A DNA stretch of 64,000 nucleotides from contig CP001769.1 in assembly GCA_000024525.1 (NCBI GenBank), forward strand, positions 1,116,001 to 1,180,000, in the 5' to 3' direction. The notes beneath the pieces were generated by a model. It was not told where the DNA came from, did not search any database, and was given only the letters and a program-made list of their open reading frames with translations. The DNA comes from Spirosoma linguale DSM 74 (GTDB lineage Bacteria; Bacteroidota; Bacteroidia; Cytophagales; Spirosomataceae). Both the position numbers and the translations under genes were made by a program. This document shows, one piece after another, positions 1-64,000 of this stretch; the first letter of the stretch is position 1, and each line of letters starts with the position of its first letter.

Positions 1-1868
1 GTCTTGATAAAATCAGCGTCCACGTTCATCTGTGTTATCAGAAATTCGTCTTTTGGTGTCTGGCCTTCCCATTCAATCGTTGAACTGTTTTGCATGTCGA
101 CCAGATTACTCGTGGTCATGGATGCCTGCGCTACCCCCGGCAATTGCGACACGTCGGTCTTGAATCGCAGCGCGTTTTGTTTCAGATCACCTTTGAGTCG
201 CACGTGCAGTAGTTGCGATTTGTCGAATCCCAGTTTAGTGCTCTGTAGGTAAGACAGTTGCCGATATATTACCACCGTGCTAATCGCGAGTGCAATAGAG
301 AGTACGAACTGGCCCACCACTAGCGACTGCCGGAAGCTTCGTCCCGTTTGACCACTGGAAAAGTAGCCCGAAATGCCCGTTTTTAGCACCGCGACAGGCC
401 GGAACGACGAGAGGAAAAAGGCCGGATAAAGGCCGGTCAGTAAGCTAACTACGCCGGTCAGGCCAATAATGACCAGCCAAAAAGCGGGCATCTGGTAGGG
501 AATCGACATGCTTTTTTCGGCCAGATTGTTGAATAGTGGCAGGAGCAGTTCGGCCAGCAACAGAGAAACCGACATGGCTAAGGTTGTCATTAATAAGGCC
601 TCGCTCAGAAACTGCGTCACCAGACTCGACCGCTGCGCGCCTACGCTCTTCCGAACGCCCACTTCTTTGGCCCGCTGCGACGCCCGCGCCGTGGCCAGAT
701 TGATAAAGTTGATCACCGCAATGAGCAGCACGATCAGGCCAACCGCTACGAAAATCCGGATGTAGGTAATGTCGCTGCGTTTGCCGTAATCGGTGCCAAA
801 GGCGAATTTGGAGTACAGGTAAATGTCGGATAGAGGTTGCAGCAGTAGGGGTGTTTCGTTGCCCGAATGATACTCCTTGAGCTGCCCCCGGAGTTTATTG
901 GCAAAAGCAGTTGGGTCGATGGCTTTCCCGGCTACATCCGGCCGTAACTGAAGGTAGGTATGGTAGCTGTTGCTGCTCCATTTCATGCTCCATTCGTCGT
1001 TGCGTTCAAGCCATTTGAATGGCATCAGGACATCAAACTGAATGTGCGATTGCGTGGGTGGGTTCTTCGCCACGCCAACCAGCGTGAAAGTCTGGTCTTT
1101 GTTAAGCGTGATCGACTGACCCACCAGGTTTTTCTGCCGCCAGTCGGCTCCAAAAAAACGTTCGGCGGTGGCTTCGCTGAAAATCAGTTCGTTAGGGCCA
1201 CGGAAGATGGTGTTCGTATCGCCCATGATGAGCGGATAACTGAACAAACTGAAAAAGCTGGGGTCAACGATCAAAAACTGCTCGGCTTCAAGGGCCTGGC
1301 GCCCTTTGGTCAATAGGCCGTGCCACTGACCAATGCGGGTGGTGCGCTGTACTTCGGGGAAGTCTTTCTCAAGCGCAGGGGCCAGCGGTCCCGGCGTAAC
1401 GGCTACATCGAAAATACCTTCGGGCTGTGTTTGCCGTTCGGTAACCCGATAAATGTGCGCGAAATTTGCATTGAAGCGGTCGTAGCTCAGTTCGTCATAG
1501 ACGTAGAGGGCAATGAGCAGGCAGCAGGCCATGCCCAGTGCCAGACCACCCATATTGATGGCAGAATATACCCTGTTCCTGACAAGGTTTCGGGTGGCAA
1601 TTTTTACGTAATTACGAAGCATGTCGGGGTGTAAAATAAAGGTGGTCCGGCATTCCGGTGGTGAATAAGTCTGTGATTTTGGTTTAGCCAGCGGGCGTAA
1701 CAGTTTCAAGGCCGCGAGGCTATACCGCCAGTTGGCGCGTCGTTCGCCTACCGTTCGACGCCAGTAGTCGTATAGTTCGAGCAAATCGCCCTGCACTTCC
1801 TCTTGCGTGTCGGGATGGCCGAAGTTTTTTAGTAGCCAATCAGGTAGTCGGGGCGGAGCGTTCTTCAT
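1..1868 (-). CDS. FtsX/MacB-type permease with prefix domain (partial, C-terminus off window)
   Basis: The frame is open from an ATG at 1868 to the left edge, about 622 residues. It begins with the permease prefix (PPRLPDWLLKNFGHP, then EEVQGDLLELYDYW and RRANWRYSLAALK, residues ~5-60). A first membrane segment follows (YSAINMGGLALGMACCLL), then a MacB-like periplasmic domain and the first FtsX block with ARASQRAKEVGVRKSVGA. A second half starts at SGQTGRSFRQSLVVGQF. The second FtsX block lies beyond the window. The ATG is 26 bp after the stop of the next permease (1895), so it is the third gene of a PadR-led operon. The family moves or senses envelope substrates, usually with an ATPase; none is encoded here, so the substrate is unknown. 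Confidence 0.88.
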   Translation of the reverse strand, partial: MKNAPPRLPDWLLKNFGHPDTQEEVQGDLLELYDYWRRTVGERRANWRYSLAALKLLRPLAKPKSQTYSPPECRTTFILHPDMLRNYVKIATRNLVRNRVYSAINMGGLALGMACCLLIALYVYDELSYDRFNANFAHIYRVTERQTQPEGIFDVAVTPGPLAPALEKDFPEVQRTTRIGQWHGLLTKGRQALEAEQFLIVDPSFFSLFSYPLIMGDTNTIFRGPNELIFSEATAERFFGADWRQKNLVGQSITLNKDQTFTLVGVAKNPPTQSHIQFDVLMPFKWLERNDEWSMKWSSNSYHTYLQLRPDVAGKAIDPTAFANKLRGQLKEYHSGNETPLLLQPLSDIYLYSKFAFGTDYGKRSDITYIRIFVAVGLIVLLIAVINFINLATARASQRAKEVGVRKSVGAQRSSLVTQFLSEALLMTTLAMSVSLLLAELLLPLFNNLAEKSMSIPYQMPAFWLVIIGLTGVVSLLTGLYPAFFLSSFRPVAVLKTGISGYFSSGQTGRSFRQSLVVGQFVLSIALAISTVVIYRQLSYLQSTKLGFDKSQLLHVRLKGDLKQNALRFKTDVSQLPGVAQASMTTSNLVDMQNSSTIEWEGQTPKDEFLITQMNVDADFIK

Positions 1869-1894
1869 GATCTTGCCAGCTGGTGCTACACATA

Positions 1895-4576
1895 TTACTC
1901 ACTTCGTAAACTCTTCACCGGGTTGGTAAGAGCGGCTCTGATACTCTGGAAACAAACCGTCAATAAGGCAATGCAAACGGCTAATAAAGCTGCCAGAACA
2001 AATACCCACCATTCAATGTCAATTCGGTAGGCAAAATCCTGTAGCCATCGGCTCATGATATACCAGGCTAAAGGTGAGGCCGTTATTGATGCGATCAGTA
2101 CTAGCTTCAGAAAGTCCTTTGATAATAGCGTTACTACACTGACCACACTAGCTCCCAAAACCTTCCGAATACCAATTTCTTTGGTACGCTGGTAGGCCAT
2201 CAGTGTTGCCAGCCCAAACAAGCCCAGACAACTGATCAACATAGCGACTCCCGTTGCCAGATTGACAACCCGCGATAGTTGCCGTTCCTGCTTATAAAAT
2301 TCTTCTAGTGTCTGGTCGTAGAATTGGTAGTCGAACGGGTCATCCGGGTAAAATCGCTTCCAGACCGTGTTGATCTCGGCCAGGGTCTGTTGCCAGTTTT
2401 CCGGGTTGCCTGATGCCAGTTTGATATTCAGCGAACTTACGTTTTCGCGATCTGTCATCAACGCCGTTGGCTGAATTTTTTCCTTGAATGAGCGGGTATG
2501 GAAATCGCGGATCACTCCTACAATGGGTACGGTCCGGTTGGCATCGCCACCGTTCTCTTTAATTAAGGCACCGATGGCGTCCTGAGGCCGGGCGAACCCA
2601 AGCGCCTTAATGGCAGTTTCATTCAGGACATATTCCCGAACAGTATCACTCGGCTGGAGATTTCGGCCAGCCAGCAGAGGAAGTTTATAGAATGGAATGT
2701 AGTCCGTATCCACATGTTTACGGAAGATATTCAACTCAACCTTCCCTTTCTTTCCGACGTACTGATGAACATTACTCGAATACCCGTTCGAAGCCGGTTG
2801 ATCGCCCAGGCTAACCGCCGATACGCCGGGTAGTTTCTGTAATTCCTGCTTGAGGGCAAGACGCTTGTTGGCCCGATTAGTTTCCTCTTGTTTCCAGGGC
2901 GTGGAGGCCGTTAGAACTGCATCCCGTACGAACCCCTGGTCGGCCTGTAACGCGTATTTCAATTGCTGATTGACAATGAAAGCGCCAGCAATGAACAGTT
3001 GGGCAATAAAAAACTGAAAAACAATCAGGCTTTTTCGAAGCGTAAGCCGGTTTGAACTATCCGTTACGGCATAGCCTGTTTGACCACGAAGGACGGATAC
3101 GGGCTGAAACCGTGTAATGAGCCAGCCAGGATACAACCCCGCCAGTAAGGTTACGCTAATGAAGAGACCCGCCAGAAATAGAATGAGCATGGGCCAATTC
3201 AGATGCTGGTCGATGCCTTCGGGAACAAGGTCACTGAAGTTTGTAAAAAATAGGTTCGATAGGACAAAGGCCAGACCAAACGCCAGGATCGTAGTGGCAG
3301 CCGTTTCGCCCAGAAACTGAAAAATAAGGGGCCGACGGCGGCTACCCAGTGTTTTACGAATGCCAATTTCACGGGCTCGTTGCGGCACTTGCGCCGAGGC
3401 CAGATTCACATAATTGATAACTGCCAGTGCCAGGATAAATCCGGCCAGCCCAATTAAACTGTATAAAACGGTTTTGTTGGCGCGACGAGCCCGGTCACGA
3501 TAGTCGATACCAAAATGAAGTTCGGTCAGCGGTTGAAGGAGGTGCCAGCGTTTAAAGGAACCCCATTGTTTCAGAATCTCATTTGAGTATTTGCCGGACA
3601 ACAGATTTATCTGTTTTTCTACCTGCTTGGGATCTGCCTGGTCCGAAAGCATCAGAAACAACTGGATATATGAGTTTGTATTACCCCATTCATTCTTTCC
3701 AGCATCTTTTCTGATTGTCGGAATCGAAATAAATTCCTGACCTGTAAAATCCGATGAGTACGGCAAATCGGCTACCACACCAGCAATTTGTACGTTGACC
3801 GTATCCCAGTAGGTTATGGTTCGGTTCATAAGCTGTTGGGGCGATAAGCCAGGGAAGTACTGAGCCGCCCGGCTTTGAGTGATAACGACCTGATCCGGTC
3901 GGGCGAGTGCCCGATGTGAATTGCCCGCCAGCCATTGGTACGGCACCATCTGAAAGTAGTTGGTATCGGTCGCTATTACATTTTTTACGTTGTCAAATTG
4001 TAGTGGTTTGCCCTTTATCTGAGGAATCAGGACATGTTCCGTCGACTCTTCCCAAATAGGAATGGCCCGGTCGACACCACTGAGTTCCAGTCGGACGGCA
4101 TTCGCCATAGGAAGGGGCGAACCTGGATTGCCCTGTTCCTGTCCGTCAAACACAAACCGACTGACCACCCTGAAAATTCGGTCCCTGTTTGAATTTTGGG
4201 TATCGAAGCTGAAGTCGAACGCAACAATGCGATAAATGACCCAGCAGGCGCTTAAGCCAATAGATAGACCGATAATATTAAGTCCCGTAAAAAGTCGATT
4301 ACGCCATAATTGACGCCGGGCTATTTTGATATAATTTAGAATCATCGTAATACTAAGTGAATAAGGGGAGGTATACTGTCCCCTTCGTTTCAGGTTGGCC
4401 AATGGCCGTACTAGTTTTAGCGCACTCAGGCTATACCGCCAGTTGGCGCGTCGTTTGCCCCTTGTCTGAACCCAGTGGTCGTAGAGTTCGAGCAAGTCGC
4501 CCTGCACCTCTTCCTGTGTGTCGGGATGGCCCAAAGCTTCCAGTAGCTTCTGAGCCCAGCGTGGTGGTTGAGTCAT
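1895..4576 (-). CDS. FtsX/MacB-type orphan permease with prefix domain
   Basis: An 893-residue inner-membrane protein. Prefix domain at residues ~3-62 (EEVQGDLLELYDHW, RRANWRYSLSALK), TM1 at ~96-117, a MacB-like periplasmic domain to ~370, and a first FtsX block with the signature QRAREIGIRKTLGS. A second TM plus periplasmic domain starts near residue 515, and a C-terminal FtsX block carries RTKEIGIRKVLGAS and ends NPVKSLRSE. This is the duplicated two-FtsX-half layout also seen in acidobacterial 'duplicated orphan permeases'. It starts 10 bp after the PadR gene stop at 4587 and is followed after 26 bp by another permease, so an operon is likely. No ABC ATPase is nearby. Transport function and substrate are not determinable from sequence. 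Confidence 0.92.
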   Translation of the reverse strand: MTQPPRWAQKLLEALGHPDTQEEVQGDLLELYDHWVQTRGKRRANWRYSLSALKLVRPLANLKRRGQYTSPYSLSITMILNYIKIARRQLWRNRLFTGLNIIGLSIGLSACWVIYRIVAFDFSFDTQNSNRDRIFRVVSRFVFDGQEQGNPGSPLPMANAVRLELSGVDRAIPIWEESTEHVLIPQIKGKPLQFDNVKNVIATDTNYFQMVPYQWLAGNSHRALARPDQVVITQSRAAQYFPGLSPQQLMNRTITYWDTVNVQIAGVVADLPYSSDFTGQEFISIPTIRKDAGKNEWGNTNSYIQLFLMLSDQADPKQVEKQINLLSGKYSNEILKQWGSFKRWHLLQPLTELHFGIDYRDRARRANKTVLYSLIGLAGFILALAVINYVNLASAQVPQRAREIGIRKTLGSRRRPLIFQFLGETAATTILAFGLAFVLSNLFFTNFSDLVPEGIDQHLNWPMLILFLAGLFISVTLLAGLYPGWLITRFQPVSVLRGQTGYAVTDSSNRLTLRKSLIVFQFFIAQLFIAGAFIVNQQLKYALQADQGFVRDAVLTASTPWKQEETNRANKRLALKQELQKLPGVSAVSLGDQPASNGYSSNVHQYVGKKGKVELNIFRKHVDTDYIPFYKLPLLAGRNLQPSDTVREYVLNETAIKALGFARPQDAIGALIKENGGDANRTVPIVGVIRDFHTRSFKEKIQPTALMTDRENVSSLNIKLASGNPENWQQTLAEINTVWKRFYPDDPFDYQFYDQTLEEFYKQERQLSRVVNLATGVAMLISCLGLFGLATLMAYQRTKEIGIRKVLGASVVSVVTLLSKDFLKLVLIASITASPLAWYIMSRWLQDFAYRIDIEWWVFVLAALLAVCIALLTVCFQSIRAALTNPVKSLRSE

Positions 4577-4586
4577 GAGTGCCAGA

Positions 4587-4925
4587 TTATCCTCCCATGA
4601 GTTGCAGTGTTTGCGGAGGCAATGCGTTCCATAATTCCTCGCGTACCTGCTTTACTTCCTGCAAGGCTCTCCGTCCGGCGGCCGTCACGGTGAAAAAACG
4701 TTTCCGTCGCCCCCCTCGCTCAGCCGTTGCACCACCCATCTCCGACGATAAATAGCCTTTTTCGGCCAAACGTTGCAGGGTCGTATGTACCGTACTAAAG
4801 CCAACGGACCGCCCGGTTCGCTGCTCGATCTCCTGCGTGACGGTAACGCCATAGGCTTCGTCGCCCAGGACGGCCACCGTCAGCAAAACTATTTCCTCAA
4901 ACTCTCCCAGAAAGGTTCGTTTCAT
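4587..4925 (-). CDS. PadR-family transcriptional regulator
   Basis: A 112-residue winged-helix protein. It starts MKRTFLGEFEEIVLLTVAVL, followed by YGVTVTQEIEQRTGRSVGFSTVHTTLQRLAEKGYL (recognition helix) and the wing region GGRRKRFFTVTAAGRRAL, typical of PadR repressors. It is the first gene of the operon PadR-permease-permease running to the left edge. Two conserved upstream elements (4955-4970 and 5033-5070) are shared with the three other PadR genes of the window, suggesting autoregulation or cross-regulation. The ligand is unknown. PadR proteins beside FtsX-type permeases are a recurring arrangement; that this one controls the downstream permeases is inferred from position. Confidence 0.92.
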   Translation of the reverse strand: MKRTFLGEFEEIVLLTVAVLGDEAYGVTVTQEIEQRTGRSVGFSTVHTTLQRLAEKGYLSSEMGGATAERGGRRKRFFTVTAAGRRALQEVKQVREELWNALPPQTLQLMGG

Positions 4926-4954
4926 ACCCGGTTGATATTATACGATAATGTCGA

Positions 4955-4970
4955 ACAAATGCGGTGCCAA
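4955..4970 (-). promoter_or_regulatory. Conserved block upstream of PadR (promoter/operator candidate)
   Basis: Read on the coding strand this is TTGGCACCGCATTTGT, 30 bp before the PadR start. The same block (WTGGC-N3-GCATTTGY) lies 29-30 bp before all four PadR genes of the window. It continues into TTTGT-TCG-ACATT, a weak version of a TTTGY-N3-RCAAA dyad that is perfect at two of the other sites. It could be the promoter -33 region, a PadR operator, or both. Confidence 0.65.
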
Positions 4971-5032
4971 CTCCCGAAAAGTGCTCTGATTGCTCAGAAT
5001 CGGCATAACTTCTGTATGAAGCTAAAATCAAC

Positions 5033-5070
5033 TGTCCGTTTGTGGACAGCATATGTCCGTAAAACGGACA
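5033..5070. promoter_or_regulatory. Tandem dyad pair upstream of PadR operon
   Basis: Two adjacent palindromes: TGTCCGTTTGTGGACA (5033-5048) and a 17-bp copy from 5054 to 5070 with TGTCCG...CGGACA ends. They are 21 bp apart start to start, two helical turns, and begin 108 bp before the PadR start codon. Equivalent pairs occur at 12505-12540, 17829-17865, 24526-24562 and 33173-33208. A shared operator is inferred; the binding protein is unknown. Confidence 0.7.
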
Positions 5071-5100
5071 AGCCAGCCCGATCATCGTCGGGCTGGCTTG
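5069..5100 (-). terminator. Hairpin downstream of the M3 peptidase gene
   Basis: Perfect 13-bp arms, CAAGCCAGCCCGA and its reverse complement, with a 6-nt loop, 54 bp after the stop codon of the M3 peptidase. The T-rich tail is weak on the minus strand (TCCGTTTT). It abuts the tandem dyads at 5033-5070. Confidence 0.6.
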
Positions 5101-5153
5101 TTTAACGGAGTGCAGAATTAGTTTATTCGCTATAGCGGATACGTGCTGAAGGA

Positions 5154-7298
5154 CTAAACATCCTTCATGAGCCCACGCCGGCGAAGCAGCGGCTTGATGT
5201 CGGGTTCGGCACCCCGGAATTTGCGATAAAGCGTCATTGGATCCTCAGTGCCGCCTTTTTCAAGGACGTTTTTGCGGAACGACTGAGCCGATTTAGGGTC
5301 GAAGAGTCCTTTTTGCTTAAACACCTCAAAAGCATCTGCATCGAGCACCGCCGACCAGATATAGCTGTAATACCCTGCCGAGTAACCGCCCGAAAAAATG
5401 TGCTGGAAGTAGGTACTCCGGTAGCGCGGTGGAATCTGGTCGATCAAGCCAATTTTGTCCATTGCCTGTTTTTCAAAAGCCAGCACATCAGTCGGTGTCT
5501 GGTCCGGTTTCAGCGTGTGATAGGCCATGTCGAGCAGCGAAGCGGCCAAATACTCACTCGTTTCGAAGCCTTGATTAAACAGGCTGCTCCGCTTGATCTT
5601 GTCGACCAGTGCGTCGGGAATGACGGCCCCGGTTTTATAATGTTTGGCAAACAACCGAAGCATTTCCGGCTCTACAGCCCAGTTTTCCATAATCTGCGAG
5701 GGTAGTTCAACGAAATCGCGCGGCACCGACGTACCCGACTGGCTCCCGTAATGGACGTTGGACAGCAGCCCGTGCAGGGCATGACCAAATTCGTGGAAAA
5801 AGGTGCTGGTTTCGTTTAAGGTGAGCAGGGCAGGGGCGTCGCCCGATGGCCGGGAGAAGTTGCAGACGATGGATACAACGGGCGCTATTTTTTTGCCATT
5901 ATCTACTTCCTGCCGCCGGTAGCTGGTCATCCAGGCACCCCCGCGTTTGCTGGCTCTTGGAAAAAAATCCATGTAAATGATCCCGATGTGCCGCCCGTCG
6001 GCTTCTTTAACCTCGTAGGCCGTGGCTTCTTCGTGGTAGGCCGGAATATCGGTACGGGGTTCGAAACGCAGGCCATACAGCCGGTTGGTTAGCATGAAAA
6101 TGCCATCCCGTACACTTTCCAGCGAAAAATAAGGACGTAGTTCCTGCTCGTCGAGGGCGTATTTTTCTTTCCGCAGTTTTTCGGCGTAATAGCGCCAGTC
6201 CCAGCTGGCCAATTTCTGGTTCCGGCCGGGATTGGCCTTTTCGTCTTTGTCCAGCATAGCCTGTAAGTCGGCGGCTTCCTGCTTCGCTACGGGCACCGTT
6301 GCCGACCAGAGTTGATTCAGTAATTGAGCCACTTTGTCGGGCGTTTGGGCCATGCTTTCTTCCAGCACGTAAGCTGCATGGTTGTCGTACCCGAGCAACT
6401 GCGCTTTTTCGGCTCGCAGCGACACCATGTTGGCCATGATCGCTTTGTTGTCGTGTTCGTCGTTGTGGTTACCCCGTTCGAGGTACGCCTTCAACAGTTG
6501 CTCGCGCAGAGCCCGGTTATCGGCGTATTGCAGAAACGGCATGATACTTGGATTCTGAAGTGTGAAAACCCACTTATTGCCTGTCAGTTTTCGCTTTTTT
6601 GCTTCTTCGGCGGCTGCGGCTACGACCGAGGCTGGTAAACCGCTCAGGTCGTCGGCCTTGTCGATGATCAGGGCATAGGTATTGTTTTCGGCGAGCAGAT
6701 TCTGCCCGAATTTCAGCGTCAGTACCGATACGTCGCCGTTGATCTGGCGCAAACGGGTCTGCTTGTCGGCGGTCAGGGCGGCTCCGTTTCGCACAAAGTT
6801 CTTGTACATTTTTTCGAGCAAACGCTGCTGATCGCCGGATAATTTTAGTTTGGCGCGACCGTCGTAAACCGCTTTTACCCGCCCGAACAAGGCCGGATTA
6901 AGCATAATGTCATCGCTGTGTTTAGCCAGTTTTGGGGCTACTGTCTGAGCAATTTTCTGTAGCTGATCGTTGGTGTTGGCACCGTTGAGGTTCCCCAATA
7001 CGGTGTTGACCCGCCGAAGCAAATCTCCGCTGGCTTCCAGCGCTTCAACCGTGTTGGCAAAGGTGGGAGTTGCTTTCTGTTTGGTAATGGTTTCGATTTC
7101 GGCCGTTTGCTGCCGTATGCCTTCTTCGATGGCCGGTTCAAAGTGCTCGGGCTTGATCTGATCAAAGGGCGGCACTCCAAATGGCGTATTGTACGTACTG
7201 AAAAACGGATTGGGGTCGGGTGCTGTTGGTGAATCAACACCTGATGTAAACGTGGTGAGCACAGTCGTTAGGGCAAGAAGGGTTAGTCCAATGTTCAT
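5154..7298 (-). CDS. M3-family zinc metallopeptidase (Dcp-like peptidyl-dipeptidase)
   Basis: A 714-residue exported peptidase. The zinc site HEFGH is at residues 502-506, and the third ligand Glu531 lies in FVELPSQ at the family's usual 29-residue spacing. The conserved substrate-binding stretch GGYSAGYYSYIWS follows. The N-terminus MNIGLTLLALTTVLTTFTSG is a signal peptide, and the mature part begins NPFFSTYNTPFGVPPFDQIKPEHF, as in Dcp and oligopeptidase A. The start at 7298 is preferred over an in-frame codon at 7364 because it gives a clean signal peptide and because a perfect -7 box (7341-7348) lies inside the longer frame. It probably cleaves short peptides in the periplasm. It is a single-gene unit unrelated to the flanking permeases, with all catalytic residues intact. 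Confidence 0.93.
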   Translation of the reverse strand: MNIGLTLLALTTVLTTFTSGVDSPTAPDPNPFFSTYNTPFGVPPFDQIKPEHFEPAIEEGIRQQTAEIETITKQKATPTFANTVEALEASGDLLRRVNTVLGNLNGANTNDQLQKIAQTVAPKLAKHSDDIMLNPALFGRVKAVYDGRAKLKLSGDQQRLLEKMYKNFVRNGAALTADKQTRLRQINGDVSVLTLKFGQNLLAENNTYALIIDKADDLSGLPASVVAAAAEEAKKRKLTGNKWVFTLQNPSIMPFLQYADNRALREQLLKAYLERGNHNDEHDNKAIMANMVSLRAEKAQLLGYDNHAAYVLEESMAQTPDKVAQLLNQLWSATVPVAKQEAADLQAMLDKDEKANPGRNQKLASWDWRYYAEKLRKEKYALDEQELRPYFSLESVRDGIFMLTNRLYGLRFEPRTDIPAYHEEATAYEVKEADGRHIGIIYMDFFPRASKRGGAWMTSYRRQEVDNGKKIAPVVSIVCNFSRPSGDAPALLTLNETSTFFHEFGHALHGLLSNVHYGSQSGTSVPRDFVELPSQIMENWAVEPEMLRLFAKHYKTGAVIPDALVDKIKRSSLFNQGFETSEYLAASLLDMAYHTLKPDQTPTDVLAFEKQAMDKIGLIDQIPPRYRSTYFQHIFSGGYSAGYYSYIWSAVLDADAFEVFKQKGLFDPKSAQSFRKNVLEKGGTEDPMTLYRKFRGAEPDIKPLLRRRGLMKDV

Positions 7299-7340
7299 GA
7301 ATCTGGGGTTATAAGGGCTAATTTGCTGTGAGTGATTTGT

Positions 7341-7348
7341 CAAAAATA
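7341..7348 (-). promoter_or_regulatory. Bacteroidota -7 promoter box for the M3 peptidase
   Basis: On the minus strand TATTTTTG matches TAnnTTTG exactly, 42 bp before the chosen start codon. A TTTG lies 24 bp further upstream, longer than the usual 19-21 bp spacing, so the -33 element is uncertain. Confidence 0.5.
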
Positions 7349-7483
7349 CGCAATTCGCAGGCATCGGCGTGGCAAAGTTTTCTGGAATTCGGTTAGTGTG
7401 GGTGCTTATCAGCTTACCCGTTCAGTCCTTGCCCGGCAAGAATTTACTGTATGCATTTTCTACTTTTGATTCCGTAAAAAGCC

Positions 7484-7514
7484 AACGCCAACACATACCG
7501 TATGTGTTGGCGTT
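7484..7514 (-). terminator. Intrinsic terminator of the permease at 7534
   Basis: Perfect 15-bp arms (AACGCCAACACATAC and its complement) around one central base. On the minus strand it is followed by GGC and a run of five T. It lies 20 bp beyond the permease stop codon. Confidence 0.8.
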
Positions 7515-7533
7515 ATTCTATGGTTTTGCTGGT

Positions 7534-9891
7534 TTATTCCGCGCTTCGCAGACTCTTCACCGGATTCATCAGGGCGGCTTTGATGCTCTGGAAACTCACC
7601 GTGAGTTGGGCAATACCGATGGCTATCAGGCCCGCCAGTGCAAAGACCCACCACTCAATGTCGATGCGGTAGGCAAAGTCTTTCAGCCACTGGTGCATGG
7701 CCCACCAGGCCAGGGGCGAGGCAATCAGAATGGCAATCATGACCAGTTTCAAAAAGTCCTTCGAGAGCAGGACAACGATGTTAGGAACCGAGGCCCCCAG
7801 CACTTTGCGCACGCCGATTTCTTTGGTGCGCTGTTCGGCGGTGAACATGGCCAGGCCAAACAGGCCCAGACAGGCGATGAAAATAGCGATGATCGCAAAG
7901 GCGTTGGCCAGGGTGCCAATCAGCGTTTCGCTTTTGTACTGCTCCCGGAAACTCTCATCGGCGAATGTATAATCGAACGGGTACGCCGGGTTGAACTGTT
8001 TGGCTAGCTGCTCCATGCTTTTGAGTGCCTTTTCGGTCTGACCGGGCTGAGTTCGTACCAGCAGGACCGTATTGGTCGAGTCCAGGCGTAAAATGAGGGG
8101 CTCGATGGCTACGCGTAGGGAATTGATATGAAAGTTTTTGATCAGGCCAACGATCTTCCCCGACTTACCCCAGAATTTCAAATCCTGCCCAACGGCGCTC
8201 TTCATGCCCATACGCCGGGCCGCTTCTTCATTGACAATGTAATTGGTGCTGTCGGTTATGGTGCCTTTGGAAAAATCACGGCCATCGAGCAGCTTAATCT
8301 TCATAGTCCTGATGAAGTCGTAGCTGATAGGGAGCTGATTAAACAGGGTTTTGTCGCCTTCGGGTTTGCCTTTCCACTCAACGCCCGTGGTTGAGCTGCC
8401 AATCTGCATCGGGTCGTTGCCTGCCGAGGATACTGATTGAATACCGGGTGCCTGTAGTAATTCTTCCCGGAACGCATCGAATCGTTTGGGCAGGTCGCCT
8501 TCCAGGTCCATATACACGACGTTTTCACGGTCGAGGCCCAGGTTTTTGGTGCGGATGTAATCGACCTGACGACCGGCAATCAGAGTGCCGATAATCAGCA
8601 ATAAGGAGAGGGCAAACTGGAAAACCACTAACCCTTGCCGGAAGAATACGGCACCCGCAGTAAATCGTAGCGTACCTTTCAAAACCTTTACCGGTTGAAG
8701 CGACGATAGAAATAAGGCCGGATAACTCCCGGAAACAAGACCGGTTACCAAAGCTAATCCAAGCAGGGTGAGCCAGTATAGCGGGTTTGCATACTGGATT
8801 TCTATGTGTTTCTCCGTTAAAGTATTGAAGCTAGACAGCAGCACTTGCACGAGAACAATGGCAATGAGCAGGGAGAAAAGTGCCGTCAGCACAGCTTCGC
8901 CAACAAACTGACCAACCAGATACGAACGTTCGGCACCCACCACCTTCCGAATGCCCACTTCTTTAGCACGTTTGGCGGAGCGAGCCGTAGCCAGATTCAT
9001 GAAATTGATGCAGGCAATGATGAGCAGGAAAATAGCCACGATGGTAAATATCCGGACGTATTCAATTCGCCCGCCATCGGGCTTGCCATTCGTGAACTTC
9101 GATTGCAAATACGCCCTTTCGTACGGAAACAGGAATGTCGTGATGGTCGTTACATTCTTATCGTGCTTCCTGATAAAGTTCAGGATTTTGGCATTTACTG
9201 CGTCAATATTCGTGTTTGGGTGCAGGAGCGCGTAGGTTCGAATACCGTTGTTATCCCACCCCTCCAGCCACTTGTTTTCCTTCTCGAAAGGGGCTTCGGG
9301 CAACACAAAATCAAACTTCAGGGACGATGTTGTAGGAATATCTTTGACGACCCCCGTTACTTTATGATCTTCCTTGTTATCGACCCGAACCATTTGCCCA
9401 AGCACATTGGTTCGGCCAAAAAGTTTTTGCGCGGCTTTTTCGGAGATAACGATAGACGTTGGCTCTGAAATGGCTGTTTTTGGATCACCATGCGCGAGGG
9501 GGAAGGAGAATATCTGGAATAAATCCGGGCTCGCGTAGCGTCCCTTTTCTTTATAGGCCTTATCGCCCACAGAAAGCAGGTGCTCTTCTTCCCAGGTAAT
9601 TTTAACCGTCCGCTCTACTTCCGGGATTTCGGCTTTGAGCGCGAACGCCAGCGGACCGGGTGTGGAGGGGGTGGTGCTGATGTCATTGCCTGTCCACTGC
9701 TGGTTCTCCAGCACCGAATAGATGTTGGGGCCGTTGGCGTGGAACTGGTCGATGCTGCGTTCGTCCTGCACCCAAAGCAAAATGAGCAGGCTGCTGGTCA
9801 TGCCGAGGGCAAGGCCCAGCACATTGATAAAGGAAAAAGTCTTGCTCTTGGCAATGTTTCGCCAGGCGATTTTGACGTAGTTTCGGAACAT
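7534..9891 (-). CDS. FtsX/MacB-type orphan permease, no prefix domain
   Basis: A 785-residue inner-membrane protein starting MFRNYVKIAWRNIAKSKTF directly at the permease domain. The frame extends upstream only to a TTG codon (9924), so ATG at 9891 is chosen, matching the other prefix-less paralogues. TM1 is at ~19-41 (FINVLGLALGMTSSLLILLW), followed by a periplasmic domain. The first FtsX block has RSAKRAKEVGIRKVVGA. The second half starts at FRQGLVVFQFALSLLL, and the C-terminal FtsX block has RTKEIGVRKVLGAS and ends NPVKSLRSAE. It lies 93 bp downstream of the next prefix-less permease (9985-12366), with a palindrome between them. No PadR gene or ATPase is adjacent. Substrate unknown. Confidence 0.92.
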   Translation of the reverse strand: MFRNYVKIAWRNIAKSKTFSFINVLGLALGMTSSLLILLWVQDERSIDQFHANGPNIYSVLENQQWTGNDISTTPSTPGPLAFALKAEIPEVERTVKITWEEEHLLSVGDKAYKEKGRYASPDLFQIFSFPLAHGDPKTAISEPTSIVISEKAAQKLFGRTNVLGQMVRVDNKEDHKVTGVVKDIPTTSSLKFDFVLPEAPFEKENKWLEGWDNNGIRTYALLHPNTNIDAVNAKILNFIRKHDKNVTTITTFLFPYERAYLQSKFTNGKPDGGRIEYVRIFTIVAIFLLIIACINFMNLATARSAKRAKEVGIRKVVGAERSYLVGQFVGEAVLTALFSLLIAIVLVQVLLSSFNTLTEKHIEIQYANPLYWLTLLGLALVTGLVSGSYPALFLSSLQPVKVLKGTLRFTAGAVFFRQGLVVFQFALSLLLIIGTLIAGRQVDYIRTKNLGLDRENVVYMDLEGDLPKRFDAFREELLQAPGIQSVSSAGNDPMQIGSSTTGVEWKGKPEGDKTLFNQLPISYDFIRTMKIKLLDGRDFSKGTITDSTNYIVNEEAARRMGMKSAVGQDLKFWGKSGKIVGLIKNFHINSLRVAIEPLILRLDSTNTVLLVRTQPGQTEKALKSMEQLAKQFNPAYPFDYTFADESFREQYKSETLIGTLANAFAIIAIFIACLGLFGLAMFTAEQRTKEIGVRKVLGASVPNIVVLLSKDFLKLVMIAILIASPLAWWAMHQWLKDFAYRIDIEWWVFALAGLIAIGIAQLTVSFQSIKAALMNPVKSLRSAE

Positions 9892-9955
9892 ACTTTCCAG
9901 CGGTTGAGGACACAGTTGATCCAAAGACGCAGGAAATTCTGTTTCGTTGCTTTTG

Positions 9956-9980
9956 TGTAATACCGACGGTCGGTATTACA
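9956..9980. promoter_or_regulatory. 25-bp perfect palindrome between two permeases
   Basis: Arms TGTAATACCGAC and its exact complement flank a single central G. It lies 4 bp beyond the stop codon at 9985 and 64 bp before the start of the next permease on the minus strand. There is no T-run on either side, so an operator (for example for a dimeric regulator) is as likely as a transcript-end hairpin. Confidence 0.5.
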
Positions 9981-9984
9981 AGTG

Positions 9985-12366
9985 TTACTCGCTTCTCAAC
10001 GACTTCACCGGGTTCACCAGGGCCGCTTTGATACTTTGGAAGCTAACCGTCAATAACGCAATACCAATGGCCAGTAAGCCTGCCACTGCAAAGACCCACC
10101 ACGCAATATCGACTTTGTACATAAAGCTTTGCAGCCACTGATTCATCGCCCACCACGCAATAGGGGAAGCAATCACGATAGCAATCAGTACCAGCTTTAG
10201 AAAATCTTTGGAGAGCAGGGTAACGACACTGGCAATCGATGCACCCAGCACTTTTCGAACGCCAATTTCTTTGGTGCGTTGCTCAGCCGTAAACGTGGCC
10301 AGACCAAATAGGCCCAGGCACGAGATGAAAATAGCCAGTAACGCGAAGCAATTAGCCAACTGGCTGACAATCTGTTCGCTCCGGTACAGTTTCGCGTATT
10401 CCTGATCAGAAAACTGGTAGGTGAAGGGTGTTTTAGGGTTTAACTCGGTACAGAGTTTCTCCAGTCCTGTAATGGCTTCTTTGATTTTACCCGCTTCGAT
10501 ACGGACCAAAACCGTTCCCCATCTGGGTTTAGGGTCCAATCGAATGATCAATGGCTCGATGGATTGACGCATGGAGTTGAAGTGGAAGTCTTTCAGAACG
10601 CCAACGATGGTGCCGTGCACTCCGCCCCAGTCCAGCGGCTTACCAATCGGGTTCTGATACCCGATTTTAGCCAAAGCCGTTTCGTTAATCATGAACCCCA
10701 GTGAGTCCGTACCGTAGTCTCTCGAAAAATCCCGCCCTTCCTTTAACTGAAGATTCAGTGTCTTGACAAAGTCGTAGCCAACGGCCGTATTCGCGAAAGC
10801 TGTTCTCAAATTCGGGTCTTTTCCCGACCAGCTAATATCGTCGACATGGTGACCAATGCCGGTTGGGGATTCCCGCATGCGGGATACCATCGAAACACCG
10901 GCAATCTTACCCGCTTCTTCTTTAAAGAGGTCGTATTTGACCGTTAAATCGCCTTCGATGGGTATATAAACCAGATTTTCACGGTTAAAGCCAAGATTTG
11001 CCGTCTGAACATAATTCATCTGTTGGTAAATAACGATTGTGCCAACAATAAGCAAAATCGACAGGCCAAATTGGAAGACAACCAATCCCTGCCGGAAAAA
11101 GGTGGCTCCCGAACTAAATTTAAGGCTGCTTTTCAACACCCGAATGGGATTGAGAGACGATAGAAAGAGCGCGGGATAACTACCCGCTATAAAGCCCGTC
11201 AGCAGGAGTAAACCCAGTAAACTTATCCAGAAAATAGGGTCATCGACCGGCAACGCCAGCATTTTACCTGTGAGGGTGTTGAAGGCGGGGAGTAGGGTAG
11301 CTACCAGTATCAGGGCGACGCACATTGATAGGATGGTGAGCAGCATGGCTTCGCCCACAAACTGGCCCATCAACGATAACCGCGCGGCTCCGACCACTTT
11401 CCGAACACCCACTTCTTTAGCCCGTTTTGCCGAACGAGCCGTACTCAGGTTCATGAAATTGATGCAGGCAATGAGCAGAATGAAAATGGCTACGATACTG
11501 AACAAACGCACATACTCAATCCGGCCGCCATCCAGATACCCATCTTTGAAGGTCGAGTGAAGGTACTTCTCCGGGTAGGGCTGTAAGCCCAGCTCGACCA
11601 GGAAGCCTTTGGTTTTTGGTATGTACCGATACAGGAAATCCTTGATTTTAGCTTCTACGCGAGCCGCGTCGGCTGGTTGCCCTGTACCGTCGGGGCGTAG
11701 CTGTACATAGGTGACGGGGTCGGTACTTCCCCAGGTTTTTGCCCATTCGTTATCCTTAAAGAAGTCGATCCAGGGCCTCAGATAATCAAATTGTACCGAC
11801 GAGTTGGCGGGTAGGTTTTCGAAAACGGCTGTTATCTGTAAATCTTCTTTGTTCTCGTACCGAATGGATTTACCCATAGCTTTTTCGGGGCTACCGAAGA
11901 ACTGTTCGGCCATGTTGCGCGAGATGGCTATACCACCCGGACGACTTAACGCCGTAGCCGGTGTACCCTGCAAAAAGGGATAGCTGAACATCTTGAAAAA
12001 ATCGGCTCCAGCAAACGTCCCGTTCAGCTTATTAATTTTTTCGCCTGCTTCGAAGGTGGTACTGTATGGCCACTCCAGGCTGCTGGCATATTGTACTTCG
12101 GGAATGGTCTTCTTCAGTTCATCGGCCAGTAAGCCCTGGGTAAAATAACTGGCTTGCACTTTTCCATCGAAATGCTGTCGTTCATAAATCTGGTATAGAT
12201 GCTTGCCGTTGGCGTGAAAACCATCTACATTTCGTTCGTCCTGCACCCAAAGTAAAATGAGCAGACTACACGTCATGCCCAGGGCAAGGCCTGCCAGATT
12301 GATGCCCGAGAAAGCCTTGTTGCGAACGAGGTTTCGCCAGGCAATTTTTACATAGTTGCGGATCAT
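9985..12366 (-). CDS. FtsX/MacB-type orphan permease, no prefix domain
   Basis: A 793-residue paralogue starting MIRNYVKIAWRNLVRNKAF. An in-frame ATG at 12414 would add 16 residues with no recognisable feature, so the start aligned with the paralogues is used. TM1 carries NLAGLALGMTCSLLILLW. The first FtsX block has RSAKRAKEVGVRKVVGA and the second RTKEIGVRKVLGAS, ending NPVKSLRSE. It is closest in layout to the neighbour at 7534. It has no PadR gene, yet the tandem dyad element otherwise found before the PadR genes lies 139 bp before this start (12505-12540). That suggests control by one of the PadR proteins encoded elsewhere. No ATPase is seen. Confidence 0.91.
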   Translation of the reverse strand: MIRNYVKIAWRNLVRNKAFSGINLAGLALGMTCSLLILLWVQDERNVDGFHANGKHLYQIYERQHFDGKVQASYFTQGLLADELKKTIPEVQYASSLEWPYSTTFEAGEKINKLNGTFAGADFFKMFSYPFLQGTPATALSRPGGIAISRNMAEQFFGSPEKAMGKSIRYENKEDLQITAVFENLPANSSVQFDYLRPWIDFFKDNEWAKTWGSTDPVTYVQLRPDGTGQPADAARVEAKIKDFLYRYIPKTKGFLVELGLQPYPEKYLHSTFKDGYLDGGRIEYVRLFSIVAIFILLIACINFMNLSTARSAKRAKEVGVRKVVGAARLSLMGQFVGEAMLLTILSMCVALILVATLLPAFNTLTGKMLALPVDDPIFWISLLGLLLLTGFIAGSYPALFLSSLNPIRVLKSSLKFSSGATFFRQGLVVFQFGLSILLIVGTIVIYQQMNYVQTANLGFNRENLVYIPIEGDLTVKYDLFKEEAGKIAGVSMVSRMRESPTGIGHHVDDISWSGKDPNLRTAFANTAVGYDFVKTLNLQLKEGRDFSRDYGTDSLGFMINETALAKIGYQNPIGKPLDWGGVHGTIVGVLKDFHFNSMRQSIEPLIIRLDPKPRWGTVLVRIEAGKIKEAITGLEKLCTELNPKTPFTYQFSDQEYAKLYRSEQIVSQLANCFALLAIFISCLGLFGLATFTAEQRTKEIGVRKVLGASIASVVTLLSKDFLKLVLIAIVIASPIAWWAMNQWLQSFMYKVDIAWWVFAVAGLLAIGIALLTVSFQSIKAALVNPVKSLRSE

Positions 12367-12497
12367 AGTTTTATAGAAGCTGAGCCGGGATGTCGGTACT
12401 GTTCCTGCCGTCATAGAATTCTTATGGGTGAATCAGCCAAAGTCATGCCAGTAACATAAATGATCTGATTGATAGGTATTTATGATTGTTTTGTGAA

Positions 12498-12547
12498 GGA
12501 GTCCTGTCCGAATGCGTACATGTCAGTACGCATTCGGACAGGACTCC
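12498..12547. promoter_or_regulatory. Perfect 22-bp hairpin containing a fifth tandem dyad pair
   Basis: Arms of 22 bp (12498-12519 and 12526-12547) are exact complements around ATGTCA. Inside are TGTCCGAATGCGTACA (12505-12520) and AGTACGCATTCGGACA (12525-12540), 20 bp apart as in the PadR operons. It lies between the broken monooxygenase (stop 12601) and the permease start. No T-run follows on the minus strand, so a pure terminator role is unlikely. Confidence 0.65.
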
Positions 12548-12600
12548 CCGGCGCAACTTCGGCGGGTTGTTTTTTGTAAAAATTCTAAACGGCAGCTGTT

Positions 12601-13721
12601 CTAAAACACTTGTTTTGTGTTTCTTAAACGAATAGCTTCTTCGGTTCTGGGAATAAAATTTTCTCGTACGTTTAATTCAGCTGTGGCCTGAACTTCCTCA
12701 ATAAACGGGCGCAGGTTTTTGTTGTAATCCTGAAATGCAAGGTGAAAATCTCCGTTGTGTTTTTGTAGTGCATCGGCCAAAGCCGCTGCCCCTTCCATCG
12801 ACAGTGATGCACCCATTCCTGCCGCGGGCGACGCGCAGTAACCGGCATCGCCCACCAACGCCACTCTACCTTTTGTCCACGATGGCATTTTTATCTGGCA
12901 GAATTTATCGAAGTACATTTTGTTCGAGTGCTGTACTTCTTTCAGTAATTCTTCAGTTCGCCAGCCTTGTCCGGCAAACTGTTCCCAAACGATTCTTTGT
13001 TGTTGTTCGACATCACGATAATCATAAGGAATTTCTTTTTCGGAATAGAAACTAAAAATTACGTCGGTCTTTTTGTTGTACGCATTCAGTGTAATGGCCT
13101 TATCCGGCACATTAAATAGCTGCATCGTTCTTTCGTTTATCAACAATTTATTGACGATGGTGATTGAAAATAGGCGTTGAGAAAATAGCTGTATTCCGTT
13201 TCGTGGCCGAACCAGATTTTCCGGACACCCGAATGGGAACCGTCGCAGCCAAATACCAGATCGAATGCCCGTTTCGTGCCATCTTTAAACGTCGCTATTA
13301 TGTCGTTCTCTGTTTCACTAAGTGCCGTAATACTGTTGTTGAACATAAAGTCAACATCGTTTTTTAGCACCTCAACCAGTATAGTTATAAACTTGTCGCG
13401 TTCAATTTCGATGTCATCGTTGGACGATTCTTCTCCTTCGTTTTTCAACACGATTGAGCCTGCCGTACGATCATCAGCCTCTTTAAATTCGATCAAGTCC
13501 ACCGTCAATCTGTTCGATATTAACGGCTCAAAAATGCCCATTCGTTTGGCGACGGCTACGGTAGTTCCGCGTATGTCAATAGCTGCACCGGCCGTTCGGG
13601 GTTCGTTTGCTATTTCAACCACAGTGACTTTATAACCCAGTTTATTCATCCAGTAGGCGGTTGACAGACCGGCTATACTGGCACCCGAAACGAGTACTTT
13701 TTTTTCAGTTAATGCGTCCAT
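12601..13721 (-). pseudogene. FAD-dependent monooxygenase (TetX-like), frameshifted
   Basis: The N-terminal part (from ATG 13721) has the FAD-binding motif VLVSGASIAGLSTAYW and runs to NAYF, after which that frame meets a stop at 13140. The neighbouring frame continues without loss as SITIVNKLLINERTMQLF and contains the second FAD motif VALVGDAGYCASPAAGMGASL, ending at 12601. One extra base in the AAAA run at 13167-13170 restores a single 373-residue protein, the normal length for TetX-like flavin monooxygenases. The defect is either a genuine single-base deletion or a homopolymer sequencing error. Relatives hydroxylate aromatic compounds or tetracyclines; the substrate here is unknown. It lies just downstream of, and on the same strand as, an AraC regulator. 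Both genes look more AT-rich than the permeases around them, hinting at separate acquisition. Confidence 0.85.
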
Positions 13722-13797
13722 TGCTTTATGATTTTCGTTGCACAAAGGAACGGCGCGTAGCAGGACCGGGAAATGCCAATACAAAGTAAGTATTGGA

Positions 13798-14679
13798 CTA
13801 ATCGCGGTTTTTGTTGCGAAAGGTCAGGGGAGTCATTTGGGTTATTTTGGTGAATAACCGCGAAAAATAGGGGTAATCGTCATACCCTAAATCAGACGCA
13901 ATCTCTTTCACCGATTTGTTGGAGTGATAAAGCAATCGTTTTGCTTCCAGAATGACACGTTGCTGAATGTGATGCGAAACGGAATAACCTGTTGTGTTTT
14001 TGACACATTCGTTCAGGTAAGGCGTAGACAGGTGCAGTTTTTGGGCATATTCTGCCGGACGTTTGAGCGTAGCGTACTGCCGTTCCAGTAGTTTTCGGAA
14101 GTCTTTGGTAATCGTATCGAATCGTGAAAGTTTGCCTGCTGACTCAGCTTGCTCCAGATACTGTGAAATAACGAATGCTGCCAAGGCGTTGCAACTATCT
14201 TTCAGCATGAGATGGTGTAGTTTGTCATTTTCGCGTTCGGATAATTTTGTGCAAAGTGATACCGAGTCGGAAAGGATAGAAAGTGTTTCTTTCGCCAACA
14301 CGAGCGGTTTGGCGGGGGTGATATCGTCAAGGAGTTTCAGATAGTCGGGATTCAGATTTTCCTGGCTAATCGTCAAGGCGCTGACGGATACATTTTCAGC
14401 GCTCAGGGTTCGATGTACCTGATCGGGGTGAACGTAGATAACCGTTGGTGCTTGTATGACAAGCGTTTGAAAATCAATTTCAATGGTGATTGTTCCGGTT
14501 TCAAGCAGGAAGAACGAATGATTTTCGTGCCGATGCGATTGGTAAGCTTCGTCAAAAGGAGTCAACGTTGCTTTGTCCAAAAGGGGTAAATCGGGAATGT
14601 AGGTTTTCTCAATGGCAATACCGGTACCAAACTCGTCTACTATGGAGATGACAGGAATGGGTTTGGTTTTCTTCTGCAT
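13798..14679 (-). CDS. AraC-family transcriptional regulator
   Basis: A 293-residue protein. The N-terminal cupin-like sensor domain includes SHRHENHSFFLLETGTITI and the later YVHPDQVHR. The C-terminal double helix-turn-helix (~residues 195-290) has LHLSTPYLNECVKNTTGYS and VKEIASDLGYDDYPYFSRLF, the AraC signature. ATG 14679 is chosen; the frame could reach 14784, but that extension covers a hairpin (14717-14768) and has low-complexity, non-conserved sequence. It ends 76 bp before the monooxygenase start on the same strand, so it is a plausible regulator of that gene. The effector is unknown. Confidence 0.9.
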   Translation of the reverse strand: MQKKTKPIPVISIVDEFGTGIAIEKTYIPDLPLLDKATLTPFDEAYQSHRHENHSFFLLETGTITIEIDFQTLVIQAPTVIYVHPDQVHRTLSAENVSVSALTISQENLNPDYLKLLDDITPAKPLVLAKETLSILSDSVSLCTKLSERENDKLHHLMLKDSCNALAAFVISQYLEQAESAGKLSRFDTITKDFRKLLERQYATLKRPAEYAQKLHLSTPYLNECVKNTTGYSVSHHIQQRVILEAKRLLYHSNKSVKEIASDLGYDDYPYFSRLFTKITQMTPLTFRNKNRD

Positions 14680-14716
14680 CCAGAGCTTTTTAAAACTGTT
14701 GATAAAAAAGGGTATT

Positions 14717-14768
14717 GCTGTAGTGTCGGTTTTAACCGGGCTGGCGTTACAGAAACCGACACCACAGC
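14717..14768 (-). terminator. Stem-loop downstream of the permease at 14859
   Basis: Sixteen-base arms (14717-14732 and 14753-14768) pair with one mismatch. On the minus strand a T6 run follows 8 bases later. It lies between the stop of the permease and the AraC gene and probably ends the PadR-permease transcript. Confidence 0.55.
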
Positions 14769-14858
14769 AGCGCAACTCAATCAACCTGTACCTTTCAACG
14801 TTTTGATTGGCCTCAATATGGCCAACTAGCCGCTAAATGTTTGTCATTGATTCTGATT

Positions 14859-17399
14859 CTATTCAGATCGTAAACTCTTCACCGGGTTCATCAACGCGGC
14901 TTTGATACTCTGGAAACCAACGGTGAGTAGAGCAATCCCAACCGCTAGTAAACCCGCCAGCATGAACATCCACCACTCAATATCAATCTTGTAAGTAAAG
15001 TTCTGCAGCCATTGGGTCATCGCATACCAGGCAATCGGCGACGCGATGACAATAGCTAGCAGAACTAATTTTAGAAAGTCTTTAGAGAGAAGTGCGACTA
15101 CACTACTCACCGATGCCCCCAGCACCTTACGAACGCCAATTTCTTTGGTCCGCTGCTCGGCACTGAACGTGGCAAGGCCGAACAGACCCAGGCACGATAT
15201 AAGAATGGCCAGCACACCAAAAAAATTAATAAGCCTGTTGACCAATGTTTCACTTCGATATAGTTTTTCGTAAGCTTCGTCCAGAAAGTGGTACGTAAAT
15301 GGATAGCCAGGGTTAAGTTGATGCGTTAGCTGCTCGATGATTGTCAGTGCTTCGGCCATTTTTCCGGGGCTTGTCTTTATCAGGAAATCGTTCGTCCATT
15401 TAGGGTAATAGGTCAGTAATAACGGACGGATAGGGTCATGAAACGAACTGGTATGGAAATCCCGCACAACGCCAATGATATGACCTTTATTGATTTCGGT
15501 GCCAACCGGATTTTTTAAATTCATCATCCGCACGGCCGATTCGTTAACAATGCAGTTCATTGTATCGGCTGGCCCAAAATCATGTCCGGCAACAAACTGG
15601 ATATCGAGCGTTTTGGCGAAATCGAGCCCCACTTTCATAGTCGTAACGCTACCGTCCCGTTTGGCATCTTTTCCCGGCCAGTTCAGGCTGGTCGTACTGC
15701 CGATGTGGATGGGAAGCTCGCCCACTGTAGTCACCGAACGAATCGCATTTGATCGTTGCAGCTCCTGTCGAAACGTTTCCATTTTGCCGCGCAATTCACC
15801 TTCGACCGGTAGGTGAATGATATTTTGTCGGTCAAGACCTAATTGCTTCGTTCGGATGTACGCCATCTGCCGACCGATAATGAGCATACCGACAATGAAG
15901 AACAGCGACAGCGAAAATTGAAAGACGACCAGTGATTTACGGAAGGTAGCACCTGCTGAAACTTTCGCAAAAACACCCTTTAGAACCCTGGCTGGCTGCA
16001 TAGCCGATAAAAATAAAGCGGGATAAATACCGGCCAGTAGGCTCGTAACACCAACAAGTATCACTAAATACAGCCAGATCGTTGGCGATAAGAAGTCGAT
16101 AGACAACTGCTTGTCAACAACCTGATTGACACCAGGCAATAAGCTGATCACCAGAAGAACGGCGACTATGGCAGCGACTAAATTCAGCAATATTGATTCC
16201 CCAAAAAACTGCCCTGCCAGCGCCCAGCGACTAGCGCCCACCACTTTCCGGACCCCCACTTCTTTGGCCCGTTTGGCTGAGCGGGCCGTGCTCAGGTTCA
16301 TGAAGTTAACGCAGGCAATAAGCAAGATAAGCAGGCCTACCAGGGTAAATGTTTGCACATAGCTAATACGCCCACCCATTGGTTTGCCATTTATATAATT
16401 CCCGTACAGATACGTATCGCCGATGGGTTGTAGCACAGGAAACTCTTTATTATCGGGTATATACCGTTTTAGTATACCTTTCATGCTGGCTTCTGCCTGG
16501 CTCTGTGTCGTGTTGGGTTTAAGTTTTACATAGGTTAGAAAAGAACGGCTACCCCACGTTTTCATCCAGTCTTCTTCAGAAACGGTAAAGTTGACAATCC
16601 AGTCGAACTGGACGGATGAGTTGGCTGGAACATCTTCGATGACCGCGCCGATTCGGTAATACTTATCGTTGTTAAGCCGAAGCGTTTGTCCTACCGCATC
16701 GATACGCCCAAAAAGCGTTTGGGCTGTATTTCGAGTGATAATAATGTTGTTCGGTGATTGAATCGCAAGGCTGGGGTTACCTTGTAAAACAGGATATTGG
16801 AAAATATCGAAAAAGTCTTCGGTTGCATAGATGCCGGTTTTCTTACTGCTTTGCTGACCTGCATTGAGCAGAAAATCGTTGCTCCAAACCGTAAACTTTG
16901 TAACTTTTTCAACGGCAGGAATATCTTTTTTGAGTGCTGCCGCCAGTGGGCCCGGCATAATCTCGCTGGTAGAGATACCATCTGTCAGCCGGGTAAAGTA
17001 AATTCGGTCGCCATCCTTATAGCCCTTATTGACGTTGAATTCGTCTATTACCCATAAGCCAATCAGTAAGCTACAGGCCATGCCTATCGACAGGCCAGTG
17101 ATGTTGATCGCGGAATAGGCTTTGTTCTTGATGAGGTTTCTGAACGCGATTTTCAGATAATTACGTAGCATAGTCACACTGGTTTGTTTTGGGTAGAATG
17201 ATTCCTGACGTTTGATGAGAGAAGGTCGCACTAGACTTAACACGTCTTTTATGTACCGCCACCGAGCCTGGGGCAGACCCACCGACTCAATTCGTTCGTA
17301 GAACAGTTCATTTAAATCATCTTCCAGTTCATCGACCCGATGGGGCGCACAAACGAGATGCAGCAGGCGCGTAGCCCAGCGCGGTGGGGACGTTTTCAT
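14859..17399 (-). CDS. FtsX/MacB-type orphan permease with prefix domain
   Basis: An 846-residue protein. The prefix at residues ~3-66 is a divergent version (PPRWATRLLHLVCAPHRVDELEDDLNELFYER, ARWRYIKDVLSLVRPSL, quoted in pieces from the N-terminus). The permease part starts at MLRNYLKIAFRNLIKNKAY. TM1 carries NITGLSIGMACSLLIGLW. The first FtsX block has RSAKRAKEVGVRKVVGAS and the C-terminal block RTKEIGVRKVLGAS, ending NPVKSLRSE. Its ATG (17397-17399) overlaps the PadR stop in an ATGA, so translation is probably coupled to the regulator. This is a two-gene operon ending before the AraC gene. No ATPase partner is nearby. Confidence 0.92.
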   Translation of the reverse strand: MKTSPPRWATRLLHLVCAPHRVDELEDDLNELFYERIESVGLPQARWRYIKDVLSLVRPSLIKRQESFYPKQTSVTMLRNYLKIAFRNLIKNKAYSAINITGLSIGMACSLLIGLWVIDEFNVNKGYKDGDRIYFTRLTDGISTSEIMPGPLAAALKKDIPAVEKVTKFTVWSNDFLLNAGQQSSKKTGIYATEDFFDIFQYPVLQGNPSLAIQSPNNIIITRNTAQTLFGRIDAVGQTLRLNNDKYYRIGAVIEDVPANSSVQFDWIVNFTVSEEDWMKTWGSRSFLTYVKLKPNTTQSQAEASMKGILKRYIPDNKEFPVLQPIGDTYLYGNYINGKPMGGRISYVQTFTLVGLLILLIACVNFMNLSTARSAKRAKEVGVRKVVGASRWALAGQFFGESILLNLVAAIVAVLLVISLLPGVNQVVDKQLSIDFLSPTIWLYLVILVGVTSLLAGIYPALFLSAMQPARVLKGVFAKVSAGATFRKSLVVFQFSLSLFFIVGMLIIGRQMAYIRTKQLGLDRQNIIHLPVEGELRGKMETFRQELQRSNAIRSVTTVGELPIHIGSTTSLNWPGKDAKRDGSVTTMKVGLDFAKTLDIQFVAGHDFGPADTMNCIVNESAVRMMNLKNPVGTEINKGHIIGVVRDFHTSSFHDPIRPLLLTYYPKWTNDFLIKTSPGKMAEALTIIEQLTHQLNPGYPFTYHFLDEAYEKLYRSETLVNRLINFFGVLAILISCLGLFGLATFSAEQRTKEIGVRKVLGASVSSVVALLSKDFLKLVLLAIVIASPIAWYAMTQWLQNFTYKIDIEWWMFMLAGLLAVGIALLTVGFQSIKAALMNPVKSLRSE

Positions 17400-17722
17400 G
17401 ACCAGGCCGTGTTTGGAATGGCTTCCCACATCTGATTGCGCACCTGCCGGACTTCCTGCAATGCCCGATGGCCAGCTGCAGTAACCGAGTAAAGGCGTTT
17501 GCGTCGTCCGCCCCGTTCGGTGGTAACACCCCCTAACTCCGATTTTACAAGCCCTTTTTCGGCGAGACGGTTCAGGGCTGAGTGGACGGCACCCAGGTTC
17601 ACAGAGCGGTTCATTTGCCGCTCAATCTCCGTGACAACAGCCGCACCGTAGGCATCTCCTGACCGGATCGCCACTGCCAGCAATACCACTTCTTCAAACT
17701 CACCTAAGTAGGTTCCCTTCAT
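17396..17722 (-). CDS. PadR-family transcriptional regulator
   Basis: A 108-residue winged-helix regulator. It starts MKGTYLGEFEEVVLLAVAI, with YGAAVVTEIERQMNRSVNLGAVHSALNRLAEKGL as the helix-turn-helix and GGRRKRLYSVTAAGHRAL as the wing. Its stop overlaps the permease start (ATGA at 17396-17399). The upstream block at 17751-17766 and the dyads at 17829-17865 match the other PadR genes. It is likely to control its own operon; the ligand is unknown. Confidence 0.92.
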   Translation of the reverse strand: MKGTYLGEFEEVVLLAVAIRSGDAYGAAVVTEIERQMNRSVNLGAVHSALNRLAEKGLVKSELGGVTTERGGRRKRLYSVTAAGHRALQEVRQVRNQMWEAIPNTAWS

Positions 17723-17750
17723 GGTCGTTCATTAGTTGTGTATATGTATA

Positions 17751-17766
17751 ACAAATGCCCGGCCAA
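17751..17766 (-). promoter_or_regulatory. Conserved block upstream of PadR (promoter/operator candidate)
   Basis: The coding strand reads TTGGCCGGGCATTTGT, 29 bp before the start, followed by TTTGT-TAT-ACATA (4 of 5 dyad pairs). It has the same position and core as the blocks before the PadR genes at 4925, 24420 and 33075. Confidence 0.65.
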
Positions 17767-17812
17767 ACAGCAAAAAGTGCCATCTTGGTTAGAAATGGCA
17801 CTTTTTGCTGTT
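17766..17812 (-). terminator. Intrinsic terminator of the HxlR gene
   Basis: Perfect 18-bp arms (17766-17783 and 17795-17812) containing A5/T5 tracts, with an 11-nt loop. It lies 60 bp beyond the HxlR stop and upstream of the PadR block, so it should insulate PadR from HxlR transcription. Confidence 0.8.
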
Positions 17813-17828
17813 ACGAAGATTGGTAAGT

Positions 17829-17865
17829 TGTCCGTTTCTGGACACCGGCTGTACGCATCTGGACA
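17829..17865. promoter_or_regulatory. Tandem dyad pair upstream of PadR operon
   Basis: TGTCCGTTTCTGGACA (17829-17844) and TGTACGCATCTGGACA (17850-17865), 21 bp apart and 107 bp before the PadR start. It lies between the HxlR stop codon and the HxlR terminator. Same arrangement as the other PadR operons. Confidence 0.7.
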
Positions 17866-17872
17866 TCGATTT

Positions 17873-18277
17873 TTAGCCGACAGCTTTGCTTTTCCCCAGT
17901 ATCCGGGCGCGGTGCTGAATGCCCCAGTCGCGTAAGGCTTCGATAATGCTATTTAGCGACTGGCTGTATTCAGTCAGTTCATATTCGACCGTAACGGGTA
18001 TGGTGGCGTAGACACGCCGAACGGCAAATTCATTCATCTCCAGTTCTTTTAGTTCTTTGCTGAGGACTTTGGCCGTTATACCTTTTACCAGTCGCTGCAA
18101 TTCGCCGAAGCGTTTGGGGCCAGCGCTCAACGAAACGATAATCGGGAGCTTCCACTTACCGCTCAGGACATAGAGGGCGTCCTGAACAGCCTGTGCGCTC
18201 TGTGTACATTCGGCTGCGGAATGGATGGGACGTATACCATTGACAGGAGGAGGGGTTACTTCAAGGGTTGTGCTCAT
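17873..18277 (-). CDS. HxlR-family transcriptional regulator
   Basis: A 134-residue winged-helix protein. ALYVLSGKWKLPIIVSL is followed by RFGELQRLVKGITAKVLSKELKELEMNEFAVRR and VEYELTEYSQSL, the HxlR signature. Cys24 (AAECTQS) sits where redox- or electrophile-sensing HxlR proteins carry their reactive cysteine. It is divergent from a DoxX-family membrane protein at 18432, and the space between holds a tandem 18-bp repeat that is a good operator candidate. HxlR proteins commonly repress a divergent oxidoreductase or membrane gene. The inducing signal is unknown. Confidence 0.92.
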   Translation of the reverse strand: MSTTLEVTPPPVNGIRPIHSAAECTQSAQAVQDALYVLSGKWKLPIIVSLSAGPKRFGELQRLVKGITAKVLSKELKELEMNEFAVRRVYATIPVTVEYELTEYSQSLNSIIEALRDWGIQHRARILGKSKAVG

Positions 18278-18314
18278 GAATTAAAGATAACAGGCTGGTT
18301 TCAGAAGGCCATGA

Positions 18315-18350
18315 AGTATCCTAAAGTATAGTGGTATCCTTTGGTATACT
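18315..18350. promoter_or_regulatory. Tandem 18-bp operator candidate for HxlR
   Basis: AGTATCCTAAAGTATAGT and GGTATCCTTTGGTATACT lie end to end, sharing GTATCCTnnnGTATA at the same phase. They sit between the divergent HxlR and DoxX genes and upstream of the DoxX -7 box at 18377. Confidence 0.6.
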
Positions 18351-18376
18351 GCTTACCAATAGATAGTGTGTTTGTG

Positions 18377-18384
18377 TAGGTTTG
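18377..18384 (+). promoter_or_regulatory. -7 promoter box of the DoxX-family gene
   Basis: TAGGTTTG matches the Bacteroidota TAnnTTTG consensus exactly, 47 bp before the start codon. No clear -33 TTG is visible, which fits regulated expression from the adjacent HxlR repeats. Confidence 0.5.
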
Positions 18385-18431
18385 CTTCACGAAACGTAGC
18401 CACCAACGGTTGCTGTAAATTGTACATCAAG

Positions 18432-18794
18432 ATGAATTCAAAAGTAATGCGTATTGTAACCATCGTTTTCACCGTTCTGGCTGCTGGCATGGCCATCATG
18501 AGTGGCGTTATGAAACTAACCCAATCGAAAGAAGTAATCGATACGCTCACGAAAGCAGGGGTGGGAGACAAGGCCATTACCTTGGGCCTGATGGAAATTG
18601 GCTTTGCTGCTCTATTTATTTATCCCAAAACGATGAAGCTGGGCTTTATTTTACTGTCCTGTTACTTTGCCGGGGCACTCGCCACTGAGCTATCGCATGG
18701 AGCACCCCTCAATGCATTCATGCCCCTTGTCCTGATCTGGATTGCCGCTTTCCTGCGCGATAGAACGATCTTCTTGCCTGCGTCGGTAAAGTAG
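18432..18794 (+). CDS. DoxX-like small integral membrane protein
   Basis: A 120-residue protein with four predicted membrane segments (VTIVFTVLAAGMAIMSGVMKL, LGLMEIGFAALFIYP, GFILLSCYFAGALATEL and FMPLVLIWIAAFL). Layout and length fit the DoxX/DoxX-like family. ATG 18432 is preferred over a codon at 18366, which would precede the promoter box. The residues SHGAP before the last helix are typical. Family members associate with respiratory or thiol-redox functions in some bacteria, but the role here is not known. It is divergent from, and probably regulated by, HxlR. Confidence 0.85.
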   Translation: MNSKVMRIVTIVFTVLAAGMAIMSGVMKLTQSKEVIDTLTKAGVGDKAITLGLMEIGFAALFIYPKTMKLGFILLSCYFAGALATELSHGAPLNAFMPLVLIWIAAFLRDRTIFLPASVK

Positions 18795-18809
18795 TGGAGT
18801 GGTGATTGG

Positions 18810-18900
18810 TGGAGTGAGTGCAGTACAGACCGGGACGGTCGGTTAAGTGGCCGATTAAACGTACTTGGCGACCGGGACTGCACTTATTCTACTCACTCCA
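18810..18900. terminator. Inverted repeat between convergent genes
   Basis: TGGAGTGAGT (18810-18819) pairs with 18891-18900 and GTGCAGT (18818-18824) with 18877-18883, forming an imperfect long stem. It separates the DoxX gene from the convergent permease at 18918 and could end both transcripts. Confidence 0.5.
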
Positions 18901-18917
18901 CTCATTTCACCATTTTA

Positions 18918-21326
18918 CTATTCACTACGCAAACTCTTCACCGGGTTCATCAGAGCCGCTTTGATGCTTTGGGAACTGACGATCAGGCCGATGAGTAATA
19001 GAAAGAACAGACTAATGAAACCAAATGAGAACAGGCTGACGTCGATGTGATAGGCGAAAGTCTGCAACCAATGCTCCATAAGCAGATAGGCTATGGGGCA
19101 TGCAACCAGCATTGCGATAAGCCATGCCCGTAGGAACTCCTTCATAAACAACAGGACAATCCCTGGCACACTCGCGCCCAGTACTTTACGAATACTCATT
19201 TCCTTCATTCGCCGAGCCAAGCTCAGGGAAACCATCGCCAGAATACCCAACACAACGATGAGCATAGCTAGAAGGGTAGCCGTCTGTGAAGCTTTTTTTA
19301 GTTGAATTTCGGCTTGATACAATTGCTGCAATGCTTCGTCCGTAAACGAATACTCGAAAGGCGCGTCAGGGAGCAGCTCGTGGAATCGCTTCTCGATACT
19401 GACCAAAGAGCTGGGTAAATCGCCGGAGCTAAGTTTAACCGAAAAGTAAGCAAACAGATAACCGGCTCCATTGATATGGCCGATGGCAGTGGGCATAATC
19501 TTTTCCTTCATTGAGCGAAAACTAAAATCCTTCGTTACGCCAATAATGGTTATGGGACTTCGATAACCCTGAATATAGACCTGTCGTCCAACAGCCACTT
19601 CCGGGTTGTGGTAGCCCAATGCCTTCACGGCTGATTCATTTAGAACGAGTTTGTTTTCCTGCTCTGCCCGCGCCGAAGACGTATAAAACCGACCGGCAAG
19701 TAGTGGTATCTGGTATGTTCGAACAAAATTTTCGTCGGTTTGGAGGATGGATGTCGACATGGCTTCGGTAGAATCTTCTTCAACCGCATACATGTGCAGG
19801 TCGTAGGCCGGACCACCTTTGAGGCTCGAAGAGGAAATACTTATGTCTTTTACGACGGGCAATCGGGCCAATTCGTTCCGAACGGCTTCTATGCTAGCTA
19901 CGCCCTGCGGTGTCCAGTCACGGGGTATGGATAGTAGTACAATCGACTCTTTATTGTAGCCTAAGTCTTTGTCAAATAAATAGGTGACCTGTTGGGAGAC
20001 AATTACGGCTCCGCAACACACAAGCAGCGCAATGGAAAACTGAGCCGTTATTAGTAACCGCCTGAAGACGATCCCCTCTTTTACTGATTTCCATTTACCT
20101 TTCAAGGAATCGACCGACGGTAAAGAGGATAGGATAAGTGCCGGATAGAGTCCGGCTAATAGTCCAATCAGGAGAGTCGACAAGCCAAGTACAGGTAGAA
20201 AATAAGGCGATACAGTCCATAGCGAGTCGATTCTTCTGCCGACTATATCGCTGAATGAAGATCGGAATAACTCGTAAAAAAGCAGTGATATGATCATCGA
20301 CAGCATCGCTATTATGGTCGACTCGGCCAAAAACTGGACGATCAATTGCTGCTTTTGACCCCCCAATGATTTTCGTATGCCAATCTCTTTGATGCGTGAG
20401 CTTGAGTTAGCCACTGCGCTATTGACGAAATTGACGATAGCCATTAATAGGATAAACAGAGCTATTCCCGACAGCGTATAGATCGTTTTCCGGACAATGC
20501 CCTTGTTAAAATCGCGATAGTAATCTTTTAGTGGCGTAAGGTAGGGCTGAAGATTTTTACGAGCGGTTTTTGGGGCGTAGGTGGTCAGAATTTGCTCCAT
20601 TGGCTGCTGTATATCTTCCTGACTTATGCCTTCTTTTAACTCGATGTAGTTGGCTATATTCCAGGTCATCCAGCCATCTGCATCCGTGCGACCCTGCAAA
20701 CTATTGAAGGGGATGAAGACATTTACCGGCAAATCCCACAGGTAGGTAACCGAGTTTTTAGGCAGACTTTTCAATACTCCGGTCACTACAAATTCCTGCT
20801 TACTGCCTGTATAATTGCTCAGATTCAGCACTTGCCCAAGTACATCCGTTTTACCAAAATACTTGATGGCGTTTTCTTCCGTAATCACCACTGAATTTGG
20901 CGCCTTGAGGGCTGTTCGGGCATTCCCATACAGCATGGTAAACCCAAACATGGATATCATGGTTGAGTCACCCGCTTGGGCTACCTCCCGAACAAAGTGT
21001 TTATTGCCGCTGGATATGGCGGTCGTGAGTACGTCGAACCGGTAATAATTAGCGACTAAGCCAGGGTATTTTTCTTTCAGCGTTTTACCCAGCGGGGCCA
21101 CCGTTACATCTTCGTAGCCTAAGCCGGGCTGTTTCCATTTACTGCGGATGATGTATTGATAAGGGGCATTGCGTAGTCCGTTATTAACCTGTAATTCGCT
21201 CCAGACGTAACTGCCAATGAGCCCGGTAAACGTCATACCAACGGCTAGACCAATGATGTTGAGCAGGGCATAGAACTTGTGCCGAAGCAGATTCCTGATC
21301 GCAATTTTAAGGTAGTTCTGGAACAT
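18918..21326 (-). CDS. FtsX/MacB-type orphan permease, no prefix domain (divergent)
   Basis: An 802-residue protein starting MFQNYLKIAIRNLLRHKFY. TM1 carries LNIIGLAVGMTFTGLIGSYV. The first FtsX block has SSSRIKEIGIRKSLGG and the C-terminal block RRMKEMSIRKVLGAS. The last helices (SLFSFGFISLFFLLLIGLIV) differ clearly from the other paralogues, making it the most divergent member. The extreme C-terminus (SSQSIKAALMNPVKSLRSE) is, by contrast, encoded by a 42-bp stretch identical to the end of the neighbouring permease at 21410, consistent with gene conversion. It begins 83 bp after that neighbour, probably in the same PadR-led operon. It lacks a prefix and an ATPase partner. Confidence 0.91.
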   Translation of the reverse strand: MFQNYLKIAIRNLLRHKFYALLNIIGLAVGMTFTGLIGSYVWSELQVNNGLRNAPYQYIIRSKWKQPGLGYEDVTVAPLGKTLKEKYPGLVANYYRFDVLTTAISSGNKHFVREVAQAGDSTMISMFGFTMLYGNARTALKAPNSVVITEENAIKYFGKTDVLGQVLNLSNYTGSKQEFVVTGVLKSLPKNSVTYLWDLPVNVFIPFNSLQGRTDADGWMTWNIANYIELKEGISQEDIQQPMEQILTTYAPKTARKNLQPYLTPLKDYYRDFNKGIVRKTIYTLSGIALFILLMAIVNFVNSAVANSSSRIKEIGIRKSLGGQKQQLIVQFLAESTIIAMLSMIISLLFYELFRSSFSDIVGRRIDSLWTVSPYFLPVLGLSTLLIGLLAGLYPALILSSLPSVDSLKGKWKSVKEGIVFRRLLITAQFSIALLVCCGAVIVSQQVTYLFDKDLGYNKESIVLLSIPRDWTPQGVASIEAVRNELARLPVVKDISISSSSLKGGPAYDLHMYAVEEDSTEAMSTSILQTDENFVRTYQIPLLAGRFYTSSARAEQENKLVLNESAVKALGYHNPEVAVGRQVYIQGYRSPITIIGVTKDFSFRSMKEKIMPTAIGHINGAGYLFAYFSVKLSSGDLPSSLVSIEKRFHELLPDAPFEYSFTDEALQQLYQAEIQLKKASQTATLLAMLIVVLGILAMVSLSLARRMKEMSIRKVLGASVPGIVLLFMKEFLRAWLIAMLVACPIAYLLMEHWLQTFAYHIDVSLFSFGFISLFFLLLIGLIVSSQSIKAALMNPVKSLRSE

Positions 21327-21409
21327 GGTCTATCCGTAGGTTAGTCGGACAGAAAGGTAGCTAAAATGCTTATAGACAAGTTGTTAATAATTGTTAAGAT
21401 TAGCTGTAG

Positions 21410-24085
21410 TTACTCGCTTCTCAACGATTTTACCGGGTTCATCAGAGCCGCTTTGATGCTTTGGGAACTGACGGTAAGCAGGGCGATTGCCGTGGTCAGG
21501 CCACCAGCCAGGGCAAATACCCACCACGAGATGTCGATCTTATAGGCGAAGTCCTGAAGCCACTTATGCATAGCCCACCACGCTAGGGGAGAGCCAATAA
21601 ACAAGGCAATAATAATTAGCCTGAGGAAGTCTGCCGAAAGCAGTGTAACGATACTGGCAACGGATGCGCCCAGCACTTTCCGAACGCCAATCTCTTTGGT
21701 GCGTTGCTCGGCTGTGAAGGCGGCTAGTCCAAACAGTCCTAAACAGGCAATGAACAGGGCGAAACCCGTAAAAACGCTGAATAAACTAGCCAGCCGGACC
21801 TCTGATTTGTAAATGTTATTGAATGTTTGATCCAGAAAATAATACTCAAACGGCTTCTCAACGTTGATTTGATGATAGGCCGTTTCAATGCGTCCGACCG
21901 TTTGTTGTAAATCAGCGCTGGGTTGAATACGAATGTACAGACTACCCCCTAACGTAGCCATGGCACTGGCGGTATCTTTGGCAACGAAGAGCGCCAGCGG
22001 TTCGTTGGAGTCGTTGATGTTCGTAAAATAGAAATTACGCATCACGCCGACTACTTCACTCTTCTCCGAGCCAAACGACAGCCGCTGGCCCAGTGGCTGC
22101 TTGCCGAATCCCATTGTTCGAACGGCTATTTCATTCAGGACAACCGTATTGGGAGCCGCCAAGCGCGTTGGATCAGGTTTACTTTTCCAGGGAATCTGGA
22201 GGGTTTCGGCAAATTGATCGTCTACGGATAAAACATGGATGCTGATATCTTTCTTCGTTGTCGGCGATTGTGTGAAAAAGATGCTGCCTCCTTCTTTGTA
22301 GAGTACCGACGATGCAGCCGCTACCCGCTCCACACCGGGTATTTGCCTGAGGTCGTGTTTCAACACACTATATTGTTGGGTAAGGGAGGCATCTACTGGC
22401 AGAACGAGGACGCGGTCTTTGTACAACCCTAATTTCCGGTTTTGCAGGTGCTGTACCTGCTGGTAAATCAGAATACTACAGCCAATCAAACCAATCGATA
22501 CCGTAAACTGAATAACCGTGAAAACCCGGCGAACAGCGGGGCCGCCTTTACCGGTTGTCAGATTGCCTTTCAGCACATTGACGGGACTAAAAGAGGATAG
22601 CAACACCGCCGGGTAGCTTCCCGACAGCAGGACACAGACAATCAGCAGGCTAAGAGCTGCCAGCCCGAACGTAGGACTGTATAGAAATGACGGGTCAATA
22701 TCGAGTTGCAGGAGTTGATAGAATGGTGGCCGAAGTACCTTAACCAGCACCAGCGCCAACAGAAAGGCCAGCCCTGTTATCAGCATCGACTCACCATAAA
22801 ATTGACCCGCGAGTTCGCTTCGGCCCGCGCCCATCACTTTCCTGACACCCACCTCACGGGCGCGCTGGGTAGCGCGGGCGGTGGTTAAGCTCATGTAGTT
22901 GATTAACGCCAGCAGTAGAATGAGAGCCGCAATGCCCAGGAAGATATTCAGGTAGCGCGAATTGGCCGTATCGCCGAAATTCATACCCAAATGAACACTC
23001 GTTAGCGGGTCGATAATATATCGGGTTCCCTGCATATCACCACCTCCGGATGCCTTGACCAATCCAGGCAGTGTGCGAAGTATACCGGCTGTATCGGCTG
23101 GCGAGTTAAGTAGAAAGTAGGTTCGAAATGATCCACCCTGTACACGCTGATTCATTAAGGCCACCTCATCGTCTTTGATGAATTGATTTTGTATTCGTTC
23201 AATAGCCGGGTGACTCTTAAGGGAAGCGACAAAATCGAATTGTACGGTCGAGTTCGACGGTGGGTTCTTCAGTACACCCGTTACCTCAAACTTAAGCTTA
23301 TTATTGTAGGTAATCGTTTTGCCAACGGGATCTTCGTGGCCGAAGTAACGTTCGGCGGTACGCTCTGTCAATAGAACGGTCATTGGTCGAAGGAGTGCCG
23401 TTTGGGTTGATCCCTCAACCAGTGGGAAGGAGAAAACGGCAAGAAATGACGGATCGGCCAGAATGAATTTATCTTCAAAAAACTTACGTTCCGGACTGGT
23501 TTTGATCACGACCCGTCCCGGGGTTGTGGCAATACGAACCACATCCATCACACCGGCATTCGCTTCCTGAACAGCCGGTCCAAACCGAGCTGACACCCGA
23601 TCGCTTTGAATTTCCTGCTCACCAAATTTCATTTTAGCGTAAACCCGGAAAATCTGGTCGGCATTGGCGTGGAAGTGATCGTAGGTTCGTTCATGAACCA
23701 CAAACAGCAGAATAAGCAGACTGACCGCTATTCCCAGCGCCAGCCCACCGATGTTGATAAACGAATACGTTCTGTGCTTGACGAGGTTTCTGAAGGCGAT
23801 AGTGAAATAGTTTCGGAACATAGCTGCGTGTAGAAAAGAAGTTGAGGAGTAGTCTGAAGATTTATGATCTCTGGAAAAAAGCCAGTTGGCAAGAGAGAGT
23901 TTAACGAACCCCAGCACATCCCGCCAGTAGCGCCAGCGGGCTCGCCGTTCGCCAATACGCTCGACCTGCCAGGCGAACTCTTCGTGCAAATCGCCTTGTA
24001 GGGATTCGAGCAGATGAGGAGCCACGAACCATTCGAGTAGTCGGTCGGCCAGGCGGGGTGGTCCGACGTTTCGGGGCGTTGTCAT
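21410..24085 (-). CDS. FtsX/MacB-type orphan permease with prefix domain
   Basis: An 891-residue protein. Prefix domain at residues ~8-70 (PPRLADRLLEWFVAPHLLE, LQGDLHEEFAWQVERIGER, RARWRYWRDVLGFVKLSL). The permease part starts at MFRNYFTIAFRNLVKHRTY, with TM1 NIGGLALGIAVSLLILLFVV. The first FtsX block has RATQRAREVGVRKVMGAG and the C-terminal block RTKEIGVRKVLGAS, ending NPVKSLRSE. ATG 24085 overlaps the PadR stop as ATGA, so translation is probably coupled and the start is secure; an upstream codon at 24127 lies inside PadR. The permease at 18918 follows after 83 bp. Substrate unknown, no ATPase nearby. Confidence 0.92.
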   Translation of the reverse strand: MTTPRNVGPPRLADRLLEWFVAPHLLESLQGDLHEEFAWQVERIGERRARWRYWRDVLGFVKLSLANWLFSRDHKSSDYSSTSFLHAAMFRNYFTIAFRNLVKHRTYSFINIGGLALGIAVSLLILLFVVHERTYDHFHANADQIFRVYAKMKFGEQEIQSDRVSARFGPAVQEANAGVMDVVRIATTPGRVVIKTSPERKFFEDKFILADPSFLAVFSFPLVEGSTQTALLRPMTVLLTERTAERYFGHEDPVGKTITYNNKLKFEVTGVLKNPPSNSTVQFDFVASLKSHPAIERIQNQFIKDDEVALMNQRVQGGSFRTYFLLNSPADTAGILRTLPGLVKASGGGDMQGTRYIIDPLTSVHLGMNFGDTANSRYLNIFLGIAALILLLALINYMSLTTARATQRAREVGVRKVMGAGRSELAGQFYGESMLITGLAFLLALVLVKVLRPPFYQLLQLDIDPSFLYSPTFGLAALSLLIVCVLLSGSYPAVLLSSFSPVNVLKGNLTTGKGGPAVRRVFTVIQFTVSIGLIGCSILIYQQVQHLQNRKLGLYKDRVLVLPVDASLTQQYSVLKHDLRQIPGVERVAAASSVLYKEGGSIFFTQSPTTKKDISIHVLSVDDQFAETLQIPWKSKPDPTRLAAPNTVVLNEIAVRTMGFGKQPLGQRLSFGSEKSEVVGVMRNFYFTNINDSNEPLALFVAKDTASAMATLGGSLYIRIQPSADLQQTVGRIETAYHQINVEKPFEYYFLDQTFNNIYKSEVRLASLFSVFTGFALFIACLGLFGLAAFTAEQRTKEIGVRKVLGASVASIVTLLSADFLRLIIIALFIGSPLAWWAMHKWLQDFAYKIDISWWVFALAGGLTTAIALLTVSSQSIKAALMNPVKSLRSE

Positions 24086-24420
24086 AAGCTGGTCACGGGT
24101 TTGAATGGGTTGACAAGGCGGCTCCACAGACTAACCCGAACTTCCTGAATTTCCTGCAACGTCCGCCGACCGTATGCGGTAACGGTAAACAGTCGTTTCC
24201 GTCGACCACCACGTTCGGCAGTCGGCTCACCCATTTCGGATTTCACCATGCCTTTATCTTCCAACCGTTGTAAGGCAGCATGAATCTGGTTCAGGCGTAC
24301 CGAACGACCGGTTTGCTCAATGATCTCGTGCGTGAGGGCTACGCCATACGCCTGCCCCTCCATCACGGCTACCGTAAGCAGTACAATCTCTTCAAACTCG
24401 CCCAGGTAGGTCCGTTTCAT
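24082..24420 (-). CDS. PadR-family transcriptional regulator
   Basis: A 112-residue winged-helix regulator. It starts MKRTYLGEFEEIVLLTVAVM, with YGVALTHEIIEQTGRSVRLNQIHAALQRLEDKGM and GGRRKRLFTVTAYGRRTL. It is translationally coupled to the next permease (ATGA at 24082-24085). Upstream it has the conserved block (24449-24464), the terminator of the preceding operon (24470-24503) and tandem dyads (24526-24562). Likely an autoregulated local repressor; the ligand is unknown. Confidence 0.92.
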   Translation of the reverse strand: MKRTYLGEFEEIVLLTVAVMEGQAYGVALTHEIIEQTGRSVRLNQIHAALQRLEDKGMVKSEMGEPTAERGGRRKRLFTVTAYGRRTLQEIQEVRVSLWSRLVNPFKPVTSL

Positions 24421-24448
24421 AGTGGTTTATTAGTTCTATTTTTGCTGA

Positions 24449-24464
24449 GCAAATGCCTTGCCAT
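24449..24464 (-). promoter_or_regulatory. Conserved block upstream of PadR (promoter/operator candidate)
   Basis: The coding strand reads ATGGCAAGGCATTTGC, 29 bp before the start. It continues as TTTGC-TCA-GCAAA, a perfect dyad in which C and G replace the T and A of the other copies in both arms. This paired change supports a protein-binding dyad. Confidence 0.68.
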
Positions 24465-24469
24465 AACAA

Positions 24470-24503
24470 AAAAAGCCCTCTGAGACTTCTTCGAGGGCTT
24501 TTT
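24470..24503 (-). terminator. Intrinsic terminator of the preceding permease operon
   Basis: Arms AAAAAGCCCTC and GAGGGCTTTTT around a 12-nt loop. On the minus strand a T7 run follows. It lies beyond the stop codon at 24636 and before the next PadR promoter region. Confidence 0.8.
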
Positions 24504-24525
24504 AGAAAACATAGATTGGTAATTC

Positions 24526-24562
24526 TGTCCATATTCGGACAAAAGTTGTACGGTATGGGACG
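24526..24562. promoter_or_regulatory. Tandem dyad pair upstream of PadR operon
   Basis: TGTCCATATTCGGACA (24526-24541) and TGTACGGTATGGGACG (24547-24562), 21 bp apart and 106 bp before the PadR start. The first copy is near-perfect; the second has a degenerate right arm. It lies between the stop codon of the upstream operon and its terminator. Confidence 0.68.
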
Positions 24563-24635
24563 GCGTTTACCCCCCATCCTGTTTTAGGAGGGGGTTGGGC
24601 CGGGCGGCCGGTGCCGGTGGTAAAAACGATGGTCT

Positions 24636-27302
24636 CTATTCACTCCGCAACGATTTCACCGGGTTCGTCAAGGCTGCTTTGATACTTTGGAAGCCGACGG
24701 TTAGTAGGGCGATGACGATGGCCAGCAGACCTGCCAATGCAAAGACCCACCAGTCAATAGACACTTTGTAGGCAAAATCCATTAGCCATTTGTCCGTAGC
24801 CCACCAGGCCATCGGCGACGCGATGACCAGAGCAATCAGAATTAGGGTTAGAAAGTCTTTGGAAAGCAGCCCAACGATACTGGCAACTGAAGCCCCCAGT
24901 ATTTTCCGAACGCCAATTTCTTTGGTCCGCTGCTCGGCCGTGAAAGTAGCGAGTCCAAATAAACCCATGCAGGAAATCAGGATGGCAATCGCCGTTGCTG
25001 TGTTGACGAGTTGCGCTGTTTTTTGTTCTTTTTCGTAAAGCCGGGCGATGGAGTCATCCAGAAACGAATACGAGAACTTGTTGTCGGGATACACAGCATT
25101 CCATTCCTGTTCGATACGGGCCAGCGTGGCTTTTACCTCTTCCATGTGACGGCCTTTGGTGGCCAGCCTCACGCCAATGTTTTTAGCCTGACGCGGCATA
25201 TACCCGATGAAGGCAGGGCTGATTTTTTCGTGAAACGACTGTTCATGAAAATCGGCGACAACACCCACGATAGGAACCTGTTTGCCTTGAAAATCAATGA
25301 GCTGATTGATCGCGTCGGCTGGTTTTTTGAAACCGAGTGCTTTGGCATACGTCGTATTGATAACCATTTCCCGAAGCGAATCGCTTTTGCGGTAGTTCCG
25401 GCCAGCCAGCAATCGGAGTTGATACAACGGGATAAAATTTTCGTCGCCCACCTTGGCCGATACATCCATTTCGATCTCTTTCCTGCCCCGGTATTTGAGC
25501 TTAGTCACCATATAACTCTGGCCCATTGGGGGAAACCATTGCATCGTAACCCGATCTACGTCGGCCAGTTTTTTGATGCGTTCGGCCAAAACCAGACTTT
25601 TGTCGTCGCGTAACGTATTCACCTCAATGATGGCATCGGTCGAAAAACCGAGGTCTTTATGGCGCATGAAACTCAACTGCCGCCCGACCATTAGGGTGCC
25701 GATAATAAAGGCCAGCGAAACCGTAAACTGAAATACGATCAGGCCCTTACGCAAATAGCCCTTCTGTCCTCCCTTCAGGGCGTTTTGCCCTTTAAGCGTA
25801 AGGGCCGGAACATAGGATGACAGCAAAACAGACGGATACAACCCGGCCAGCAACGACGTACTGACCAGAACGGCTACCAGAAAAAGTAAGGTTTTTGGAT
25901 TTAATAAGTTGACTGACAGACCGGTTGGGGTTAGTGAGGTTAAGCCCGTAAGAATGGGCTTCACAATGAGCAGGGCAATGATCACCGCAACACAAGTGAG
26001 CAGGACCGTTTCACTTAAAAACTGCAAAATGAGGCTTTTTCGACTGCTGCCCAACACCTTGCGTACGCCAATCTCTTTGGCTCGTTGCATAGACTGCGCC
26101 GTAGCCAGATTGATAAAATTGATAGCTGCAATCAGTAGAATAAAAGCGGCTACTCCCATCAGGCCATAAAGCGTTGGTAAATGGGCCTTCCGGGAATAAT
26201 TGTCATCATAATCGGCATTGAAATGGAGGTCGGATAGTGGCTGTAAAGCTGGAATAAATTTCATTTCGCCCTGAAAGTGCCTGATCGAGAATTGCCGGAA
26301 CGAAGTGGCTAACTGAGCAGGAGTCGTACCGGCTGGCAGTTTCACAAACGCCTGCGAAGCTGACCAGATGTCATTCCATTGGTCGAGGTTGATTTCCCGC
26401 TTGAGCTGACTGGCCCGGATGGTGGGGAAAGATATGAAATCGGTGAAGGTAAAGTCGGTGGGCTGAGCCCCGTCTTTCACAATGCCTGATACACTCACGT
26501 GAACAGAATCCTGATAGATCACTTCCCTGCCCAGTATGCTGGTAAGCGGAATGTCGCCAAAGTAAGTACGGGCTTTGCGTTCTGATAGAACAACTTTGAA
26601 CGGCTCCTGCATGGCGGTTTTTGGATTGCCGGCCAGCCATTGGTACGTGAAAATATCGAAATACTGCGGCTCTGCTACAATTATGTCTGCGGTGCCGCCC
26701 GTTCGTCGCCGACTTTCAAAACGCGTGGGCTTTTCCTTGCCGTTGGGGATCAGCACATCGGATTCTATATTGTGAAAAGCTGCTACCGTTTCCAGCCCGG
26801 CCACTTCGGTTCGCATGGCCAACGGCACCGGGCTGGGAACAAAACCGACCGGATGTTTTTCGCCCGCTGCACCATATTGGGCTTCTCCAACGACCCGATA
26901 GATCCGGTCGCGGTTGGGGTGCGTTGTATCGTAGCTCAGTTCGTAGTTTGTAATGAGGTAAATGACCAGGCAGGCCGTTACTCCCAGCGTAAGCCCAAAC
27001 AGATTGATAAGCGTGCTGACCTTATGCTTTGTCAGGTTGCGGAAAGCAATTTTGAGGTAGTTGCGTAGCATGACAGGATGTAGTAAGGGTGATGAATACT
27101 GACTGGGTTGTCGTTTGAGCGCAAACGGACGTATGAAGCGTAACACGTTGATCCAGTAGCGCCGGTTCGCCCTCCGAACACCGCCCACCTCTACATCGCG
27201 GACGAATCGCTCATATAAATCGCCCTGCACCTCCTCCAGCAGGTGTGGAGCGCAGAACCATTCGAGAAGTTGGTCGGCCTGACGGGGTGGGGTTGGTTTC
27301 AT
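24636..27302 (-). CDS. FtsX/MacB-type orphan permease with prefix domain
   Basis: An 888-residue protein, last gene of the operon PadR(33075)-30110-27366-24636. The prefix at residues ~4-75 (PPRQADQLLEWFCAPHLLEE, VQGDLYERFVRDVEVGGVR, RANRRYWINVLRFIRPFAL) is almost identical to that of the next gene, encoded by the 224-bp repeat 27067-27290. From MLRNYLKIAFRNLTKHKVS onward it diverges. The first FtsX block has QSMQRAKEIGVRKVLGSS and the C-terminal block RTKEIGVRKILGAS, ending NPVKSLRSE. ATG 27302 is chosen as it aligns with the prefix of the paralogues. The gap to the upstream gene is 63 bp. A GC-rich imperfect hairpin near 24572-24594 and the terminator at 24470-24503 follow the stop. Confidence 0.92.
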   Translation of the reverse strand: MKPTPPRQADQLLEWFCAPHLLEEVQGDLYERFVRDVEVGGVRRANRRYWINVLRFIRPFALKRQPSQYSSPLLHPVMLRNYLKIAFRNLTKHKVSTLINLFGLTLGVTACLVIYLITNYELSYDTTHPNRDRIYRVVGEAQYGAAGEKHPVGFVPSPVPLAMRTEVAGLETVAAFHNIESDVLIPNGKEKPTRFESRRRTGGTADIIVAEPQYFDIFTYQWLAGNPKTAMQEPFKVVLSERKARTYFGDIPLTSILGREVIYQDSVHVSVSGIVKDGAQPTDFTFTDFISFPTIRASQLKREINLDQWNDIWSASQAFVKLPAGTTPAQLATSFRQFSIRHFQGEMKFIPALQPLSDLHFNADYDDNYSRKAHLPTLYGLMGVAAFILLIAAINFINLATAQSMQRAKEIGVRKVLGSSRKSLILQFLSETVLLTCVAVIIALLIVKPILTGLTSLTPTGLSVNLLNPKTLLFLVAVLVSTSLLAGLYPSVLLSSYVPALTLKGQNALKGGQKGYLRKGLIVFQFTVSLAFIIGTLMVGRQLSFMRHKDLGFSTDAIIEVNTLRDDKSLVLAERIKKLADVDRVTMQWFPPMGQSYMVTKLKYRGRKEIEMDVSAKVGDENFIPLYQLRLLAGRNYRKSDSLREMVINTTYAKALGFKKPADAINQLIDFQGKQVPIVGVVADFHEQSFHEKISPAFIGYMPRQAKNIGVRLATKGRHMEEVKATLARIEQEWNAVYPDNKFSYSFLDDSIARLYEKEQKTAQLVNTATAIAILISCMGLFGLATFTAEQRTKEIGVRKILGASVASIVGLLSKDFLTLILIALVIASPMAWWATDKWLMDFAYKVSIDWWVFALAGLLAIVIALLTVGFQSIKAALTNPVKSLRSE
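27067..27290 (-). repeat. 224-bp prefix-domain repeat, copy 1
   Basis: Matches 29779-30002 at 220 of 224 positions with no gaps. It covers nearly all of the prefix-coding part and stops at the first codons of the permease domain, where identity collapses. This points to recent gene conversion or module duplication limited to the prefix. Confidence 0.9.
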
Positions 27303-27365
27303 AAGCTTTGGGCATAAGGCTTTGGGCATAGGACATGGTAAAACCGTGCGTCCTGCTCCACGCAG

Positions 27366-30020
27366 TTATTCGGAGCGAAGTGAGCGCACCGGATTCATCA
27401 ATGCGGCTTTGAGGCTTTGGAAACTCACCGTTAGCAACGCCGTACTCAGTGTCAGCAAACCCGCCAGCACAAATAACCACCACTCAATCGCAACTTTGTA
27501 GGCAAAGCCATGCAACCACTGGTTCATGCCATACCAACCAATGGGCACAGCAATCAGATTTGCCACCAGGACCAGCCGTACAAACTCTTTAGAGAGCAGC
27601 GCCACAATACTCGGCACCGATGCGCCCAGTACCTTGCGTACCCCGATTTCTTTCATACGTTGTTCAGTTGAAAAAGCAACCAGCCCAAACAAGCCCAGGC
27701 AGGCAATCATAATGGCTATCAATGTGAAATACAGTACAATGCTGGATGTTCGCTGCTCCTTTTCGTAATTCCGTTGAAAATCCTGGTCGAGGAACGAATA
27801 TGAAAAAGGTGTATCTGGATTTACCTTTTTCCAGTCTTTTTCAATGTCTGCCAGTAGTTTATCGTACTCTTTTGTTTGCACACTGGCAATAAAATACTGG
27901 TGGTTATTTCCAATCGTTGTCGTTAACCCAAACGGTTTAATTGCCTGATGTAGACTCTCGTAGTTGAAATTTCTGACGACTCCGACGATCTGCATAGGGT
28001 GGCGTACATTCTGCCATTCAAAGTAGATATTCTTCCCTACAGCCGTTTTAGGGTCATAGCCTAATTGCTTGATGGCTACCTCATTGAGGATGATACTCGT
28101 TGAATCGGCGGTGATGTTTTTTGAGAAAACTCGCCCATACAAGAGTTTAAAGCCCAGCGTTTCAACATAGTCGTTCTCGACCGTTGCAAAATTTATATCC
28201 ACTGCTTCATGAACTGATTTCCCTTCTGCATAGAAAAGAAGGTCATTATCATTCTTAATACCAGGGTAAGAAGATCCGCTCGCTGCCGAAACCACATTTG
28301 GATTCTTGAGGATTTCGTCCTTAAATGCGGTGTAATTGGTGGCCGCCTGGTTACTCTGAAGGGGTATAACAATTTTTTGGCTTTTGTTGAAACCCAGATG
28401 CTGATTTTGAACAAAAGACAATTGACGCCAGATGACGATTGCTCCCAAAATCAGAACGATGGAGACCGTAAACTGAAAGACTACCAGACCTTTACGAAGT
28501 GCTGTTGCCGAAAAACTATTAATAAGTTTCCCCTTAAGTACTGTAATTGGCCTGAACGAAGAGAGATAAAACGCGGGGTATAGTCCTGACAATAACCCCG
28601 TCAATATTGTTATGGCTGCAACCCATACGGCAAAAACTGGATTTTGGAAAAGGGATAAATTCTTTTGCGTAAAGCTATTAAAGACAGGAAGCAGAAGTTG
28701 GATAAAACCCAGCGCCAGGAAAAGAGCCACTATCGACATGAGCACGGATTCTCCTAAAAACTGGCTTACCAACGAAGCCCGGATAGCGCCCATTGCCTTT
28801 CGGATACCTACTTCTTTCGCCCGTTTTTCGGAGCGGGCCGTTGATAGATTCATGAAGTTGATGCAGGCAATCAACAATAAAAAAGCCGCTATTGAACCAA
28901 AAACGTATAGATACGTCAGGCTACCATTTGCCGAAATCTCATTGTCCATATCAGATGTTAAATAAATATCTGGTACGGGTTGGAGAGCCAACTCTTTAGA
29001 GACCCCTAACGCCTTTAAATCTGCCGCGCCATGCCGAGTCAAAAAGGCGGGTAGTTTTGCTTCAAATGCCTGTACATTAACCCCATCCTTTAGTTTGATA
29101 TAGGTGTAGAATATATTATTAGTCGCCCAATTTTTTTGCTGGTTTACCCAATTGCCCATATCGCCATTCTGCATCGACAGGAAGAAATGCGCATCAATGT
29201 GCGATTTATGAGTATCGCTAAATACCCCACTAACGGTATAGTTAAAATCGCCAAACGGTAAACCGACGTGAATAACCTTACCTATTGGATTTCCTTCGCC
29301 GAAAAGTTTGTTAGATAAGGTTTCAGAAACAACGAGCGTGTTCGGTCGATTAATGGCGGTTTGAGGATTCCCGTATTTAAATGGATAGGTAAATAGCTCG
29401 AAGAAGGTGGAGTCTACATAATAGCCATTAGTTTCAAAAAAATTCTTTTGCTGGTTTTTATACGTGTATCGCAAAAGCATCTTGTCCATATTAGGTACTT
29501 TCAATAACCGGGTAACCTGTTCGACTTCCGGAAAGTCGGTTTTTAGGCCCAGAGCAGTAGGGGCTGCCGTTGCAGCCCAATTTTGCTCTTTCGTCTTTGT
29601 GTTTACCCGATAAAGTTGGTTCGCGTGGTTATGGTGCTTGTCGTAACTACGTTCATCAAAAACATACAGGGTAATCAGCAGGCAGGTTGTCAGACCCACA
29701 GCTAGTCCAAAAATGTTTATGGCTGAATACACCTTGTTTTTAACGAGGTTCCGCCAGGCGATTTTAAAATGATTACTCAGCATGACAGGATGTAGTAAGG
29801 GTGATGAATACTGACTGAGTTGTCGTTTGAGCGCAAACGGACGTATGAAGCGTAACACGTTGATCCAGTAGCGCCGGTTCGCCCTCCGAACACCGCCCAC
29901 CTCTACATCGCGGACGAATCGCTCATATAAATCGCCCTGCACCTCCTCCAGCAGGTGTGGAGCGCAGAACCATTCGAGAAGCCGGTCGGCCTGGCGGGGT
30001 GGTTTTATTGCAGAGGGCAT
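27366..30020 (-). CDS. FtsX/MacB-type orphan permease with prefix domain
   Basis: An 884-residue protein. The reading frame is open up to 30263, but that extension lies within the upstream permease gene; ATG 30020 gives MPSAIKPPRQADRLLEW, aligned with the other prefixes. The prefix (~8-78) is nearly identical to that of the next gene downstream. The permease part begins MLSNHFKIAWRNLVKNKVY, with TM1 NIFGLAVGLTTCLLITLYVF. The first FtsX block has RSEKRAKEVGIRKAMGA and the C-terminal block QRMKEIGVRKVLGAS, ending NPVRSLRSE. It sits 89 bp after the upstream permease and 63 bp before the next, in a PadR-led operon of three permeases. Substrate unknown. Confidence 0.92.
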   Translation of the reverse strand: MPSAIKPPRQADRLLEWFCAPHLLEEVQGDLYERFVRDVEVGGVRRANRRYWINVLRFIRPFALKRQLSQYSSPLLHPVMLSNHFKIAWRNLVKNKVYSAINIFGLAVGLTTCLLITLYVFDERSYDKHHNHANQLYRVNTKTKEQNWAATAAPTALGLKTDFPEVEQVTRLLKVPNMDKMLLRYTYKNQQKNFFETNGYYVDSTFFELFTYPFKYGNPQTAINRPNTLVVSETLSNKLFGEGNPIGKVIHVGLPFGDFNYTVSGVFSDTHKSHIDAHFFLSMQNGDMGNWVNQQKNWATNNIFYTYIKLKDGVNVQAFEAKLPAFLTRHGAADLKALGVSKELALQPVPDIYLTSDMDNEISANGSLTYLYVFGSIAAFLLLIACINFMNLSTARSEKRAKEVGIRKAMGAIRASLVSQFLGESVLMSIVALFLALGFIQLLLPVFNSFTQKNLSLFQNPVFAVWVAAITILTGLLSGLYPAFYLSSFRPITVLKGKLINSFSATALRKGLVVFQFTVSIVLILGAIVIWRQLSFVQNQHLGFNKSQKIVIPLQSNQAATNYTAFKDEILKNPNVVSAASGSSYPGIKNDNDLLFYAEGKSVHEAVDINFATVENDYVETLGFKLLYGRVFSKNITADSTSIILNEVAIKQLGYDPKTAVGKNIYFEWQNVRHPMQIVGVVRNFNYESLHQAIKPFGLTTTIGNNHQYFIASVQTKEYDKLLADIEKDWKKVNPDTPFSYSFLDQDFQRNYEKEQRTSSIVLYFTLIAIMIACLGLFGLVAFSTEQRMKEIGVRKVLGASVPSIVALLSKEFVRLVLVANLIAVPIGWYGMNQWLHGFAYKVAIEWWLFVLAGLLTLSTALLTVSFQSLKAALMNPVRSLRSE
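29779..30002 (-). repeat. 224-bp prefix-domain repeat, copy 2
   Basis: Second copy of the prefix-coding segment found at 27067-27290. The four differences are one G/A, two T/C in adjacent positions and one A/G, changing only QADQ to QADR and QPSQ to QLSQ in the protein. Confidence 0.9.
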
Positions 30021-30109
30021 AGGAGTCGTGGGCAGGGGTAAAGGCCGAGGGATTAAGCAGTTAAAAGAGTAGAGGAGTAGGTTAATTTGTTGCTCTTGCC
30101 TCTCCACCC

Positions 30110-32740
30110 TTATTCCGCTTTCAAACTCTTGACCGGATTGATCGTGGCGGCTCGTAATGACTGCCAGCCAACGGTCAGAAAGGCAATGGTTATGGCTATG
30201 AATGCCGTAGCCAGAAACATCCAGACACCAATGCTGACTCGATAAGGGTAGTTGTTGAGCCATTCATTCATGGCATACCAGGCGGCTGGGAACGCGAAGA
30301 TGAACGAGAGCGAAACCAGCTTCAGAAAATCCGTCGACAGCAGTTGAACGACGCTGCCAACCGATGCACCCAGCACCTTCCGAATGCCAATTTCTTTGGT
30401 ACGACGCTCGGCTGAGAGTGTCGCCAGGCCGAAGAGCCCAATGCACGAAATGAAGATGGTGAGAATGGCCCCGAAGAGTACCATCTGCTTCCACTTTGCT
30501 TCCGACTCGTACCGTTTCAGGTTTTCCTGATCTAAAAACTGATACGAATAGGGATTAAGTGGGAAGAGCTTTTTGAAGACCTTCTCGATATGCCGAAGGC
30601 TGGCCGTCTCGGTACCCGGTTTAATTTTAATAAAGGCCTTACCGTACTCATTGCTTTGTTTCATGGTAAACAGTTGCGGCTTAATCTTCTCGCTTAATGA
30701 CTGGTAATGATGGTCTTTCACGACGCCAACGACGGTATATTTTTCGTTCCTGAACCAGAAATCGACGACCTGACCAATGGGATTCTTCCAACCCGCTTCT
30801 TTCACGAACGTTTCATTGACCAACACCGAATGCGACGAGTCGGATGGGTAGGCCGTAGAGAAATTGCGTCCTTTCGTGATCGGTATTTTAAAGAGCGGGA
30901 GGTAGGATTCATTAACAGTCTCGTAAGTAAAATTCACCTGCGTTTCTCCATTGATTTTCGCCACTGTTCCCCAGAAGCCGCCATTCTTGGGCGCAACATC
31001 AATAATATTCTGATGTTTAAGCAGCTCTTCTTTCAGTAGTTTTTCTTCGCTGCGTTTCAGGTTCGACTTGTCGATGACGACCAGGCTTTTATCGTCGTAG
31101 CCCAATGCCGTACTGGTCAGAAAATTGAATTGCGAATAAATGGTCAGGGAGGCAATGATCAGAAAAGAGGCCAGCGTAAACTGGAGCACGACCAGTGATT
31201 TTTGCAGGTAGTTTTTGCCGGACAAATTGAAGCGGCTATACAGCGTTTGAACCGGATTGTAGCCCGACAGAATAAGCGCCGGATAAAAACCGGACAATAG
31301 ACTCGTGACAATGAACAGGACAATGTACCCCGCTACCAACTTAACATCAAACAGATACGAGAGCGCAAGGGCTTTGTTGGCGAGTTGATTGAACGTTGGT
31401 AAGGCCAGTTCAATCAGGCCGATAGCCAGCAGGAAAGCAACAAGACAAAGTAAGAACGACTCACCCAGAAACTGGATGATCAGTTGCGTTCTGGCCCCGC
31501 CCACCACTTTCCTGACGCCTATTTCCTTGGCCCGTTTCAGGGAGCGGGCAACGGTCAGATTGACAAAATTGATACAGGCGATTAGGAGGATGAACAGCGC
31601 AATACCCGATAAAATATAGGAAAAGGTGGGGTTGCTCTCGTCGACAAGTCCATTGCTGGCCGGTAGCTCTTTGCTCAGGTGCATATCGGTAAAGGGCTGA
31701 AGCGTATACACCGTTTTGCCCGTGATACCGTACTTTTTAGCAACAATTTTAATACTCTCCCGGGCATCGGCCACATAGACCCGATTCATCTTTGCCTCTA
31801 CTGCATTCAGGTTGGCCCCCGGACTGACCAGCACAAACGTATTCATGAAGACACTGAACCAGTTTTCATTATTGGCCATCTCGTCAGCCTCGATCACGAG
31901 GGGCATGAGTACGTCAAATTTGATGGATGAGTTTTGTGGGCTTTTTTTAGCTACACCCGTAACCGTATAGGGCTCAAACCGTTCGCCTTCCCTAAAAAAC
32001 AGCGTTTTGCCCAGGGCGTTTGTTGTCCCGAAGTTTTTCTCCGCAACATCCTCCGATACGACAACCGATTGCGGATTTTGCAGCGCGGTTTTCGGGTTGC
32101 CGCTCAAGAGCGGGAAAGTGAAAACAGAAAAGAAGTTCGTGTCTGCGTAATGAACGGACTGGCTTTTTATGTCATTGCCCTCCTTCATATCCCGATGGTT
32201 TTCCCGATACCGTACAAAGGCTGTTATTTCCGGGACGCTCTCGTGGAATTTTGGCCCTGGAAAAACACCGGTATAGGGCTGTAACTGCTCAACAATACCG
32301 GCGGGTGTCAGCGATTTGCTGGTAATCCGGTAAATAGACGGATTTTTTTCATGAAACCGGTCGTAACTAACTTCGTCTTTGGTATACAGCATGATCAGCA
32401 TGGCCGCTGACAGGCCAATGCTTAGCCCAATGATATTAATAGCGGAATATGCCTTGTTTCGGGCAAGGTTACGTAAAGCAATTTTAAGATAGTTCTGGAA
32501 CATAGCCGGACTGAACAAGGAGACTGAAGGGTATGATTCTGGTTGGCGTTTCAGGGCAAAGGGTCTGATGAATCGGAGTACATTACCCCAGTAACGGCGA
32601 TTTGCTTTGATGAGGCCTAGTCGTTGCACATCCCTGCCGTATCGCTCGTAGAGGTCGCCCTGTACTTCTTCCACTAAATGAGGAGCACAGAACCATTCTA
32701 AAAGGCGGTCGGCCCAACGGGGTGGTTGCGATGCGTTCAT
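30110..32740 (-). CDS. FtsX/MacB-type orphan permease with prefix domain
   Basis: An 876-residue protein, first permease of the operon led by the PadR gene at 33075. Prefix at residues ~5-70 (PPRWADRLLEWFCAPHLVEE, VQGDLYERYGRDVQRLGL, KANRRYWGNVLRFIRPFAL). The permease part begins MFQNYLKIALRNLARNKAY, with TM1 NIIGLSIGLSAAMLIMLY. The first FtsX block has RSLKRAKEIGVRKVVGGA and the C-terminal block RTKEIGIRKVLGAS, ending NPVKSLKAE. The ATG (32738-32740) overlaps the PadR stop as ATGA, so the start is secure and translation is probably coupled. Two more permeases follow. No ATPase in the operon; substrate unknown. Confidence 0.93.
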   Translation of the reverse strand: MNASQPPRWADRLLEWFCAPHLVEEVQGDLYERYGRDVQRLGLIKANRRYWGNVLRFIRPFALKRQPESYPSVSLFSPAMFQNYLKIALRNLARNKAYSAINIIGLSIGLSAAMLIMLYTKDEVSYDRFHEKNPSIYRITSKSLTPAGIVEQLQPYTGVFPGPKFHESVPEITAFVRYRENHRDMKEGNDIKSQSVHYADTNFFSVFTFPLLSGNPKTALQNPQSVVVSEDVAEKNFGTTNALGKTLFFREGERFEPYTVTGVAKKSPQNSSIKFDVLMPLVIEADEMANNENWFSVFMNTFVLVSPGANLNAVEAKMNRVYVADARESIKIVAKKYGITGKTVYTLQPFTDMHLSKELPASNGLVDESNPTFSYILSGIALFILLIACINFVNLTVARSLKRAKEIGVRKVVGGARTQLIIQFLGESFLLCLVAFLLAIGLIELALPTFNQLANKALALSYLFDVKLVAGYIVLFIVTSLLSGFYPALILSGYNPVQTLYSRFNLSGKNYLQKSLVVLQFTLASFLIIASLTIYSQFNFLTSTALGYDDKSLVVIDKSNLKRSEEKLLKEELLKHQNIIDVAPKNGGFWGTVAKINGETQVNFTYETVNESYLPLFKIPITKGRNFSTAYPSDSSHSVLVNETFVKEAGWKNPIGQVVDFWFRNEKYTVVGVVKDHHYQSLSEKIKPQLFTMKQSNEYGKAFIKIKPGTETASLRHIEKVFKKLFPLNPYSYQFLDQENLKRYESEAKWKQMVLFGAILTIFISCIGLFGLATLSAERRTKEIGIRKVLGASVGSVVQLLSTDFLKLVSLSFIFAFPAAWYAMNEWLNNYPYRVSIGVWMFLATAFIAITIAFLTVGWQSLRAATINPVKSLKAE

Positions 32741-33075
32741 ATACTGATGGCCGGTAAGGCAGTTGGAGAAATGGAATCCCACAACTGGTCGCGCATGGCC
32801 CGGATGTCGTGTAGTGCCCTGCTACCCAATGCGGTAACGGTAAACAGTCGTTTCCGTCGGCCGCCCCGTTCGGCGGTGGCTTCACCCATCTGCGACTTGA
32901 GCATGCCTTTCTCTTCCAATCGGTGCAGGGCTGCGTGTACTGCGCTGATGCTCACCGATCGGCCCGTTTGCCGATCCAGCTCGTCGGTAATAGCAACCCC
33001 ATAAGCGCTTTCGTGCAGGACAGCTACCGTCAATAATACCAGTTCTTCAAACTCACCCAAGTACGTTCGTTTCAT
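32737..33075 (-). CDS. PadR-family transcriptional regulator
   Basis: A 112-residue winged-helix regulator. It starts MKRTYLGEFEELVLLTVAVL, with YGVAITDELDRQTGRSVSISAVHAALHRLEEKGM as the recognition region and GGRRKRLFTVTALGSRAL as the wing. It is coupled by ATGA to the first of three permeases. Upstream are the conserved block (33105-33120) and tandem dyads (33173-33208). It very likely controls this four-gene operon; the effector is unknown. Confidence 0.93.
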   Translation of the reverse strand: MKRTYLGEFEELVLLTVAVLHESAYGVAITDELDRQTGRSVSISAVHAALHRLEEKGMLKSQMGEATAERGGRRKRLFTVTALGSRALHDIRAMRDQLWDSISPTALPAISI

Positions 33076-33104
33076 GCCAAAAGAATAAGATCAACTTTTG
33101 TAGA

Positions 33105-33120
33105 ACAAATGCTTTGCCAA
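33105..33120 (-). promoter_or_regulatory. Conserved block upstream of PadR (promoter/operator candidate)
   Basis: The coding strand reads TTGGCAAAGCATTTGT, 30 bp before the start, and continues as TTTGT-TCT-ACAAA, a perfect 5-bp-arm dyad. It is the best-formed of the four copies. Confidence 0.68.
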
Positions 33121-33172
33121 TATGTAAAATCGGCTTTCCCTGTTAGCAGACGCAGATTTAGGTTTTTTAGAG

Positions 33173-33208
33173 TGTCCGATTTCGTACACCGCTGTCCGCT
33201 GATGAACA
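33173..33208. promoter_or_regulatory. Tandem dyad pair upstream of PadR operon
   Basis: TGTCCGATTTCGTACA (33173-33188) and TGTCCGCTGATGAACA (33193-33208), 20 bp apart and 98 bp before the PadR start. Same motif and spacing as the other PadR operons, with slightly degenerate right arms. Confidence 0.68.
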
Positions 33209-33278
33209 AACCGGATGAAGCGCGGGTGATAGAGTAATGGTCTATCTGTAACGTTTCGGCATCGGTGTAGTGCTGAAA

Positions 33279-33337
33279 TACGAAGCGTCCTGTTCGGGCG
33301 AGATATAACTTGTCTCGGCCGAACAGGACGCTTCGTA
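33279..33337. repeat. Long inverted repeat, 19-bp perfect arms
   Basis: Arms 33279-33297 and 33319-33337 are exact complements, and an inner 5-bp pair (CGAGA/TCTCG) lengthens the stem. It lies about 90 bp beyond the stop of the cupin gene on the minus strand and may serve as its transcript end. One of the series of long intergenic hairpins in this window. Confidence 0.75.
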
Positions 33338-33425
33338 CTACGCTGACCCTTTCATTGGGTTCAGTAAGGCAGCTTTTTCATACACTTCAGGCTGCACTAT
33401 TTTAAGGCGAAAAAGTCAGGCAAAA

Positions 33426-34595
33426 TTAATGCTTCGGCGCTCCCGGTGGCGGGCCCGGCATTTCGAGCGGCACCAGATCAAGTTCGGCCATCCGGCTGAA
33501 ATTAGGAGGACCGCCCGGCCCCTGTGGGTAGACGTGCTGCGAATATGGTTTCTGGGACCGAAAAAATAGCTCAAAAATACCCGGTGTCAGTAAACCCATA
33601 AAACGGGTATAGGGCTTTATAAGCTGATAGGCATGAATCGTTCCGGCCGGAACGGATACAAAATCTCCTGGATAGGCGTCGATGGTCGACTGATTGGCTA
33701 TCATACGCAGTTGTCCATCAATACAGAAAAATGCCTCAGAGTGTTTCAAGTGATAATGTTTGATAATCATTTGGGTAGCTGGCCCCTCGGTGGTAACAAC
33801 CAGAAGTTTATTATTCGTCGTGGCATTATCACAAAGTACCCCGAATAGTTCATTACCAATGGTATAGTGGTCTCCTTCGCCGACGGCTAGTACGTAGGGC
33901 ACCGCTGATTTAGGCAATTGGGCGTTTGTAACACGCTCGGTGTTACCGCTTGCCAACGGCTTACTGTCGAAACGCACATCAGCTACACGTTCAGCATTCT
34001 TGAGAATAACCTGATCCAGCGCGGGGACCTCATCCGATGGCTGAACGTAGCCTGCGTAAGGTTTTCCCAAAGACCGGTAAAGGGCCCCCATTTGATTCCC
34101 ATTGGTCATTGATACCAACTGGGTGTGGTGCGCCATCATCTTAAAGGCATGCGGGATGCCGGGCGGAACGCTGGCAAAATCGCCTTTAATCAGGCGGTAG
34201 TGCTTATCGGCCAGCCACAGTTCAACTTCGCCATCGAGCACCATAATGGCTTCGTGGGTTTGTGCATGCGTATGCGAGGGTAACATAGCGCCTTTTCCGC
34301 CCGTGATAACGGTCCATTCATATAAGTCGCCCGTATCGGCGGCCCGGGCCATCATGTTGACTACCAGACCACCAACCAGATAGCGTTCTCCGCCGTCACT
34401 ACGGGTGTAAAAGGGAAGTTTCTTACCTGGGAGTTCTCCTTTCGGTACAACTGCTTGTAAGGCAGAAAGGCCTCCTTCAATATAAGCACCTTTTGCCAGC
34501 ACTGAGGCATCGGTTTCCTGAGCGGTTGCTGTGGTTTCTATAAAAAATAAAAGGGATAGCAAAGCTACCCCAACACGGTGAATGGATACATTCAT
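33426..34595 (-). CDS. Secreted bicupin protein (quercetin 2,3-dioxygenase-like)
   Basis: A 389-residue protein with a signal peptide (MNVSIHRVGVALLSLLFFIE...TATAQ). It has two cupin domains, both with complete metal sites of the pattern HxH-x4-E and a later His: His108, His110, Glu115, His149 in the N-terminal domain, and His280, His282, Glu287, His321 in the C-terminal domain. This two-domain layout resembles fungal and bacterial quercetin 2,3-dioxygenases, which open flavonol rings, but residues that define substrate are not recognisable. ATG 34595 gives the cleanest signal peptide, and a -7 box lies 33 bp upstream. It is a single-gene unit. Other metal-dependent periplasmic enzymes of the cupin fold remain possible. 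Confidence 0.82.
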   Translation of the reverse strand: MNVSIHRVGVALLSLLFFIETTATAQETDASVLAKGAYIEGGLSALQAVVPKGELPGKKLPFYTRSDGGERYLVGGLVVNMMARAADTGDLYEWTVITGGKGAMLPSHTHAQTHEAIMVLDGEVELWLADKHYRLIKGDFASVPPGIPHAFKMMAHHTQLVSMTNGNQMGALYRSLGKPYAGYVQPSDEVPALDQVILKNAERVADVRFDSKPLASGNTERVTNAQLPKSAVPYVLAVGEGDHYTIGNELFGVLCDNATTNNKLLVVTTEGPATQMIIKHYHLKHSEAFFCIDGQLRMIANQSTIDAYPGDFVSVPAGTIHAYQLIKPYTRFMGLLTPGIFELFFRSQKPYSQHVYPQGPGGPPNFSRMAELDLVPLEMPGPPPGAPKH

Positions 34596-34901
34596 GGTAG
34601 AAATAAGTGGATTTTGATTAATGAACAACAAATATAGTTTAGCTTTTATATAGTAACTTTACGAATATATTATTTTAGCAACTAATGTATACTAATGCTG
34701 CATAAACTATAACAAGCTCTTTTGCTGTCTAATCCATTTGGATTGAAATGGTTGTTTTGTCATTTTATCATAAGAAAACGAGCTTTCGCTAACGTATAAA
34801 AATAGCCAGCCCTTTCACGACTGACTTTTTATGATCTCTGCTGCGAATGATACAATGCCGGTCTGTCTGTAACTTCGCGGTCGAAACAACTACTTACGAC
34901 T
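34596..34901. other. AT-rich divergent intergenic region
   Basis: This 306-bp region separates the leftward cupin gene from the rightward TrpF-like gene. It is strikingly AT-rich at 34610-34700 and contains the cupin -7 box. No RNA gene, ORF or strong hairpin is visible. Confidence 0.6.
34629..34636 (-). promoter_or_regulatory. -7 promoter box of the cupin gene
   Basis: The minus strand reads TATATTTG, an exact TAnnTTTG match, 33 bp before the start codon. No clear -33 TTG is seen at the expected distance. Confidence 0.45.
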
Positions 34902-35537
34902 ATGGCCCTTAAAACGCTGGTTAAAATTTCGAACGTTACGAACCTCAGCGATGCCCGCTACTGTGCGGGTATGGGTGTTGATATGCTCGGCTTTTCCATG
35001 GATGCTGACTCGCCGGACTACGTTGATCCGAAAAAATTTGGCGAGATACGGGGTTGGGTGGCTGGCGTACAGATCGTCGGCGAGACCACATCGACCGATC
35101 CTGAAATAATCGAACAATTGCTAAGCACCTACCAGCCCGATCTGTTGCAGGTCGATGAGGCTGCTTTGTTGCCATACTTGAGCACATTGACTAAATCGGA
35201 GAACGACCTTCGGTTCATCTTACGGGTAGATGTCGCTCAACTTACCTTCGACCAACTCGATACGCTTTTACAGACGGGGGCGTCCAATGCCGATTATGTG
35301 TTGCTGGAAAGTAAAGGCCCTATGCACCTGGATACGGACGTTAAAGAACTGCTGAAACGTCAGGCCTCTCGTTATCCAATCCTGTTAGGTACCGGTATAT
35401 CCGCCGAAAACGTCCACCAGTTGCTCGCCGATCTATCTGTCAGAGGCATTGCTTTAAGCGGAGGTGTCGAAGAGCAACCCGGCAACAAAGAGTTCGGCGA
35501 GTTAATGGATATCCTGGAAGCGATAGAGGAGGAGTGA
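34902..35537 (+). CDS. TrpF-like TIM-barrel protein lacking the usual catalytic residues
   Basis: A 211-residue protein aligned by eye with phosphoribosylanthranilate isomerase. VKISNVTNLSDARYCAGMGV corresponds to the KICG strand, PDLLQVDE to the QLHG strand, LLGTGISAENV to the glycine-rich phosphate loop and ALSGGVEEQPGNKEF to the SSGVE loop. The catalytic Cys of KICG is Ser10 here, and the catalytic Asp of the VLLD strand is Glu136 (YVLLESKG). Both general acid/base residues are thus changed, so ordinary TrpF activity is doubtful. No other trp gene is nearby. The phosphate-binding region is kept, suggesting binding of a phosphosugar-like ligand. Confidence 0.75.
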   Translation: MALKTLVKISNVTNLSDARYCAGMGVDMLGFSMDADSPDYVDPKKFGEIRGWVAGVQIVGETTSTDPEIIEQLLSTYQPDLLQVDEAALLPYLSTLTKSENDLRFILRVDVAQLTFDQLDTLLQTGASNADYVLLESKGPMHLDTDVKELLKRQASRYPILLGTGISAENVHQLLADLSVRGIALSGGVEEQPGNKEFGELMDILEAIEEE

Positions 35538-35668
35538 ACCCACTACTATGTATTACCTACTATCATTGAAAACATACATCCATCCATAGGCGCGTCCATT
35601 CTTCCTATTATCCTTCCACACGACACGTTCATCTGCTAGGTTTACATCGGTTTTAGACACTAGAAGCC

Positions 35669-36181
35669 ATGAACAAGAGATTAGAACGTATAGCAGACCA
35701 GGCCCAGATCGGGGGCGTCTGCGCTGGTTTAGCCGACTATTTTGGAATTGATCGCACCTTGGTGCGCGTGCTTTTTGTGGTTGGGATTTTTCTGCCTCAT
35801 TTCCCGGCTTTCATCATTTATGTTATCTTGTGGATCGCATTACCAGAACGTCGTTTCGCGGGTTCTGCGGCTCAATCAACTATTTACGCAAACCCTGTTT
35901 TCTCCATGAATCCTTACAATCCTAATAAACCTGCATCACCCGACCGTAGCCTGGTTGGTGGAGCTGTCCTGATTTTACTCGGTATCATGTTCCTGATAGA
36001 TCGCTATTTCGATGTCAGTTTCGGCGATCTGTGGCCGTTTATTCTGATAGCCATTGGTCTATGGCTGATCTTCCGGGACCGGATCAAAACTCCGTTCGAC
36101 AACAATCAGAACGATCCCTACAAAAGTGATCCCTATAAGAGTGATCCAACCCCAAACGACCCCAATAACGGAACACTATAA
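35669..36181 (+). CDS. PspC-domain membrane protein with LiaF-like helices
   Basis: A 170-residue protein. PspC domain at residues ~3-58 (IGGVCAGLADYFGIDRTLVRV then FPAFIIYVILWIALPE). A linker follows, then two helices (VGGAVLILLGIMFLI and LWPFILIAIGLWLIF, ~94-132) like those at the N-terminus of LiaF-type proteins. The tail is hydrophilic with DPYKSDPYKSDP repeats. It lies 119 bp upstream of a LiaF-type protein on the same strand. Such pairs are linked to envelope-stress sensing; here that is inferred from families and context. A TAGGTTTA sequence at 35637 is a near match to a -7 box. Confidence 0.85.
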   Translation: MNKRLERIADQAQIGGVCAGLADYFGIDRTLVRVLFVVGIFLPHFPAFIIYVILWIALPERRFAGSAAQSTIYANPVFSMNPYNPNKPASPDRSLVGGAVLILLGIMFLIDRYFDVSFGDLWPFILIAIGLWLIFRDRIKTPFDNNQNDPYKSDPYKSDPTPNDPNNGTL

Positions 36182-36192
36182 ATGATGTATGA

Positions 36193-36280
36193 TATAGGAT
36201 CGGGGCCGCCCGTGCGGTATGATGTATAGTTGCCTGTGATTTTACATATATCCTACCGCACGGGCGGCCCCGATCCTATA
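36193..36280. repeat. Long inverted repeat, 27-bp perfect arms
   Basis: Arms 36193-36219 and 36254-36280 are exact complements with a 34-nt loop; one more A-T pair extends the stem to 28. The arms contain CGGGGCCGCCCGTGCGGT, an 18-mer that recurs at 37481-37498. It lies between the PspC and LiaF-type genes, starting 12 bp after the first stop. Confidence 0.85.
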
Positions 36281-36300
36281 TTCTACGTCTTACCATTCTT

Positions 36301-37356
36301 ATGAAACGTACTAACGGATTATTCTGGGGCATATTTCTGCTCACGCTGGGTGTTCTTTTCCTGGCCCGACGGGCAGGCTGGCTCGATGTTGACTGGCACT
36401 CACTAGTGAATCTGTGGCCCGTTCTGCTGATTCTGGCCGGTGTCAATCTCATATTGGAACGACGTGGTAACCCGGCCGCTTTCATTACCACCGTTATGCT
36501 AGCCGTGGCTGTACCAACAACGCTGTTTGGCTTTTTCTCCCATGACCGGGACCGCGATGGCTTCCATATGCGTTGGAACCATGATAATGATGATGAAGAC
36601 CGTAGTTATTCGGATGACGATGACGACGATTCGGATGATGACAACGGGAATGACGATAGCGACAACGAAGAGGACTATCGGGCAGAACGCGACCGCCGGG
36701 ATGCAGATCGTACAGAAACTCATTCCAACACGTTTGCCGAGCCTATGAGTGCTGATACTCGTGAGGCTGTGCTGAAACTGTCGGGTGGCGCGGGCCGGTT
36801 TATCATCAGCGACCCAACTACCGAACTGATTAAGGCTGATACAAAACAGACGGTTGGGAGCTACTCCATGTCCGTAGATCGCGATGAGACGACGCATATT
36901 CCAACCATTGAGTTGAAACCAACGGAAGAGAAGCAACATATCGACCTGAAAGATGGTAATTACGAGAACCGGGTCGATGTACACTTGAATACAGCACCCG
37001 TCTGGAGTATGGATGTTGCGCTGGGGGCAGGTCAGGGCGATCTTGATTTAAGCGCTTATGCGGTTAAAAGTTTGAAACTAGGTGTAGGAGCCGCTGAACT
37101 GGATCTCAAACTAGGCTCTAAAGCCGATCAGTCTGACGTAAAACTGGACGTAGGAGCCGCTTCTGTCACTGTCCGGGTTCCCAAAGAAGTGGGGTGTCGT
37201 ATTAAAAAAGATGGTGCTCTGAACATTGAGCAACTGGACGATTTTACCAGTGTAGGCGGAGGAGAGTTCGTTAGTCCCGGCTATGATGCGGCCAAGAAGA
37301 AAATGCTTATCCACTTCGACGGGGGAATATCGAAGTTCAAGGTTGTGCGCTATTAA
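36301..37356 (+). CDS. LiaF-type membrane protein with acidic linker
   Basis: A 351-residue protein. Three hydrophobic segments at ~6-23, 36-52 and 60-79 (LFWGIFLLTLGVLFLARRAGW, LWPVLLILAGVNLIL) match the LiaF-like membrane domain. An unusual stretch of mostly Asp/Glu/Asn follows at ~95-125, including six Asp in a row (105-110). The C-terminal part (~150-351) is a repetitive beta-rich domain (LKLGVGAAELDLKLGSKA, VKLDVGAASVTVRVPKEVG), as in LiaF/DUF4097-type toast-rack domains. It forms a pair with the PspC protein just upstream. A role in envelope-stress signalling is inferred. The acidic tract could bind metal ions; that is speculative. Confidence 0.85.
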   Translation: MKRTNGLFWGIFLLTLGVLFLARRAGWLDVDWHSLVNLWPVLLILAGVNLILERRGNPAAFITTVMLAVAVPTTLFGFFSHDRDRDGFHMRWNHDNDDEDRSYSDDDDDDSDDDNGNDDSDNEEDYRAERDRRDADRTETHSNTFAEPMSADTREAVLKLSGGAGRFIISDPTTELIKADTKQTVGSYSMSVDRDETTHIPTIELKPTEEKQHIDLKDGNYENRVDVHLNTAPVWSMDVALGAGQGDLDLSAYAVKSLKLGVGAAELDLKLGSKADQSDVKLDVGAASVTVRVPKEVGCRIKKDGALNIEQLDDFTSVGGGEFVSPGYDAAKKKMLIHFDGGISKFKVVRY

Positions 37357-37361
37357 CCGGG

Positions 37362-37477
37362 ATTTTTTCAAGATTTAAAGGATTAAACAAGATTACTGCA
37401 GCCAATAGCAAAAATCCTGCTAACAAGGTCAGCTTGGTTGTAGTAATCAAGAAAAGCCTTTGAATCTTGTGAAAATC
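37362..37477. repeat. Long imperfect inverted repeat between convergent genes
   Basis: 37362-37381 pairs with 37458-37477 at 17 of 20 positions, with an inner GATTACT/AGTAATC pair (37391-37397, 37442-37448). It lies between the LiaF-type gene and the convergent GntR-type gene, so a two-way terminator is plausible. Confidence 0.6.
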
Positions 37478-37480
37478 CTG

Positions 37481-37498
37481 CGGGGCCGCCCGTGCGGT
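37481..37498. repeat. Third copy of an 18-bp GC-rich repeat
   Basis: CGGGGCCGCCCGTGCGGT is identical to 36201-36218 and, inverted, to the right arm of that hairpin. Here it stands alone, 5 bp before the GntR-type stop codon, without a matching arm nearby. Confidence 0.75.
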
Positions 37499-37503
37499 TC
37501 GGA

Positions 37504-38520
37504 TCACAGCGATTTTCGGATGACCAGATGAAACGGATTCTCTACGTGTTCAACGCTGGCGTTTAGTACCAATTGAGCGGCCGTTCGGCCCATTTGAGCA
37601 AAATCGGTGGAGATAACCGTAATGCCATCCAGCAAAAATTCTTTCAAAGGCGTATCATTGTAAGACAGTATACCGACCTCCTGCCCAACGATGTAGGGGG
37701 TCGTTTTTATTCGCTTGATAAGTTCGACCAGGTCCTCTTCCATCAAATTTATATAGGCGTTCTGCGGACGAATCACCTCATGGTTGATGTCGTTGATCAC
37801 GCGTGTTTCGAACCCGTGCTCGAAACAAAACTTATAAAATCCATTCAAAATGGCTTTGGGGTGATAGGTGTAATGCGGAAATAGAATGTTAAGCGTCGTG
37901 TATTTCTTCAGTAGTGGCAGGGCTTCGGTAAGCGCCTGGTAAACATCTTTCTCAAAGTTCTGAAACACAGCGGCATATTGCCCCGAAACCCCTTCCATTA
38001 GTTTGTCCAGAATAACCAGCTTATGCTTGGGCAGACTATTAATCAATTCGTCGGCTTTGTCGCCCCCCTCGAAAAAATGGCCGATAATAACATAGTGTGT
38101 ATGGTTTCGGGCCTGCCGCTGTATCAAGTCCCGAAATAAGCGGAAGTCATTGTTGTAGATGAAAAAATCAATGGCTACCCCCGGCCCTAACAGCTCGACA
38201 AAGGAGTCGTAAATTATTTTCTTGTGGGCGCTTAGCTTGTTGAACAAGAGGAATATTTTGAGGTTCTTGCCGGTTTTGGTGTAGTTGATGTAAAACCCTT
38301 TCCCTTTTACGGCACCAATTATCTCTTTCTCTTTTAAGAGTTCATAAGCCCGCTCTACCGTTCCTTTGGCTACATCAAATTCAGCACAAACTTCATGAAT
38401 AGACGGTAGTTTGTCGCCGGGCAAAATGTCTTGATTCTCAATGCCCTCAACAATTGAGTTGTAAATCTGCTGGTACTTTGGCGTATTTGAGTAATCATTA
38501 ATTTTTATATGATACAACAT
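37504..38520 (-). CDS. GntR-type regulator with LacI-like sensor domain
   Basis: A 338-residue protein. N-terminal GntR winged helix at residues ~8-78 (YQQIYNSIVEGIENQDILPG, LPSIHEVCAEFDVAKGTVERAYELLKEKEII as the recognition region). A periplasmic-binding-protein-like domain (~85-330) ends with GITVISTDFAQMGRTAAQLVLN, as in LacI/GalR sugar sensors. ATG 38520 is chosen; an upstream codon at 38559 would place the palindromic operator inside the gene. It is divergent from the first SusC-SusD operon, so it most likely senses a sugar and controls the plus-strand locus. A 19-bp palindrome 28 bp before its start suggests autoregulation. Confidence 0.9.
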   Translation of the reverse strand: MLYHIKINDYSNTPKYQQIYNSIVEGIENQDILPGDKLPSIHEVCAEFDVAKGTVERAYELLKEKEIIGAVKGKGFYINYTKTGKNLKIFLLFNKLSAHKKIIYDSFVELLGPGVAIDFFIYNNDFRLFRDLIQRQARNHTHYVIIGHFFEGGDKADELINSLPKHKLVILDKLMEGVSGQYAAVFQNFEKDVYQALTEALPLLKKYTTLNILFPHYTYHPKAILNGFYKFCFEHGFETRVINDINHEVIRPQNAYINLMEEDLVELIKRIKTTPYIVGQEVGILSYNDTPLKEFLLDGITVISTDFAQMGRTAAQLVLNASVEHVENPFHLVIRKSL

Positions 38521-38547
38521 AATGTATTCGTCTCTAATGAAGTGATG

Positions 38548-38566
38548 CTTGTAGGTCACCTATAAG
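38548..38566. promoter_or_regulatory. 19-bp palindrome upstream of the GntR-type gene
   Basis: CTTGTAGGT-C-ACCTATAAG pairs at 8 of 9 positions around a central C, the size and symmetry expected for a GntR operator. It overlaps TATAAGAAAGTA (38561-38572), which resembles TATAGGAAAGTG of the SusC motif. Confidence 0.6.
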
Positions 38567-38679
38567 AAAGTATAAAGAGTAGGGTTAGTTACTATCAGTT
38601 TTATGAAACAAAACCGATAGATTATAATACTGTCTATGTGTTCTAGGGTCGTTTGAACACCTTTACTGTGTACCCGTCC

Positions 38680-38747
38680 CATCGTCCTTCTACTCAAACA
38701 GGCACCTTACCTACAGATAGAGCGCCTGTTTGAGTAGAAGGACGATG
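38680..38747. repeat. Long inverted repeat, 24-bp perfect arms
   Basis: Arms 38680-38703 and 38724-38747 are exact complements with a 20-nt loop. It sits in the middle of the divergent GntR/SusC region, where a terminator is not needed, which argues for a structural or mobile-element origin. Confidence 0.8.
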
Positions 38748-38884
38748 CGCTTATAACTAGCCTAGTATCATGACGTTAAGTAAGTTACTATAGACAGCCC
38801 CGATCTTTTTGCATATCAAAACCAGCACTAAAGGCTCCAGTGGCATTTATTAGATAAAAAATATTAAATAACTATTAAAAAGTA

Positions 38885-38931
38885 GGTAGGTATAGGAAAG
38901 TGACTCATATGCAGATTGTAATATTTGGCTA
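38885..38931 (+). promoter_or_regulatory. Two-part promoter motif of SusC gene 1
   Basis: GGTAGGTATAGGAAAGTG, 16 bp, then TAATATTTGGCTA, 57 bp before the SusC start. The motif recurs before the second SusC gene with 16/18 and 12/13 matches and the same 16-bp spacer. TAATATTTG resembles the -7 element with one extra base; the upstream part may be a -33 or activator site. Confidence 0.65.
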
Positions 38932-38988
38932 ATGAGTTGTCTGTTTTCAAGCAGCTACACTCAGGCTAAACCCTTTAATCATAACACT

Positions 38989-41900
38989 ATGAAAAAGCTC
39001 TATCAGTTAGTTGCCTTTAGTGTATTGGCTGGCTATTGTACAAGCCATGCCTTTGGACAGGGTGTCAGTAAAGGCAGCCCACCGCCCCGTATAATGGAGC
39101 TGATGGCGTTGGCCAGTTCTGCGCAGCACTCAACGAGTAGCGATCCGAAAGTCGCTGATGTTGTTGTGACAGGGAGAGTGATTGATGAAAAGGGAAGTGG
39201 ATTGCCGGGCGTTAGTGTCGTTCTGAAAGGATCAACACAGGGCACAACGACCGATGGTTCCGGGGGGTATCGGATTTCGGCCCCCAACTCGGCGGCAACG
39301 CTTGTTTTTAGTTTTGTAGGCTATCAAAAAAAGGAAGTACTGATCGGGAGCCAAACGTCGATAACCGTTTCCCTGATTCCGGACGATCAGACGCTCAGCG
39401 AAGTAGTTGTGGTGGGCTACGGTTCGCAACGTCGGCAGGATTTAACGTCGGCCGTTTCGGTCATTAATATGCGGGATATTGGCGAACAGCCCGCCAACAA
39501 CCCTAACCAGATTCTTCAGGGACGCGCACCGGGCGTTGTTGTCAAACAAAAAAGTGGTACACCCGGTGGTGTGTTTGAGGTTCGGGTTCGGGGTATTGGC
39601 TCGCTGGGTGCCGGTAGTAACCCGCTGTATGTTATCGATGGATTTGCGGTTGGTACAACAGTTGGACAAAACCTCAACCCAAATGATATTGAGAGTGTCA
39701 CGGTGCTGAAAGACGCAGCGTCTACGGCTATTTATGGTGCCAGAGGTTCTAATGGGGTAGTGCTCATTACGACCAAACAGGCTAAAGAAGGGAAAGTTAA
39801 TGTCAACCTGTCCCTCGATTACGGGATTCAGGCAGTGCCCCGGTCCAGACGGGTAACCATGCTGACCGGTCCTGAATTTGCCCAGTTCAAGAAGGACATT
39901 TTTATGGATCAGATTCGCATTCTTCAGAATCGGGAACCCGCCGAAAGTGAAGTGCCTATTGGTTACCGGTTTCCGGAGCAGACCAAGTACTCGACCAACT
40001 GGTTTGACCTCATCATGCACGATAATGCGCCGTATTCGGACCTTAACATGACTGTCTCGTCTGGCTCGGGTCCGTTAAAATCGTTGATTTCGGTGGGGTA
40101 TTACAAGGAAGACGGCATTATCAAAAATACAAATTATGATCGTATCTCCGTTCGCTCCAATCTGGGTGGGCAAGTCAATAAATTCATTAACGTTGGACTG
40201 AATATCAATGGTACCTACACCCGCCAGAACCTGGCCAACACCGATGGTCGAAGCGCCCTGGTAGGTGGAGCCTTATTGATGGACCCTCGGGCGACGCCTT
40301 ACAATCCGGATGGGTCGCTAATTCCCTACATCAACGGAGTCGATGGAGTTTTTGGCTTCCCGAACCCGCTTTTTGTGCTGCAAAACGTATACCGCAAACG
40401 GAACATCGCCGATCTGTTGACCAATGGGTTTGTCGAGCTGTCCTTCCTGCGGAATTTCAAGTTCAGGACCTCCGCAAACGTAAAACTGACCAACAACACT
40501 TACAAAGAGTATGTGCCATCGACTATCGGCTTGTCGGTAGCGTCCGGTACGGCCGGTGCGCCCCCACGAATTGCTACCCAAACGGATAATACCGAAGAGC
40601 TGACGAATTACTCACTGGATCAGTTGCTTACCTACAAGCCGCAATTGTCGGCAAATCATAGTCTGGACGTTCTGGTAGGCTATACCGCTCAGCAGGAGAA
40701 AGTACGCGGCTTTACGGGTACTGGTAATACGTTTCCCGACGACCTGGTTCCGTTTCTAGGAGCGGCATCTATCCGGTCGGCTTCTTCCACTGAATTTGGC
40801 TGGAGTATGCTGGCCTATTTGAGTCGCGTCAATTACTCGTACAAAGACAAATACTTGCTCTCGGCGTCTTTCCGGCGGGAGGGAAGTTCGAGATTCGGGG
40901 CGAAGAATAAGTATGGTGATTTCCCGGCTGCTTCTATCGGCTGGCGCATCACCGAAGAATCGTTCATGCCCAAAACAGCCTGGCTCAGCGACCTGAAACT
41001 GCGGGCGAGCTGGGGCGTAACGGGTAACAACGATATTGGTAACTACCCAAGTCTGGCATTCGTTGGCGCCAACAACTACATTCTGGGAAACTCATTTGCA
41101 GCGGGTAAAGTCGTCAGCTCATTTGCTAACTCGGAGTTGAAATGGGAAAAATCGAATCAGCTGGATATCGGTATGGATCTGGCCCTGTTCAACAGCAAGC
41201 TGATTTTTAACGCCGAATATTACCGGAAGATTACCAACGACATGCTGCTGCCGGTATCCATTCCGTCGGTATCGGGCTTTACAACCAGTCTGGATAACAT
41301 CGGTAAAGTAGAGAACCACGGGTTCGAACTGGGCGCTGAATTCCGGACCAACATTGGTCAGGTCAACTTTCGCACCAACGCCAACATCAGCTTTAACCGG
41401 AACAAGATTCTGGCTATTAAAGGCGCCAATGACGCACTGTATTATGGCAGCTTCTATGGAGGCTATAACGTTCAGAAGGTAGGACGCCCAATTGGTATGA
41501 TTTACGGCTACAAAAAGCTGGGTATTTTTAACACGCAGGCCGAAATCGATGCAGCACCCAAGCAGGACGGGGTTATTCCGGGCGGTATGAAGTTCGCGGA
41601 TACCAACGGTGATGGCGTTATTTCGTACGATACGCAGGACATGGTTGAGATTGGCAACCCGAATCCGGCCTTTACCTGGGCCTGGACATTTGCCGCAGAC
41701 TATAAGAAGTTCGATATCAACCTGATGTTCCTCGGTGCGCAGGACTTCGATATTTACCGGAACATTGAGGCTTCGACTATGAATATGGATGGTGTATTCA
41801 ACGTGCTCGATAAGGCCAAAGATCGCTGGCGGTCGGCTAGTAATCCGGGGACAAACCCATCTGACGTACACGCGCAGGGCGGTACCAGCTACTTCAAATG

Positions 41901-42171
41901 GTCTCGCGAAAGTAGCGACCGGTATGTGTATGATGGCAGTTATGTATGGCTGAAAACCGTTACCATTGGCTACAACTTCCCCAAGTTCAAATCCATCCTG
42001 AGCAATGCCCGGGTTTTCGTAACGGGTAACAACTTATTGATCTTCACAAAGTATCCCGGCAATAACCCGGATGCAGGTGTCCGGAACTCGAACTCGGTCG
42101 AATTAAACAATGACGACGAGTCTTATCCGGTTCCCAGAACCTATGCTGCCGGTATCAAACTGAACTTCTAA
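38989..42171 (+). CDS. SusC/RagA-family TonB-dependent outer-membrane transporter
   Basis: A 1060-residue protein with a signal peptide (MKKLYQLVAFSVLAGYCTSH). The carboxypeptidase-regulatory-like domain includes VTGRVIDEKGSGLPGVSVV and LVFSFVGYQKKEV. The TonB-box region is SEVVVVGYGSQ. The plug domain contains LQGRAPGVVVKQKSGTPGG, NPLYVIDGF and DAASTAIYGARGSNGVVLIT, and a 22-strand barrel ends TYAAGIKLNF. ATG 38989 gives the signal peptide; a codon at 38932 adds an unrelated stretch just after the promoter motif. It pairs with the SusD-like gene 11 bp downstream and should import a nutrient, probably an oligosaccharide or glycoside, across the outer membrane. It shares its promoter motif with the second SusC at 54280. 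Confidence 0.96.
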   Translation: MKKLYQLVAFSVLAGYCTSHAFGQGVSKGSPPPRIMELMALASSAQHSTSSDPKVADVVVTGRVIDEKGSGLPGVSVVLKGSTQGTTTDGSGGYRISAPNSAATLVFSFVGYQKKEVLIGSQTSITVSLIPDDQTLSEVVVVGYGSQRRQDLTSAVSVINMRDIGEQPANNPNQILQGRAPGVVVKQKSGTPGGVFEVRVRGIGSLGAGSNPLYVIDGFAVGTTVGQNLNPNDIESVTVLKDAASTAIYGARGSNGVVLITTKQAKEGKVNVNLSLDYGIQAVPRSRRVTMLTGPEFAQFKKDIFMDQIRILQNREPAESEVPIGYRFPEQTKYSTNWFDLIMHDNAPYSDLNMTVSSGSGPLKSLISVGYYKEDGIIKNTNYDRISVRSNLGGQVNKFINVGLNINGTYTRQNLANTDGRSALVGGALLMDPRATPYNPDGSLIPYINGVDGVFGFPNPLFVLQNVYRKRNIADLLTNGFVELSFLRNFKFRTSANVKLTNNTYKEYVPSTIGLSVASGTAGAPPRIATQTDNTEELTNYSLDQLLTYKPQLSANHSLDVLVGYTAQQEKVRGFTGTGNTFPDDLVPFLGAASIRSASSTEFGWSMLAYLSRVNYSYKDKYLLSASFRREGSSRFGAKNKYGDFPAASIGWRITEESFMPKTAWLSDLKLRASWGVTGNNDIGNYPSLAFVGANNYILGNSFAAGKVVSSFANSELKWEKSNQLDIGMDLALFNSKLIFNAEYYRKITNDMLLPVSIPSVSGFTTSLDNIGKVENHGFELGAEFRTNIGQVNFRTNANISFNRNKILAIKGANDALYYGSFYGGYNVQKVGRPIGMIYGYKKLGIFNTQAEIDAAPKQDGVIPGGMKFADTNGDGVISYDTQDMVEIGNPNPAFTWAWTFAADYKKFDINLMFLGAQDFDIYRNIEASTMNMDGVFNVLDKAKDRWRSASNPGTNPSDVHAQGGTSYFKWSRESSDRYVYDGSYVWLKTVTIGYNFPKFKSILSNARVFVTGNNLLIFTKYPGNNPDAGVRNSNSVELNNDDESYPVPRTYAAGIKLNF

Positions 42172-42182
42172 TCGCCACGAAC

Positions 42183-43679
42183 ATGAAAAATAAACTTCTT
42201 ATCGGAACCCTTCTCCTTTGTCTGGGCCAGTTTTCGTGCAGTGATGATTTGCTGGTCACCACCGACCCGACCCGTATTGGCACCGACCTGTTTTATAAAA
42301 ATGAAACGCAGTTTTTGCAGGCGCTAAACGGCGTATATGGGCAGTTACAGAATATTACCAGCGCAGCCTATATCTTCCAGGAGTTTCCGTCCGACAATAC
42401 CACACTCGATTTCAACCCGCTCGACCGGGGCGGAGCGGCCGGCTGGGAAGCCTTTGAGTTCTCGACCGTTAACCAGGGCAATGGCGAAATTGCCAACGTC
42501 TGGAACCTGTATTATTCCGCCCTGTACAACACCAACTATACCCTGGAAAAACTGGCCGGTAGTACGCTCGATGCTGCCGTCAAAGCGCCCATCGAAGGGC
42601 AGTTGAAATTTTTGAGAGCTTACTTTTACTTTCATCTGGTTCAATATTTCGGGGATGTCGTACTGGTTACGTCGACGCTGGATAAGCCTGATAAAGCCTT
42701 TGAACTGGTTCGGTCTCCTCAGGCCGATGTGTGGGCGCAGATCGAGAAGGATTTAAAAGAGGCTGTTCCTTTACTACCGACTTCATTTCCCGCATCGCAG
42801 TTGGGTCGTGTTACCAAAGGGGCTGCTTTGGGCTTATTGGGGAAAGTTTACCTGACGCAGAAGAAATACAGCGATGCAGTGACGACCCTGAAACAGATAA
42901 CCGGCTACTCGCTAAATGCCGTCTATTCGGATAATTTCAATCCTGCCCGAAAAAACGGCCCAGAATCCCTGTTTGAAATTCAGTATCAGGGGGGCAATGA
43001 CTTGGGCGAATGGAGCACCTTTGCTTACGTATTCGCTCCCCGGCTGTCGGCAGGGGCCGTAACGGGATTTGCCAACACCACGCCCGGTGGACGGAATATT
43101 CCGACCAATGACATGATTGCGGCCTACGAACCCGGCGATCTGCGGAAGGATGCTTCGCTAAAAACCAGCTATACCCTGAACGGTACGGTCGTTCCTATCC
43201 CGTACGTGATTAAATTCACGTATCCCCACACCATCACGGGTCGTACGGACAACAACTGGCCGGTTCTGCGGTATGCCGATGTGCTGCTCATGCTGGCCGA
43301 AGCCATCAACGAGCAGTCGGGTCCAACGGCCGAAGCATACGGGCTTGTCAATCAGGTGCGTACACGGGCAGGGCTCAAGGCGTTGGATGGTCTCGATAAG
43401 GCAGCTTTCAAAGCGGCCGTGCTTAGGGAGAGACGCGTGGAATTGGCTTTTGAGAACCATCGCTGGTTCGATCTGAAACGGACCATGACACCCGCCGAAC
43501 TGACTGCCTTCATGAACGCACACGGAGCCAGAGAAAAAGCAAAGCCAACAGTAGATCGGGGCGGTATAGCGTTTAATGCATTGGATTATGTTTACAGCGA
43601 TTATGAATATTTTTTCCCGATTCCGGCACCTCAAATTCTGATTAATAATAAGCTAACTCAGAACGCGGGTTATCAATAA
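42183..43679 (+). CDS. SusD/RagB-family outer-membrane lipoprotein
   Basis: A 498-residue protein with a lipoprotein signal; the lipidated residue is Cys19 (LGQFSCSDD). Typical SusD features are an N-terminal TPR-type helical region (FLQALNGVYGQLQN, LKFLRAYFYFHLVQYFGDV) and the C-terminal RYADVLLMLAEAINEQSG and RERRVELAFENHRWFDLKR. It acts as the surface ligand-binding lid of the SusC transporter encoded 11 bp upstream. A hairpin (43700-43774) follows the stop. The ligand is unknown. Confidence 0.96.
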   Translation: MKNKLLIGTLLLCLGQFSCSDDLLVTTDPTRIGTDLFYKNETQFLQALNGVYGQLQNITSAAYIFQEFPSDNTTLDFNPLDRGGAAGWEAFEFSTVNQGNGEIANVWNLYYSALYNTNYTLEKLAGSTLDAAVKAPIEGQLKFLRAYFYFHLVQYFGDVVLVTSTLDKPDKAFELVRSPQADVWAQIEKDLKEAVPLLPTSFPASQLGRVTKGAALGLLGKVYLTQKKYSDAVTTLKQITGYSLNAVYSDNFNPARKNGPESLFEIQYQGGNDLGEWSTFAYVFAPRLSAGAVTGFANTTPGGRNIPTNDMIAAYEPGDLRKDASLKTSYTLNGTVVPIPYVIKFTYPHTITGRTDNNWPVLRYADVLLMLAEAINEQSGPTAEAYGLVNQVRTRAGLKALDGLDKAAFKAAVLRERRVELAFENHRWFDLKRTMTPAELTAFMNAHGAREKAKPTVDRGGIAFNALDYVYSDYEYFFPIPAPQILINNKLTQNAGYQ

Positions 43680-43699
43680 GCCGGGATGCTCATTGATGA

Positions 43700-43774
43700 T
43701 TCAGGTTGAGTCGGTCGCGTTAATGACGGGATGTAAGCAACTCGTCGTTAACGCGACTAGATCACTCGCCTGAA
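43700..43774. repeat. Imperfect long inverted repeat after SusD
   Basis: GTCGCGTTAA (43714-43723) pairs with 43748-43757 and outer TTCAGG (43700-43705) with 43769-43774. It may reduce transcription from SusCD into the cytochrome gene. Confidence 0.55.
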
Positions 43775-43819
43775 CCTATATGAATAAACCATTTTTTCTC
43801 AACCCATTACTGCAACGTA

Positions 43820-46177
43820 ATGACTGTATTAACTGAAACATTTTGGCTTTGGCAGTTTTTGGGCCGTCTGCACCCGCTGATGGTTCATTTTCCGGTAAGT
43901 TTATTGTGCATTGCACTCATACTCGAAGCGGTTGGCTGGTTCCGCAAATCGACCGAGTTACAGGCGGGTATCCGTGCCATGGTCTGGATCGGTACGATCA
44001 GTTCGGTGGTGGCGGCCGGGCTGGGACTGCTTCTGGTCAATCAGGACGATTACGGCGGCAACACCGTAATCGTGCACCAGTGGTCGGGTCTGGCAACGAT
44101 GGCCCTCGCCATATTGACCGTTCTCGCCCTGCGCTCCGGCCGGACCAGTTTATACCGGGGGTTATTAACTACCACCGTGTTGGGCGTGAGCCTGGCGGGT
44201 CATTACGGAGCCATGCTCACCCACGGCGACGACTACCTGAGCAGCGTGTTGCCGTTCGACAAAGGGGGGAGTTCGCCGGTAGAAAGTGAAACCAAATTTG
44301 CCTTCGCTACTGTCAATCAACCCCTGAACGACAAGCAGATTGGCGAACTGAATATGGAGGTTCGGTCCATTCTGGCGCACAATTGTTACAGTTGTCATAG
44401 TGCCACCAAAACCAAAGGCGGTCTGCGGCTGGACAAGAAAGAGTTAGTGATGAAAGGGGGCGAGGATGGCGTTATTCTGGTGGCTGGCCATCCGGAAGAT
44501 AGCGAAATCATCCGGCGGATCAAGCTCCCCGCCGGTCATAAAGAGGCTATGCCAACGAAGGGCAAACGCCTGTCTGAACATGACGTTGAGTTACTCGAAT
44601 ACTGGATTAAACAAGGCGCTCCCTGGCCAAGTGGCCCCGAAAAAAGCATTTACCGGGTAGCGGCTCTGGAACCCCGCTTACCTGAACTACCCAATGCCCC
44701 GGCCGGTATTACTAACCCCATCGACAAGTTTGTGAACGTCTATTTTCAGCAGCATAAACTGACCTGGAAGAACAGCGTAGACGATCGGACCTACATTCGT
44801 CGGGTTTCCCTGGATGTGGTGGGTTTACTGCCAACGCCCGAACAGATCAAGACATTCGTCGCTGACCAGCGACCCGACAAACGCGACCTGCTTGTTAAGG
44901 AGCTGCTAAATCGAAATACCGACTACGCTCAGCACTGGCTAACTTTCTGGAACGACGCCCTCCGCAATGATTATACCGGTACGGGCTACATTACCGGTGG
45001 TCGGTTCGACATTACCAGTTGGCTTTATAACTCGCTGAAAACCAACAAACCTTATAATCAGTTTGTGCGTGAACTGGTAAGCCCTACCAAAGAATCGGCG
45101 GGGTTTATCAAGGGCATCAAGTGGCGCGGAACGATTAATTCGAGCCAGCGCACCGAAATGCAGGCCGCGCAAAACGTATCGCAGGTGCTGCTTGGGCTCA
45201 ATCTCAAGTGTGCGTCGTGTCACGATAGCTTTATAAGCGACTGGAAACTGGCCGATGCCTATGCCTTTGCCAACGTATTTGCCGATACAACCCTGGAGAT
45301 CAATCGCTGCGATAAGCCGACAGGCAAAAAAGCCGGTACACGCATCATCTTCGAAAAACTGGGTACTATCAATGGCAAAGCAACTACCGACGAACGACTC
45401 AAAGAACTGGCCGATTTTCTGGTGCAGCCCAAAGACGGCCGATTGTACCGCACGGTGGTGAACCGGATTTGGGCGCAGGTGATGGGCCGGGGAATCATTG
45501 AGCCGGTCGATGTGATGGATAACGACCCTTGGAGTCAGGATCTGCTGGACTGGCTGGCGTCTGATTTCGTTACGAATGGCTACGACATCAAAAAGCTGAT
45601 GTACACCATTCTAACCTCGAAAACCTATCAGCTTCCTTCTGTTGGGCTCAAAGAAGCGGACATGATCACGGCCCCCAACTTTGTTTTTCAGGGTATGGTA
45701 CGCCGTCGCTTAACCGCCGAGCAGTTTGCCGATGCCGTCAGTCTGGCGTTCAGCCCGGTTTATGCCGACACATCGATTGTGGAGAAGCAGTTTCCGCAGC
45801 AACTCAAAAAAGAAATGCCGTTTCCACGGGCGTCTCTGGTTAAAAACGACCCGTTCCTGACTGCTCTGGGCCGCCCGAACCGCGAAACGGTCAGCACCAG
45901 CCGGTCGTCGCAGGCGAACCTGTTGCAGGCTCTGGAGCTAACCAACGGGGAGAAGTTCAACGATGCCCTTAAGCGCGGGGCTCAGCAATGGAAAGCTACC
46001 TACCCAACGTCGGATGTGCTGGTACGAAATCTCTACTGGAAAGCGCTGGGCCGGGAGCCAAAACCCAATGAAATGGCCGTTGCACAGAAAATTGTGGGCA
46101 AAAACCCCAGCACAGAGGGAATTCAGGATCTGGTATGGGCTATCAGCCTGCACCCCGAGTTTCAGTTAATTTATTGA
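43820..46177 (+). CDS. DUF2231-cytochrome c-DUF1549-DUF1553 fusion protein
   Basis: A 785-residue membrane-anchored protein. Residues 1-150 are a DUF2231-type membrane domain with the motifs GRLHPLMVHFP and GHYGAMLTHGD. A planctomycete-type cytochrome c domain follows, with haem motif C189YSCH193 and probable distal Met in KEAMPTKGK. Next are DUF1549 (~290-510; RRVSLDVVGLLPTPEQI) with a second CxxCH at C464ASCH468, and DUF1553 (~545-780; LYRTVVNRIWAQVMGRGI, GYDIKKLMYTILTSKTYQ). DUF1549/DUF1553 proteins are of unknown activity and usually paired with DUF1501, as here (46323). Fusion to DUF2231 suggests electron transfer at the inner membrane. The conserved His residues in the membrane part could bind haem b, which is speculative. 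Confidence 0.88.
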   Translation: MTVLTETFWLWQFLGRLHPLMVHFPVSLLCIALILEAVGWFRKSTELQAGIRAMVWIGTISSVVAAGLGLLLVNQDDYGGNTVIVHQWSGLATMALAILTVLALRSGRTSLYRGLLTTTVLGVSLAGHYGAMLTHGDDYLSSVLPFDKGGSSPVESETKFAFATVNQPLNDKQIGELNMEVRSILAHNCYSCHSATKTKGGLRLDKKELVMKGGEDGVILVAGHPEDSEIIRRIKLPAGHKEAMPTKGKRLSEHDVELLEYWIKQGAPWPSGPEKSIYRVAALEPRLPELPNAPAGITNPIDKFVNVYFQQHKLTWKNSVDDRTYIRRVSLDVVGLLPTPEQIKTFVADQRPDKRDLLVKELLNRNTDYAQHWLTFWNDALRNDYTGTGYITGGRFDITSWLYNSLKTNKPYNQFVRELVSPTKESAGFIKGIKWRGTINSSQRTEMQAAQNVSQVLLGLNLKCASCHDSFISDWKLADAYAFANVFADTTLEINRCDKPTGKKAGTRIIFEKLGTINGKATTDERLKELADFLVQPKDGRLYRTVVNRIWAQVMGRGIIEPVDVMDNDPWSQDLLDWLASDFVTNGYDIKKLMYTILTSKTYQLPSVGLKEADMITAPNFVFQGMVRRRLTAEQFADAVSLAFSPVYADTSIVEKQFPQQLKKEMPFPRASLVKNDPFLTALGRPNRETVSTSRSSQANLLQALELTNGEKFNDALKRGAQQWKATYPTSDVLVRNLYWKALGREPKPNEMAVAQKIVGKNPSTEGIQDLVWAISLHPEFQLIY

Positions 46178-46322
46178 TAAGCCTTTTGCCAGAACCCGAC
46201 ATCACGGCCCGGCCCCGACACCGCAGAACGGAGCCCGACAATAAAGTAAAAAATAACGAACAACGTCTTATAACTGCCTGATGTACAACTTGTACACCCG
46301 GTGCTCTAGAGGGAATAGAAAT

Positions 46323-47759
46323 ATGAATACGAACTGGAATAGACGGGAATTTCTACAAAAAACCAGTGCTGCAACCATGGCTGCCCTGGCAGCAGGAGCC
46401 CCTGTATCAAGCCTGTTATCGGGTTGCAGCCGGACGCGGAAGCCGGGTGAAACAACGGGCACCGCCGATACGGTCATTCTGCTCTGGATGGCGGGCGGTA
46501 TGGCGCATACAGAAACGTTCGACCCCAAACGGTACACCCCTTTTGAGAAAGGGATGGAAGGAAACCGGGTGTTGAGTACCTTCAAATCGGTTCCGACCGT
46601 GCTGGATGGCATTCATTTTTCGGACGGGCTTCAGTCCATCGGAAAGGTGATGGACAAGGGAACGTTGATTCGATCCTACGTGGCTGCGGATATGGGGCAC
46701 ATCCTGCACTCCCGTCACCAGTACCATTGGCACACCTCTTATGAGCCACCCCAAACCGTAGCGGCTCCGCATATCGGTTCATGGATTGCTAAAGAGCTTG
46801 GCCCAAAAAATCCGGTCATCCCGGCATTTGTCGACATTGGTCAGCGGTTCACGGTGGGCGAGGCCGAAGAGTTGAAAGCTTTTCATACCGCCGGTTTTCT
46901 GGGGAATGAATATGGCCCGTTCTTTATTCCGGACCCAAGTCAGGGGCTGGAAAGTGTTCGGCCGCCGGTGGGCATGGATGCCAAACGATTTGAACGCCGG
47001 AACCAACTGTATAACGATCTGATCAGTGGCGGACCAATGGGCGAGTTTGGGAGTGATTACCAGAAGGAATCGCTCAAGCGGTCGATGGAACAGGCCTATA
47101 TGCTGCTCAATTCGCCTGAAGCCAAGGCATTCGACCTGAGTAAAGAACCTAAAGCGAGCTACGACATTTATAATACCGGCAAGTTCGGGCTGGGCTGTTT
47201 GCTGGCCCGTCGTCTGACCGAACAGGGTGCCCGGTTTATTAGCGTCACAACTGAATACGAGCCGTTTAAAGGCTGGGACACCCATGAAAACGGACATACC
47301 CGGCTGGAAGACATGAAAAAACAAATTGATGGGCCTATTGCACAGCTCATCAAGGATTTGGATAAAACCGGCCACCTCGACCGGACCATTGTTATTCTGG
47401 CCAGCGAGTTCAGCCGGGATATGATGGTAGAAGGACGACCGGACGCTAAAGTACGGGAGCAGGTGAAGCAACCCGAAATTCTGTCCGACCTGAAATTCTA
47501 CGGTATGCACCGTCACTTTACGGATGGCTGTTCGATTCTGATGTTTGGCGGAGGCATCAAAAAAGGATTCGTCTACGGCAAAACCGCCGATGAGCGCCCG
47601 TGTAAGACGATCGAGAATCCAATCCATATTGAAGGCATTCACCAGACGATCTACCACGCGCTGGGCATTGCCCCTGATACCCATTATGAAGTGGAAAAAC
47701 GCCCATTCTATTCAACACCGGATGGAAAAGGGAAGGCCGTCATGGACTTGCTGGCGTAG
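46323..47759 (+). CDS. DUF1501 protein, Tat-exported lipoprotein
   Basis: A 478-residue protein with a twin-arginine signal (NRREFLQKTSAATMAAL) and a lipobox LLSGC35. The DUF1501 core includes LLWMAGGMAHTETFDPKR, GWDTHENGH, TIVILASEFSRD and FGGGIKKGFVYGKT. The fold is related to sulfatases and alkaline phosphatases, but no sulfatase Cys/Ser-x-P-x-R motif is visible, and no activity is established for the family. ATG 46323 supplies the Tat signal; an upstream codon at 46281 is rejected. It is partner of the DUF1549/DUF1553 protein just upstream, the arrangement normal for these families. Tat export suggests it folds with a cofactor in the cytoplasm. Confidence 0.9.
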   Translation: MNTNWNRREFLQKTSAATMAALAAGAPVSSLLSGCSRTRKPGETTGTADTVILLWMAGGMAHTETFDPKRYTPFEKGMEGNRVLSTFKSVPTVLDGIHFSDGLQSIGKVMDKGTLIRSYVAADMGHILHSRHQYHWHTSYEPPQTVAAPHIGSWIAKELGPKNPVIPAFVDIGQRFTVGEAEELKAFHTAGFLGNEYGPFFIPDPSQGLESVRPPVGMDAKRFERRNQLYNDLISGGPMGEFGSDYQKESLKRSMEQAYMLLNSPEAKAFDLSKEPKASYDIYNTGKFGLGCLLARRLTEQGARFISVTTEYEPFKGWDTHENGHTRLEDMKKQIDGPIAQLIKDLDKTGHLDRTIVILASEFSRDMMVEGRPDAKVREQVKQPEILSDLKFYGMHRHFTDGCSILMFGGGIKKGFVYGKTADERPCKTIENPIHIEGIHQTIYHALGIAPDTHYEVEKRPFYSTPDGKGKAVMDLLA

Positions 47760-47796
47760 ACGTCACGTTAACATCGGGCGTCGAGCGTAACGCGTC

Positions 47797-47910
47797 GATA
47801 GCGCGAACGTCTTCGTTCGTGCTACCTATTTCCCGGCCTCTGGCTGGACGTAATTGTAACCGGCCGGAGGCCCAAGAATAAGCAGCACGAACGAAGACGT
47901 TCGCGCTATC
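47797..47910. repeat. Long inverted repeat, 27-bp perfect arms
   Basis: Arms 47797-47823 and 47884-47910 are exact complements. The 60-nt loop holds a second GC-rich stem (GGCCTCTGGC pairing with one mismatch). It fills most of the gap between the first DUF1501 gene and the second cytochrome gene and ends 27 bp before its ATG. Confidence 0.85.
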
Positions 47911-47937
47911 GGGTTCGCGCTAAACAAATTGTTCGGT

Positions 47938-50268
47938 ATGCATAAAAGTGCTTTTTATATCATTGGACTGATTGCCGGGGTTGTCGTGTATCTGCAATCC
48001 TGTTCAACGAGTTCGTCCAGCCGGGTTATTGACCAGGGCCGGTCGGATAACATACCCGAAACAATCAGCTATAACTTCGATATCCGGCCCATTCTTTCCG
48101 ATAAGTGTCTGGCCTGCCACGGGCCGGATGCCAACAAGCGGGAGGCTGGTCTGCGACTCGATATGGCTGAAAGTGCGTACAAAGCCTTAAAAGAGCATCC
48201 ATCGGCTCATGCGCTGGTGCCGGGTAAGCCCGAGCTGTCGGAAGTGTTTCTGCGCATTACCTCGCCCGATACGTCGATCATGATGCCCCCGCCCGCATCG
48301 AACCTAAAGCTGACCGCCCGCGAAATAAAGCTGATCGAGAAATGGATTCAGCAAGGGGCAGCTTATGAAAAACATTGGTCGTTTGTTCCGCCCAAAAAAC
48401 CGGGTGTGCCAACCGTAAAACTGGCCGAGTGGCCCAGGAATGAAATTGATTATTTTATCCTGCAAAAGCAGGAGCAGCAGGGGGTAACGCCAAACGAAGA
48501 AGCCGATAAAGAACGATTGCTCAAGCGGCTGAGTCTGGATTTGGTCGGCTTGCCGCCTACACTTGCCTTAATGGATGGCTTCCTGGCCGACAAGAGTGCT
48601 AATGCGTATGAAAAAGTTGTCGATCAGCTACTGAAAAACCCGGCTTATGGGGAGAAAATGGCGTTGCACTGGCTCGATCTGGCCCGGTATGCCGACTCGC
48701 ACGGGTATCAGGATGATGGGTATCGGACGCAGTGGCCCTGGCGAGACTGGGTGATTCATGCCTTCAACAAAAACATGCATTACAACGATTTCGTGAGCTG
48801 GCAACTGGCGGGCGATCTGATGCCCAACAGTACTAAAGAACAACTGCTGGCTACGGGCTTCAACCGGAATCATAAAATCACCGAAGAAGGGGGCGTCATT
48901 CCCGAAGAGTACCGGACCATGTACGTGACCGACCGGACCGATCTGTTTGGCAAGGGATTGCTCGGCGTAACCATCGAATGCGCCCATTGTCACGACCATA
49001 AGTACGACCCCTTCTCGCATAAAGAGTATTACCAGCTTTTCGCGTTTTTCAATAATGTGAAAGAGGTTGGGATTGAGTCCGTTATTGGTGGCCCCGATAC
49101 GTACGCCAAGAAACCATTGATGGAAATTAGTGATGAGGAGGTAAAAAGTATCCTGTCGTTCGTCAATAAACGGGATACCAACCGCCTGATCGTGTCCGTG
49201 ATGGGTGATCTGGATACCACCCGAAAAACATTTATTCTCAAGCGCGGAGTGTACGATGCACCCGGTGATGAAGTGCAGCCCGGAACGCCCAAAGCCATCT
49301 TGCCCTTCAATCCCAGCTACCCCAAAAACCGACTTGGGCTGGCCCAATGGTTGTTCGACAAGAAAAACCCGCTTACGGCCAGGGTGTATGTTAATCTACT
49401 ATGGCAGGAGTTCTTCGGAAAAGGCATCGTTCGCACAGCCGGCGATTTCGGGATGCAGGGCGAACTGCCTTCCCATCCCGAACTGCTCGACTGGCTGGCG
49501 GTCGATTTCATGGAGCATAACTGGGACATTAAACGGCTGGTAAAACAGATGGTGACCTCTGCTACTTACCGTCAGTCGGCCGTGATTACGCCTGAGAAAC
49601 TGGCTGCCGATCCGGACAACCGGTTACTGGCCCGAGGGCCGCGTTATCGTATCCATGCCGAATTTGTGAAGGATCTGGTATTGAGCAGTAGCGGGTTGCT
49701 GAACCCCACCATCGGCGGTCCCAGCGTGAAGCCCTATCAACCCGCCGGTTTGTGGGAAGGAGCAACGTCGGGGCGGGGTCTGCTGTCGATGTACACGCAG
49801 GATCATGGACCAAGCCTGTACCGGCGTGGTATGTATACCCTGATCAAACGTACGGTTCCGCCCCCGTCGATGGCTATTTTCGACGCCAGCAACCGCGATC
49901 TCTGCGAAGTAAAACGGCTGAAAACCAATACGCCCCTACAAGCGCTGGTTATGATGAATGACCCCACCGTACTGGAAGCGTCGCGTGTACTGGCCGCCCG
50001 GCTGCTGCAGGAGCGGGGAGACGTAAATGCCAAGATAGAAAAGGCATTTCGGCTGATTGTCAGTCGAAAACCAAATGAGAAGGAAGTCGCTATCCTGAGT
50101 GATTATTACAATAAAGAACTAGGGAAATCGACCCGAGCGAGTGCCGAGAAGTCGCTGGCAGTGGGCGAGTATCCAATTCCGGCCAACATTGACAAAGTGA
50201 AGCTTGCCGCCCTGATGCGGGTTATGACAACCATTTATAATCTCGAAGAAACCATCACTAAGTCCTGA
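47938..50268 (+). CDS. Cytochrome c-DUF1549-DUF1553 lipoprotein
   Basis: A 776-residue lipoprotein (lipobox LQSC22). The N-terminal planctomycete-type cytochrome c domain has C57LACH61 and distal Met in IMMPPPAS. DUF1549 follows (~145-365; RLSLDLVGLPPT) with a second haem motif C348AHCH352 in AHCHDHKYDPFSHKEYY. DUF1553 runs ~440-700 (YPKNRLGLAQWLFDKKNPLT, LLWQEFFGKGIVRTAGDFG, LPSHPELLDWLAVDF). ATG 47938 is used; the frame also has a TTG at 47929. It resembles canonical planctomycete proteins of this type more closely than the fusion at 43820, though more compact. The DUF1501 gene follows after 5 bp, so the two are co-transcribed. The function is unknown; a periplasmic electron-transfer or oxidation role is inferred from the haem sites. 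Confidence 0.92.
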   Translation: MHKSAFYIIGLIAGVVVYLQSCSTSSSSRVIDQGRSDNIPETISYNFDIRPILSDKCLACHGPDANKREAGLRLDMAESAYKALKEHPSAHALVPGKPELSEVFLRITSPDTSIMMPPPASNLKLTAREIKLIEKWIQQGAAYEKHWSFVPPKKPGVPTVKLAEWPRNEIDYFILQKQEQQGVTPNEEADKERLLKRLSLDLVGLPPTLALMDGFLADKSANAYEKVVDQLLKNPAYGEKMALHWLDLARYADSHGYQDDGYRTQWPWRDWVIHAFNKNMHYNDFVSWQLAGDLMPNSTKEQLLATGFNRNHKITEEGGVIPEEYRTMYVTDRTDLFGKGLLGVTIECAHCHDHKYDPFSHKEYYQLFAFFNNVKEVGIESVIGGPDTYAKKPLMEISDEEVKSILSFVNKRDTNRLIVSVMGDLDTTRKTFILKRGVYDAPGDEVQPGTPKAILPFNPSYPKNRLGLAQWLFDKKNPLTARVYVNLLWQEFFGKGIVRTAGDFGMQGELPSHPELLDWLAVDFMEHNWDIKRLVKQMVTSATYRQSAVITPEKLAADPDNRLLARGPRYRIHAEFVKDLVLSSSGLLNPTIGGPSVKPYQPAGLWEGATSGRGLLSMYTQDHGPSLYRRGMYTLIKRTVPPPSMAIFDASNRDLCEVKRLKTNTPLQALVMMNDPTVLEASRVLAARLLQERGDVNAKIEKAFRLIVSRKPNEKEVAILSDYYNKELGKSTRASAEKSLAVGEYPIPANIDKVKLAALMRVMTTIYNLEETITKS

Positions 50269-50273
50269 CCGTC

Positions 50274-51728
50274 ATGGAAAAAGAAATTCTCGAACACGGC
50301 CTCAATTTTAACCGGCGTCGTTTTCTGTCCAGACTTAGCTTAGGGCTGGGCAGCGCTGCGCTGGGTTCGTTGTTAATTCCTGACCTCTTCAGCGGAAGTA
50401 GTACGGATGAGGATGGCCTGACAGTTGGTATTCCGCATTTTGCCCCCAAAGCCAAACGGGTCATCTACCTGTTTCAGAACGGAGCGCCTTCCCAGCAGGA
50501 ATTGTTTGACTACAAGCCCAAGCTGCGGGAAATGATGGGGCAGGAGTTGCCGCCCTCCGTTCGCGGTACGCAACGACTCACGGGCATGACGGCCAACCAG
50601 AAGGAGTTTCCGATGGTGGGTTCATTTGTCGACTTCAAGCAATACGGCGAGTCGCGGGCCTGGGTTAGCGACCTGTTTCCGTACACCGCCAAAATAGTTG
50701 ACGACCTGTGCATTGTGAAGTCGATGTTTACGGAGGCCATCAACCACGACCCGGCCCTGACGTTTTTACAGACGGGTTCGCAGCAGGGTAACCGGCCGAG
50801 CATGGGCTCGTGGTTGAGCTACGGCTTGGGGAACGAGAATAAAAACCTTCCTAATTTCACGGTACTGCTTTCACGCGGGATTGGTAACGGGCAGGGCGTT
50901 TACTCCAAGCTATGGTCGAACGGCTTCCTGGATTCCGTGCATCAGGGCGTTCAGTTCAGCAAGGGCGAAGACCCGGTACTCTATCTGCGCGACCCCGAAG
51001 GCATGAGTCGAAAGGATCGGCGGGATATGCTCGATAATCTGGCTCAGCTCAATGACCTGTCGTATCAGGAGTTTGGCGATCCGGAGATAGCCGCTAAAGT
51101 GAAGCAGTACGAAATGGCTTACCGGATGCAAACAGCCGTGCCGGAGGTGATGGACCTGTCGAAAGAGCCGGACGATATCATTAAACTCTACGGCCCCGAC
51201 TGTCTGGTGCCCGGTACGTTTGCCGCCAACTGCCTGCTGGCGCGTAAATTATCCGAAAATGGCGTTCGCTTTGTTCAGCTGTACCACCAGGGATGGGATC
51301 AGCACGGCAACTTACCCTTCGAAATAGCCAAACAGGCAAAGGACGTCGATCAGGCATCGGCAGCGCTGGTTACCGACCTAAAACAGCGGGGTTTGCTGGA
51401 TGAAACGCTGGTTATCTGGGGCGGTGAATTTGGCCGGACAAGTTACACACAGGGCAAACTCACCAAAGAAAATTACGGTCGCGATCACCATCCGCGCTGC
51501 TTCACCATCTGGATGGCGGGCGGTGGTATCAAGCCCGGTATGGTGTATGGCGAAACCGACGATGTAGGCTATAACATCATCAAAGACCCCGTTCATGTGC
51601 ATGATTTCCAGGCTACGGTTCTGAACCAACTGGGGCTTAACCATGAAAAACTAATCTTCAAACATCAGGGTCGGCGGTACCGATTGACGGACGTATCCGG
51701 GAAAGTGATACACGACATTATCGCCTAG
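50274..51728 (+). CDS. DUF1501 protein, Tat-exported
   Basis: A 484-residue protein with a twin-arginine signal (FNRRRFLSRLSLGLGSAALG, Arg14-16). Core motifs are YLFQNGAPSQQELFDYKP, MFTEAINHDPALTFLQTG, GWDQHGNLP, TLVIWGGEFGRTSYTQG and DHHPRCFTIWMAGGGIKPG, the classic DUF1501 pattern and better conserved than in the copy at 46323. It starts 5 bp after the DUF1549/DUF1553 gene, a tight operon pair. The two probably form a functional unit in the periplasm. Fold related to alkaline phosphatase; reaction unknown. Confidence 0.93.
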   Translation: MEKEILEHGLNFNRRRFLSRLSLGLGSAALGSLLIPDLFSGSSTDEDGLTVGIPHFAPKAKRVIYLFQNGAPSQQELFDYKPKLREMMGQELPPSVRGTQRLTGMTANQKEFPMVGSFVDFKQYGESRAWVSDLFPYTAKIVDDLCIVKSMFTEAINHDPALTFLQTGSQQGNRPSMGSWLSYGLGNENKNLPNFTVLLSRGIGNGQGVYSKLWSNGFLDSVHQGVQFSKGEDPVLYLRDPEGMSRKDRRDMLDNLAQLNDLSYQEFGDPEIAAKVKQYEMAYRMQTAVPEVMDLSKEPDDIIKLYGPDCLVPGTFAANCLLARKLSENGVRFVQLYHQGWDQHGNLPFEIAKQAKDVDQASAALVTDLKQRGLLDETLVIWGGEFGRTSYTQGKLTKENYGRDHHPRCFTIWMAGGGIKPGMVYGETDDVGYNIIKDPVHVHDFQATVLNQLGLNHEKLIFKHQGRRYRLTDVSGKVIHDIIA

Positions 51729-51741
51729 CGAGTTTGTTTCG

Positions 51742-51824
51742 AACAGCTTCCAGCTGTTTGCAGACGGCTAATTGGCCACGATTCCTTAACTGAATTTTTA
51801 TTACAAACAGCTTCCAGCTGTTTG
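51742..51824. repeat. Two copies of a 19-bp palindromic repeat
   Basis: AACAGCTTCCAGCTGTTTG occurs identically at 51742-51760 and 51806-51824, 64 bp apart. Each can fold alone (AAACAGCT-TCC-AGCTGTTT at the second copy). They lie between the DUF1501 and DUF2231 genes. This could be a transcription-end or mRNA-processing element, or a binding-site pair. Confidence 0.75.
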
Positions 51825-51843
51825 GCACTCAATTAAGTCGAAC

Positions 51844-54033
51844 ATGAATAAACGGCTGGTCAAGTTCGCAGAACAGGGAGTATTTGTTCTGGTCATCTTC
51901 ATTCTGTTCATCCTGCTTTTTAGTGACAGGATTGTTGTGCCTGTCTGGCTGCAACCTGTGGGACGTATGCACCCGCTGTTTCTTCATTTTCCCATTGTGA
52001 TTTTATTGCTGGCGATGGTTATGGAAGCCTTTCGCTTCCGAACTACAACGGCCGAAAATCGGGTGGAGGCTTCGGTTTTTTACCAGGACTTCCTGGCCAA
52101 TTTACTGCTCATTGGCACCCTGCTGGCTGGTCTTACGGTTATCATGGGGCTGTTCCTGGCGCAGGAAGACGGGTATTCCGGTCAGGTGTTATTTTGGCAT
52201 AAATGGTCGGGCGTTGGTATTTTCTTCGCATCGGCACTGGTGTACACCATCCGAAACAAAGTCTGGTATAACGCCCTGATTGCCCGGGTGGGAGCGCTCG
52301 CCACAATCGTTTGTCTGGTTGGCGCTGGGCATTACGGGGCAACGCTAACCCACGGCGACAATTTTCTCTTTGCGCCGATAAGTAATGAACTGAAACCAAC
52401 CCCCGTTTCGCTCGACCAGGCGCTGGTGTTCAACGATGTAATACAGCCGATTTTCGAGCAGAAATGCGTTAGCTGTCATAACCCCGGCAAATTGAAAGGG
52501 GAGCTGAATCTGACCAGCATGGAGTCGATACTGAAAGGTGGCAAAAGCGGTAAGTTATTTGTGGCCGGTCAGCCTGCGGTTAGTTTGCTGTTGCAGCGGA
52601 TTCACCTGCCATCCGACGAAAAAAAGCACATGCCACCGCTGGGAAAGAGCCAGCTTACACCCCAGGAAATGACCCTGCTGGCATTGTGGGTAAAAGGCCG
52701 CGCCGACTTTCAGAAGAGAGTGGTCGATTTACCCGCCACCGATTCGTTACGCTTCATCGCGTCGGCTCTGTTCAAACCCGTTCAGTCGGTTGAAACGTTT
52801 GAATTTGACGCTGCCGATGAGGAGACCGTTACGAAGCTGAACGACGATTACCGGACTGTTGCTCCGCTGGCGAAAGAGTCGCCCGCGCTGGCTGTCAATT
52901 TGTACAATCGAGCAGCTTACAAACCGGAGAAGCTCGACGAACTGGATGCCGTAAAAGAGCAGATCGTTTACCTGAACCTCAATAAAATGCCCGTGACCGA
53001 TGCGGCCCTGCGGCAAATTCGGAAGTTTGAAAATTTGCAAAAGCTGGATTTGAATTTTACGGATATTACGGGCAACGGCATAGCTGAACTTACCTCTCTG
53101 GACCACTTAAAGACGTTGTCGCTGGCGGGAACGAAGGTCACGTTCGCCGATCTACAAAAGCAGATTGGTGCGTTTAAATCCCTGAAAACCTTAGCTGTCT
53201 GGAACACAGCACTAACGCCTGCACAAATCACACAATTGCAAAAAGAGCACAAAAACATCCAGTTTATCGGTGGGTTCGATGGTACAGCCAGTGAGCCAAT
53301 CAAACTGAATCCGCCACAAATTAAAAACAGCTCTACCATCTTTAACAAGACGCTGGCTCTGCACTTAAAACACCCTATTCGGGATGTTCAGCTTCGTTTC
53401 ACTACCGACGGTAGCGAGCCCGACAGCATCCACTCACCTCTGTTTACGGGTCAGACGGTCCTGGATAAACCGACCGTGATTAAAGCCAAAGCCTATAAAC
53501 AGGGCTGGTTCAGTAGTGATGTGGCTACGTTTAGCTTTTATAAGGGTTCTTACATACCGGATAGCGTAAATTTATTATTGCCGCTTAATCCGGTTCATCA
53601 GGCCGATGGGGCACACACTTTTTTCGATGGTAAACTAGGCACCTTCAACGCCAATAGTCCGGCCTGGGCTAACAACTGGGCGGGGTTCCGAAAGAACGAA
53701 ATGGCGCTGGTGTCAGAATTCAAGAAGCCGGTTAGTGTAAGTTCGGTAGCTCTGCGGATCATGGTCGAGGAAGAAACGAGTATTTTCCCTCCAGGTCTGG
53801 TTGAAGTGTGGGGTGGACCCAGCCGCACGCAGATGAAACGACTTGGTACACTCAAACCTGATCTTCCGGCCAAAAAAAGTACCCACGAACTGAAAGCGAT
53901 CACCTGTACATTTCCCCCACACACTATTTCGTACCTGAAAATTGTGGCGTACCCGCTTAAACAAATCCCGGAATGGCACCCGAACAAAGGAAATACCGCC
54001 TTGTTGCTGGTAGATGAAGTATTCATCAATTAA
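51844..54033 (+). CDS. DUF2231-cytochrome c protein with leucine-rich, FN3-like and discoidin-like domains
   Basis: A 729-residue protein. The DUF2231-type membrane domain (~20-180) has GRMHPLFLHFP and GHYGATLTHGD, the same motifs as in the fusion at 43820. A planctomycete-type cytochrome c follows with C208VSCH212 and distal Met in KKHMPPLGK. Short leucine-rich repeats lie at ~375-470 (LQKLDLNFTDITGNGIAELT, LKTLSLAGTKVTFADLQ). A chitobiase C-terminal/FN3-like domain (~505-570; LRFTTDGSEPD) and a C-terminal beta-sandwich resembling discoidin domains complete it. The last three are binding modules, so it may hold a carbohydrate or protein partner near a membrane-bound haem centre. It closes the first block and precedes the second SusCD operon. 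Reaction unknown. Confidence 0.87.
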   Translation: MNKRLVKFAEQGVFVLVIFILFILLFSDRIVVPVWLQPVGRMHPLFLHFPIVILLLAMVMEAFRFRTTTAENRVEASVFYQDFLANLLLIGTLLAGLTVIMGLFLAQEDGYSGQVLFWHKWSGVGIFFASALVYTIRNKVWYNALIARVGALATIVCLVGAGHYGATLTHGDNFLFAPISNELKPTPVSLDQALVFNDVIQPIFEQKCVSCHNPGKLKGELNLTSMESILKGGKSGKLFVAGQPAVSLLLQRIHLPSDEKKHMPPLGKSQLTPQEMTLLALWVKGRADFQKRVVDLPATDSLRFIASALFKPVQSVETFEFDAADEETVTKLNDDYRTVAPLAKESPALAVNLYNRAAYKPEKLDELDAVKEQIVYLNLNKMPVTDAALRQIRKFENLQKLDLNFTDITGNGIAELTSLDHLKTLSLAGTKVTFADLQKQIGAFKSLKTLAVWNTALTPAQITQLQKEHKNIQFIGGFDGTASEPIKLNPPQIKNSSTIFNKTLALHLKHPIRDVQLRFTTDGSEPDSIHSPLFTGQTVLDKPTVIKAKAYKQGWFSSDVATFSFYKGSYIPDSVNLLLPLNPVHQADGAHTFFDGKLGTFNANSPAWANNWAGFRKNEMALVSEFKKPVSVSSVALRIMVEEETSIFPPGLVEVWGGPSRTQMKRLGTLKPDLPAKKSTHELKAITCTFPPHTISYLKIVAYPLKQIPEWHPNKGNTALLLVDEVFIN

Positions 54034-54171
54034 TCACGGTTTCTCGCGCTATATAAGAATTTATTGATTCGTATACTATCTGGTTCTGTAATCTCCTGCT
54101 GATTATCAGTAAGATAGGTTAGGGAGGTAATAAATGTAAACTATATTTTATAAAGATTACGCTCTTCTATG

Positions 54172-54218
54172 GGTATGTATGGGAAAGTGCGAGTAGGTTG
54201 AATATTAATATTTGACTA
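54172..54218 (+). promoter_or_regulatory. Two-part promoter motif of SusC gene 2
   Basis: GGTATGTATGGGAAAGTG, 16 bp, then TAATATTTGACTA, 61 bp before the SusC start. It matches the element at 38885-38931 in both parts and in spacing, implying common control of the two uptake operons. Confidence 0.65.
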
Positions 54219-54279
54219 TTCGATTGACTTTTTTTAAAATAGAGTCACCTTAAAAATCCTATTCCTTACTCCAAAAATC

Positions 54280-57200
54280 ATGAAGAGATTCTATTTATCT
54301 ATGGCTATGGCCATGGTGATTGCAGAGTCATTCGCAAGTTCTGCAAAACAACCTAATGGGGGCCTTTCTAAAGACGGGCGGTCTGTTAGTGCGCTGGTAG
54401 CTATCAACGCTCCGGATCGTTTGGCAGAGGCCGCGACGGACATTACCGTGTCAGGTAAAGTAATTGATGAGAAAGGTGATGGGTTGCCCGGCGTAAGTGT
54501 TGTTATAAAAGGGTCAACACAAGGGACAACTACAGACGGAACAGGAAGCTTTAAAATTTCCGTTCCCAACGCCAATTCAACGCTGGTTTTTAGCTTTGTC
54601 GGGTATGCGCGAAAAGAAGCCGTTGTGGGTGGCCAAACCACACTTACCGTAACACTAACGCCCGATGACCAAACCTTAAATGAAGTTGTGGTAGTTGGTT
54701 ATGGTAGCCAGTTAAAAAAGGAAATAACGGGGGCTGTTCAGACAGTAAGTGCCGCAGAAATCAAAGATCTTCCTGTTTCCCAGATTGGCCAGAAATTACA
54801 GGGCCGGCTGGCGGGTGTTCAAATCAACCAGGCTACTGGTAAGCCGGGTCAGGGAATAAGCATCCGTATTCGCGGTCAGGTATCCGTTTCGGCGGGTAGC
54901 GACCCGCTTTATGTAGTGGATGGTTTCCCCATAACGGGAAATATTGCCCAGCTTAACCCCGACGAAATCGAAGATCTTTCTGTGTTGAAAGACGCTGCTT
55001 CGACCTCGCTGTACGGTTCGCGGGCGGCCAACGGAGTTGTGCTGATTACCACTAAAAAAGGTAAGCCCGGTCAGACAAATATTAGCTTCAGCGCGTTTGC
55101 AGGTGTCCAGAAAGTTCCCATGCGAGGTCGCGTGAAGATGCTGGATGCCGTTCAGTTTGCCCAGTTCAAAAAGGAATATTACGAAGATCAGGGGCAAGCT
55201 GTGCCGGTTGAGTTCCAGAATCCGTCGCAGTACGAAGGTAAAAACAACGACTGGTATGATGCTTTGCTGCGGCAGGCACCTCTTCAGAGCTACAATCTGA
55301 GTATCTCTAACAATACAGGTAAGGCTAATACATCGTTGGTTGCCGGTATCTTCAATCAGGATGGGGTTGTACTGAACAATAAATACAAACGGTATTCACT
55401 GCGCCTGAACTCAAACTATAACCTGTCTGACCGCGTAACGATCGGCTTTAACGTGGCCCCTTCGTACGTGTACGACAATACCCCCCGGACGGATGGTGAC
55501 CGGGGAACCGGAATTCTGTTCAACGCCCTGCACACCTGGCCAGTAATGCCCATTTATGCCGCCAATGGTGAACTGACCAAGTTCAATACTTTTCCGGGTA
55601 GTACGGGTAATATTTTCCAGTATCCTAACTGGGTGCGGGCCGCTAATGAACTGGTCAATGAAACCAAGAACACAAACCTGCTGGCAAATGCGTATGTACA
55701 ATATCGGCCGATTACTGGGTTAACGTTACGGTCGACGATGAATATCGAGTATCAGAACTCTAAGTTCTTCTTCTTTAACCCGTCGACGGCTACGAGTGCC
55801 ATCAACGTGCCAATCCCAACAACGGCCGTTTCTATTCGGCAGGGGCTGGAGAACACATCCTGGCTGAACGAAAACCTGGCTACCTATACCCGCAGCTTTA
55901 ACGATCATAACTTTGAGTTGCTGGCTGGTTTTACCAACCAGTGGTATCGGCAGGAGTTCAACCGTATTCAGGCCGATACGTATGCCGATGATCGGCTTCC
56001 TACCATTCAGGGAGCACTCAACATCAACCGCGGTGGTACAAACAACGGTATCAACCAGTGGGCATTAACCTCCTATCTGTCTCGTCTGACCTATAATTAC
56101 AAAGGAAAATACCTGTTTACGGCAGCTGTCCGGTCTGATGGCTCGTCCCGATTTGGCGCGAACAATCAGTACGGTACATTCCCGTCGGCTTCGGTAGGTT
56201 GGGTACTTTCTGATGAAAACTTCATGAAAACAGTTATGCCTGTTTCGTTTGCTAAGGTTCGGGCTAGCTACGGCGTAATTGGTAACAATAACATTGGTAA
56301 CTACACCTCCTACGCCCTGGTGAACAACACTACAAACGCCGTGTTCGGTAGCACGGTTGCTACGGGAGCGGTCGTTCGATCGTTGGCTAATCCAAATCTG
56401 GGCTGGGAAACGACCAAACAATTTGATATAGGGCTTGACCTGGGTCTGTTGAACGACCGTATCCAGTTCATTTACGATTTCTACACGAAGCGGACAACCA
56501 ATCTGCTTTACGCTGTACAAATTCCGCAGGAGTCGGGTTTCACAAACTTCAATGACAACATTGGCGAAATCAAGTTCTGGGGCCATGAATTCTCGCTGAC
56601 AACCAAAAACACGACGGGTCGGCTGAAATGGAATACCAATGCGAACATCTCGTTCAACCGCAATCTGGTTGTGGCGCTGGCTCCGGGTATTGACCGGGTG
56701 TATGGTTCGTTCCACATTACGCAGGTGGGTAAGCCCTTTGGCCAGTTCTATGGTCTGATCAAAGAAGGATACTATCAGAGTGCTGAAGAACTCCGATCAT
56801 CACCGATCATTCCGGGCCGTTCAGCCATTGGCACCATCAAAATGAAAGATGTGAACGGCGACGGTGTGATTACCTACGGTGGTGATGCCGATGATCGCAC
56901 CATAATTGGTAGCCCATTCCCAAAATTCACCTACGGTATTACCAACGACCTGAAATACGGCAACTTTGATTTCTCAATTACGGGCTCTGGTTCGTATGGC
57001 AATCAGTTATGGGTTCGCCATTTGTACAGCACCGCCAACCTGGACGCTGTATTTAACATGGTTGAGGGTGTAAAGGACCGTTTCCGCGTTCAAAACGTCG
57101 TGACGAATGGTGTTGGTGTGGCTACTAAAGTAATAACACCAGGAGCCGGTCAGTTTGGCGCAACCAACAATGGCGGGAACTTTACGGGTATTGAGCGTGA

Positions 57201-57483
57201 CTGGAACAGTACGCAATTCCTGGCTGATGCCTCTTTCTTTACCATCAAAAATATAACGCTTGGCTATAACATTGGAGCAGTCAATAAGCTCTTCAAGTCG
57301 GCACGTTTATATGCTTCGGCTCAGCAGGTCTATATATTCACGAAATACTGGGGTGGTCCAAACCCGGAGACCAGCGGCAACGGAGCTGGCGATGGTGACG
57401 GTGGTAACCTAAGCCAGGGAGTTGACTTCTCGAACTATCCGGTTCCACGTACCTACACACTTGGCGTTAACCTGAACTTTTAA
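54280..57483 (+). CDS. SusC/RagA-family TonB-dependent outer-membrane transporter
   Basis: A 1067-residue protein with a signal peptide (MKRFYLSMAMAMVIAESFASS). The carboxypeptidase-regulatory-like domain includes VSGKVIDEKGDGLPGVSVV and LVFSFVGYARKEA. The TonB-box region is NEVVVVGYGSQ. The plug contains LQGRLAGVQINQATGKPGQG, DPLYVVDGFPI and DAASTSLYGSRAANGVVLIT, and the barrel ends TYTLGVNLNF. The N-terminal domain is close to that of the first SusC, but the plug and barrel differ, so the ligand is probably different or a variant. It is followed 88 bp later by a SusD-like gene and has the same promoter motif as the first SusC. Confidence 0.96.
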   Translation: MKRFYLSMAMAMVIAESFASSAKQPNGGLSKDGRSVSALVAINAPDRLAEAATDITVSGKVIDEKGDGLPGVSVVIKGSTQGTTTDGTGSFKISVPNANSTLVFSFVGYARKEAVVGGQTTLTVTLTPDDQTLNEVVVVGYGSQLKKEITGAVQTVSAAEIKDLPVSQIGQKLQGRLAGVQINQATGKPGQGISIRIRGQVSVSAGSDPLYVVDGFPITGNIAQLNPDEIEDLSVLKDAASTSLYGSRAANGVVLITTKKGKPGQTNISFSAFAGVQKVPMRGRVKMLDAVQFAQFKKEYYEDQGQAVPVEFQNPSQYEGKNNDWYDALLRQAPLQSYNLSISNNTGKANTSLVAGIFNQDGVVLNNKYKRYSLRLNSNYNLSDRVTIGFNVAPSYVYDNTPRTDGDRGTGILFNALHTWPVMPIYAANGELTKFNTFPGSTGNIFQYPNWVRAANELVNETKNTNLLANAYVQYRPITGLTLRSTMNIEYQNSKFFFFNPSTATSAINVPIPTTAVSIRQGLENTSWLNENLATYTRSFNDHNFELLAGFTNQWYRQEFNRIQADTYADDRLPTIQGALNINRGGTNNGINQWALTSYLSRLTYNYKGKYLFTAAVRSDGSSRFGANNQYGTFPSASVGWVLSDENFMKTVMPVSFAKVRASYGVIGNNNIGNYTSYALVNNTTNAVFGSTVATGAVVRSLANPNLGWETTKQFDIGLDLGLLNDRIQFIYDFYTKRTTNLLYAVQIPQESGFTNFNDNIGEIKFWGHEFSLTTKNTTGRLKWNTNANISFNRNLVVALAPGIDRVYGSFHITQVGKPFGQFYGLIKEGYYQSAEELRSSPIIPGRSAIGTIKMKDVNGDGVITYGGDADDRTIIGSPFPKFTYGITNDLKYGNFDFSITGSGSYGNQLWVRHLYSTANLDAVFNMVEGVKDRFRVQNVVTNGVGVATKVITPGAGQFGATNNGGNFTGIERDWNSTQFLADASFFTIKNITLGYNIGAVNKLFKSARLYASAQQVYIFTKYWGGPNPETSGNGAGDGDGGNLSQGVDFSNYPVPRTYTLGVNLNF

Positions 57484-57571
57484 TTCATCGTCATAGAATC
57501 GTTAATGGTTGTCATTTATCGAGTGACAATGCAATAACCATCAGATGGCCTATAAACTCATTTCGAACCAT

Positions 57572-59089
57572 ATGACACGTAAATACATTGCGACCTGGCT
57601 TTTAGCAATTGCCTTAACCGGTTGCAGCAAAGATTTCCTGACTGTAGTTCCCGAAACAGAGCTGAGTTCGGCAACATTTTTCAAGACTGAAGCCGATTTT
57701 CAGCAGGCTGTCAATGGAGCTTATGTACCCCTTCGGCAAATGTTTAACGAGCGGGCCTGGGTGTTGGAGGAGATGCACTCCGACAATACGTATTATGCCC
57801 GTAACACGCTCTACGGGGCTGTTGACCCAACTGAAAACGTAGCTGATTTTGCCGTTCCAACGGCCAACGGAGTTACCGCCAATGACAACGTATTGGTACA
57901 GTACCGGCTGAATTATGTGATAATTGCCCGGGCCAATCAAATTCTGTCGCTTATCGACGGCAATGGCGTAACGTTCAGTTCAGAAGCATTGAAAAATAAT
58001 CTGAAAGGACAGGCCTTGTTTCTGAGAGCCTTCGCCTATTTTGACTTGGTGCGCCTGTTTGGCAAAGTCCCGTTGCATTTGGTGCCGGTTACCGGTCGTG
58101 AAGACGCAGCTCTGCCTTTGGCTACAACAGATGCTCTTTATGCGCAGATCGAAAAAGATGCCTTAGCGGCCAGTACTGCCTTGCCGAACAAAGCTACTCA
58201 GCAAGATGGACGGGCTACATCGGGAGCGGCTAAAGTCCTGCTGGCGAATCTGTACATTACACAGAAAAAATGGGCGCAGGCTGAAACACTGCTGAAAGCG
58301 GTAGTCGCTAATGATGGCTATATATTGATGCCCGATTATAACGATGCGTTTTCGTTTACCAGCGCGAACAAGAACAACAAGGAGTCTGTGTTCGAGATTC
58401 AGTACATGGAAGGTTCGGCTGGGTATAACGGTAACCAGATTTACCGCTTTATTCCATCTCCCATAACGGCTACGGAGATTGCCCCTCTTACCGGCACATC
58501 GAACCCGCAGCCTACGTCGCAGGAGAGTAACAACATTCCGACGCCGGATCTTATTGCCGCTTATGAACCCGGCGATAAGCGGAAGGATATTTCTATCGGG
58601 TACGTTACGTTGAGTGGTAGCCTACGCGCCGATAAAACGTATCCGTATATCAAAAAATACGCTCGCCCTCACTCGCAGCACAACAATACCGGTCAGAACT
58701 GGCCTGTCTATCGCTACGCCGAAGTGCTGCTATTCCTGGCAGAATCGCTAAATGAGCAGGGCAAAACGGGTGAGGCTGCTCCCTATATCAATCAGGTACG
58801 TGCTCGTGCAGGTCTAGCCGCTACAACGGCATCGTCGCAGACCGATATGCGGGAGGCTATTTTCAGAGAACGGCGCGTTGAGCTGGCTTTCGAGAATAAG
58901 CGTTGGTTTGACCTGACCAGAACGGGTCGTGTAAAGGAGATTATTGGTGCCTACGGCGCGAAGGTAAAAGCCAACCCGGCTGCGTATTACTTCCCAGCTG
59001 GAGCGGTTCCGCCACCGAATGCCTTCACCGTTTTGGACGATTATTACGGACTGCCAGCGGTTGAAGCGGCTTTGACTCCGAATTTCTAA
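57572..59089 (+). CDS. SusD/RagB-family outer-membrane lipoprotein
   Basis: A 505-residue lipoprotein (lipobox LTGC18; ATG 57572 chosen over 57545 because it gives a proper lipoprotein signal). SusD features are FQQAVNGAYVPLRQMF, LKGQALFLRAFAYFDLVRLFG, RYAEVLLFLAESLNEQGK and RERRVELAFENKRWFDLTR. It is the surface ligand-binding partner of the SusC encoded just upstream. A strong terminator (59101-59130) follows, so it ends the operon. Confidence 0.96.
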   Translation: MTRKYIATWLLAIALTGCSKDFLTVVPETELSSATFFKTEADFQQAVNGAYVPLRQMFNERAWVLEEMHSDNTYYARNTLYGAVDPTENVADFAVPTANGVTANDNVLVQYRLNYVIIARANQILSLIDGNGVTFSSEALKNNLKGQALFLRAFAYFDLVRLFGKVPLHLVPVTGREDAALPLATTDALYAQIEKDALAASTALPNKATQQDGRATSGAAKVLLANLYITQKKWAQAETLLKAVVANDGYILMPDYNDAFSFTSANKNNKESVFEIQYMEGSAGYNGNQIYRFIPSPITATEIAPLTGTSNPQPTSQESNNIPTPDLIAAYEPGDKRKDISIGYVTLSGSLRADKTYPYIKKYARPHSQHNNTGQNWPVYRYAEVLLFLAESLNEQGKTGEAAPYINQVRARAGLAATTASSQTDMREAIFRERRVELAFENKRWFDLTRTGRVKEIIGAYGAKVKANPAAYYFPAGAVPPPNAFTVLDDYYGLPAVEAALTPNF

Positions 59090-59100
59090 TAATTAATCCA

Positions 59101-59130
59101 TTGAGTTGGCGTTTACAAACGCCAACTCAA
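59101..59130 (+). terminator. Intrinsic terminator of SusCD operon 2
   Basis: Perfect 14-bp arms (TTGAGTTGGCGTTT and its complement) separated by 2 nt, 11 bp after the SusD stop. A T5 run follows 8 bases beyond the stem. Confidence 0.8.
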
Positions 59131-59352
59131 TACAAGTCTTTTTGCTTTGAATACCAAGGTTGGTGATTCTGATTACCTAGAAGCAGAATCGGTTTCGGCT
59201 CTGCTTCTTTTCTTTCTTTTTCTATCAACCCCGCTGCGGTATATCATCAGAAATCAACGCTTTAGTAAACGTAGCCTGAAGCTGTAAGAACAGTGAGCAG
59301 GTCATATAGTGCGCCAGAATAGGCATCGATGTTAACTTACTCAATAGGAAGC

Positions 59353-62061
59353 ATGTTTTTCAAACAAAAATCATCCAGGTTGCTGCTATTTGTTTCGGCC
59401 ATGGCTCTGGCCGGAACATCCTGGGTCAACATGAGCGGAGTAACGTCCGAAACAACCAAAGCAGACAACCCCAAACTAGACAAGCTGAAGCTGCTGCCTG
59501 GTTTTAAAGCGGAGCATTTGTATAGCCCCTCCGACAATAAGCAAGGTTCGTGGGTGGCTATGACCTTCGACGATAAAGGTCGAATGATCACTTCCGATCA
59601 ATACGGGTTTCTTTACCGACTGGAAATTCCGCCCGTTGGTTCGGGTAACCAGCAACCTAAAGTTGAGAAGCTGAAAGTGGGCATCGTCCAGCCCGGCGAT
59701 ACAACGGTGGGGATGGGCTATGCGCAGGGCTTGTTGTACGCCTTCAACAGCCTGTATGTGATGGTGAACAACCGGGTGAACAAAAATTTTAATAAACCAA
59801 CGGGATTATATCGCCTTCAGGACACTAACGGTGATGATCAGTTTGAGACAATTACGCTGCTGAAAGAGCTGAAAGGGCAGGAGGGTGAACATGGCCCGCA
59901 CAGCATGAAGCTCTCTCCAGATGGCAAGTCAATTTATCTTGTTGCGGGAAATCACGTCGACGTTCCGCAAATGGATGCCTATCGGTTGCCATCGAACTGG
60001 AAAGAAGATAATCTGTTCCCGCAAATAAAAGACCCCCGCGGGCATGCCAACGACCGTATGGCGCCTGGTGGCTGGGTAGCCAACATTGACCCCGAAGGAA
60101 AGCGATGGGAATTAATAGGAGCCGGTTTCCGAAATACATTTGATATTGCGTTCAACGAAGCCGGTGATATGTTTGGCTATGACTCCGACATGGAGTGGGA
60201 CTTTGGTCTGCCCTGGTATCGCCCAACCCGGATTTGCCATATTACCAGTGGATCTGAGTTTGGCTGGCGTACCGGAAATGGTAAGTGGCTTCCCGGAAAC
60301 CCCGACAACTTGCCACCCCTTCTGAACATTGGTCAGGGATCGCCAACGAACCTGATGTACGGCGACAAGGCTCGTTTTCCCGAGCGGTATCGCCAGTCGT
60401 TATTTGCCTTTGACTGGAGCTTTGGTATTATCTACTCGATTCATCTCAAACCTAAAGGTGCCACCTACGAAGGGGAGCGGGAAGAGTTTATTTCAGGATC
60501 GCCCCTGCCATTGACCGATGGTATGTTCGGTCCCGATGGCGCTATGTATTTTTTGACGGGCGGTCGTCGTTTGGAGTCGGATTTGTACCGGGTTACCTAT
60601 ACCGGCACTGAATCCGTAACTCCGGTTGCCAAAGCACCTGTCATTACTAAAGAACACCAGCTCAGAACACAACTGGAACAGTATCACCATGGGGCGAATC
60701 CGGCGGCTGTAGCGGCTGCCTGGCCTAACCTGAACCACCCGGATCGCTTTGTGCGCTATGCTGCCCGAATTGCTGTTGAACATCAGCCCGTTGCTCAATG
60801 GCAGGAGCGCGTGTTTACCGAAACCGATCCGCAGCGCCTAACACAGGCGGCTGTTGCTCTGGCCCGGCAAGGCGATGCAACGCAAAAGAGTAAGCTGTAT
60901 AATGCATTAGTTAAGATTAACTATAACCAGTTGTCGGAATCACAGCAATTTGATCTGAGCCGTGCTTTTGAATTGGCTATGTTACGGATGGGCATGCCGG
61001 AAGGAGCCGACCGTGATAAGGTGATTGCTTACCTTAACCCGCATTATCCGGCTAAAACGGCCTTGCTCAACCGTGGTCTCAGCCGCGTTCTGATTTCTCT
61101 CGAAGCACCGGGTGTCGTTAATAAAACGCTGGCGCTTATGGATATAAAAGATGAGCCAGGCAGCAAAGATTTGGGCCTTGAGACAGCTACCGCTTCGTCT
61201 GACCTTATCCTTCGCAACCCACAGTATGGTTTGGATATTGCTAAAATGCTGGAGAAAGTACCGCCCTTACAGCAAACATTCTATGCCGTTATGTTGAGCC
61301 GGGCCGATGCTGGCTGGACACCGGAACTGCGGACCAAGTACTTTACTTGGTTTGGAAATGCGTTCAAATACCAGGGTGGTCGAAGCTATGTGGGCTTTAT
61401 CGACAGAGCACGCAAGCTGGCCTTGAACCACGTGCCGAAAGAGCAGTTTGAGAAGTTTAACAAGCTATCGGGTGCCGACCTGCTAACGGCCAACGGGAAC
61501 GATTTTGTTACCGATTATGCGCCAAAAGGTCCCGGTCGGCGTTGGGAACTGGCTAGTGCAGTTGCGGTTGTCGATAGTGGATTAGCCGGGCGCAGCTTCG
61601 ATACGGGTAAGAAAATATACTCCGCTATTCTATGTAGCCGCTGTCATTCGATGGGCGGTCAAGGAGGAGATATTGGCCCTGACCTGACTCAGCTGGGCAC
61701 TCGCTTCTCCAATAAAGATATTCTGGAAGCCATCATCCACCCGGATAAAGCCATATCCGATCAATATGTGTCTACCATTTTCACGCTGAAAAATGGGCAG
61801 TCTGTGTTGGGGCGTCTGGTGAATGAAGATAAAACCAGCTACTCGATTTCGCAGAACCCCTTCGCGCCCGATGAGGTTCGGAAAGTGGCGAAGAAAGATG
61901 TAGTATCGAAGAAAAATTCGACCGTTTCTATTATGTTGCCGGGGCTTATTAACAGTCTCAACCCAAGTGAACTCAAAGATTTGGTTGCCTATCTGAAATC
62001 GGGTGGTAATCAGAATAACGAGGTTTACAAAGCAGCTGCGGGCGGAACGAAAGGTAAATAA
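59353..62061 (+). CDS. PVC-type beta-propeller haem protein (putative membrane-bound dehydrogenase)
   Basis: A 902-residue exported protein. ATG 59353 gives the signal-like N-terminus MFFKQKSSRLLLFVSAMALAG. A sugar-dehydrogenase-like beta-propeller occupies ~35-440 (MTFDDKGRMITSDQYGFLYRL, EHGPHSMKLSPDGKSIYLVAG, NTFDIAFNEAGDMFGYDSDM, SGSEFGWRTG). A helical repeat region follows at ~450-740. The C-terminal cytochrome c domain has C761SRCH765 and the downstream GPDLTQLGTRFSNKDILEAI, HPDKAISDQY and MLPGLI, typical of Pirellula/Verrucomicrobium-type haem domains. It could oxidise a sugar or alcohol in the periplasm and pass electrons to its own haem; the reaction is inferred. It is followed by a DUF1080 gene that would fit an oxidised-glycoside pathway. 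Confidence 0.88.
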   Translation: MFFKQKSSRLLLFVSAMALAGTSWVNMSGVTSETTKADNPKLDKLKLLPGFKAEHLYSPSDNKQGSWVAMTFDDKGRMITSDQYGFLYRLEIPPVGSGNQQPKVEKLKVGIVQPGDTTVGMGYAQGLLYAFNSLYVMVNNRVNKNFNKPTGLYRLQDTNGDDQFETITLLKELKGQEGEHGPHSMKLSPDGKSIYLVAGNHVDVPQMDAYRLPSNWKEDNLFPQIKDPRGHANDRMAPGGWVANIDPEGKRWELIGAGFRNTFDIAFNEAGDMFGYDSDMEWDFGLPWYRPTRICHITSGSEFGWRTGNGKWLPGNPDNLPPLLNIGQGSPTNLMYGDKARFPERYRQSLFAFDWSFGIIYSIHLKPKGATYEGEREEFISGSPLPLTDGMFGPDGAMYFLTGGRRLESDLYRVTYTGTESVTPVAKAPVITKEHQLRTQLEQYHHGANPAAVAAAWPNLNHPDRFVRYAARIAVEHQPVAQWQERVFTETDPQRLTQAAVALARQGDATQKSKLYNALVKINYNQLSESQQFDLSRAFELAMLRMGMPEGADRDKVIAYLNPHYPAKTALLNRGLSRVLISLEAPGVVNKTLALMDIKDEPGSKDLGLETATASSDLILRNPQYGLDIAKMLEKVPPLQQTFYAVMLSRADAGWTPELRTKYFTWFGNAFKYQGGRSYVGFIDRARKLALNHVPKEQFEKFNKLSGADLLTANGNDFVTDYAPKGPGRRWELASAVAVVDSGLAGRSFDTGKKIYSAILCSRCHSMGGQGGDIGPDLTQLGTRFSNKDILEAIIHPDKAISDQYVSTIFTLKNGQSVLGRLVNEDKTSYSISQNPFAPDEVRKVAKKDVVSKKNSTVSIMLPGLINSLNPSELKDLVAYLKSGGNQNNEVYKAAAGGTKGK

Positions 62062-62134
62062 TATAAGGCGTAGTTATGGTCTGGTTTTATTCGGGCTATA
62101 GCTACGCTTTACAAATTCTAACGATAAGATCGAC

Positions 62135-62914
62135 ATGATTAAAAACATAAGGCTCAACTTTATCCAGCTTGGTCTGATGCTTGCTGTTATTGCAACGGTC
62201 AGTATCAATATGTCTTGTGTGGCGCAAAAAAAGAAAAATGGCTTTGTAAAAATATTCGATGGTAAATCGCTCAAAGGCTGGGATGGTGACCCAACCTATT
62301 GGCGGGTAGAAAACGGAAATCTGGTCGGGGAGATTACCCCGTCAACCCTCCTCAAAACCAATAACTTTATCATCTGGCGCGGGGGCGAGCCCGGCGATTT
62401 TGAGTTTACCGGTGAGTTTAACATTACCGAAGCGGGTAACTCAGGTATTAATTATCGAAGTGAGCAATTGACCGATGTGCCTTTTGCCTTACGCGGGTAT
62501 CAGGCCGATATTGACGGACAAAACCGCTATACAGGCCAGAATTATGAAGAACGGAAACGGACAACGCTGGCGTATCGTGGCCAGAAGACAACCATACCGC
62601 CCTATACAGGTGAGGCAACTCCAGAGGCTGTTCGAGCCAATGTGAAGCGAAATGCCTGGGGTGGATTGACCGTTACCGGCTCGCTGGGTAGCTCAGACTC
62701 TCTCAAAACATTTATTAAAAGCCAGGATTGGAACACGTTTCGGTTGGTCGTCAAAGGCAATCGTCTGCAACATTATATCAATGATATTTTGATGAGCGAT
62801 GTAACGGATGAAGACACCGTTAATGGTAAGGCAAAAGGACTGCTGGGCGTTCAGGTGCACGTAGGTCCCCCCATGAAAGTACAGTATCGAAACCTGATGC
62901 TGAAGCAACTGTAG
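62135..62914 (+). CDS. DUF1080 (3-keto-disaccharide hydrolase family) lipoprotein
   Basis: A 259-residue protein with a lipoprotein signal (SINMSC28). The DUF1080 domain begins FVKIFDGKSLKGWDGDPTYW and contains WRVENGNLVGEI, NFIIWRGGEPGDFEFTGEF, NSGINYRSEQ and GYQADIDGQN, and ends GLLGVQVHVGPPMKVQYRNL. The family folds as a concanavalin-like beta-sandwich, and members have been shown to act on 3-keto glycosides. It lies 73 bp after the haem dehydrogenase-like gene. This neighbourhood, an oxidase candidate beside a 3-keto-glycoside hydrolase, suggests sequential action. Local function is inferred. Confidence 0.9.
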   Translation: MIKNIRLNFIQLGLMLAVIATVSINMSCVAQKKKNGFVKIFDGKSLKGWDGDPTYWRVENGNLVGEITPSTLLKTNNFIIWRGGEPGDFEFTGEFNITEAGNSGINYRSEQLTDVPFALRGYQADIDGQNRYTGQNYEERKRTTLAYRGQKTTIPPYTGEATPEAVRANVKRNAWGGLTVTGSLGSSDSLKTFIKSQDWNTFRLVVKGNRLQHYINDILMSDVTDEDTVNGKAKGLLGVQVHVGPPMKVQYRNLMLKQL

Positions 62915-62919
62915 GTTGA

Positions 62920-62990
62920 TTAATCGTTATTGGTTATTAGTTATCATTTTTATGCTCAATGACTAATAATTAATGGCCAATAACGATTAA
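62920..62990. repeat. Long inverted repeat after the DUF1080 gene
   Basis: TTAATCGTTATTGG (62920-62933) pairs perfectly with 62977-62990, and TTATTAGT (62934-62941) with 62962-62969, giving a 22-bp stem broken by a bulge. AT-rich, 5 bp after the stop codon. Confidence 0.75.
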
Positions 62991-63024
62991 CTGCTAACTA
63001 ATCACTAATAACAATTAACCAGCC

Positions 63025-64000
63025 TTGACTCAACAATCCTGGACAGACAAAGTATCCAACCCAGCCCAAATCGGCGGTATCGAAACATCCATTCTCGACA
63101 ATGGAACTGGCCGGGGCACTCGTATCGCGTGGATAAATACCGGCACCGGCCTACGCTATAAAGTCGTCATTGACCGGGCTATGGACATTGCCGATGCTTT
63201 TTTCAATCAACATAGCCTGGCCTGGCTCAGCCATACGGGCATTACGCCCCCTCAGCCACTCTCCGACAAGGGGGCAGACTGGCTCCGTACATTTGGGGGT
63301 GGATTGCTTACTACCTGCGGCCTCTCGCATGTGGGTGGCCCCGAGCAGGATGCTTTTGGCGAGCGTGGGTTGCACGGGCAGATAAGCAACAGCCCGGCCG
63401 AAATCGAATCCATTATTCAGCCCGACCCACTTAGGGGACAATTGGAGATGAGCATAACCGGCCGGATTAAGGAAACCAAAATATTCGGTCCCAGTCTGGA
63501 GTTGCGACGCACTATTTCCGGAACGCTCGGGCAGCCCTTCATTCGAATTCACGACGAAGTCATAAACCGGGCCAATACACCGGCACCTCACATGCTGCTG
63601 TACCATTTTAATTTCGGTTGGCCATTAGTCGATGAAGGGACAGATATTATCTGGAAAGGCAACTGGCAGGCGCGGGAAGGGGGAATCAATGCGGATATCT
63701 TCCACGAAGGCAACGACTTTCGTAAATGCCCGGCACCTTTGGATACGCACGGTGGTACGGGCGAAGCCGTGGCTTCCATTGATAGTACGCCCGACAGTTC
63801 TGGGCAATGTACAGCCGGTTTGCATAACGCTCAACTGGGCATGGCCGTAGCCTTACGGTTCCGGAAAGATCAATTGCCCTGGCTCATTAATTGGCAACAC
63901 TGGGGAAAAGGTGAGTACGTCACGGGTTTGGAGCCCACAACCAATCCACTTATTGGCCAGGCAAAAGCGCGTGAACAAAACGAACTCATTTTCCTGAAAT
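63025..64000 (+). CDS. DUF4432 aldose-1-epimerase-fold protein (partial, C-terminus off window)
   Basis: The frame is open from 63025 to the right edge, about 325 residues. It begins with TTG (63025-63027) preceded by an in-frame stop at 63016. The first ATG in frame (63181) would remove conserved sequence (NPAQIGGIETSILDNGTGRG, YKVVIDRAMDIADAFFNQHS), so TTG is chosen. Other family features are WLRTFGGGLLTTCGLSHVGG, ERGLHGQISNSPAE and MLLYHFNFGWPL, and near the edge LEPTTNPLIGQAKARE. DUF4432 proteins resemble galactose mutarotases and are presumed to act on sugars. There is no signal peptide, so a cytoplasmic role after uptake is likely. It probably belongs to the sugar-processing end of this locus. 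Confidence 0.85.
   Translation, partial: MTQQSWTDKVSNPAQIGGIETSILDNGTGRGTRIAWINTGTGLRYKVVIDRAMDIADAFFNQHSLAWLSHTGITPPQPLSDKGADWLRTFGGGLLTTCGLSHVGGPEQDAFGERGLHGQISNSPAEIESIIQPDPLRGQLEMSITGRIKETKIFGPSLELRRTISGTLGQPFIRIHDEVINRANTPAPHMLLYHFNFGWPLVDEGTDIIWKGNWQAREGGINADIFHEGNDFRKCPAPLDTHGGTGEAVASIDSTPDSSGQCTAGLHNAQLGMAVALRFRKDQLPWLINWQHWGKGEYVTGLEPTTNPLIGQAKAREQNELIFLK

Follow-up and report, generated by a model that had tools for sequence, protein, structure and literature searches.

The studied locus of Spirosoma linguale probably serves the oxidative utilisation of a small sugar compound, which may be a glycoside, an anhydrosugar or a related derivative. Genes in the window, a stretch of 64,000 nucleotides, and in its flank were inventoried by open reading frame listing and by Pfam and NCBIfam matches (Table 1). 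The family scan covered the proteins between 18918 and 77198 (window coordinates), apart from small open reading frames. Adjacent SusC and SusD genes, the mark of a SusCD-type polysaccharide utilisation locus, occur twice. Among the scanned proteins, Pfam revealed no glycoside hydrolase (GH), polysaccharide lyase (PL) or sulfatase family and no carbohydrate-active enzyme (GH, PL, CE) beside SusC-SusD. A GMC dehydrogenase was not found among the scanned genes of the locus and its right-hand flank.

The original prediction of a sugar-oxidation locus without a classical glycoside hydrolase gained support from a Gfo/Idh/MocA gene, RbsACB importers in related genomes and the conserved runs around pair 1. 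It had suggested a search to the right of position 64000 for a Gfo/Idh/MocA or a GMC oxidoreductase, of which the former was found and the latter was not. The two expected SusC-SusD importers are both present; the left one is located at 38932-43679, outside the predicted extent of 43820-64000. Both DUF1549/DUF1553 and DUF1501 pairs were recovered.

Table 1. Genes and features of the locus from left to right, in window coordinates.
Feature	Position	Strand	Domains and remarks
GntR-type regulator with LacI-like ligand-binding domain (Peripla_BP_3)	37504..38559	-	Pfam; divergent from SusC1
SusC1, TonB-dependent importer	38932..42171	+	Pfam Plug, CarbopepD_reg_2, barrel
SusD1, outer-membrane binding lipoprotein	42183..43679	+	Pfam SusD_RagB
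Dcyt1 (pair 1)	43820..46177	+	DUF2231 membrane domain, PSCyt1 haem, DUF1549 (divergent), DUF1553; two CXXCH
DUF1501a (pair 1)	46281..47759	+	twin-arginine motif, lipobox-like Cys49
Dcyt2 (pair 2)	47929..50268	+	lipobox-like N-terminus, PSCyt1, DUF1549, DUF1553; two CXXCH
DUF1501b (pair 2)	50274..51728	+	twin-arginine motif
LRRcyt	51844..54033	+	DUF2231-like membrane domain, PSCyt1 haem, LRR, Fn3_assoc/CHB_HEX_C_1
SusC2, SusC/RagA family	54280..57483	+	TIGR04056, 840 bits
SusD2	57545..59089	+	Pfam SusD_RagB
Inverted repeat between SusD2 and propeller gene	59099..59132		15-pair stem, 4-base loop
PVCcyt, GSDH-like beta-propeller candidate with C-terminal c-type haem domain	59329..62061	+	
DUF1080 (3keto-disac_hyd) putative lipoprotein	62135..62914	+	Pfam
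DUF4432, aldose-1-epimerase-like	63025..64086	+	gene end beyond window edge at 64000
405-aa 'cupin'	64108-65325		outside window; no family match
AP_endonuc_2 protein	65467-66495		outside window
Gfo/Idh/MocA	66568-67725		outside window

Four proteins carry CXXCH motifs (2, 2, 1 and 1), confirming the proposed four multi-domain cytochrome c proteins. Both pairs have DUF1549, DUF1553 and PSCyt1 matches over the cut-off and an adjoining DUF1501, as in the Planctomycete PSCyt2-PSD1 type. The listed start codon of Dcyt2 is TTG, and the real start may be located a few codons downstream. The alignment of DUF2231 revealed five near-invariant histidines, and the DUF2231-like domain of LRRcyt was assigned by alignment. 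The predicted absence of glycoside hydrolases, lyases and sulfatases held in the scan, including PF00884, which DUF1501 does not match, but DUF1501 itself looks sulfatase-like. All ten matches of DUF1501 to PDB profiles up to an E value of 5 are sulfatases or a phosphonate monoester hydrolase, with a best E value of just 0.0047. The DUF1501 homologue P0145 carries the source annotation 'sulfatase'. Homologues of DUF1501a are 67-98% identical.

PVCcyt is a candidate for a GSDH-type (PQQ) sugar dehydrogenase-like propeller. The haem tether of the predicted protein was verified: the haem domain exceeds the TIGR02603 cut-off (91.2 vs 68.15 bits, NCBIfam). The listed length is 910 amino acids, not 902. 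The propeller scores below the TIGR02604 cut-off (79.4 vs 122.2 bits), and Pfam GSDH does not match the protein at E 0.001; both results count against our main reading. In all 15 PVCcyt rows of the alignment, two of which represent one gene, His188 and Arg268-Asn269 match the corresponding residues of two GSDH-Pfam proteins. We take these residues to be the equivalents of His144 and Arg228-Asn229 of sGDH.

The anticipated lipoprotein of the 3-keto-glycoside hydrolase family is a PF06439 member (119.2 bits vs 26.8), with a lipobox-like Cys28 at an N-terminus judged by eye. The predicted mutarotase fold agrees with the nearest solved relative of DUF4432, the hypothetical aldose 1-epimerase 3ty1 (E 8.6e-21). 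The 405-aa protein has no Pfam, NCBIfam or significant PDB match, which counts against the main reading; the name 'cupin', in the sense of a mannose-6-phosphate isomerase-like protein, comes from motifs seen by eye. The best NCBIfam match of the Gfo/Idh protein is levoglucosan dehydrogenase NF052479 (338.9 bits), below the cut-off of 650 bits. It also matches 6a3f (272.9 bits), deposited as 'putative dehydrogenase', which we take to be a levoglucosan dehydrogenase. Its scores are also far under the cut-offs of the BT_2158 and BT_2159 models (NCBIfam). The levoglucosan hit as such favours the main reading, and the distance from all three cut-offs is again a point against it. The genome encodes seven LacC-like (PF13618) proteins, all more than 1 Mb from the locus. 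Canonical 3-dehydrogenases may therefore exist without this locus, which also counts against it.

For pair 1, 20 loci were compared with 39 control loci; the 20 represent 19 genera in 9 families, none of which is the family of S. linguale. The eight-gene run Dcyt1-1501a-PVCcyt-DUF1080-DUF4432-cupin-AP_endonuc_2-Gfo/Idh is present with gaps of 0-269 bp in L229, L232 and L235, three genera of a single other family (f19). In the same family, it is interrupted or incomplete in L231, L234 and L236. L238 has the first four genes, and L225 combines SusC1-SusD1-pair 1 with DUF4432-cupin-AP_endonuc_2-Gfo/Idh without propeller or DUF1080; these two loci belong to two further families. Because it recurs in other genera, the gene arrangement is more than chance. 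Evidence against the main reading is that none of the compared loci outside f19 has the complete run.

Near pair 1, propellers were found in 10 of 20 loci vs 0 of 39 controls (p 2.9e-6), DUF1080 in 9 vs 1, AP_endonuc_2 in 8 vs 0 and DUF4432 or cupin in 7 vs 0. Same-genome controls, eight loci from 8 of the 20 pair-1 genomes, had no propeller, DUF1080 or cupin (0/8), and SusD in 2/8. Two observations count against the main reading: SusD enrichment near pair 1 is not significant (3/20 vs 1/39, p 0.11), and propeller, SusD and DUF1080 are all absent from the stretch read in 8 of 20 loci (3 of the first 10). Sulfatases are close to 3 of the first 10 loci, not significant by counts. An RbsACB-type sugar ABC importer follows Gfo/Idh in 10 of 20 related stretches. 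In S. linguale, the RbsACB genes are located about 100 kb from the locus beside another DUF1549-DUF1501 pair; the proteins are 75-82% identical to the Larkinella rosea counterpart. By its conserved neighbours, pair 1 (43820-47759) is assigned to the sugar operon.

From gene content, domains, gene order, association counts and conserved residues, we infer the following pathway. Uptake through the outer membrane would be the task of SusC1D1 and SusC2D2, and PVCcyt would then oxidise a ring hydroxyl of the compound, most likely at C3, in the periplasm. Its c-type haem may hand the electrons on to Dcyt1 and LRRcyt, whose PSCyt1 haems would receive them, and the DUF2231 membrane domain, rich in histidines, may pass them to quinone. 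The oxidising or processing complex may include the membrane-anchored Dcyt1 and the exported DUF1501a. The DUF1080 protein would cleave the keto-glycoside, and an RbsACB-type ABC importer would transport the product into the cytoplasm. DUF4432, as a mutarotase-like protein, the 405-aa 'cupin', AP_endonuc_2 and the Gfo/Idh/MocA enzyme may then produce a normal hexose.

The cytoplasmic Gfo/Idh may be the first oxidant, as in levoglucosan degradation, with the periplasmic haem proteins acting on another compound, for example an aglycone or a sugar-derived aldehyde. This is conceivable, at a clearly lower probability, and agrees with the NF052479 and 6a3f matches. Levoglucosan lgdA-lgdB1-lgdB2-lgdC clusters are described with Gfo/Idh, sugar-phosphate-isomerase-type proteins and ABC importers (PMC7676230, PMC10066097). 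They share Gfo/Idh, AP_endonuc_2 and, in relatives of the present locus, the sugar ABC importer. In contrast, the Gfo/Idh here is under the family cut-off, and SusCD, DUF1080, haem propeller and DUF1549/1553-DUF1501 are additional. Also in favour of a first oxidation by Gfo/Idh, four Dyadobacter and one Runella stretches retain DUF1080 and Gfo/Idh with no propeller within the 20 kb read. Such propeller-less stretches have additional genes, in L117 for AP_endonuc_2, ThuA and alpha/beta-hydrolase proteins. However, in the family of S. linguale and in f19, propeller and exported-looking DUF1080 genes directly precede the downstream genes, and this position fits periplasmic oxidation and cleavage ahead of import.

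The best interpretation of pair 2 and LRRcyt (47929-54033) is that of a general redox cassette, added to the operon in the Spirosoma lineage. Dcyt2 and DUF1501b form one run in 79 of 80 loci; the remaining locus ends at a contig edge. Across the phylum, DUF1549 loci have DUF1501 beside them in 39 of 40 cases vs 0 of 39 controls and LRRcyt nearby in 24 of 40 vs 0 of 39. SusD (1/40 vs 1/39) and DUF1080 (0/40 vs 1/39) are not enriched near these loci, nor are propellers near this type of cassette. The missing phylum-wide link would also suit a general redox or surface role of both pairs, without any part in sugar use and placed here by chance or shared regulation, as would the Dyadobacter cassette, which is separate from the sugar operon. 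We consider this unlikely: pair 1 opens a closely spaced run in three genera, and propeller, DUF1080 and cupin are well above controls. In the 148 genomes of the order, a close DUF1501b relative is present in 18/18 genomes with the cupin vs 14/130 without, a contrast inflated by kinship. Since pair 1 is tied to the operon and pair 2 is general, the sugar reading, with its suggested carbohydrate context for DUF1549/1553/1501, holds up around pair 1 and in the right-hand operon and lacks proof at pair 2.

A cyclitol or similar polyol is an improbable substrate. The Gfo/Idh protein would then be an inositol-type dehydrogenase and AP_endonuc_2 an inosose dehydratase type. The former also matches the scyllo-inositol/L-glucose dehydrogenase 5ya8 (164.4 bits) and the inositol dehydrogenase TIGR04380 (126.4 bits, cut-off 355), and Rbs-type ABC importers also serve inositols. 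DUF1080 and the aldose-epimerase-like DUF4432, however, suit a glycoside or an aldose better, and IolB, IolC and IolD had no Pfam matches among the scanned genes. An accidental neighbourhood of two unrelated utilisation loci is very improbable. In its favour, SusC2 is preceded by a gap of 246 bp and by a match resembling a promoter, and cupin and Dcyt2 are far apart or on separate contigs in 19 of 30 genomes. Against it, pair 1 continues into the right-hand genes as a single run in f19 and partly in the families of L225 and L238. In addition, 11 of 30 genomes have cupin and Dcyt2 no more than 25 kb apart, vs about 0.2 expected (related genomes, not independent), and their junctions differ between genera.

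DUF1080 and Gfo/Idh/MocA proteins also occur together in the BT2157-BT2160-type 3-keto glycan pathway of Bacteroides, whose two Gfo/Idh equivalog models the S. linguale protein misses. To our knowledge, that set has no haem proteins. BT2157 is named in a study on the LacABC and DUF1080 3-ketolactose pathway of Caulobacter and Pedobacter (PMC9007349). With this pathway, the present locus shares an exported DUF1080 protein and, as proposed here, periplasmic oxidation and the use of glycosides with no hydrolysis by a glycoside hydrolase. Unlike LacABC, the present locus has neither a GMC dehydrogenase nor a LacC-like protein; instead, it has the haem propeller and a DUF1549/1553-DUF1501 pair, followed by AP_endonuc_2 and Gfo/Idh genes. 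DUF1080 proteins acting on 3-keto glycosides exist, as originally stated, but THTE_1561 is an endo-xanthanase/lichenase, and the family is not always a 3-keto-glycoside hydrolase (PMC9007349). This variety is another point against the main reading.

PSCyt and PSD domains beside a partner gene are likewise described for clusters of Verrucomicrobia and Planctomycetes, and an earlier proposal for Verrucomicrobia already gave PSCyt genes a role in carbohydrate use (PMC5615132). Further points in common are Laminin_G_3 in paralogues and the sulfatases close to three of the first ten pair-1 loci. In contrast to these clusters, one pair here belongs with a defined sugar operon that has importers and candidate cytoplasmic enzymes. 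Planctomycetes are rich in DUF1549 and DUF1553, with 41 copies each in Rhodopirellula baltica (PMC2754498). Titles and abstracts found for these families report no function. In S. linguale, a single operon brings one such pair together with a candidate haem dehydrogenase, a member of the keto-glycoside hydrolase family, importers and putative enzymes for the later steps. As this bacterium is culturable and of biosafety level 1 (PMC3035282), the DUF1549/1553 function is directly testable. A tentative and rather doubtful extension is that Dcyt1-type proteins (DUF2231-anchored DUF1549/DUF1553), the Tat-exported DUF1501 and the propeller form a new membrane-bound, quinone-linked complex that opens periplasmic glycosidic bonds by oxidation. 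If true, an oxidative complex would replace glycoside hydrolases in function, and the dozens of copies of these families that planctomycetes and Verrucomicrobia carry in their genomes would be explained in the same way.

The inverted repeat behind SusD2 is a possible attenuator or transcript end. The GntR-type regulator is a candidate for a sugar-responsive regulator and is 85-100% identical across the five Spirosoma loci scanned (L002, L003, L004, L012 and L016).

The locus is real and conserved, and we read it as an oxidative sugar-utilisation locus that represents a new form of the 3-keto type. The original prediction had placed an oxidative glycan-utilisation system without a classical glycoside hydrolase between 43820 and 64000. 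Every gene it named is present in the ORF listing and by Pfam and NCBIfam matches. The left SusCD pair falls outside these borders, and the haem-tethered propeller PVCcyt is listed with 910 instead of 902 amino acids. To the right of 64000, where a Gfo/Idh/MocA or GMC oxidoreductase had been suggested, the former is encoded and a GMC protein was not found. Oxidative sugar use is supported for pair 1 (Dcyt1 and DUF1501a) and for the right-hand operon (PVCcyt through Gfo/Idh) by neighbour counts and by a compact operon in another family, with partial versions in two more. It is unproven for pair 2 (Dcyt2 and DUF1501b), whose relatives across the phylum are not enriched in SusD, DUF1080 or propeller neighbours.

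Features of the locus and its right flank (window positions; L001, compared stretch covering the right flank)
Feature	Position	Strand	Remark
GntR regulator	37504-38559	opposite to + genes	LacI-like domain
SusC1	start 38932	+	
SusD1	start 42183	+	
Dcyt1	start 43820	+	DUF2231-PSCyt1-DUF1549-DUF1553
DUF2231-type domains	43820-44240 and 51844-52380		five near-invariant His, joined to c-haem
DUF1501a	start 46281	+	
Dcyt2	start 47929	+	PSCyt1-DUF1549-DUF1553
DUF1501b	start 50274	+	
LRRcyt	start 51844	+	
SusC2	start 54280	+	
SusD2	start 57545	+	
PVCcyt	start 59329	+	910 aa
DUF1080	start 62135	+	
DUF4432	start 63025	+	
'Cupin'	64108-65325 (L001:4108-5325)		405 aa, right of window
AP_endonuc_2 protein	start 65467		right of window
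Gfo/Idh/MocA oxidoreductase	start 66568		right of window
M14 zinc carboxypeptidase-like protein	L001:7923-10757		944 aa, closes the run after Gfo/Idh

The genome has 8,491,258 bp in 9 contigs, with 8,078,757 bp in C1. It encodes 19 DUF1080 matches and seven LacC-like PF13618 genes, each more than 1 Mb from the locus. Promoter and terminator scans yielded counts near shuffle levels (22 vs. 18.3, SD 3.9; 17 vs. 24.9, SD 5.1), and a Bacteroidota −7-type motif was looked for in the spacers and not found. A stem of 15 pairs with a 4-base loop lies between SusD2 and the propeller gene (59099-59132) and could separate the expression of SusCD from the genes downstream.

The right-hand operon was traced by the 405-aa protein, named 'cupin' by eye. 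Orthologues were searched in 35 genomes with 36 of the 80 analysed Dcyt2 loci. They were present with 79-99% identity in 30 of the 35 genomes and not found in four Pedobacter genomes and one Chitinophagaceae MAG. The protein had no match in Pfam, NCBIfam or PDB; judged by sequence, it is highly conserved and of an unnamed family. Parts of it presumably resemble class I mannose-6-phosphate isomerases in their motifs. About 20 kb around the gene were read in 20 genomes. Spirosoma and SUN052 have SusC2-SusD2-PVCcyt-DUF1080-DUF4432-cupin-AP_endonuc_2-Gfo/Idh in this order, Larkinella and Telluribacter the same order with one additional gene. The genes are rearranged in Aquirufa and take other forms in the remaining genomes. 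Four Dyadobacter stretches and one Runella stretch have extra genes between DUF1080 and DUF4432 (in L117 two AP_endonuc_2, one ThuA and one alpha/beta-hydrolase) and neither SusCD nor propeller in the part read. The M14 protein had no visible counterpart in these ~20-kb stretches or in the relatives of pair 2. SUN052, labelled as a Flavobacterium sp. (L005, L131), has a genome of ~8.1 Mb and encodes, at these loci, proteins with 67-96% identity to their counterparts in the window; it may carry a wrong label or be a mixed assembly.

Downstream of Gfo/Idh, 10 of the 20 stretches encode an RbsACB-type ABC importer: two from Spirosoma, one from Larkinella, four from Dyadobacter and one each from Telluribacter, Aquirufa and SUN052. 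The importer is not directly after Gfo/Idh in S. linguale. Here, the orthologues are ~100 kb away, with 75, 82 and 80% identity to the proteins of Larkinella rosea. They lie in L132 (C1 1268001-1288000), where they directly precede genes for a 1066-aa DUF1549/DUF1553-Laminin_G_3 protein and a DUF1501 protein.

One other family, and in part two more, combine pair 1 with the right-hand genes in a compact operon. L229, L232 and L235 encode Dcyt1-DUF1501a-PVCcyt-DUF1080-DUF4432-cupin-AP_endonuc_2-Gfo/Idh as a same-strand run whose genes are 0-269 bp apart. Gaps ahead of DUF4432 are wider in L231 and L234, L231 stops before Gfo/Idh, and L236 has the set without DUF4432. These six loci represent six genera of one family, f19. 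The first four genes are present in L238 of family f24, and L225 of family f5 carries the series SusC1-SusD1-Dcyt1-DUF1501a-DUF4432-cupin-AP_endonuc_2-Gfo/Idh, with neither propeller nor DUF1080. Read most simply, the right-hand genes and pair 1 would be one older operon, to which pair 2, LRRcyt and SusC2D2 were added in the Spirosoma lineage, with the polarity inferred.

Neighbourhoods of pair 1 were compared in two samples. Low-scoring DUF1549 matches in the phylum scan (136-174 bits) represent the Dcyt1 type. The first ten loci comprise all of these except that of the window, with one 81.5-bit partial match left out, and include L223, a distant relative only (33% and 23%). A GSDH/PVC haem propeller, SusD or DUF1080 was found in 7/10, with propeller counts that are partly circular because L215, L217 and L220 served to train the 'prop' profile; the 20 new loci are unaffected. 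These were hand-picked DUF1501a loci from 19 genera and nine families outside the family of Spirosoma, chosen in favour of long contigs and different genera; g38 and g156 are also among the first ten. The 39 controls were taken at round coordinates in genomes of the phylum outside those of the 20 loci. Some stretches stop at contig edges and comprise ~11-19 kb instead of 20 kb.

Near pair 1, the propeller was detected in 10/20 loci (0/39 controls), DUF1080 in 9/20 (1/39), AP_endonuc_2 in 8/20 (0/39), DUF4432 or 'cupin' in 7/20 (0/39) and Gfo/Idh in 9/20 (3/39). At least one of these three, propeller, SusD and DUF1080, was present in 12/20 vs. 2/39, and against all 47 controls this count gave p 2.1e-5 in Fisher tests, which ignore shared ancestry. 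Eight control stretches from eight of the 20 genomes contained no propeller, DUF1080 or 'cupin'. SusD proximity was rejected as evidence: SusD was not enriched (3/20 vs. 1/39, p 0.11) and occurred in 2/8 same-genome controls. ABC genes (0/20) were not enriched, nor were sulfatases by profile (4/10 vs. 5/39, p 0.07, in the first sample; 1/20 vs. 5/39 in the second). By Pfam, the pair-1 loci L218, L219 and L221 in other genomes of the phylum lie amid genes for sulfatases; L218 and L221 also have DUF1080 and Gfo/Idh-like genes. The substrate may be sulfated at such loci.

Pair 2 forms a cassette with LRRcyt, a DUF2231-like, PSCyt1 and LRR protein. With Dcyt2 as query, 395 related stretches were confirmed in a genome scan. 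The best 80 of the 395 are from Spirosoma, Larkinella, Dyadobacter, Aquirufa, Runella, Pedobacter, Chitinophagaceae and others. Among these 80, DUF1501b is in the run of Dcyt2 in 79, the remaining locus being cut at a contig edge. Same-strand runs include a SusD-like gene in 26 loci and an RbsACB-type ABC importer in nine. Dyadobacter runs have neither SusD nor ABC; pair 2 thus swaps its neighbours. 'Cupin' and Dcyt2 are at most 25 kb apart in 11 of the 30 genomes with both (Spirosoma 5, Larkinella 3, Adhaeribacter 2, Telluribacter 1) vs. ~0.2 expected; distances were computed in 17 genomes, and the other 13, with the genes on different contigs, were scored as not near. Of 148 genomes of the order, 18 encode 'cupin' and 32 a close relative of DUF1501b. 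The relative was in 18/18 genomes with 'cupin' vs. 14/130 without; 11 of the 18 belong to the family of Spirosoma, and outside it the ratio is 7/7 vs. 14/130.

Could every DUF1549/DUF1501 gene be a sugar gene? This idea was rejected on 40 hand-picked loci of the common type in the phylum, all above 260 bits and favouring long contigs. DUF1549 itself is in 38/296 genomes of the phylum at E 1e-20. DUF1501 (39/40 vs. 0/39 controls) and LRRcyt (24/40 vs. 0/39) accompany it. SusD (1/40 vs. 1/39), DUF1080 (0/40 vs. 1/39), Gfo/Idh (5/40 vs. 3/39) and the propeller (1/40 vs. 0/39; 2/40 with a second propeller profile) were not enriched, which speaks against carbohydrate use as a general function of the common type; SusC was near 6/40 vs. 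10/39. A protein of ~341 aa recurred in 11/40 loci, and one from Pedobacter, encoded between DUF1501 and LRRcyt, weakly matches NHL repeats. Two genes upstream of a Pedobacter cassette lies a GH95-family protein (L068:4677-6959), so the cassette is not always free of glycoside hydrolases. A gene assigned to DUF1800 in L034 and its ~510-aa neighbour (L034:4726-7902) fall into protein clusters that recur near the cassette in six loci. DUF1501-DUF1800 genes have been described beside bacterial chitin synthases (2016; PMC5122149).

H188 and R268-N269 of PVCcyt align with two Pfam-GSDH proteins in 15/15 rows (two rows are one gene); in soluble glucose dehydrogenase, they would correspond to His144 and Arg228-Asn229. 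The five histidines of the DUF2231-type domain of LRRcyt are conserved to 100% in 27 close-relative sequences and to 96-100% in 23 phylum sequences. The columns reach 94-100% in 18 Dcyt1 proteins. Conservation is 73-82% in 11 proteins from the first ten loci, a set with the distant L223 and a Dcyt2-type protein without DUF2231 domain probably among them. The 20 new Dcyt1 proteins have two CXXCH in 20/20 and two His motifs in 18 each. The five histidines are placed at membrane segments linked to c-haem and suggest a candidate b-haem domain with electron transfer to or from quinone. The c-haem domain of the DUF1549/1553 protein matches FoxE (E 3.9e-7), the sole PDB match of weight; for DUF1549/1553, a profile search of PDB detected no solved relative. 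Two DUF1549/1553 paralogues in the genome carry Laminin_G_3, and another adjoins a protein with a SASA-type esterase domain. Both DUF1501 sequences have a twin-arginine motif. In PDB, the DUF1501 profile had weak matches (best E 0.0047), solely to sulfatases and a phosphonate monoester hydrolase. The DUF1501 proteins share GWDxH-type and EFxR residues, but DUF1501a lacks the DHH stretch seen in DUF1501b.

From the observed gene content, order, conservation, association and conserved residues, we infer the steps from import to conversion. SusCD would import a compound across the outer membrane, and PVCcyt would oxidise it in the periplasm. Dcyt1 and DUF1501a may be electron-accepting or processing partners, with electrons passing via PSCyt1 and DUF2231. 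DUF1080 would cleave the oxidised compound and an ABC importer take in the product, which DUF4432, 'cupin', AP_endonuc_2 and Gfo/Idh may convert. A cytoplasmic site of these four fits, since no signal peptide was seen by eye in their first 48 residues. A known pathway for comparison is that of Bacteroides BT2157-2160. DUF1080 has been tied to 3-ketolactose use by LacABC (Price et al. 2022; PMC9007349), and beta-elimination of keto-glycosides has been described (PMC10628242). A levoglucosan operon (pathways in PMC7676230 and PMC10066097) was rejected: levoglucosan dehydrogenase is the closest model of the Gfo/Idh protein, but the score is below the family cut-off. Its closest solved structures are 4h3v and 6a3f.

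The strain is described to form acid oxidatively from many sugars and glycosides, including alpha-methyl-D-glucoside, salicin, lactose and trehalose, and to hydrolyse esculin, and it is classed in biosafety level 1 (PMC3035282). The carbohydrate inference was partly anticipated in print. PSCyt genes of Verrucomicrobia were suggested to act on carbohydrates, based on an inverse correlation with GH density (r = -0.62), CBM domains and sulfatase neighbours, while their function was stated as wholly unknown (He et al. 2017; PMC5615132). Among papers listed under the DUF names, mostly outside subscription journals, no report of a SusCD operon with these genes was seen. Elsewhere in the window, five consecutive genes on the minus strand (18918-32782) code for 802-965-aa proteins that all combine MacB_PCD with FtsX domains, and form a long paralogous, ABC-permease-like array.
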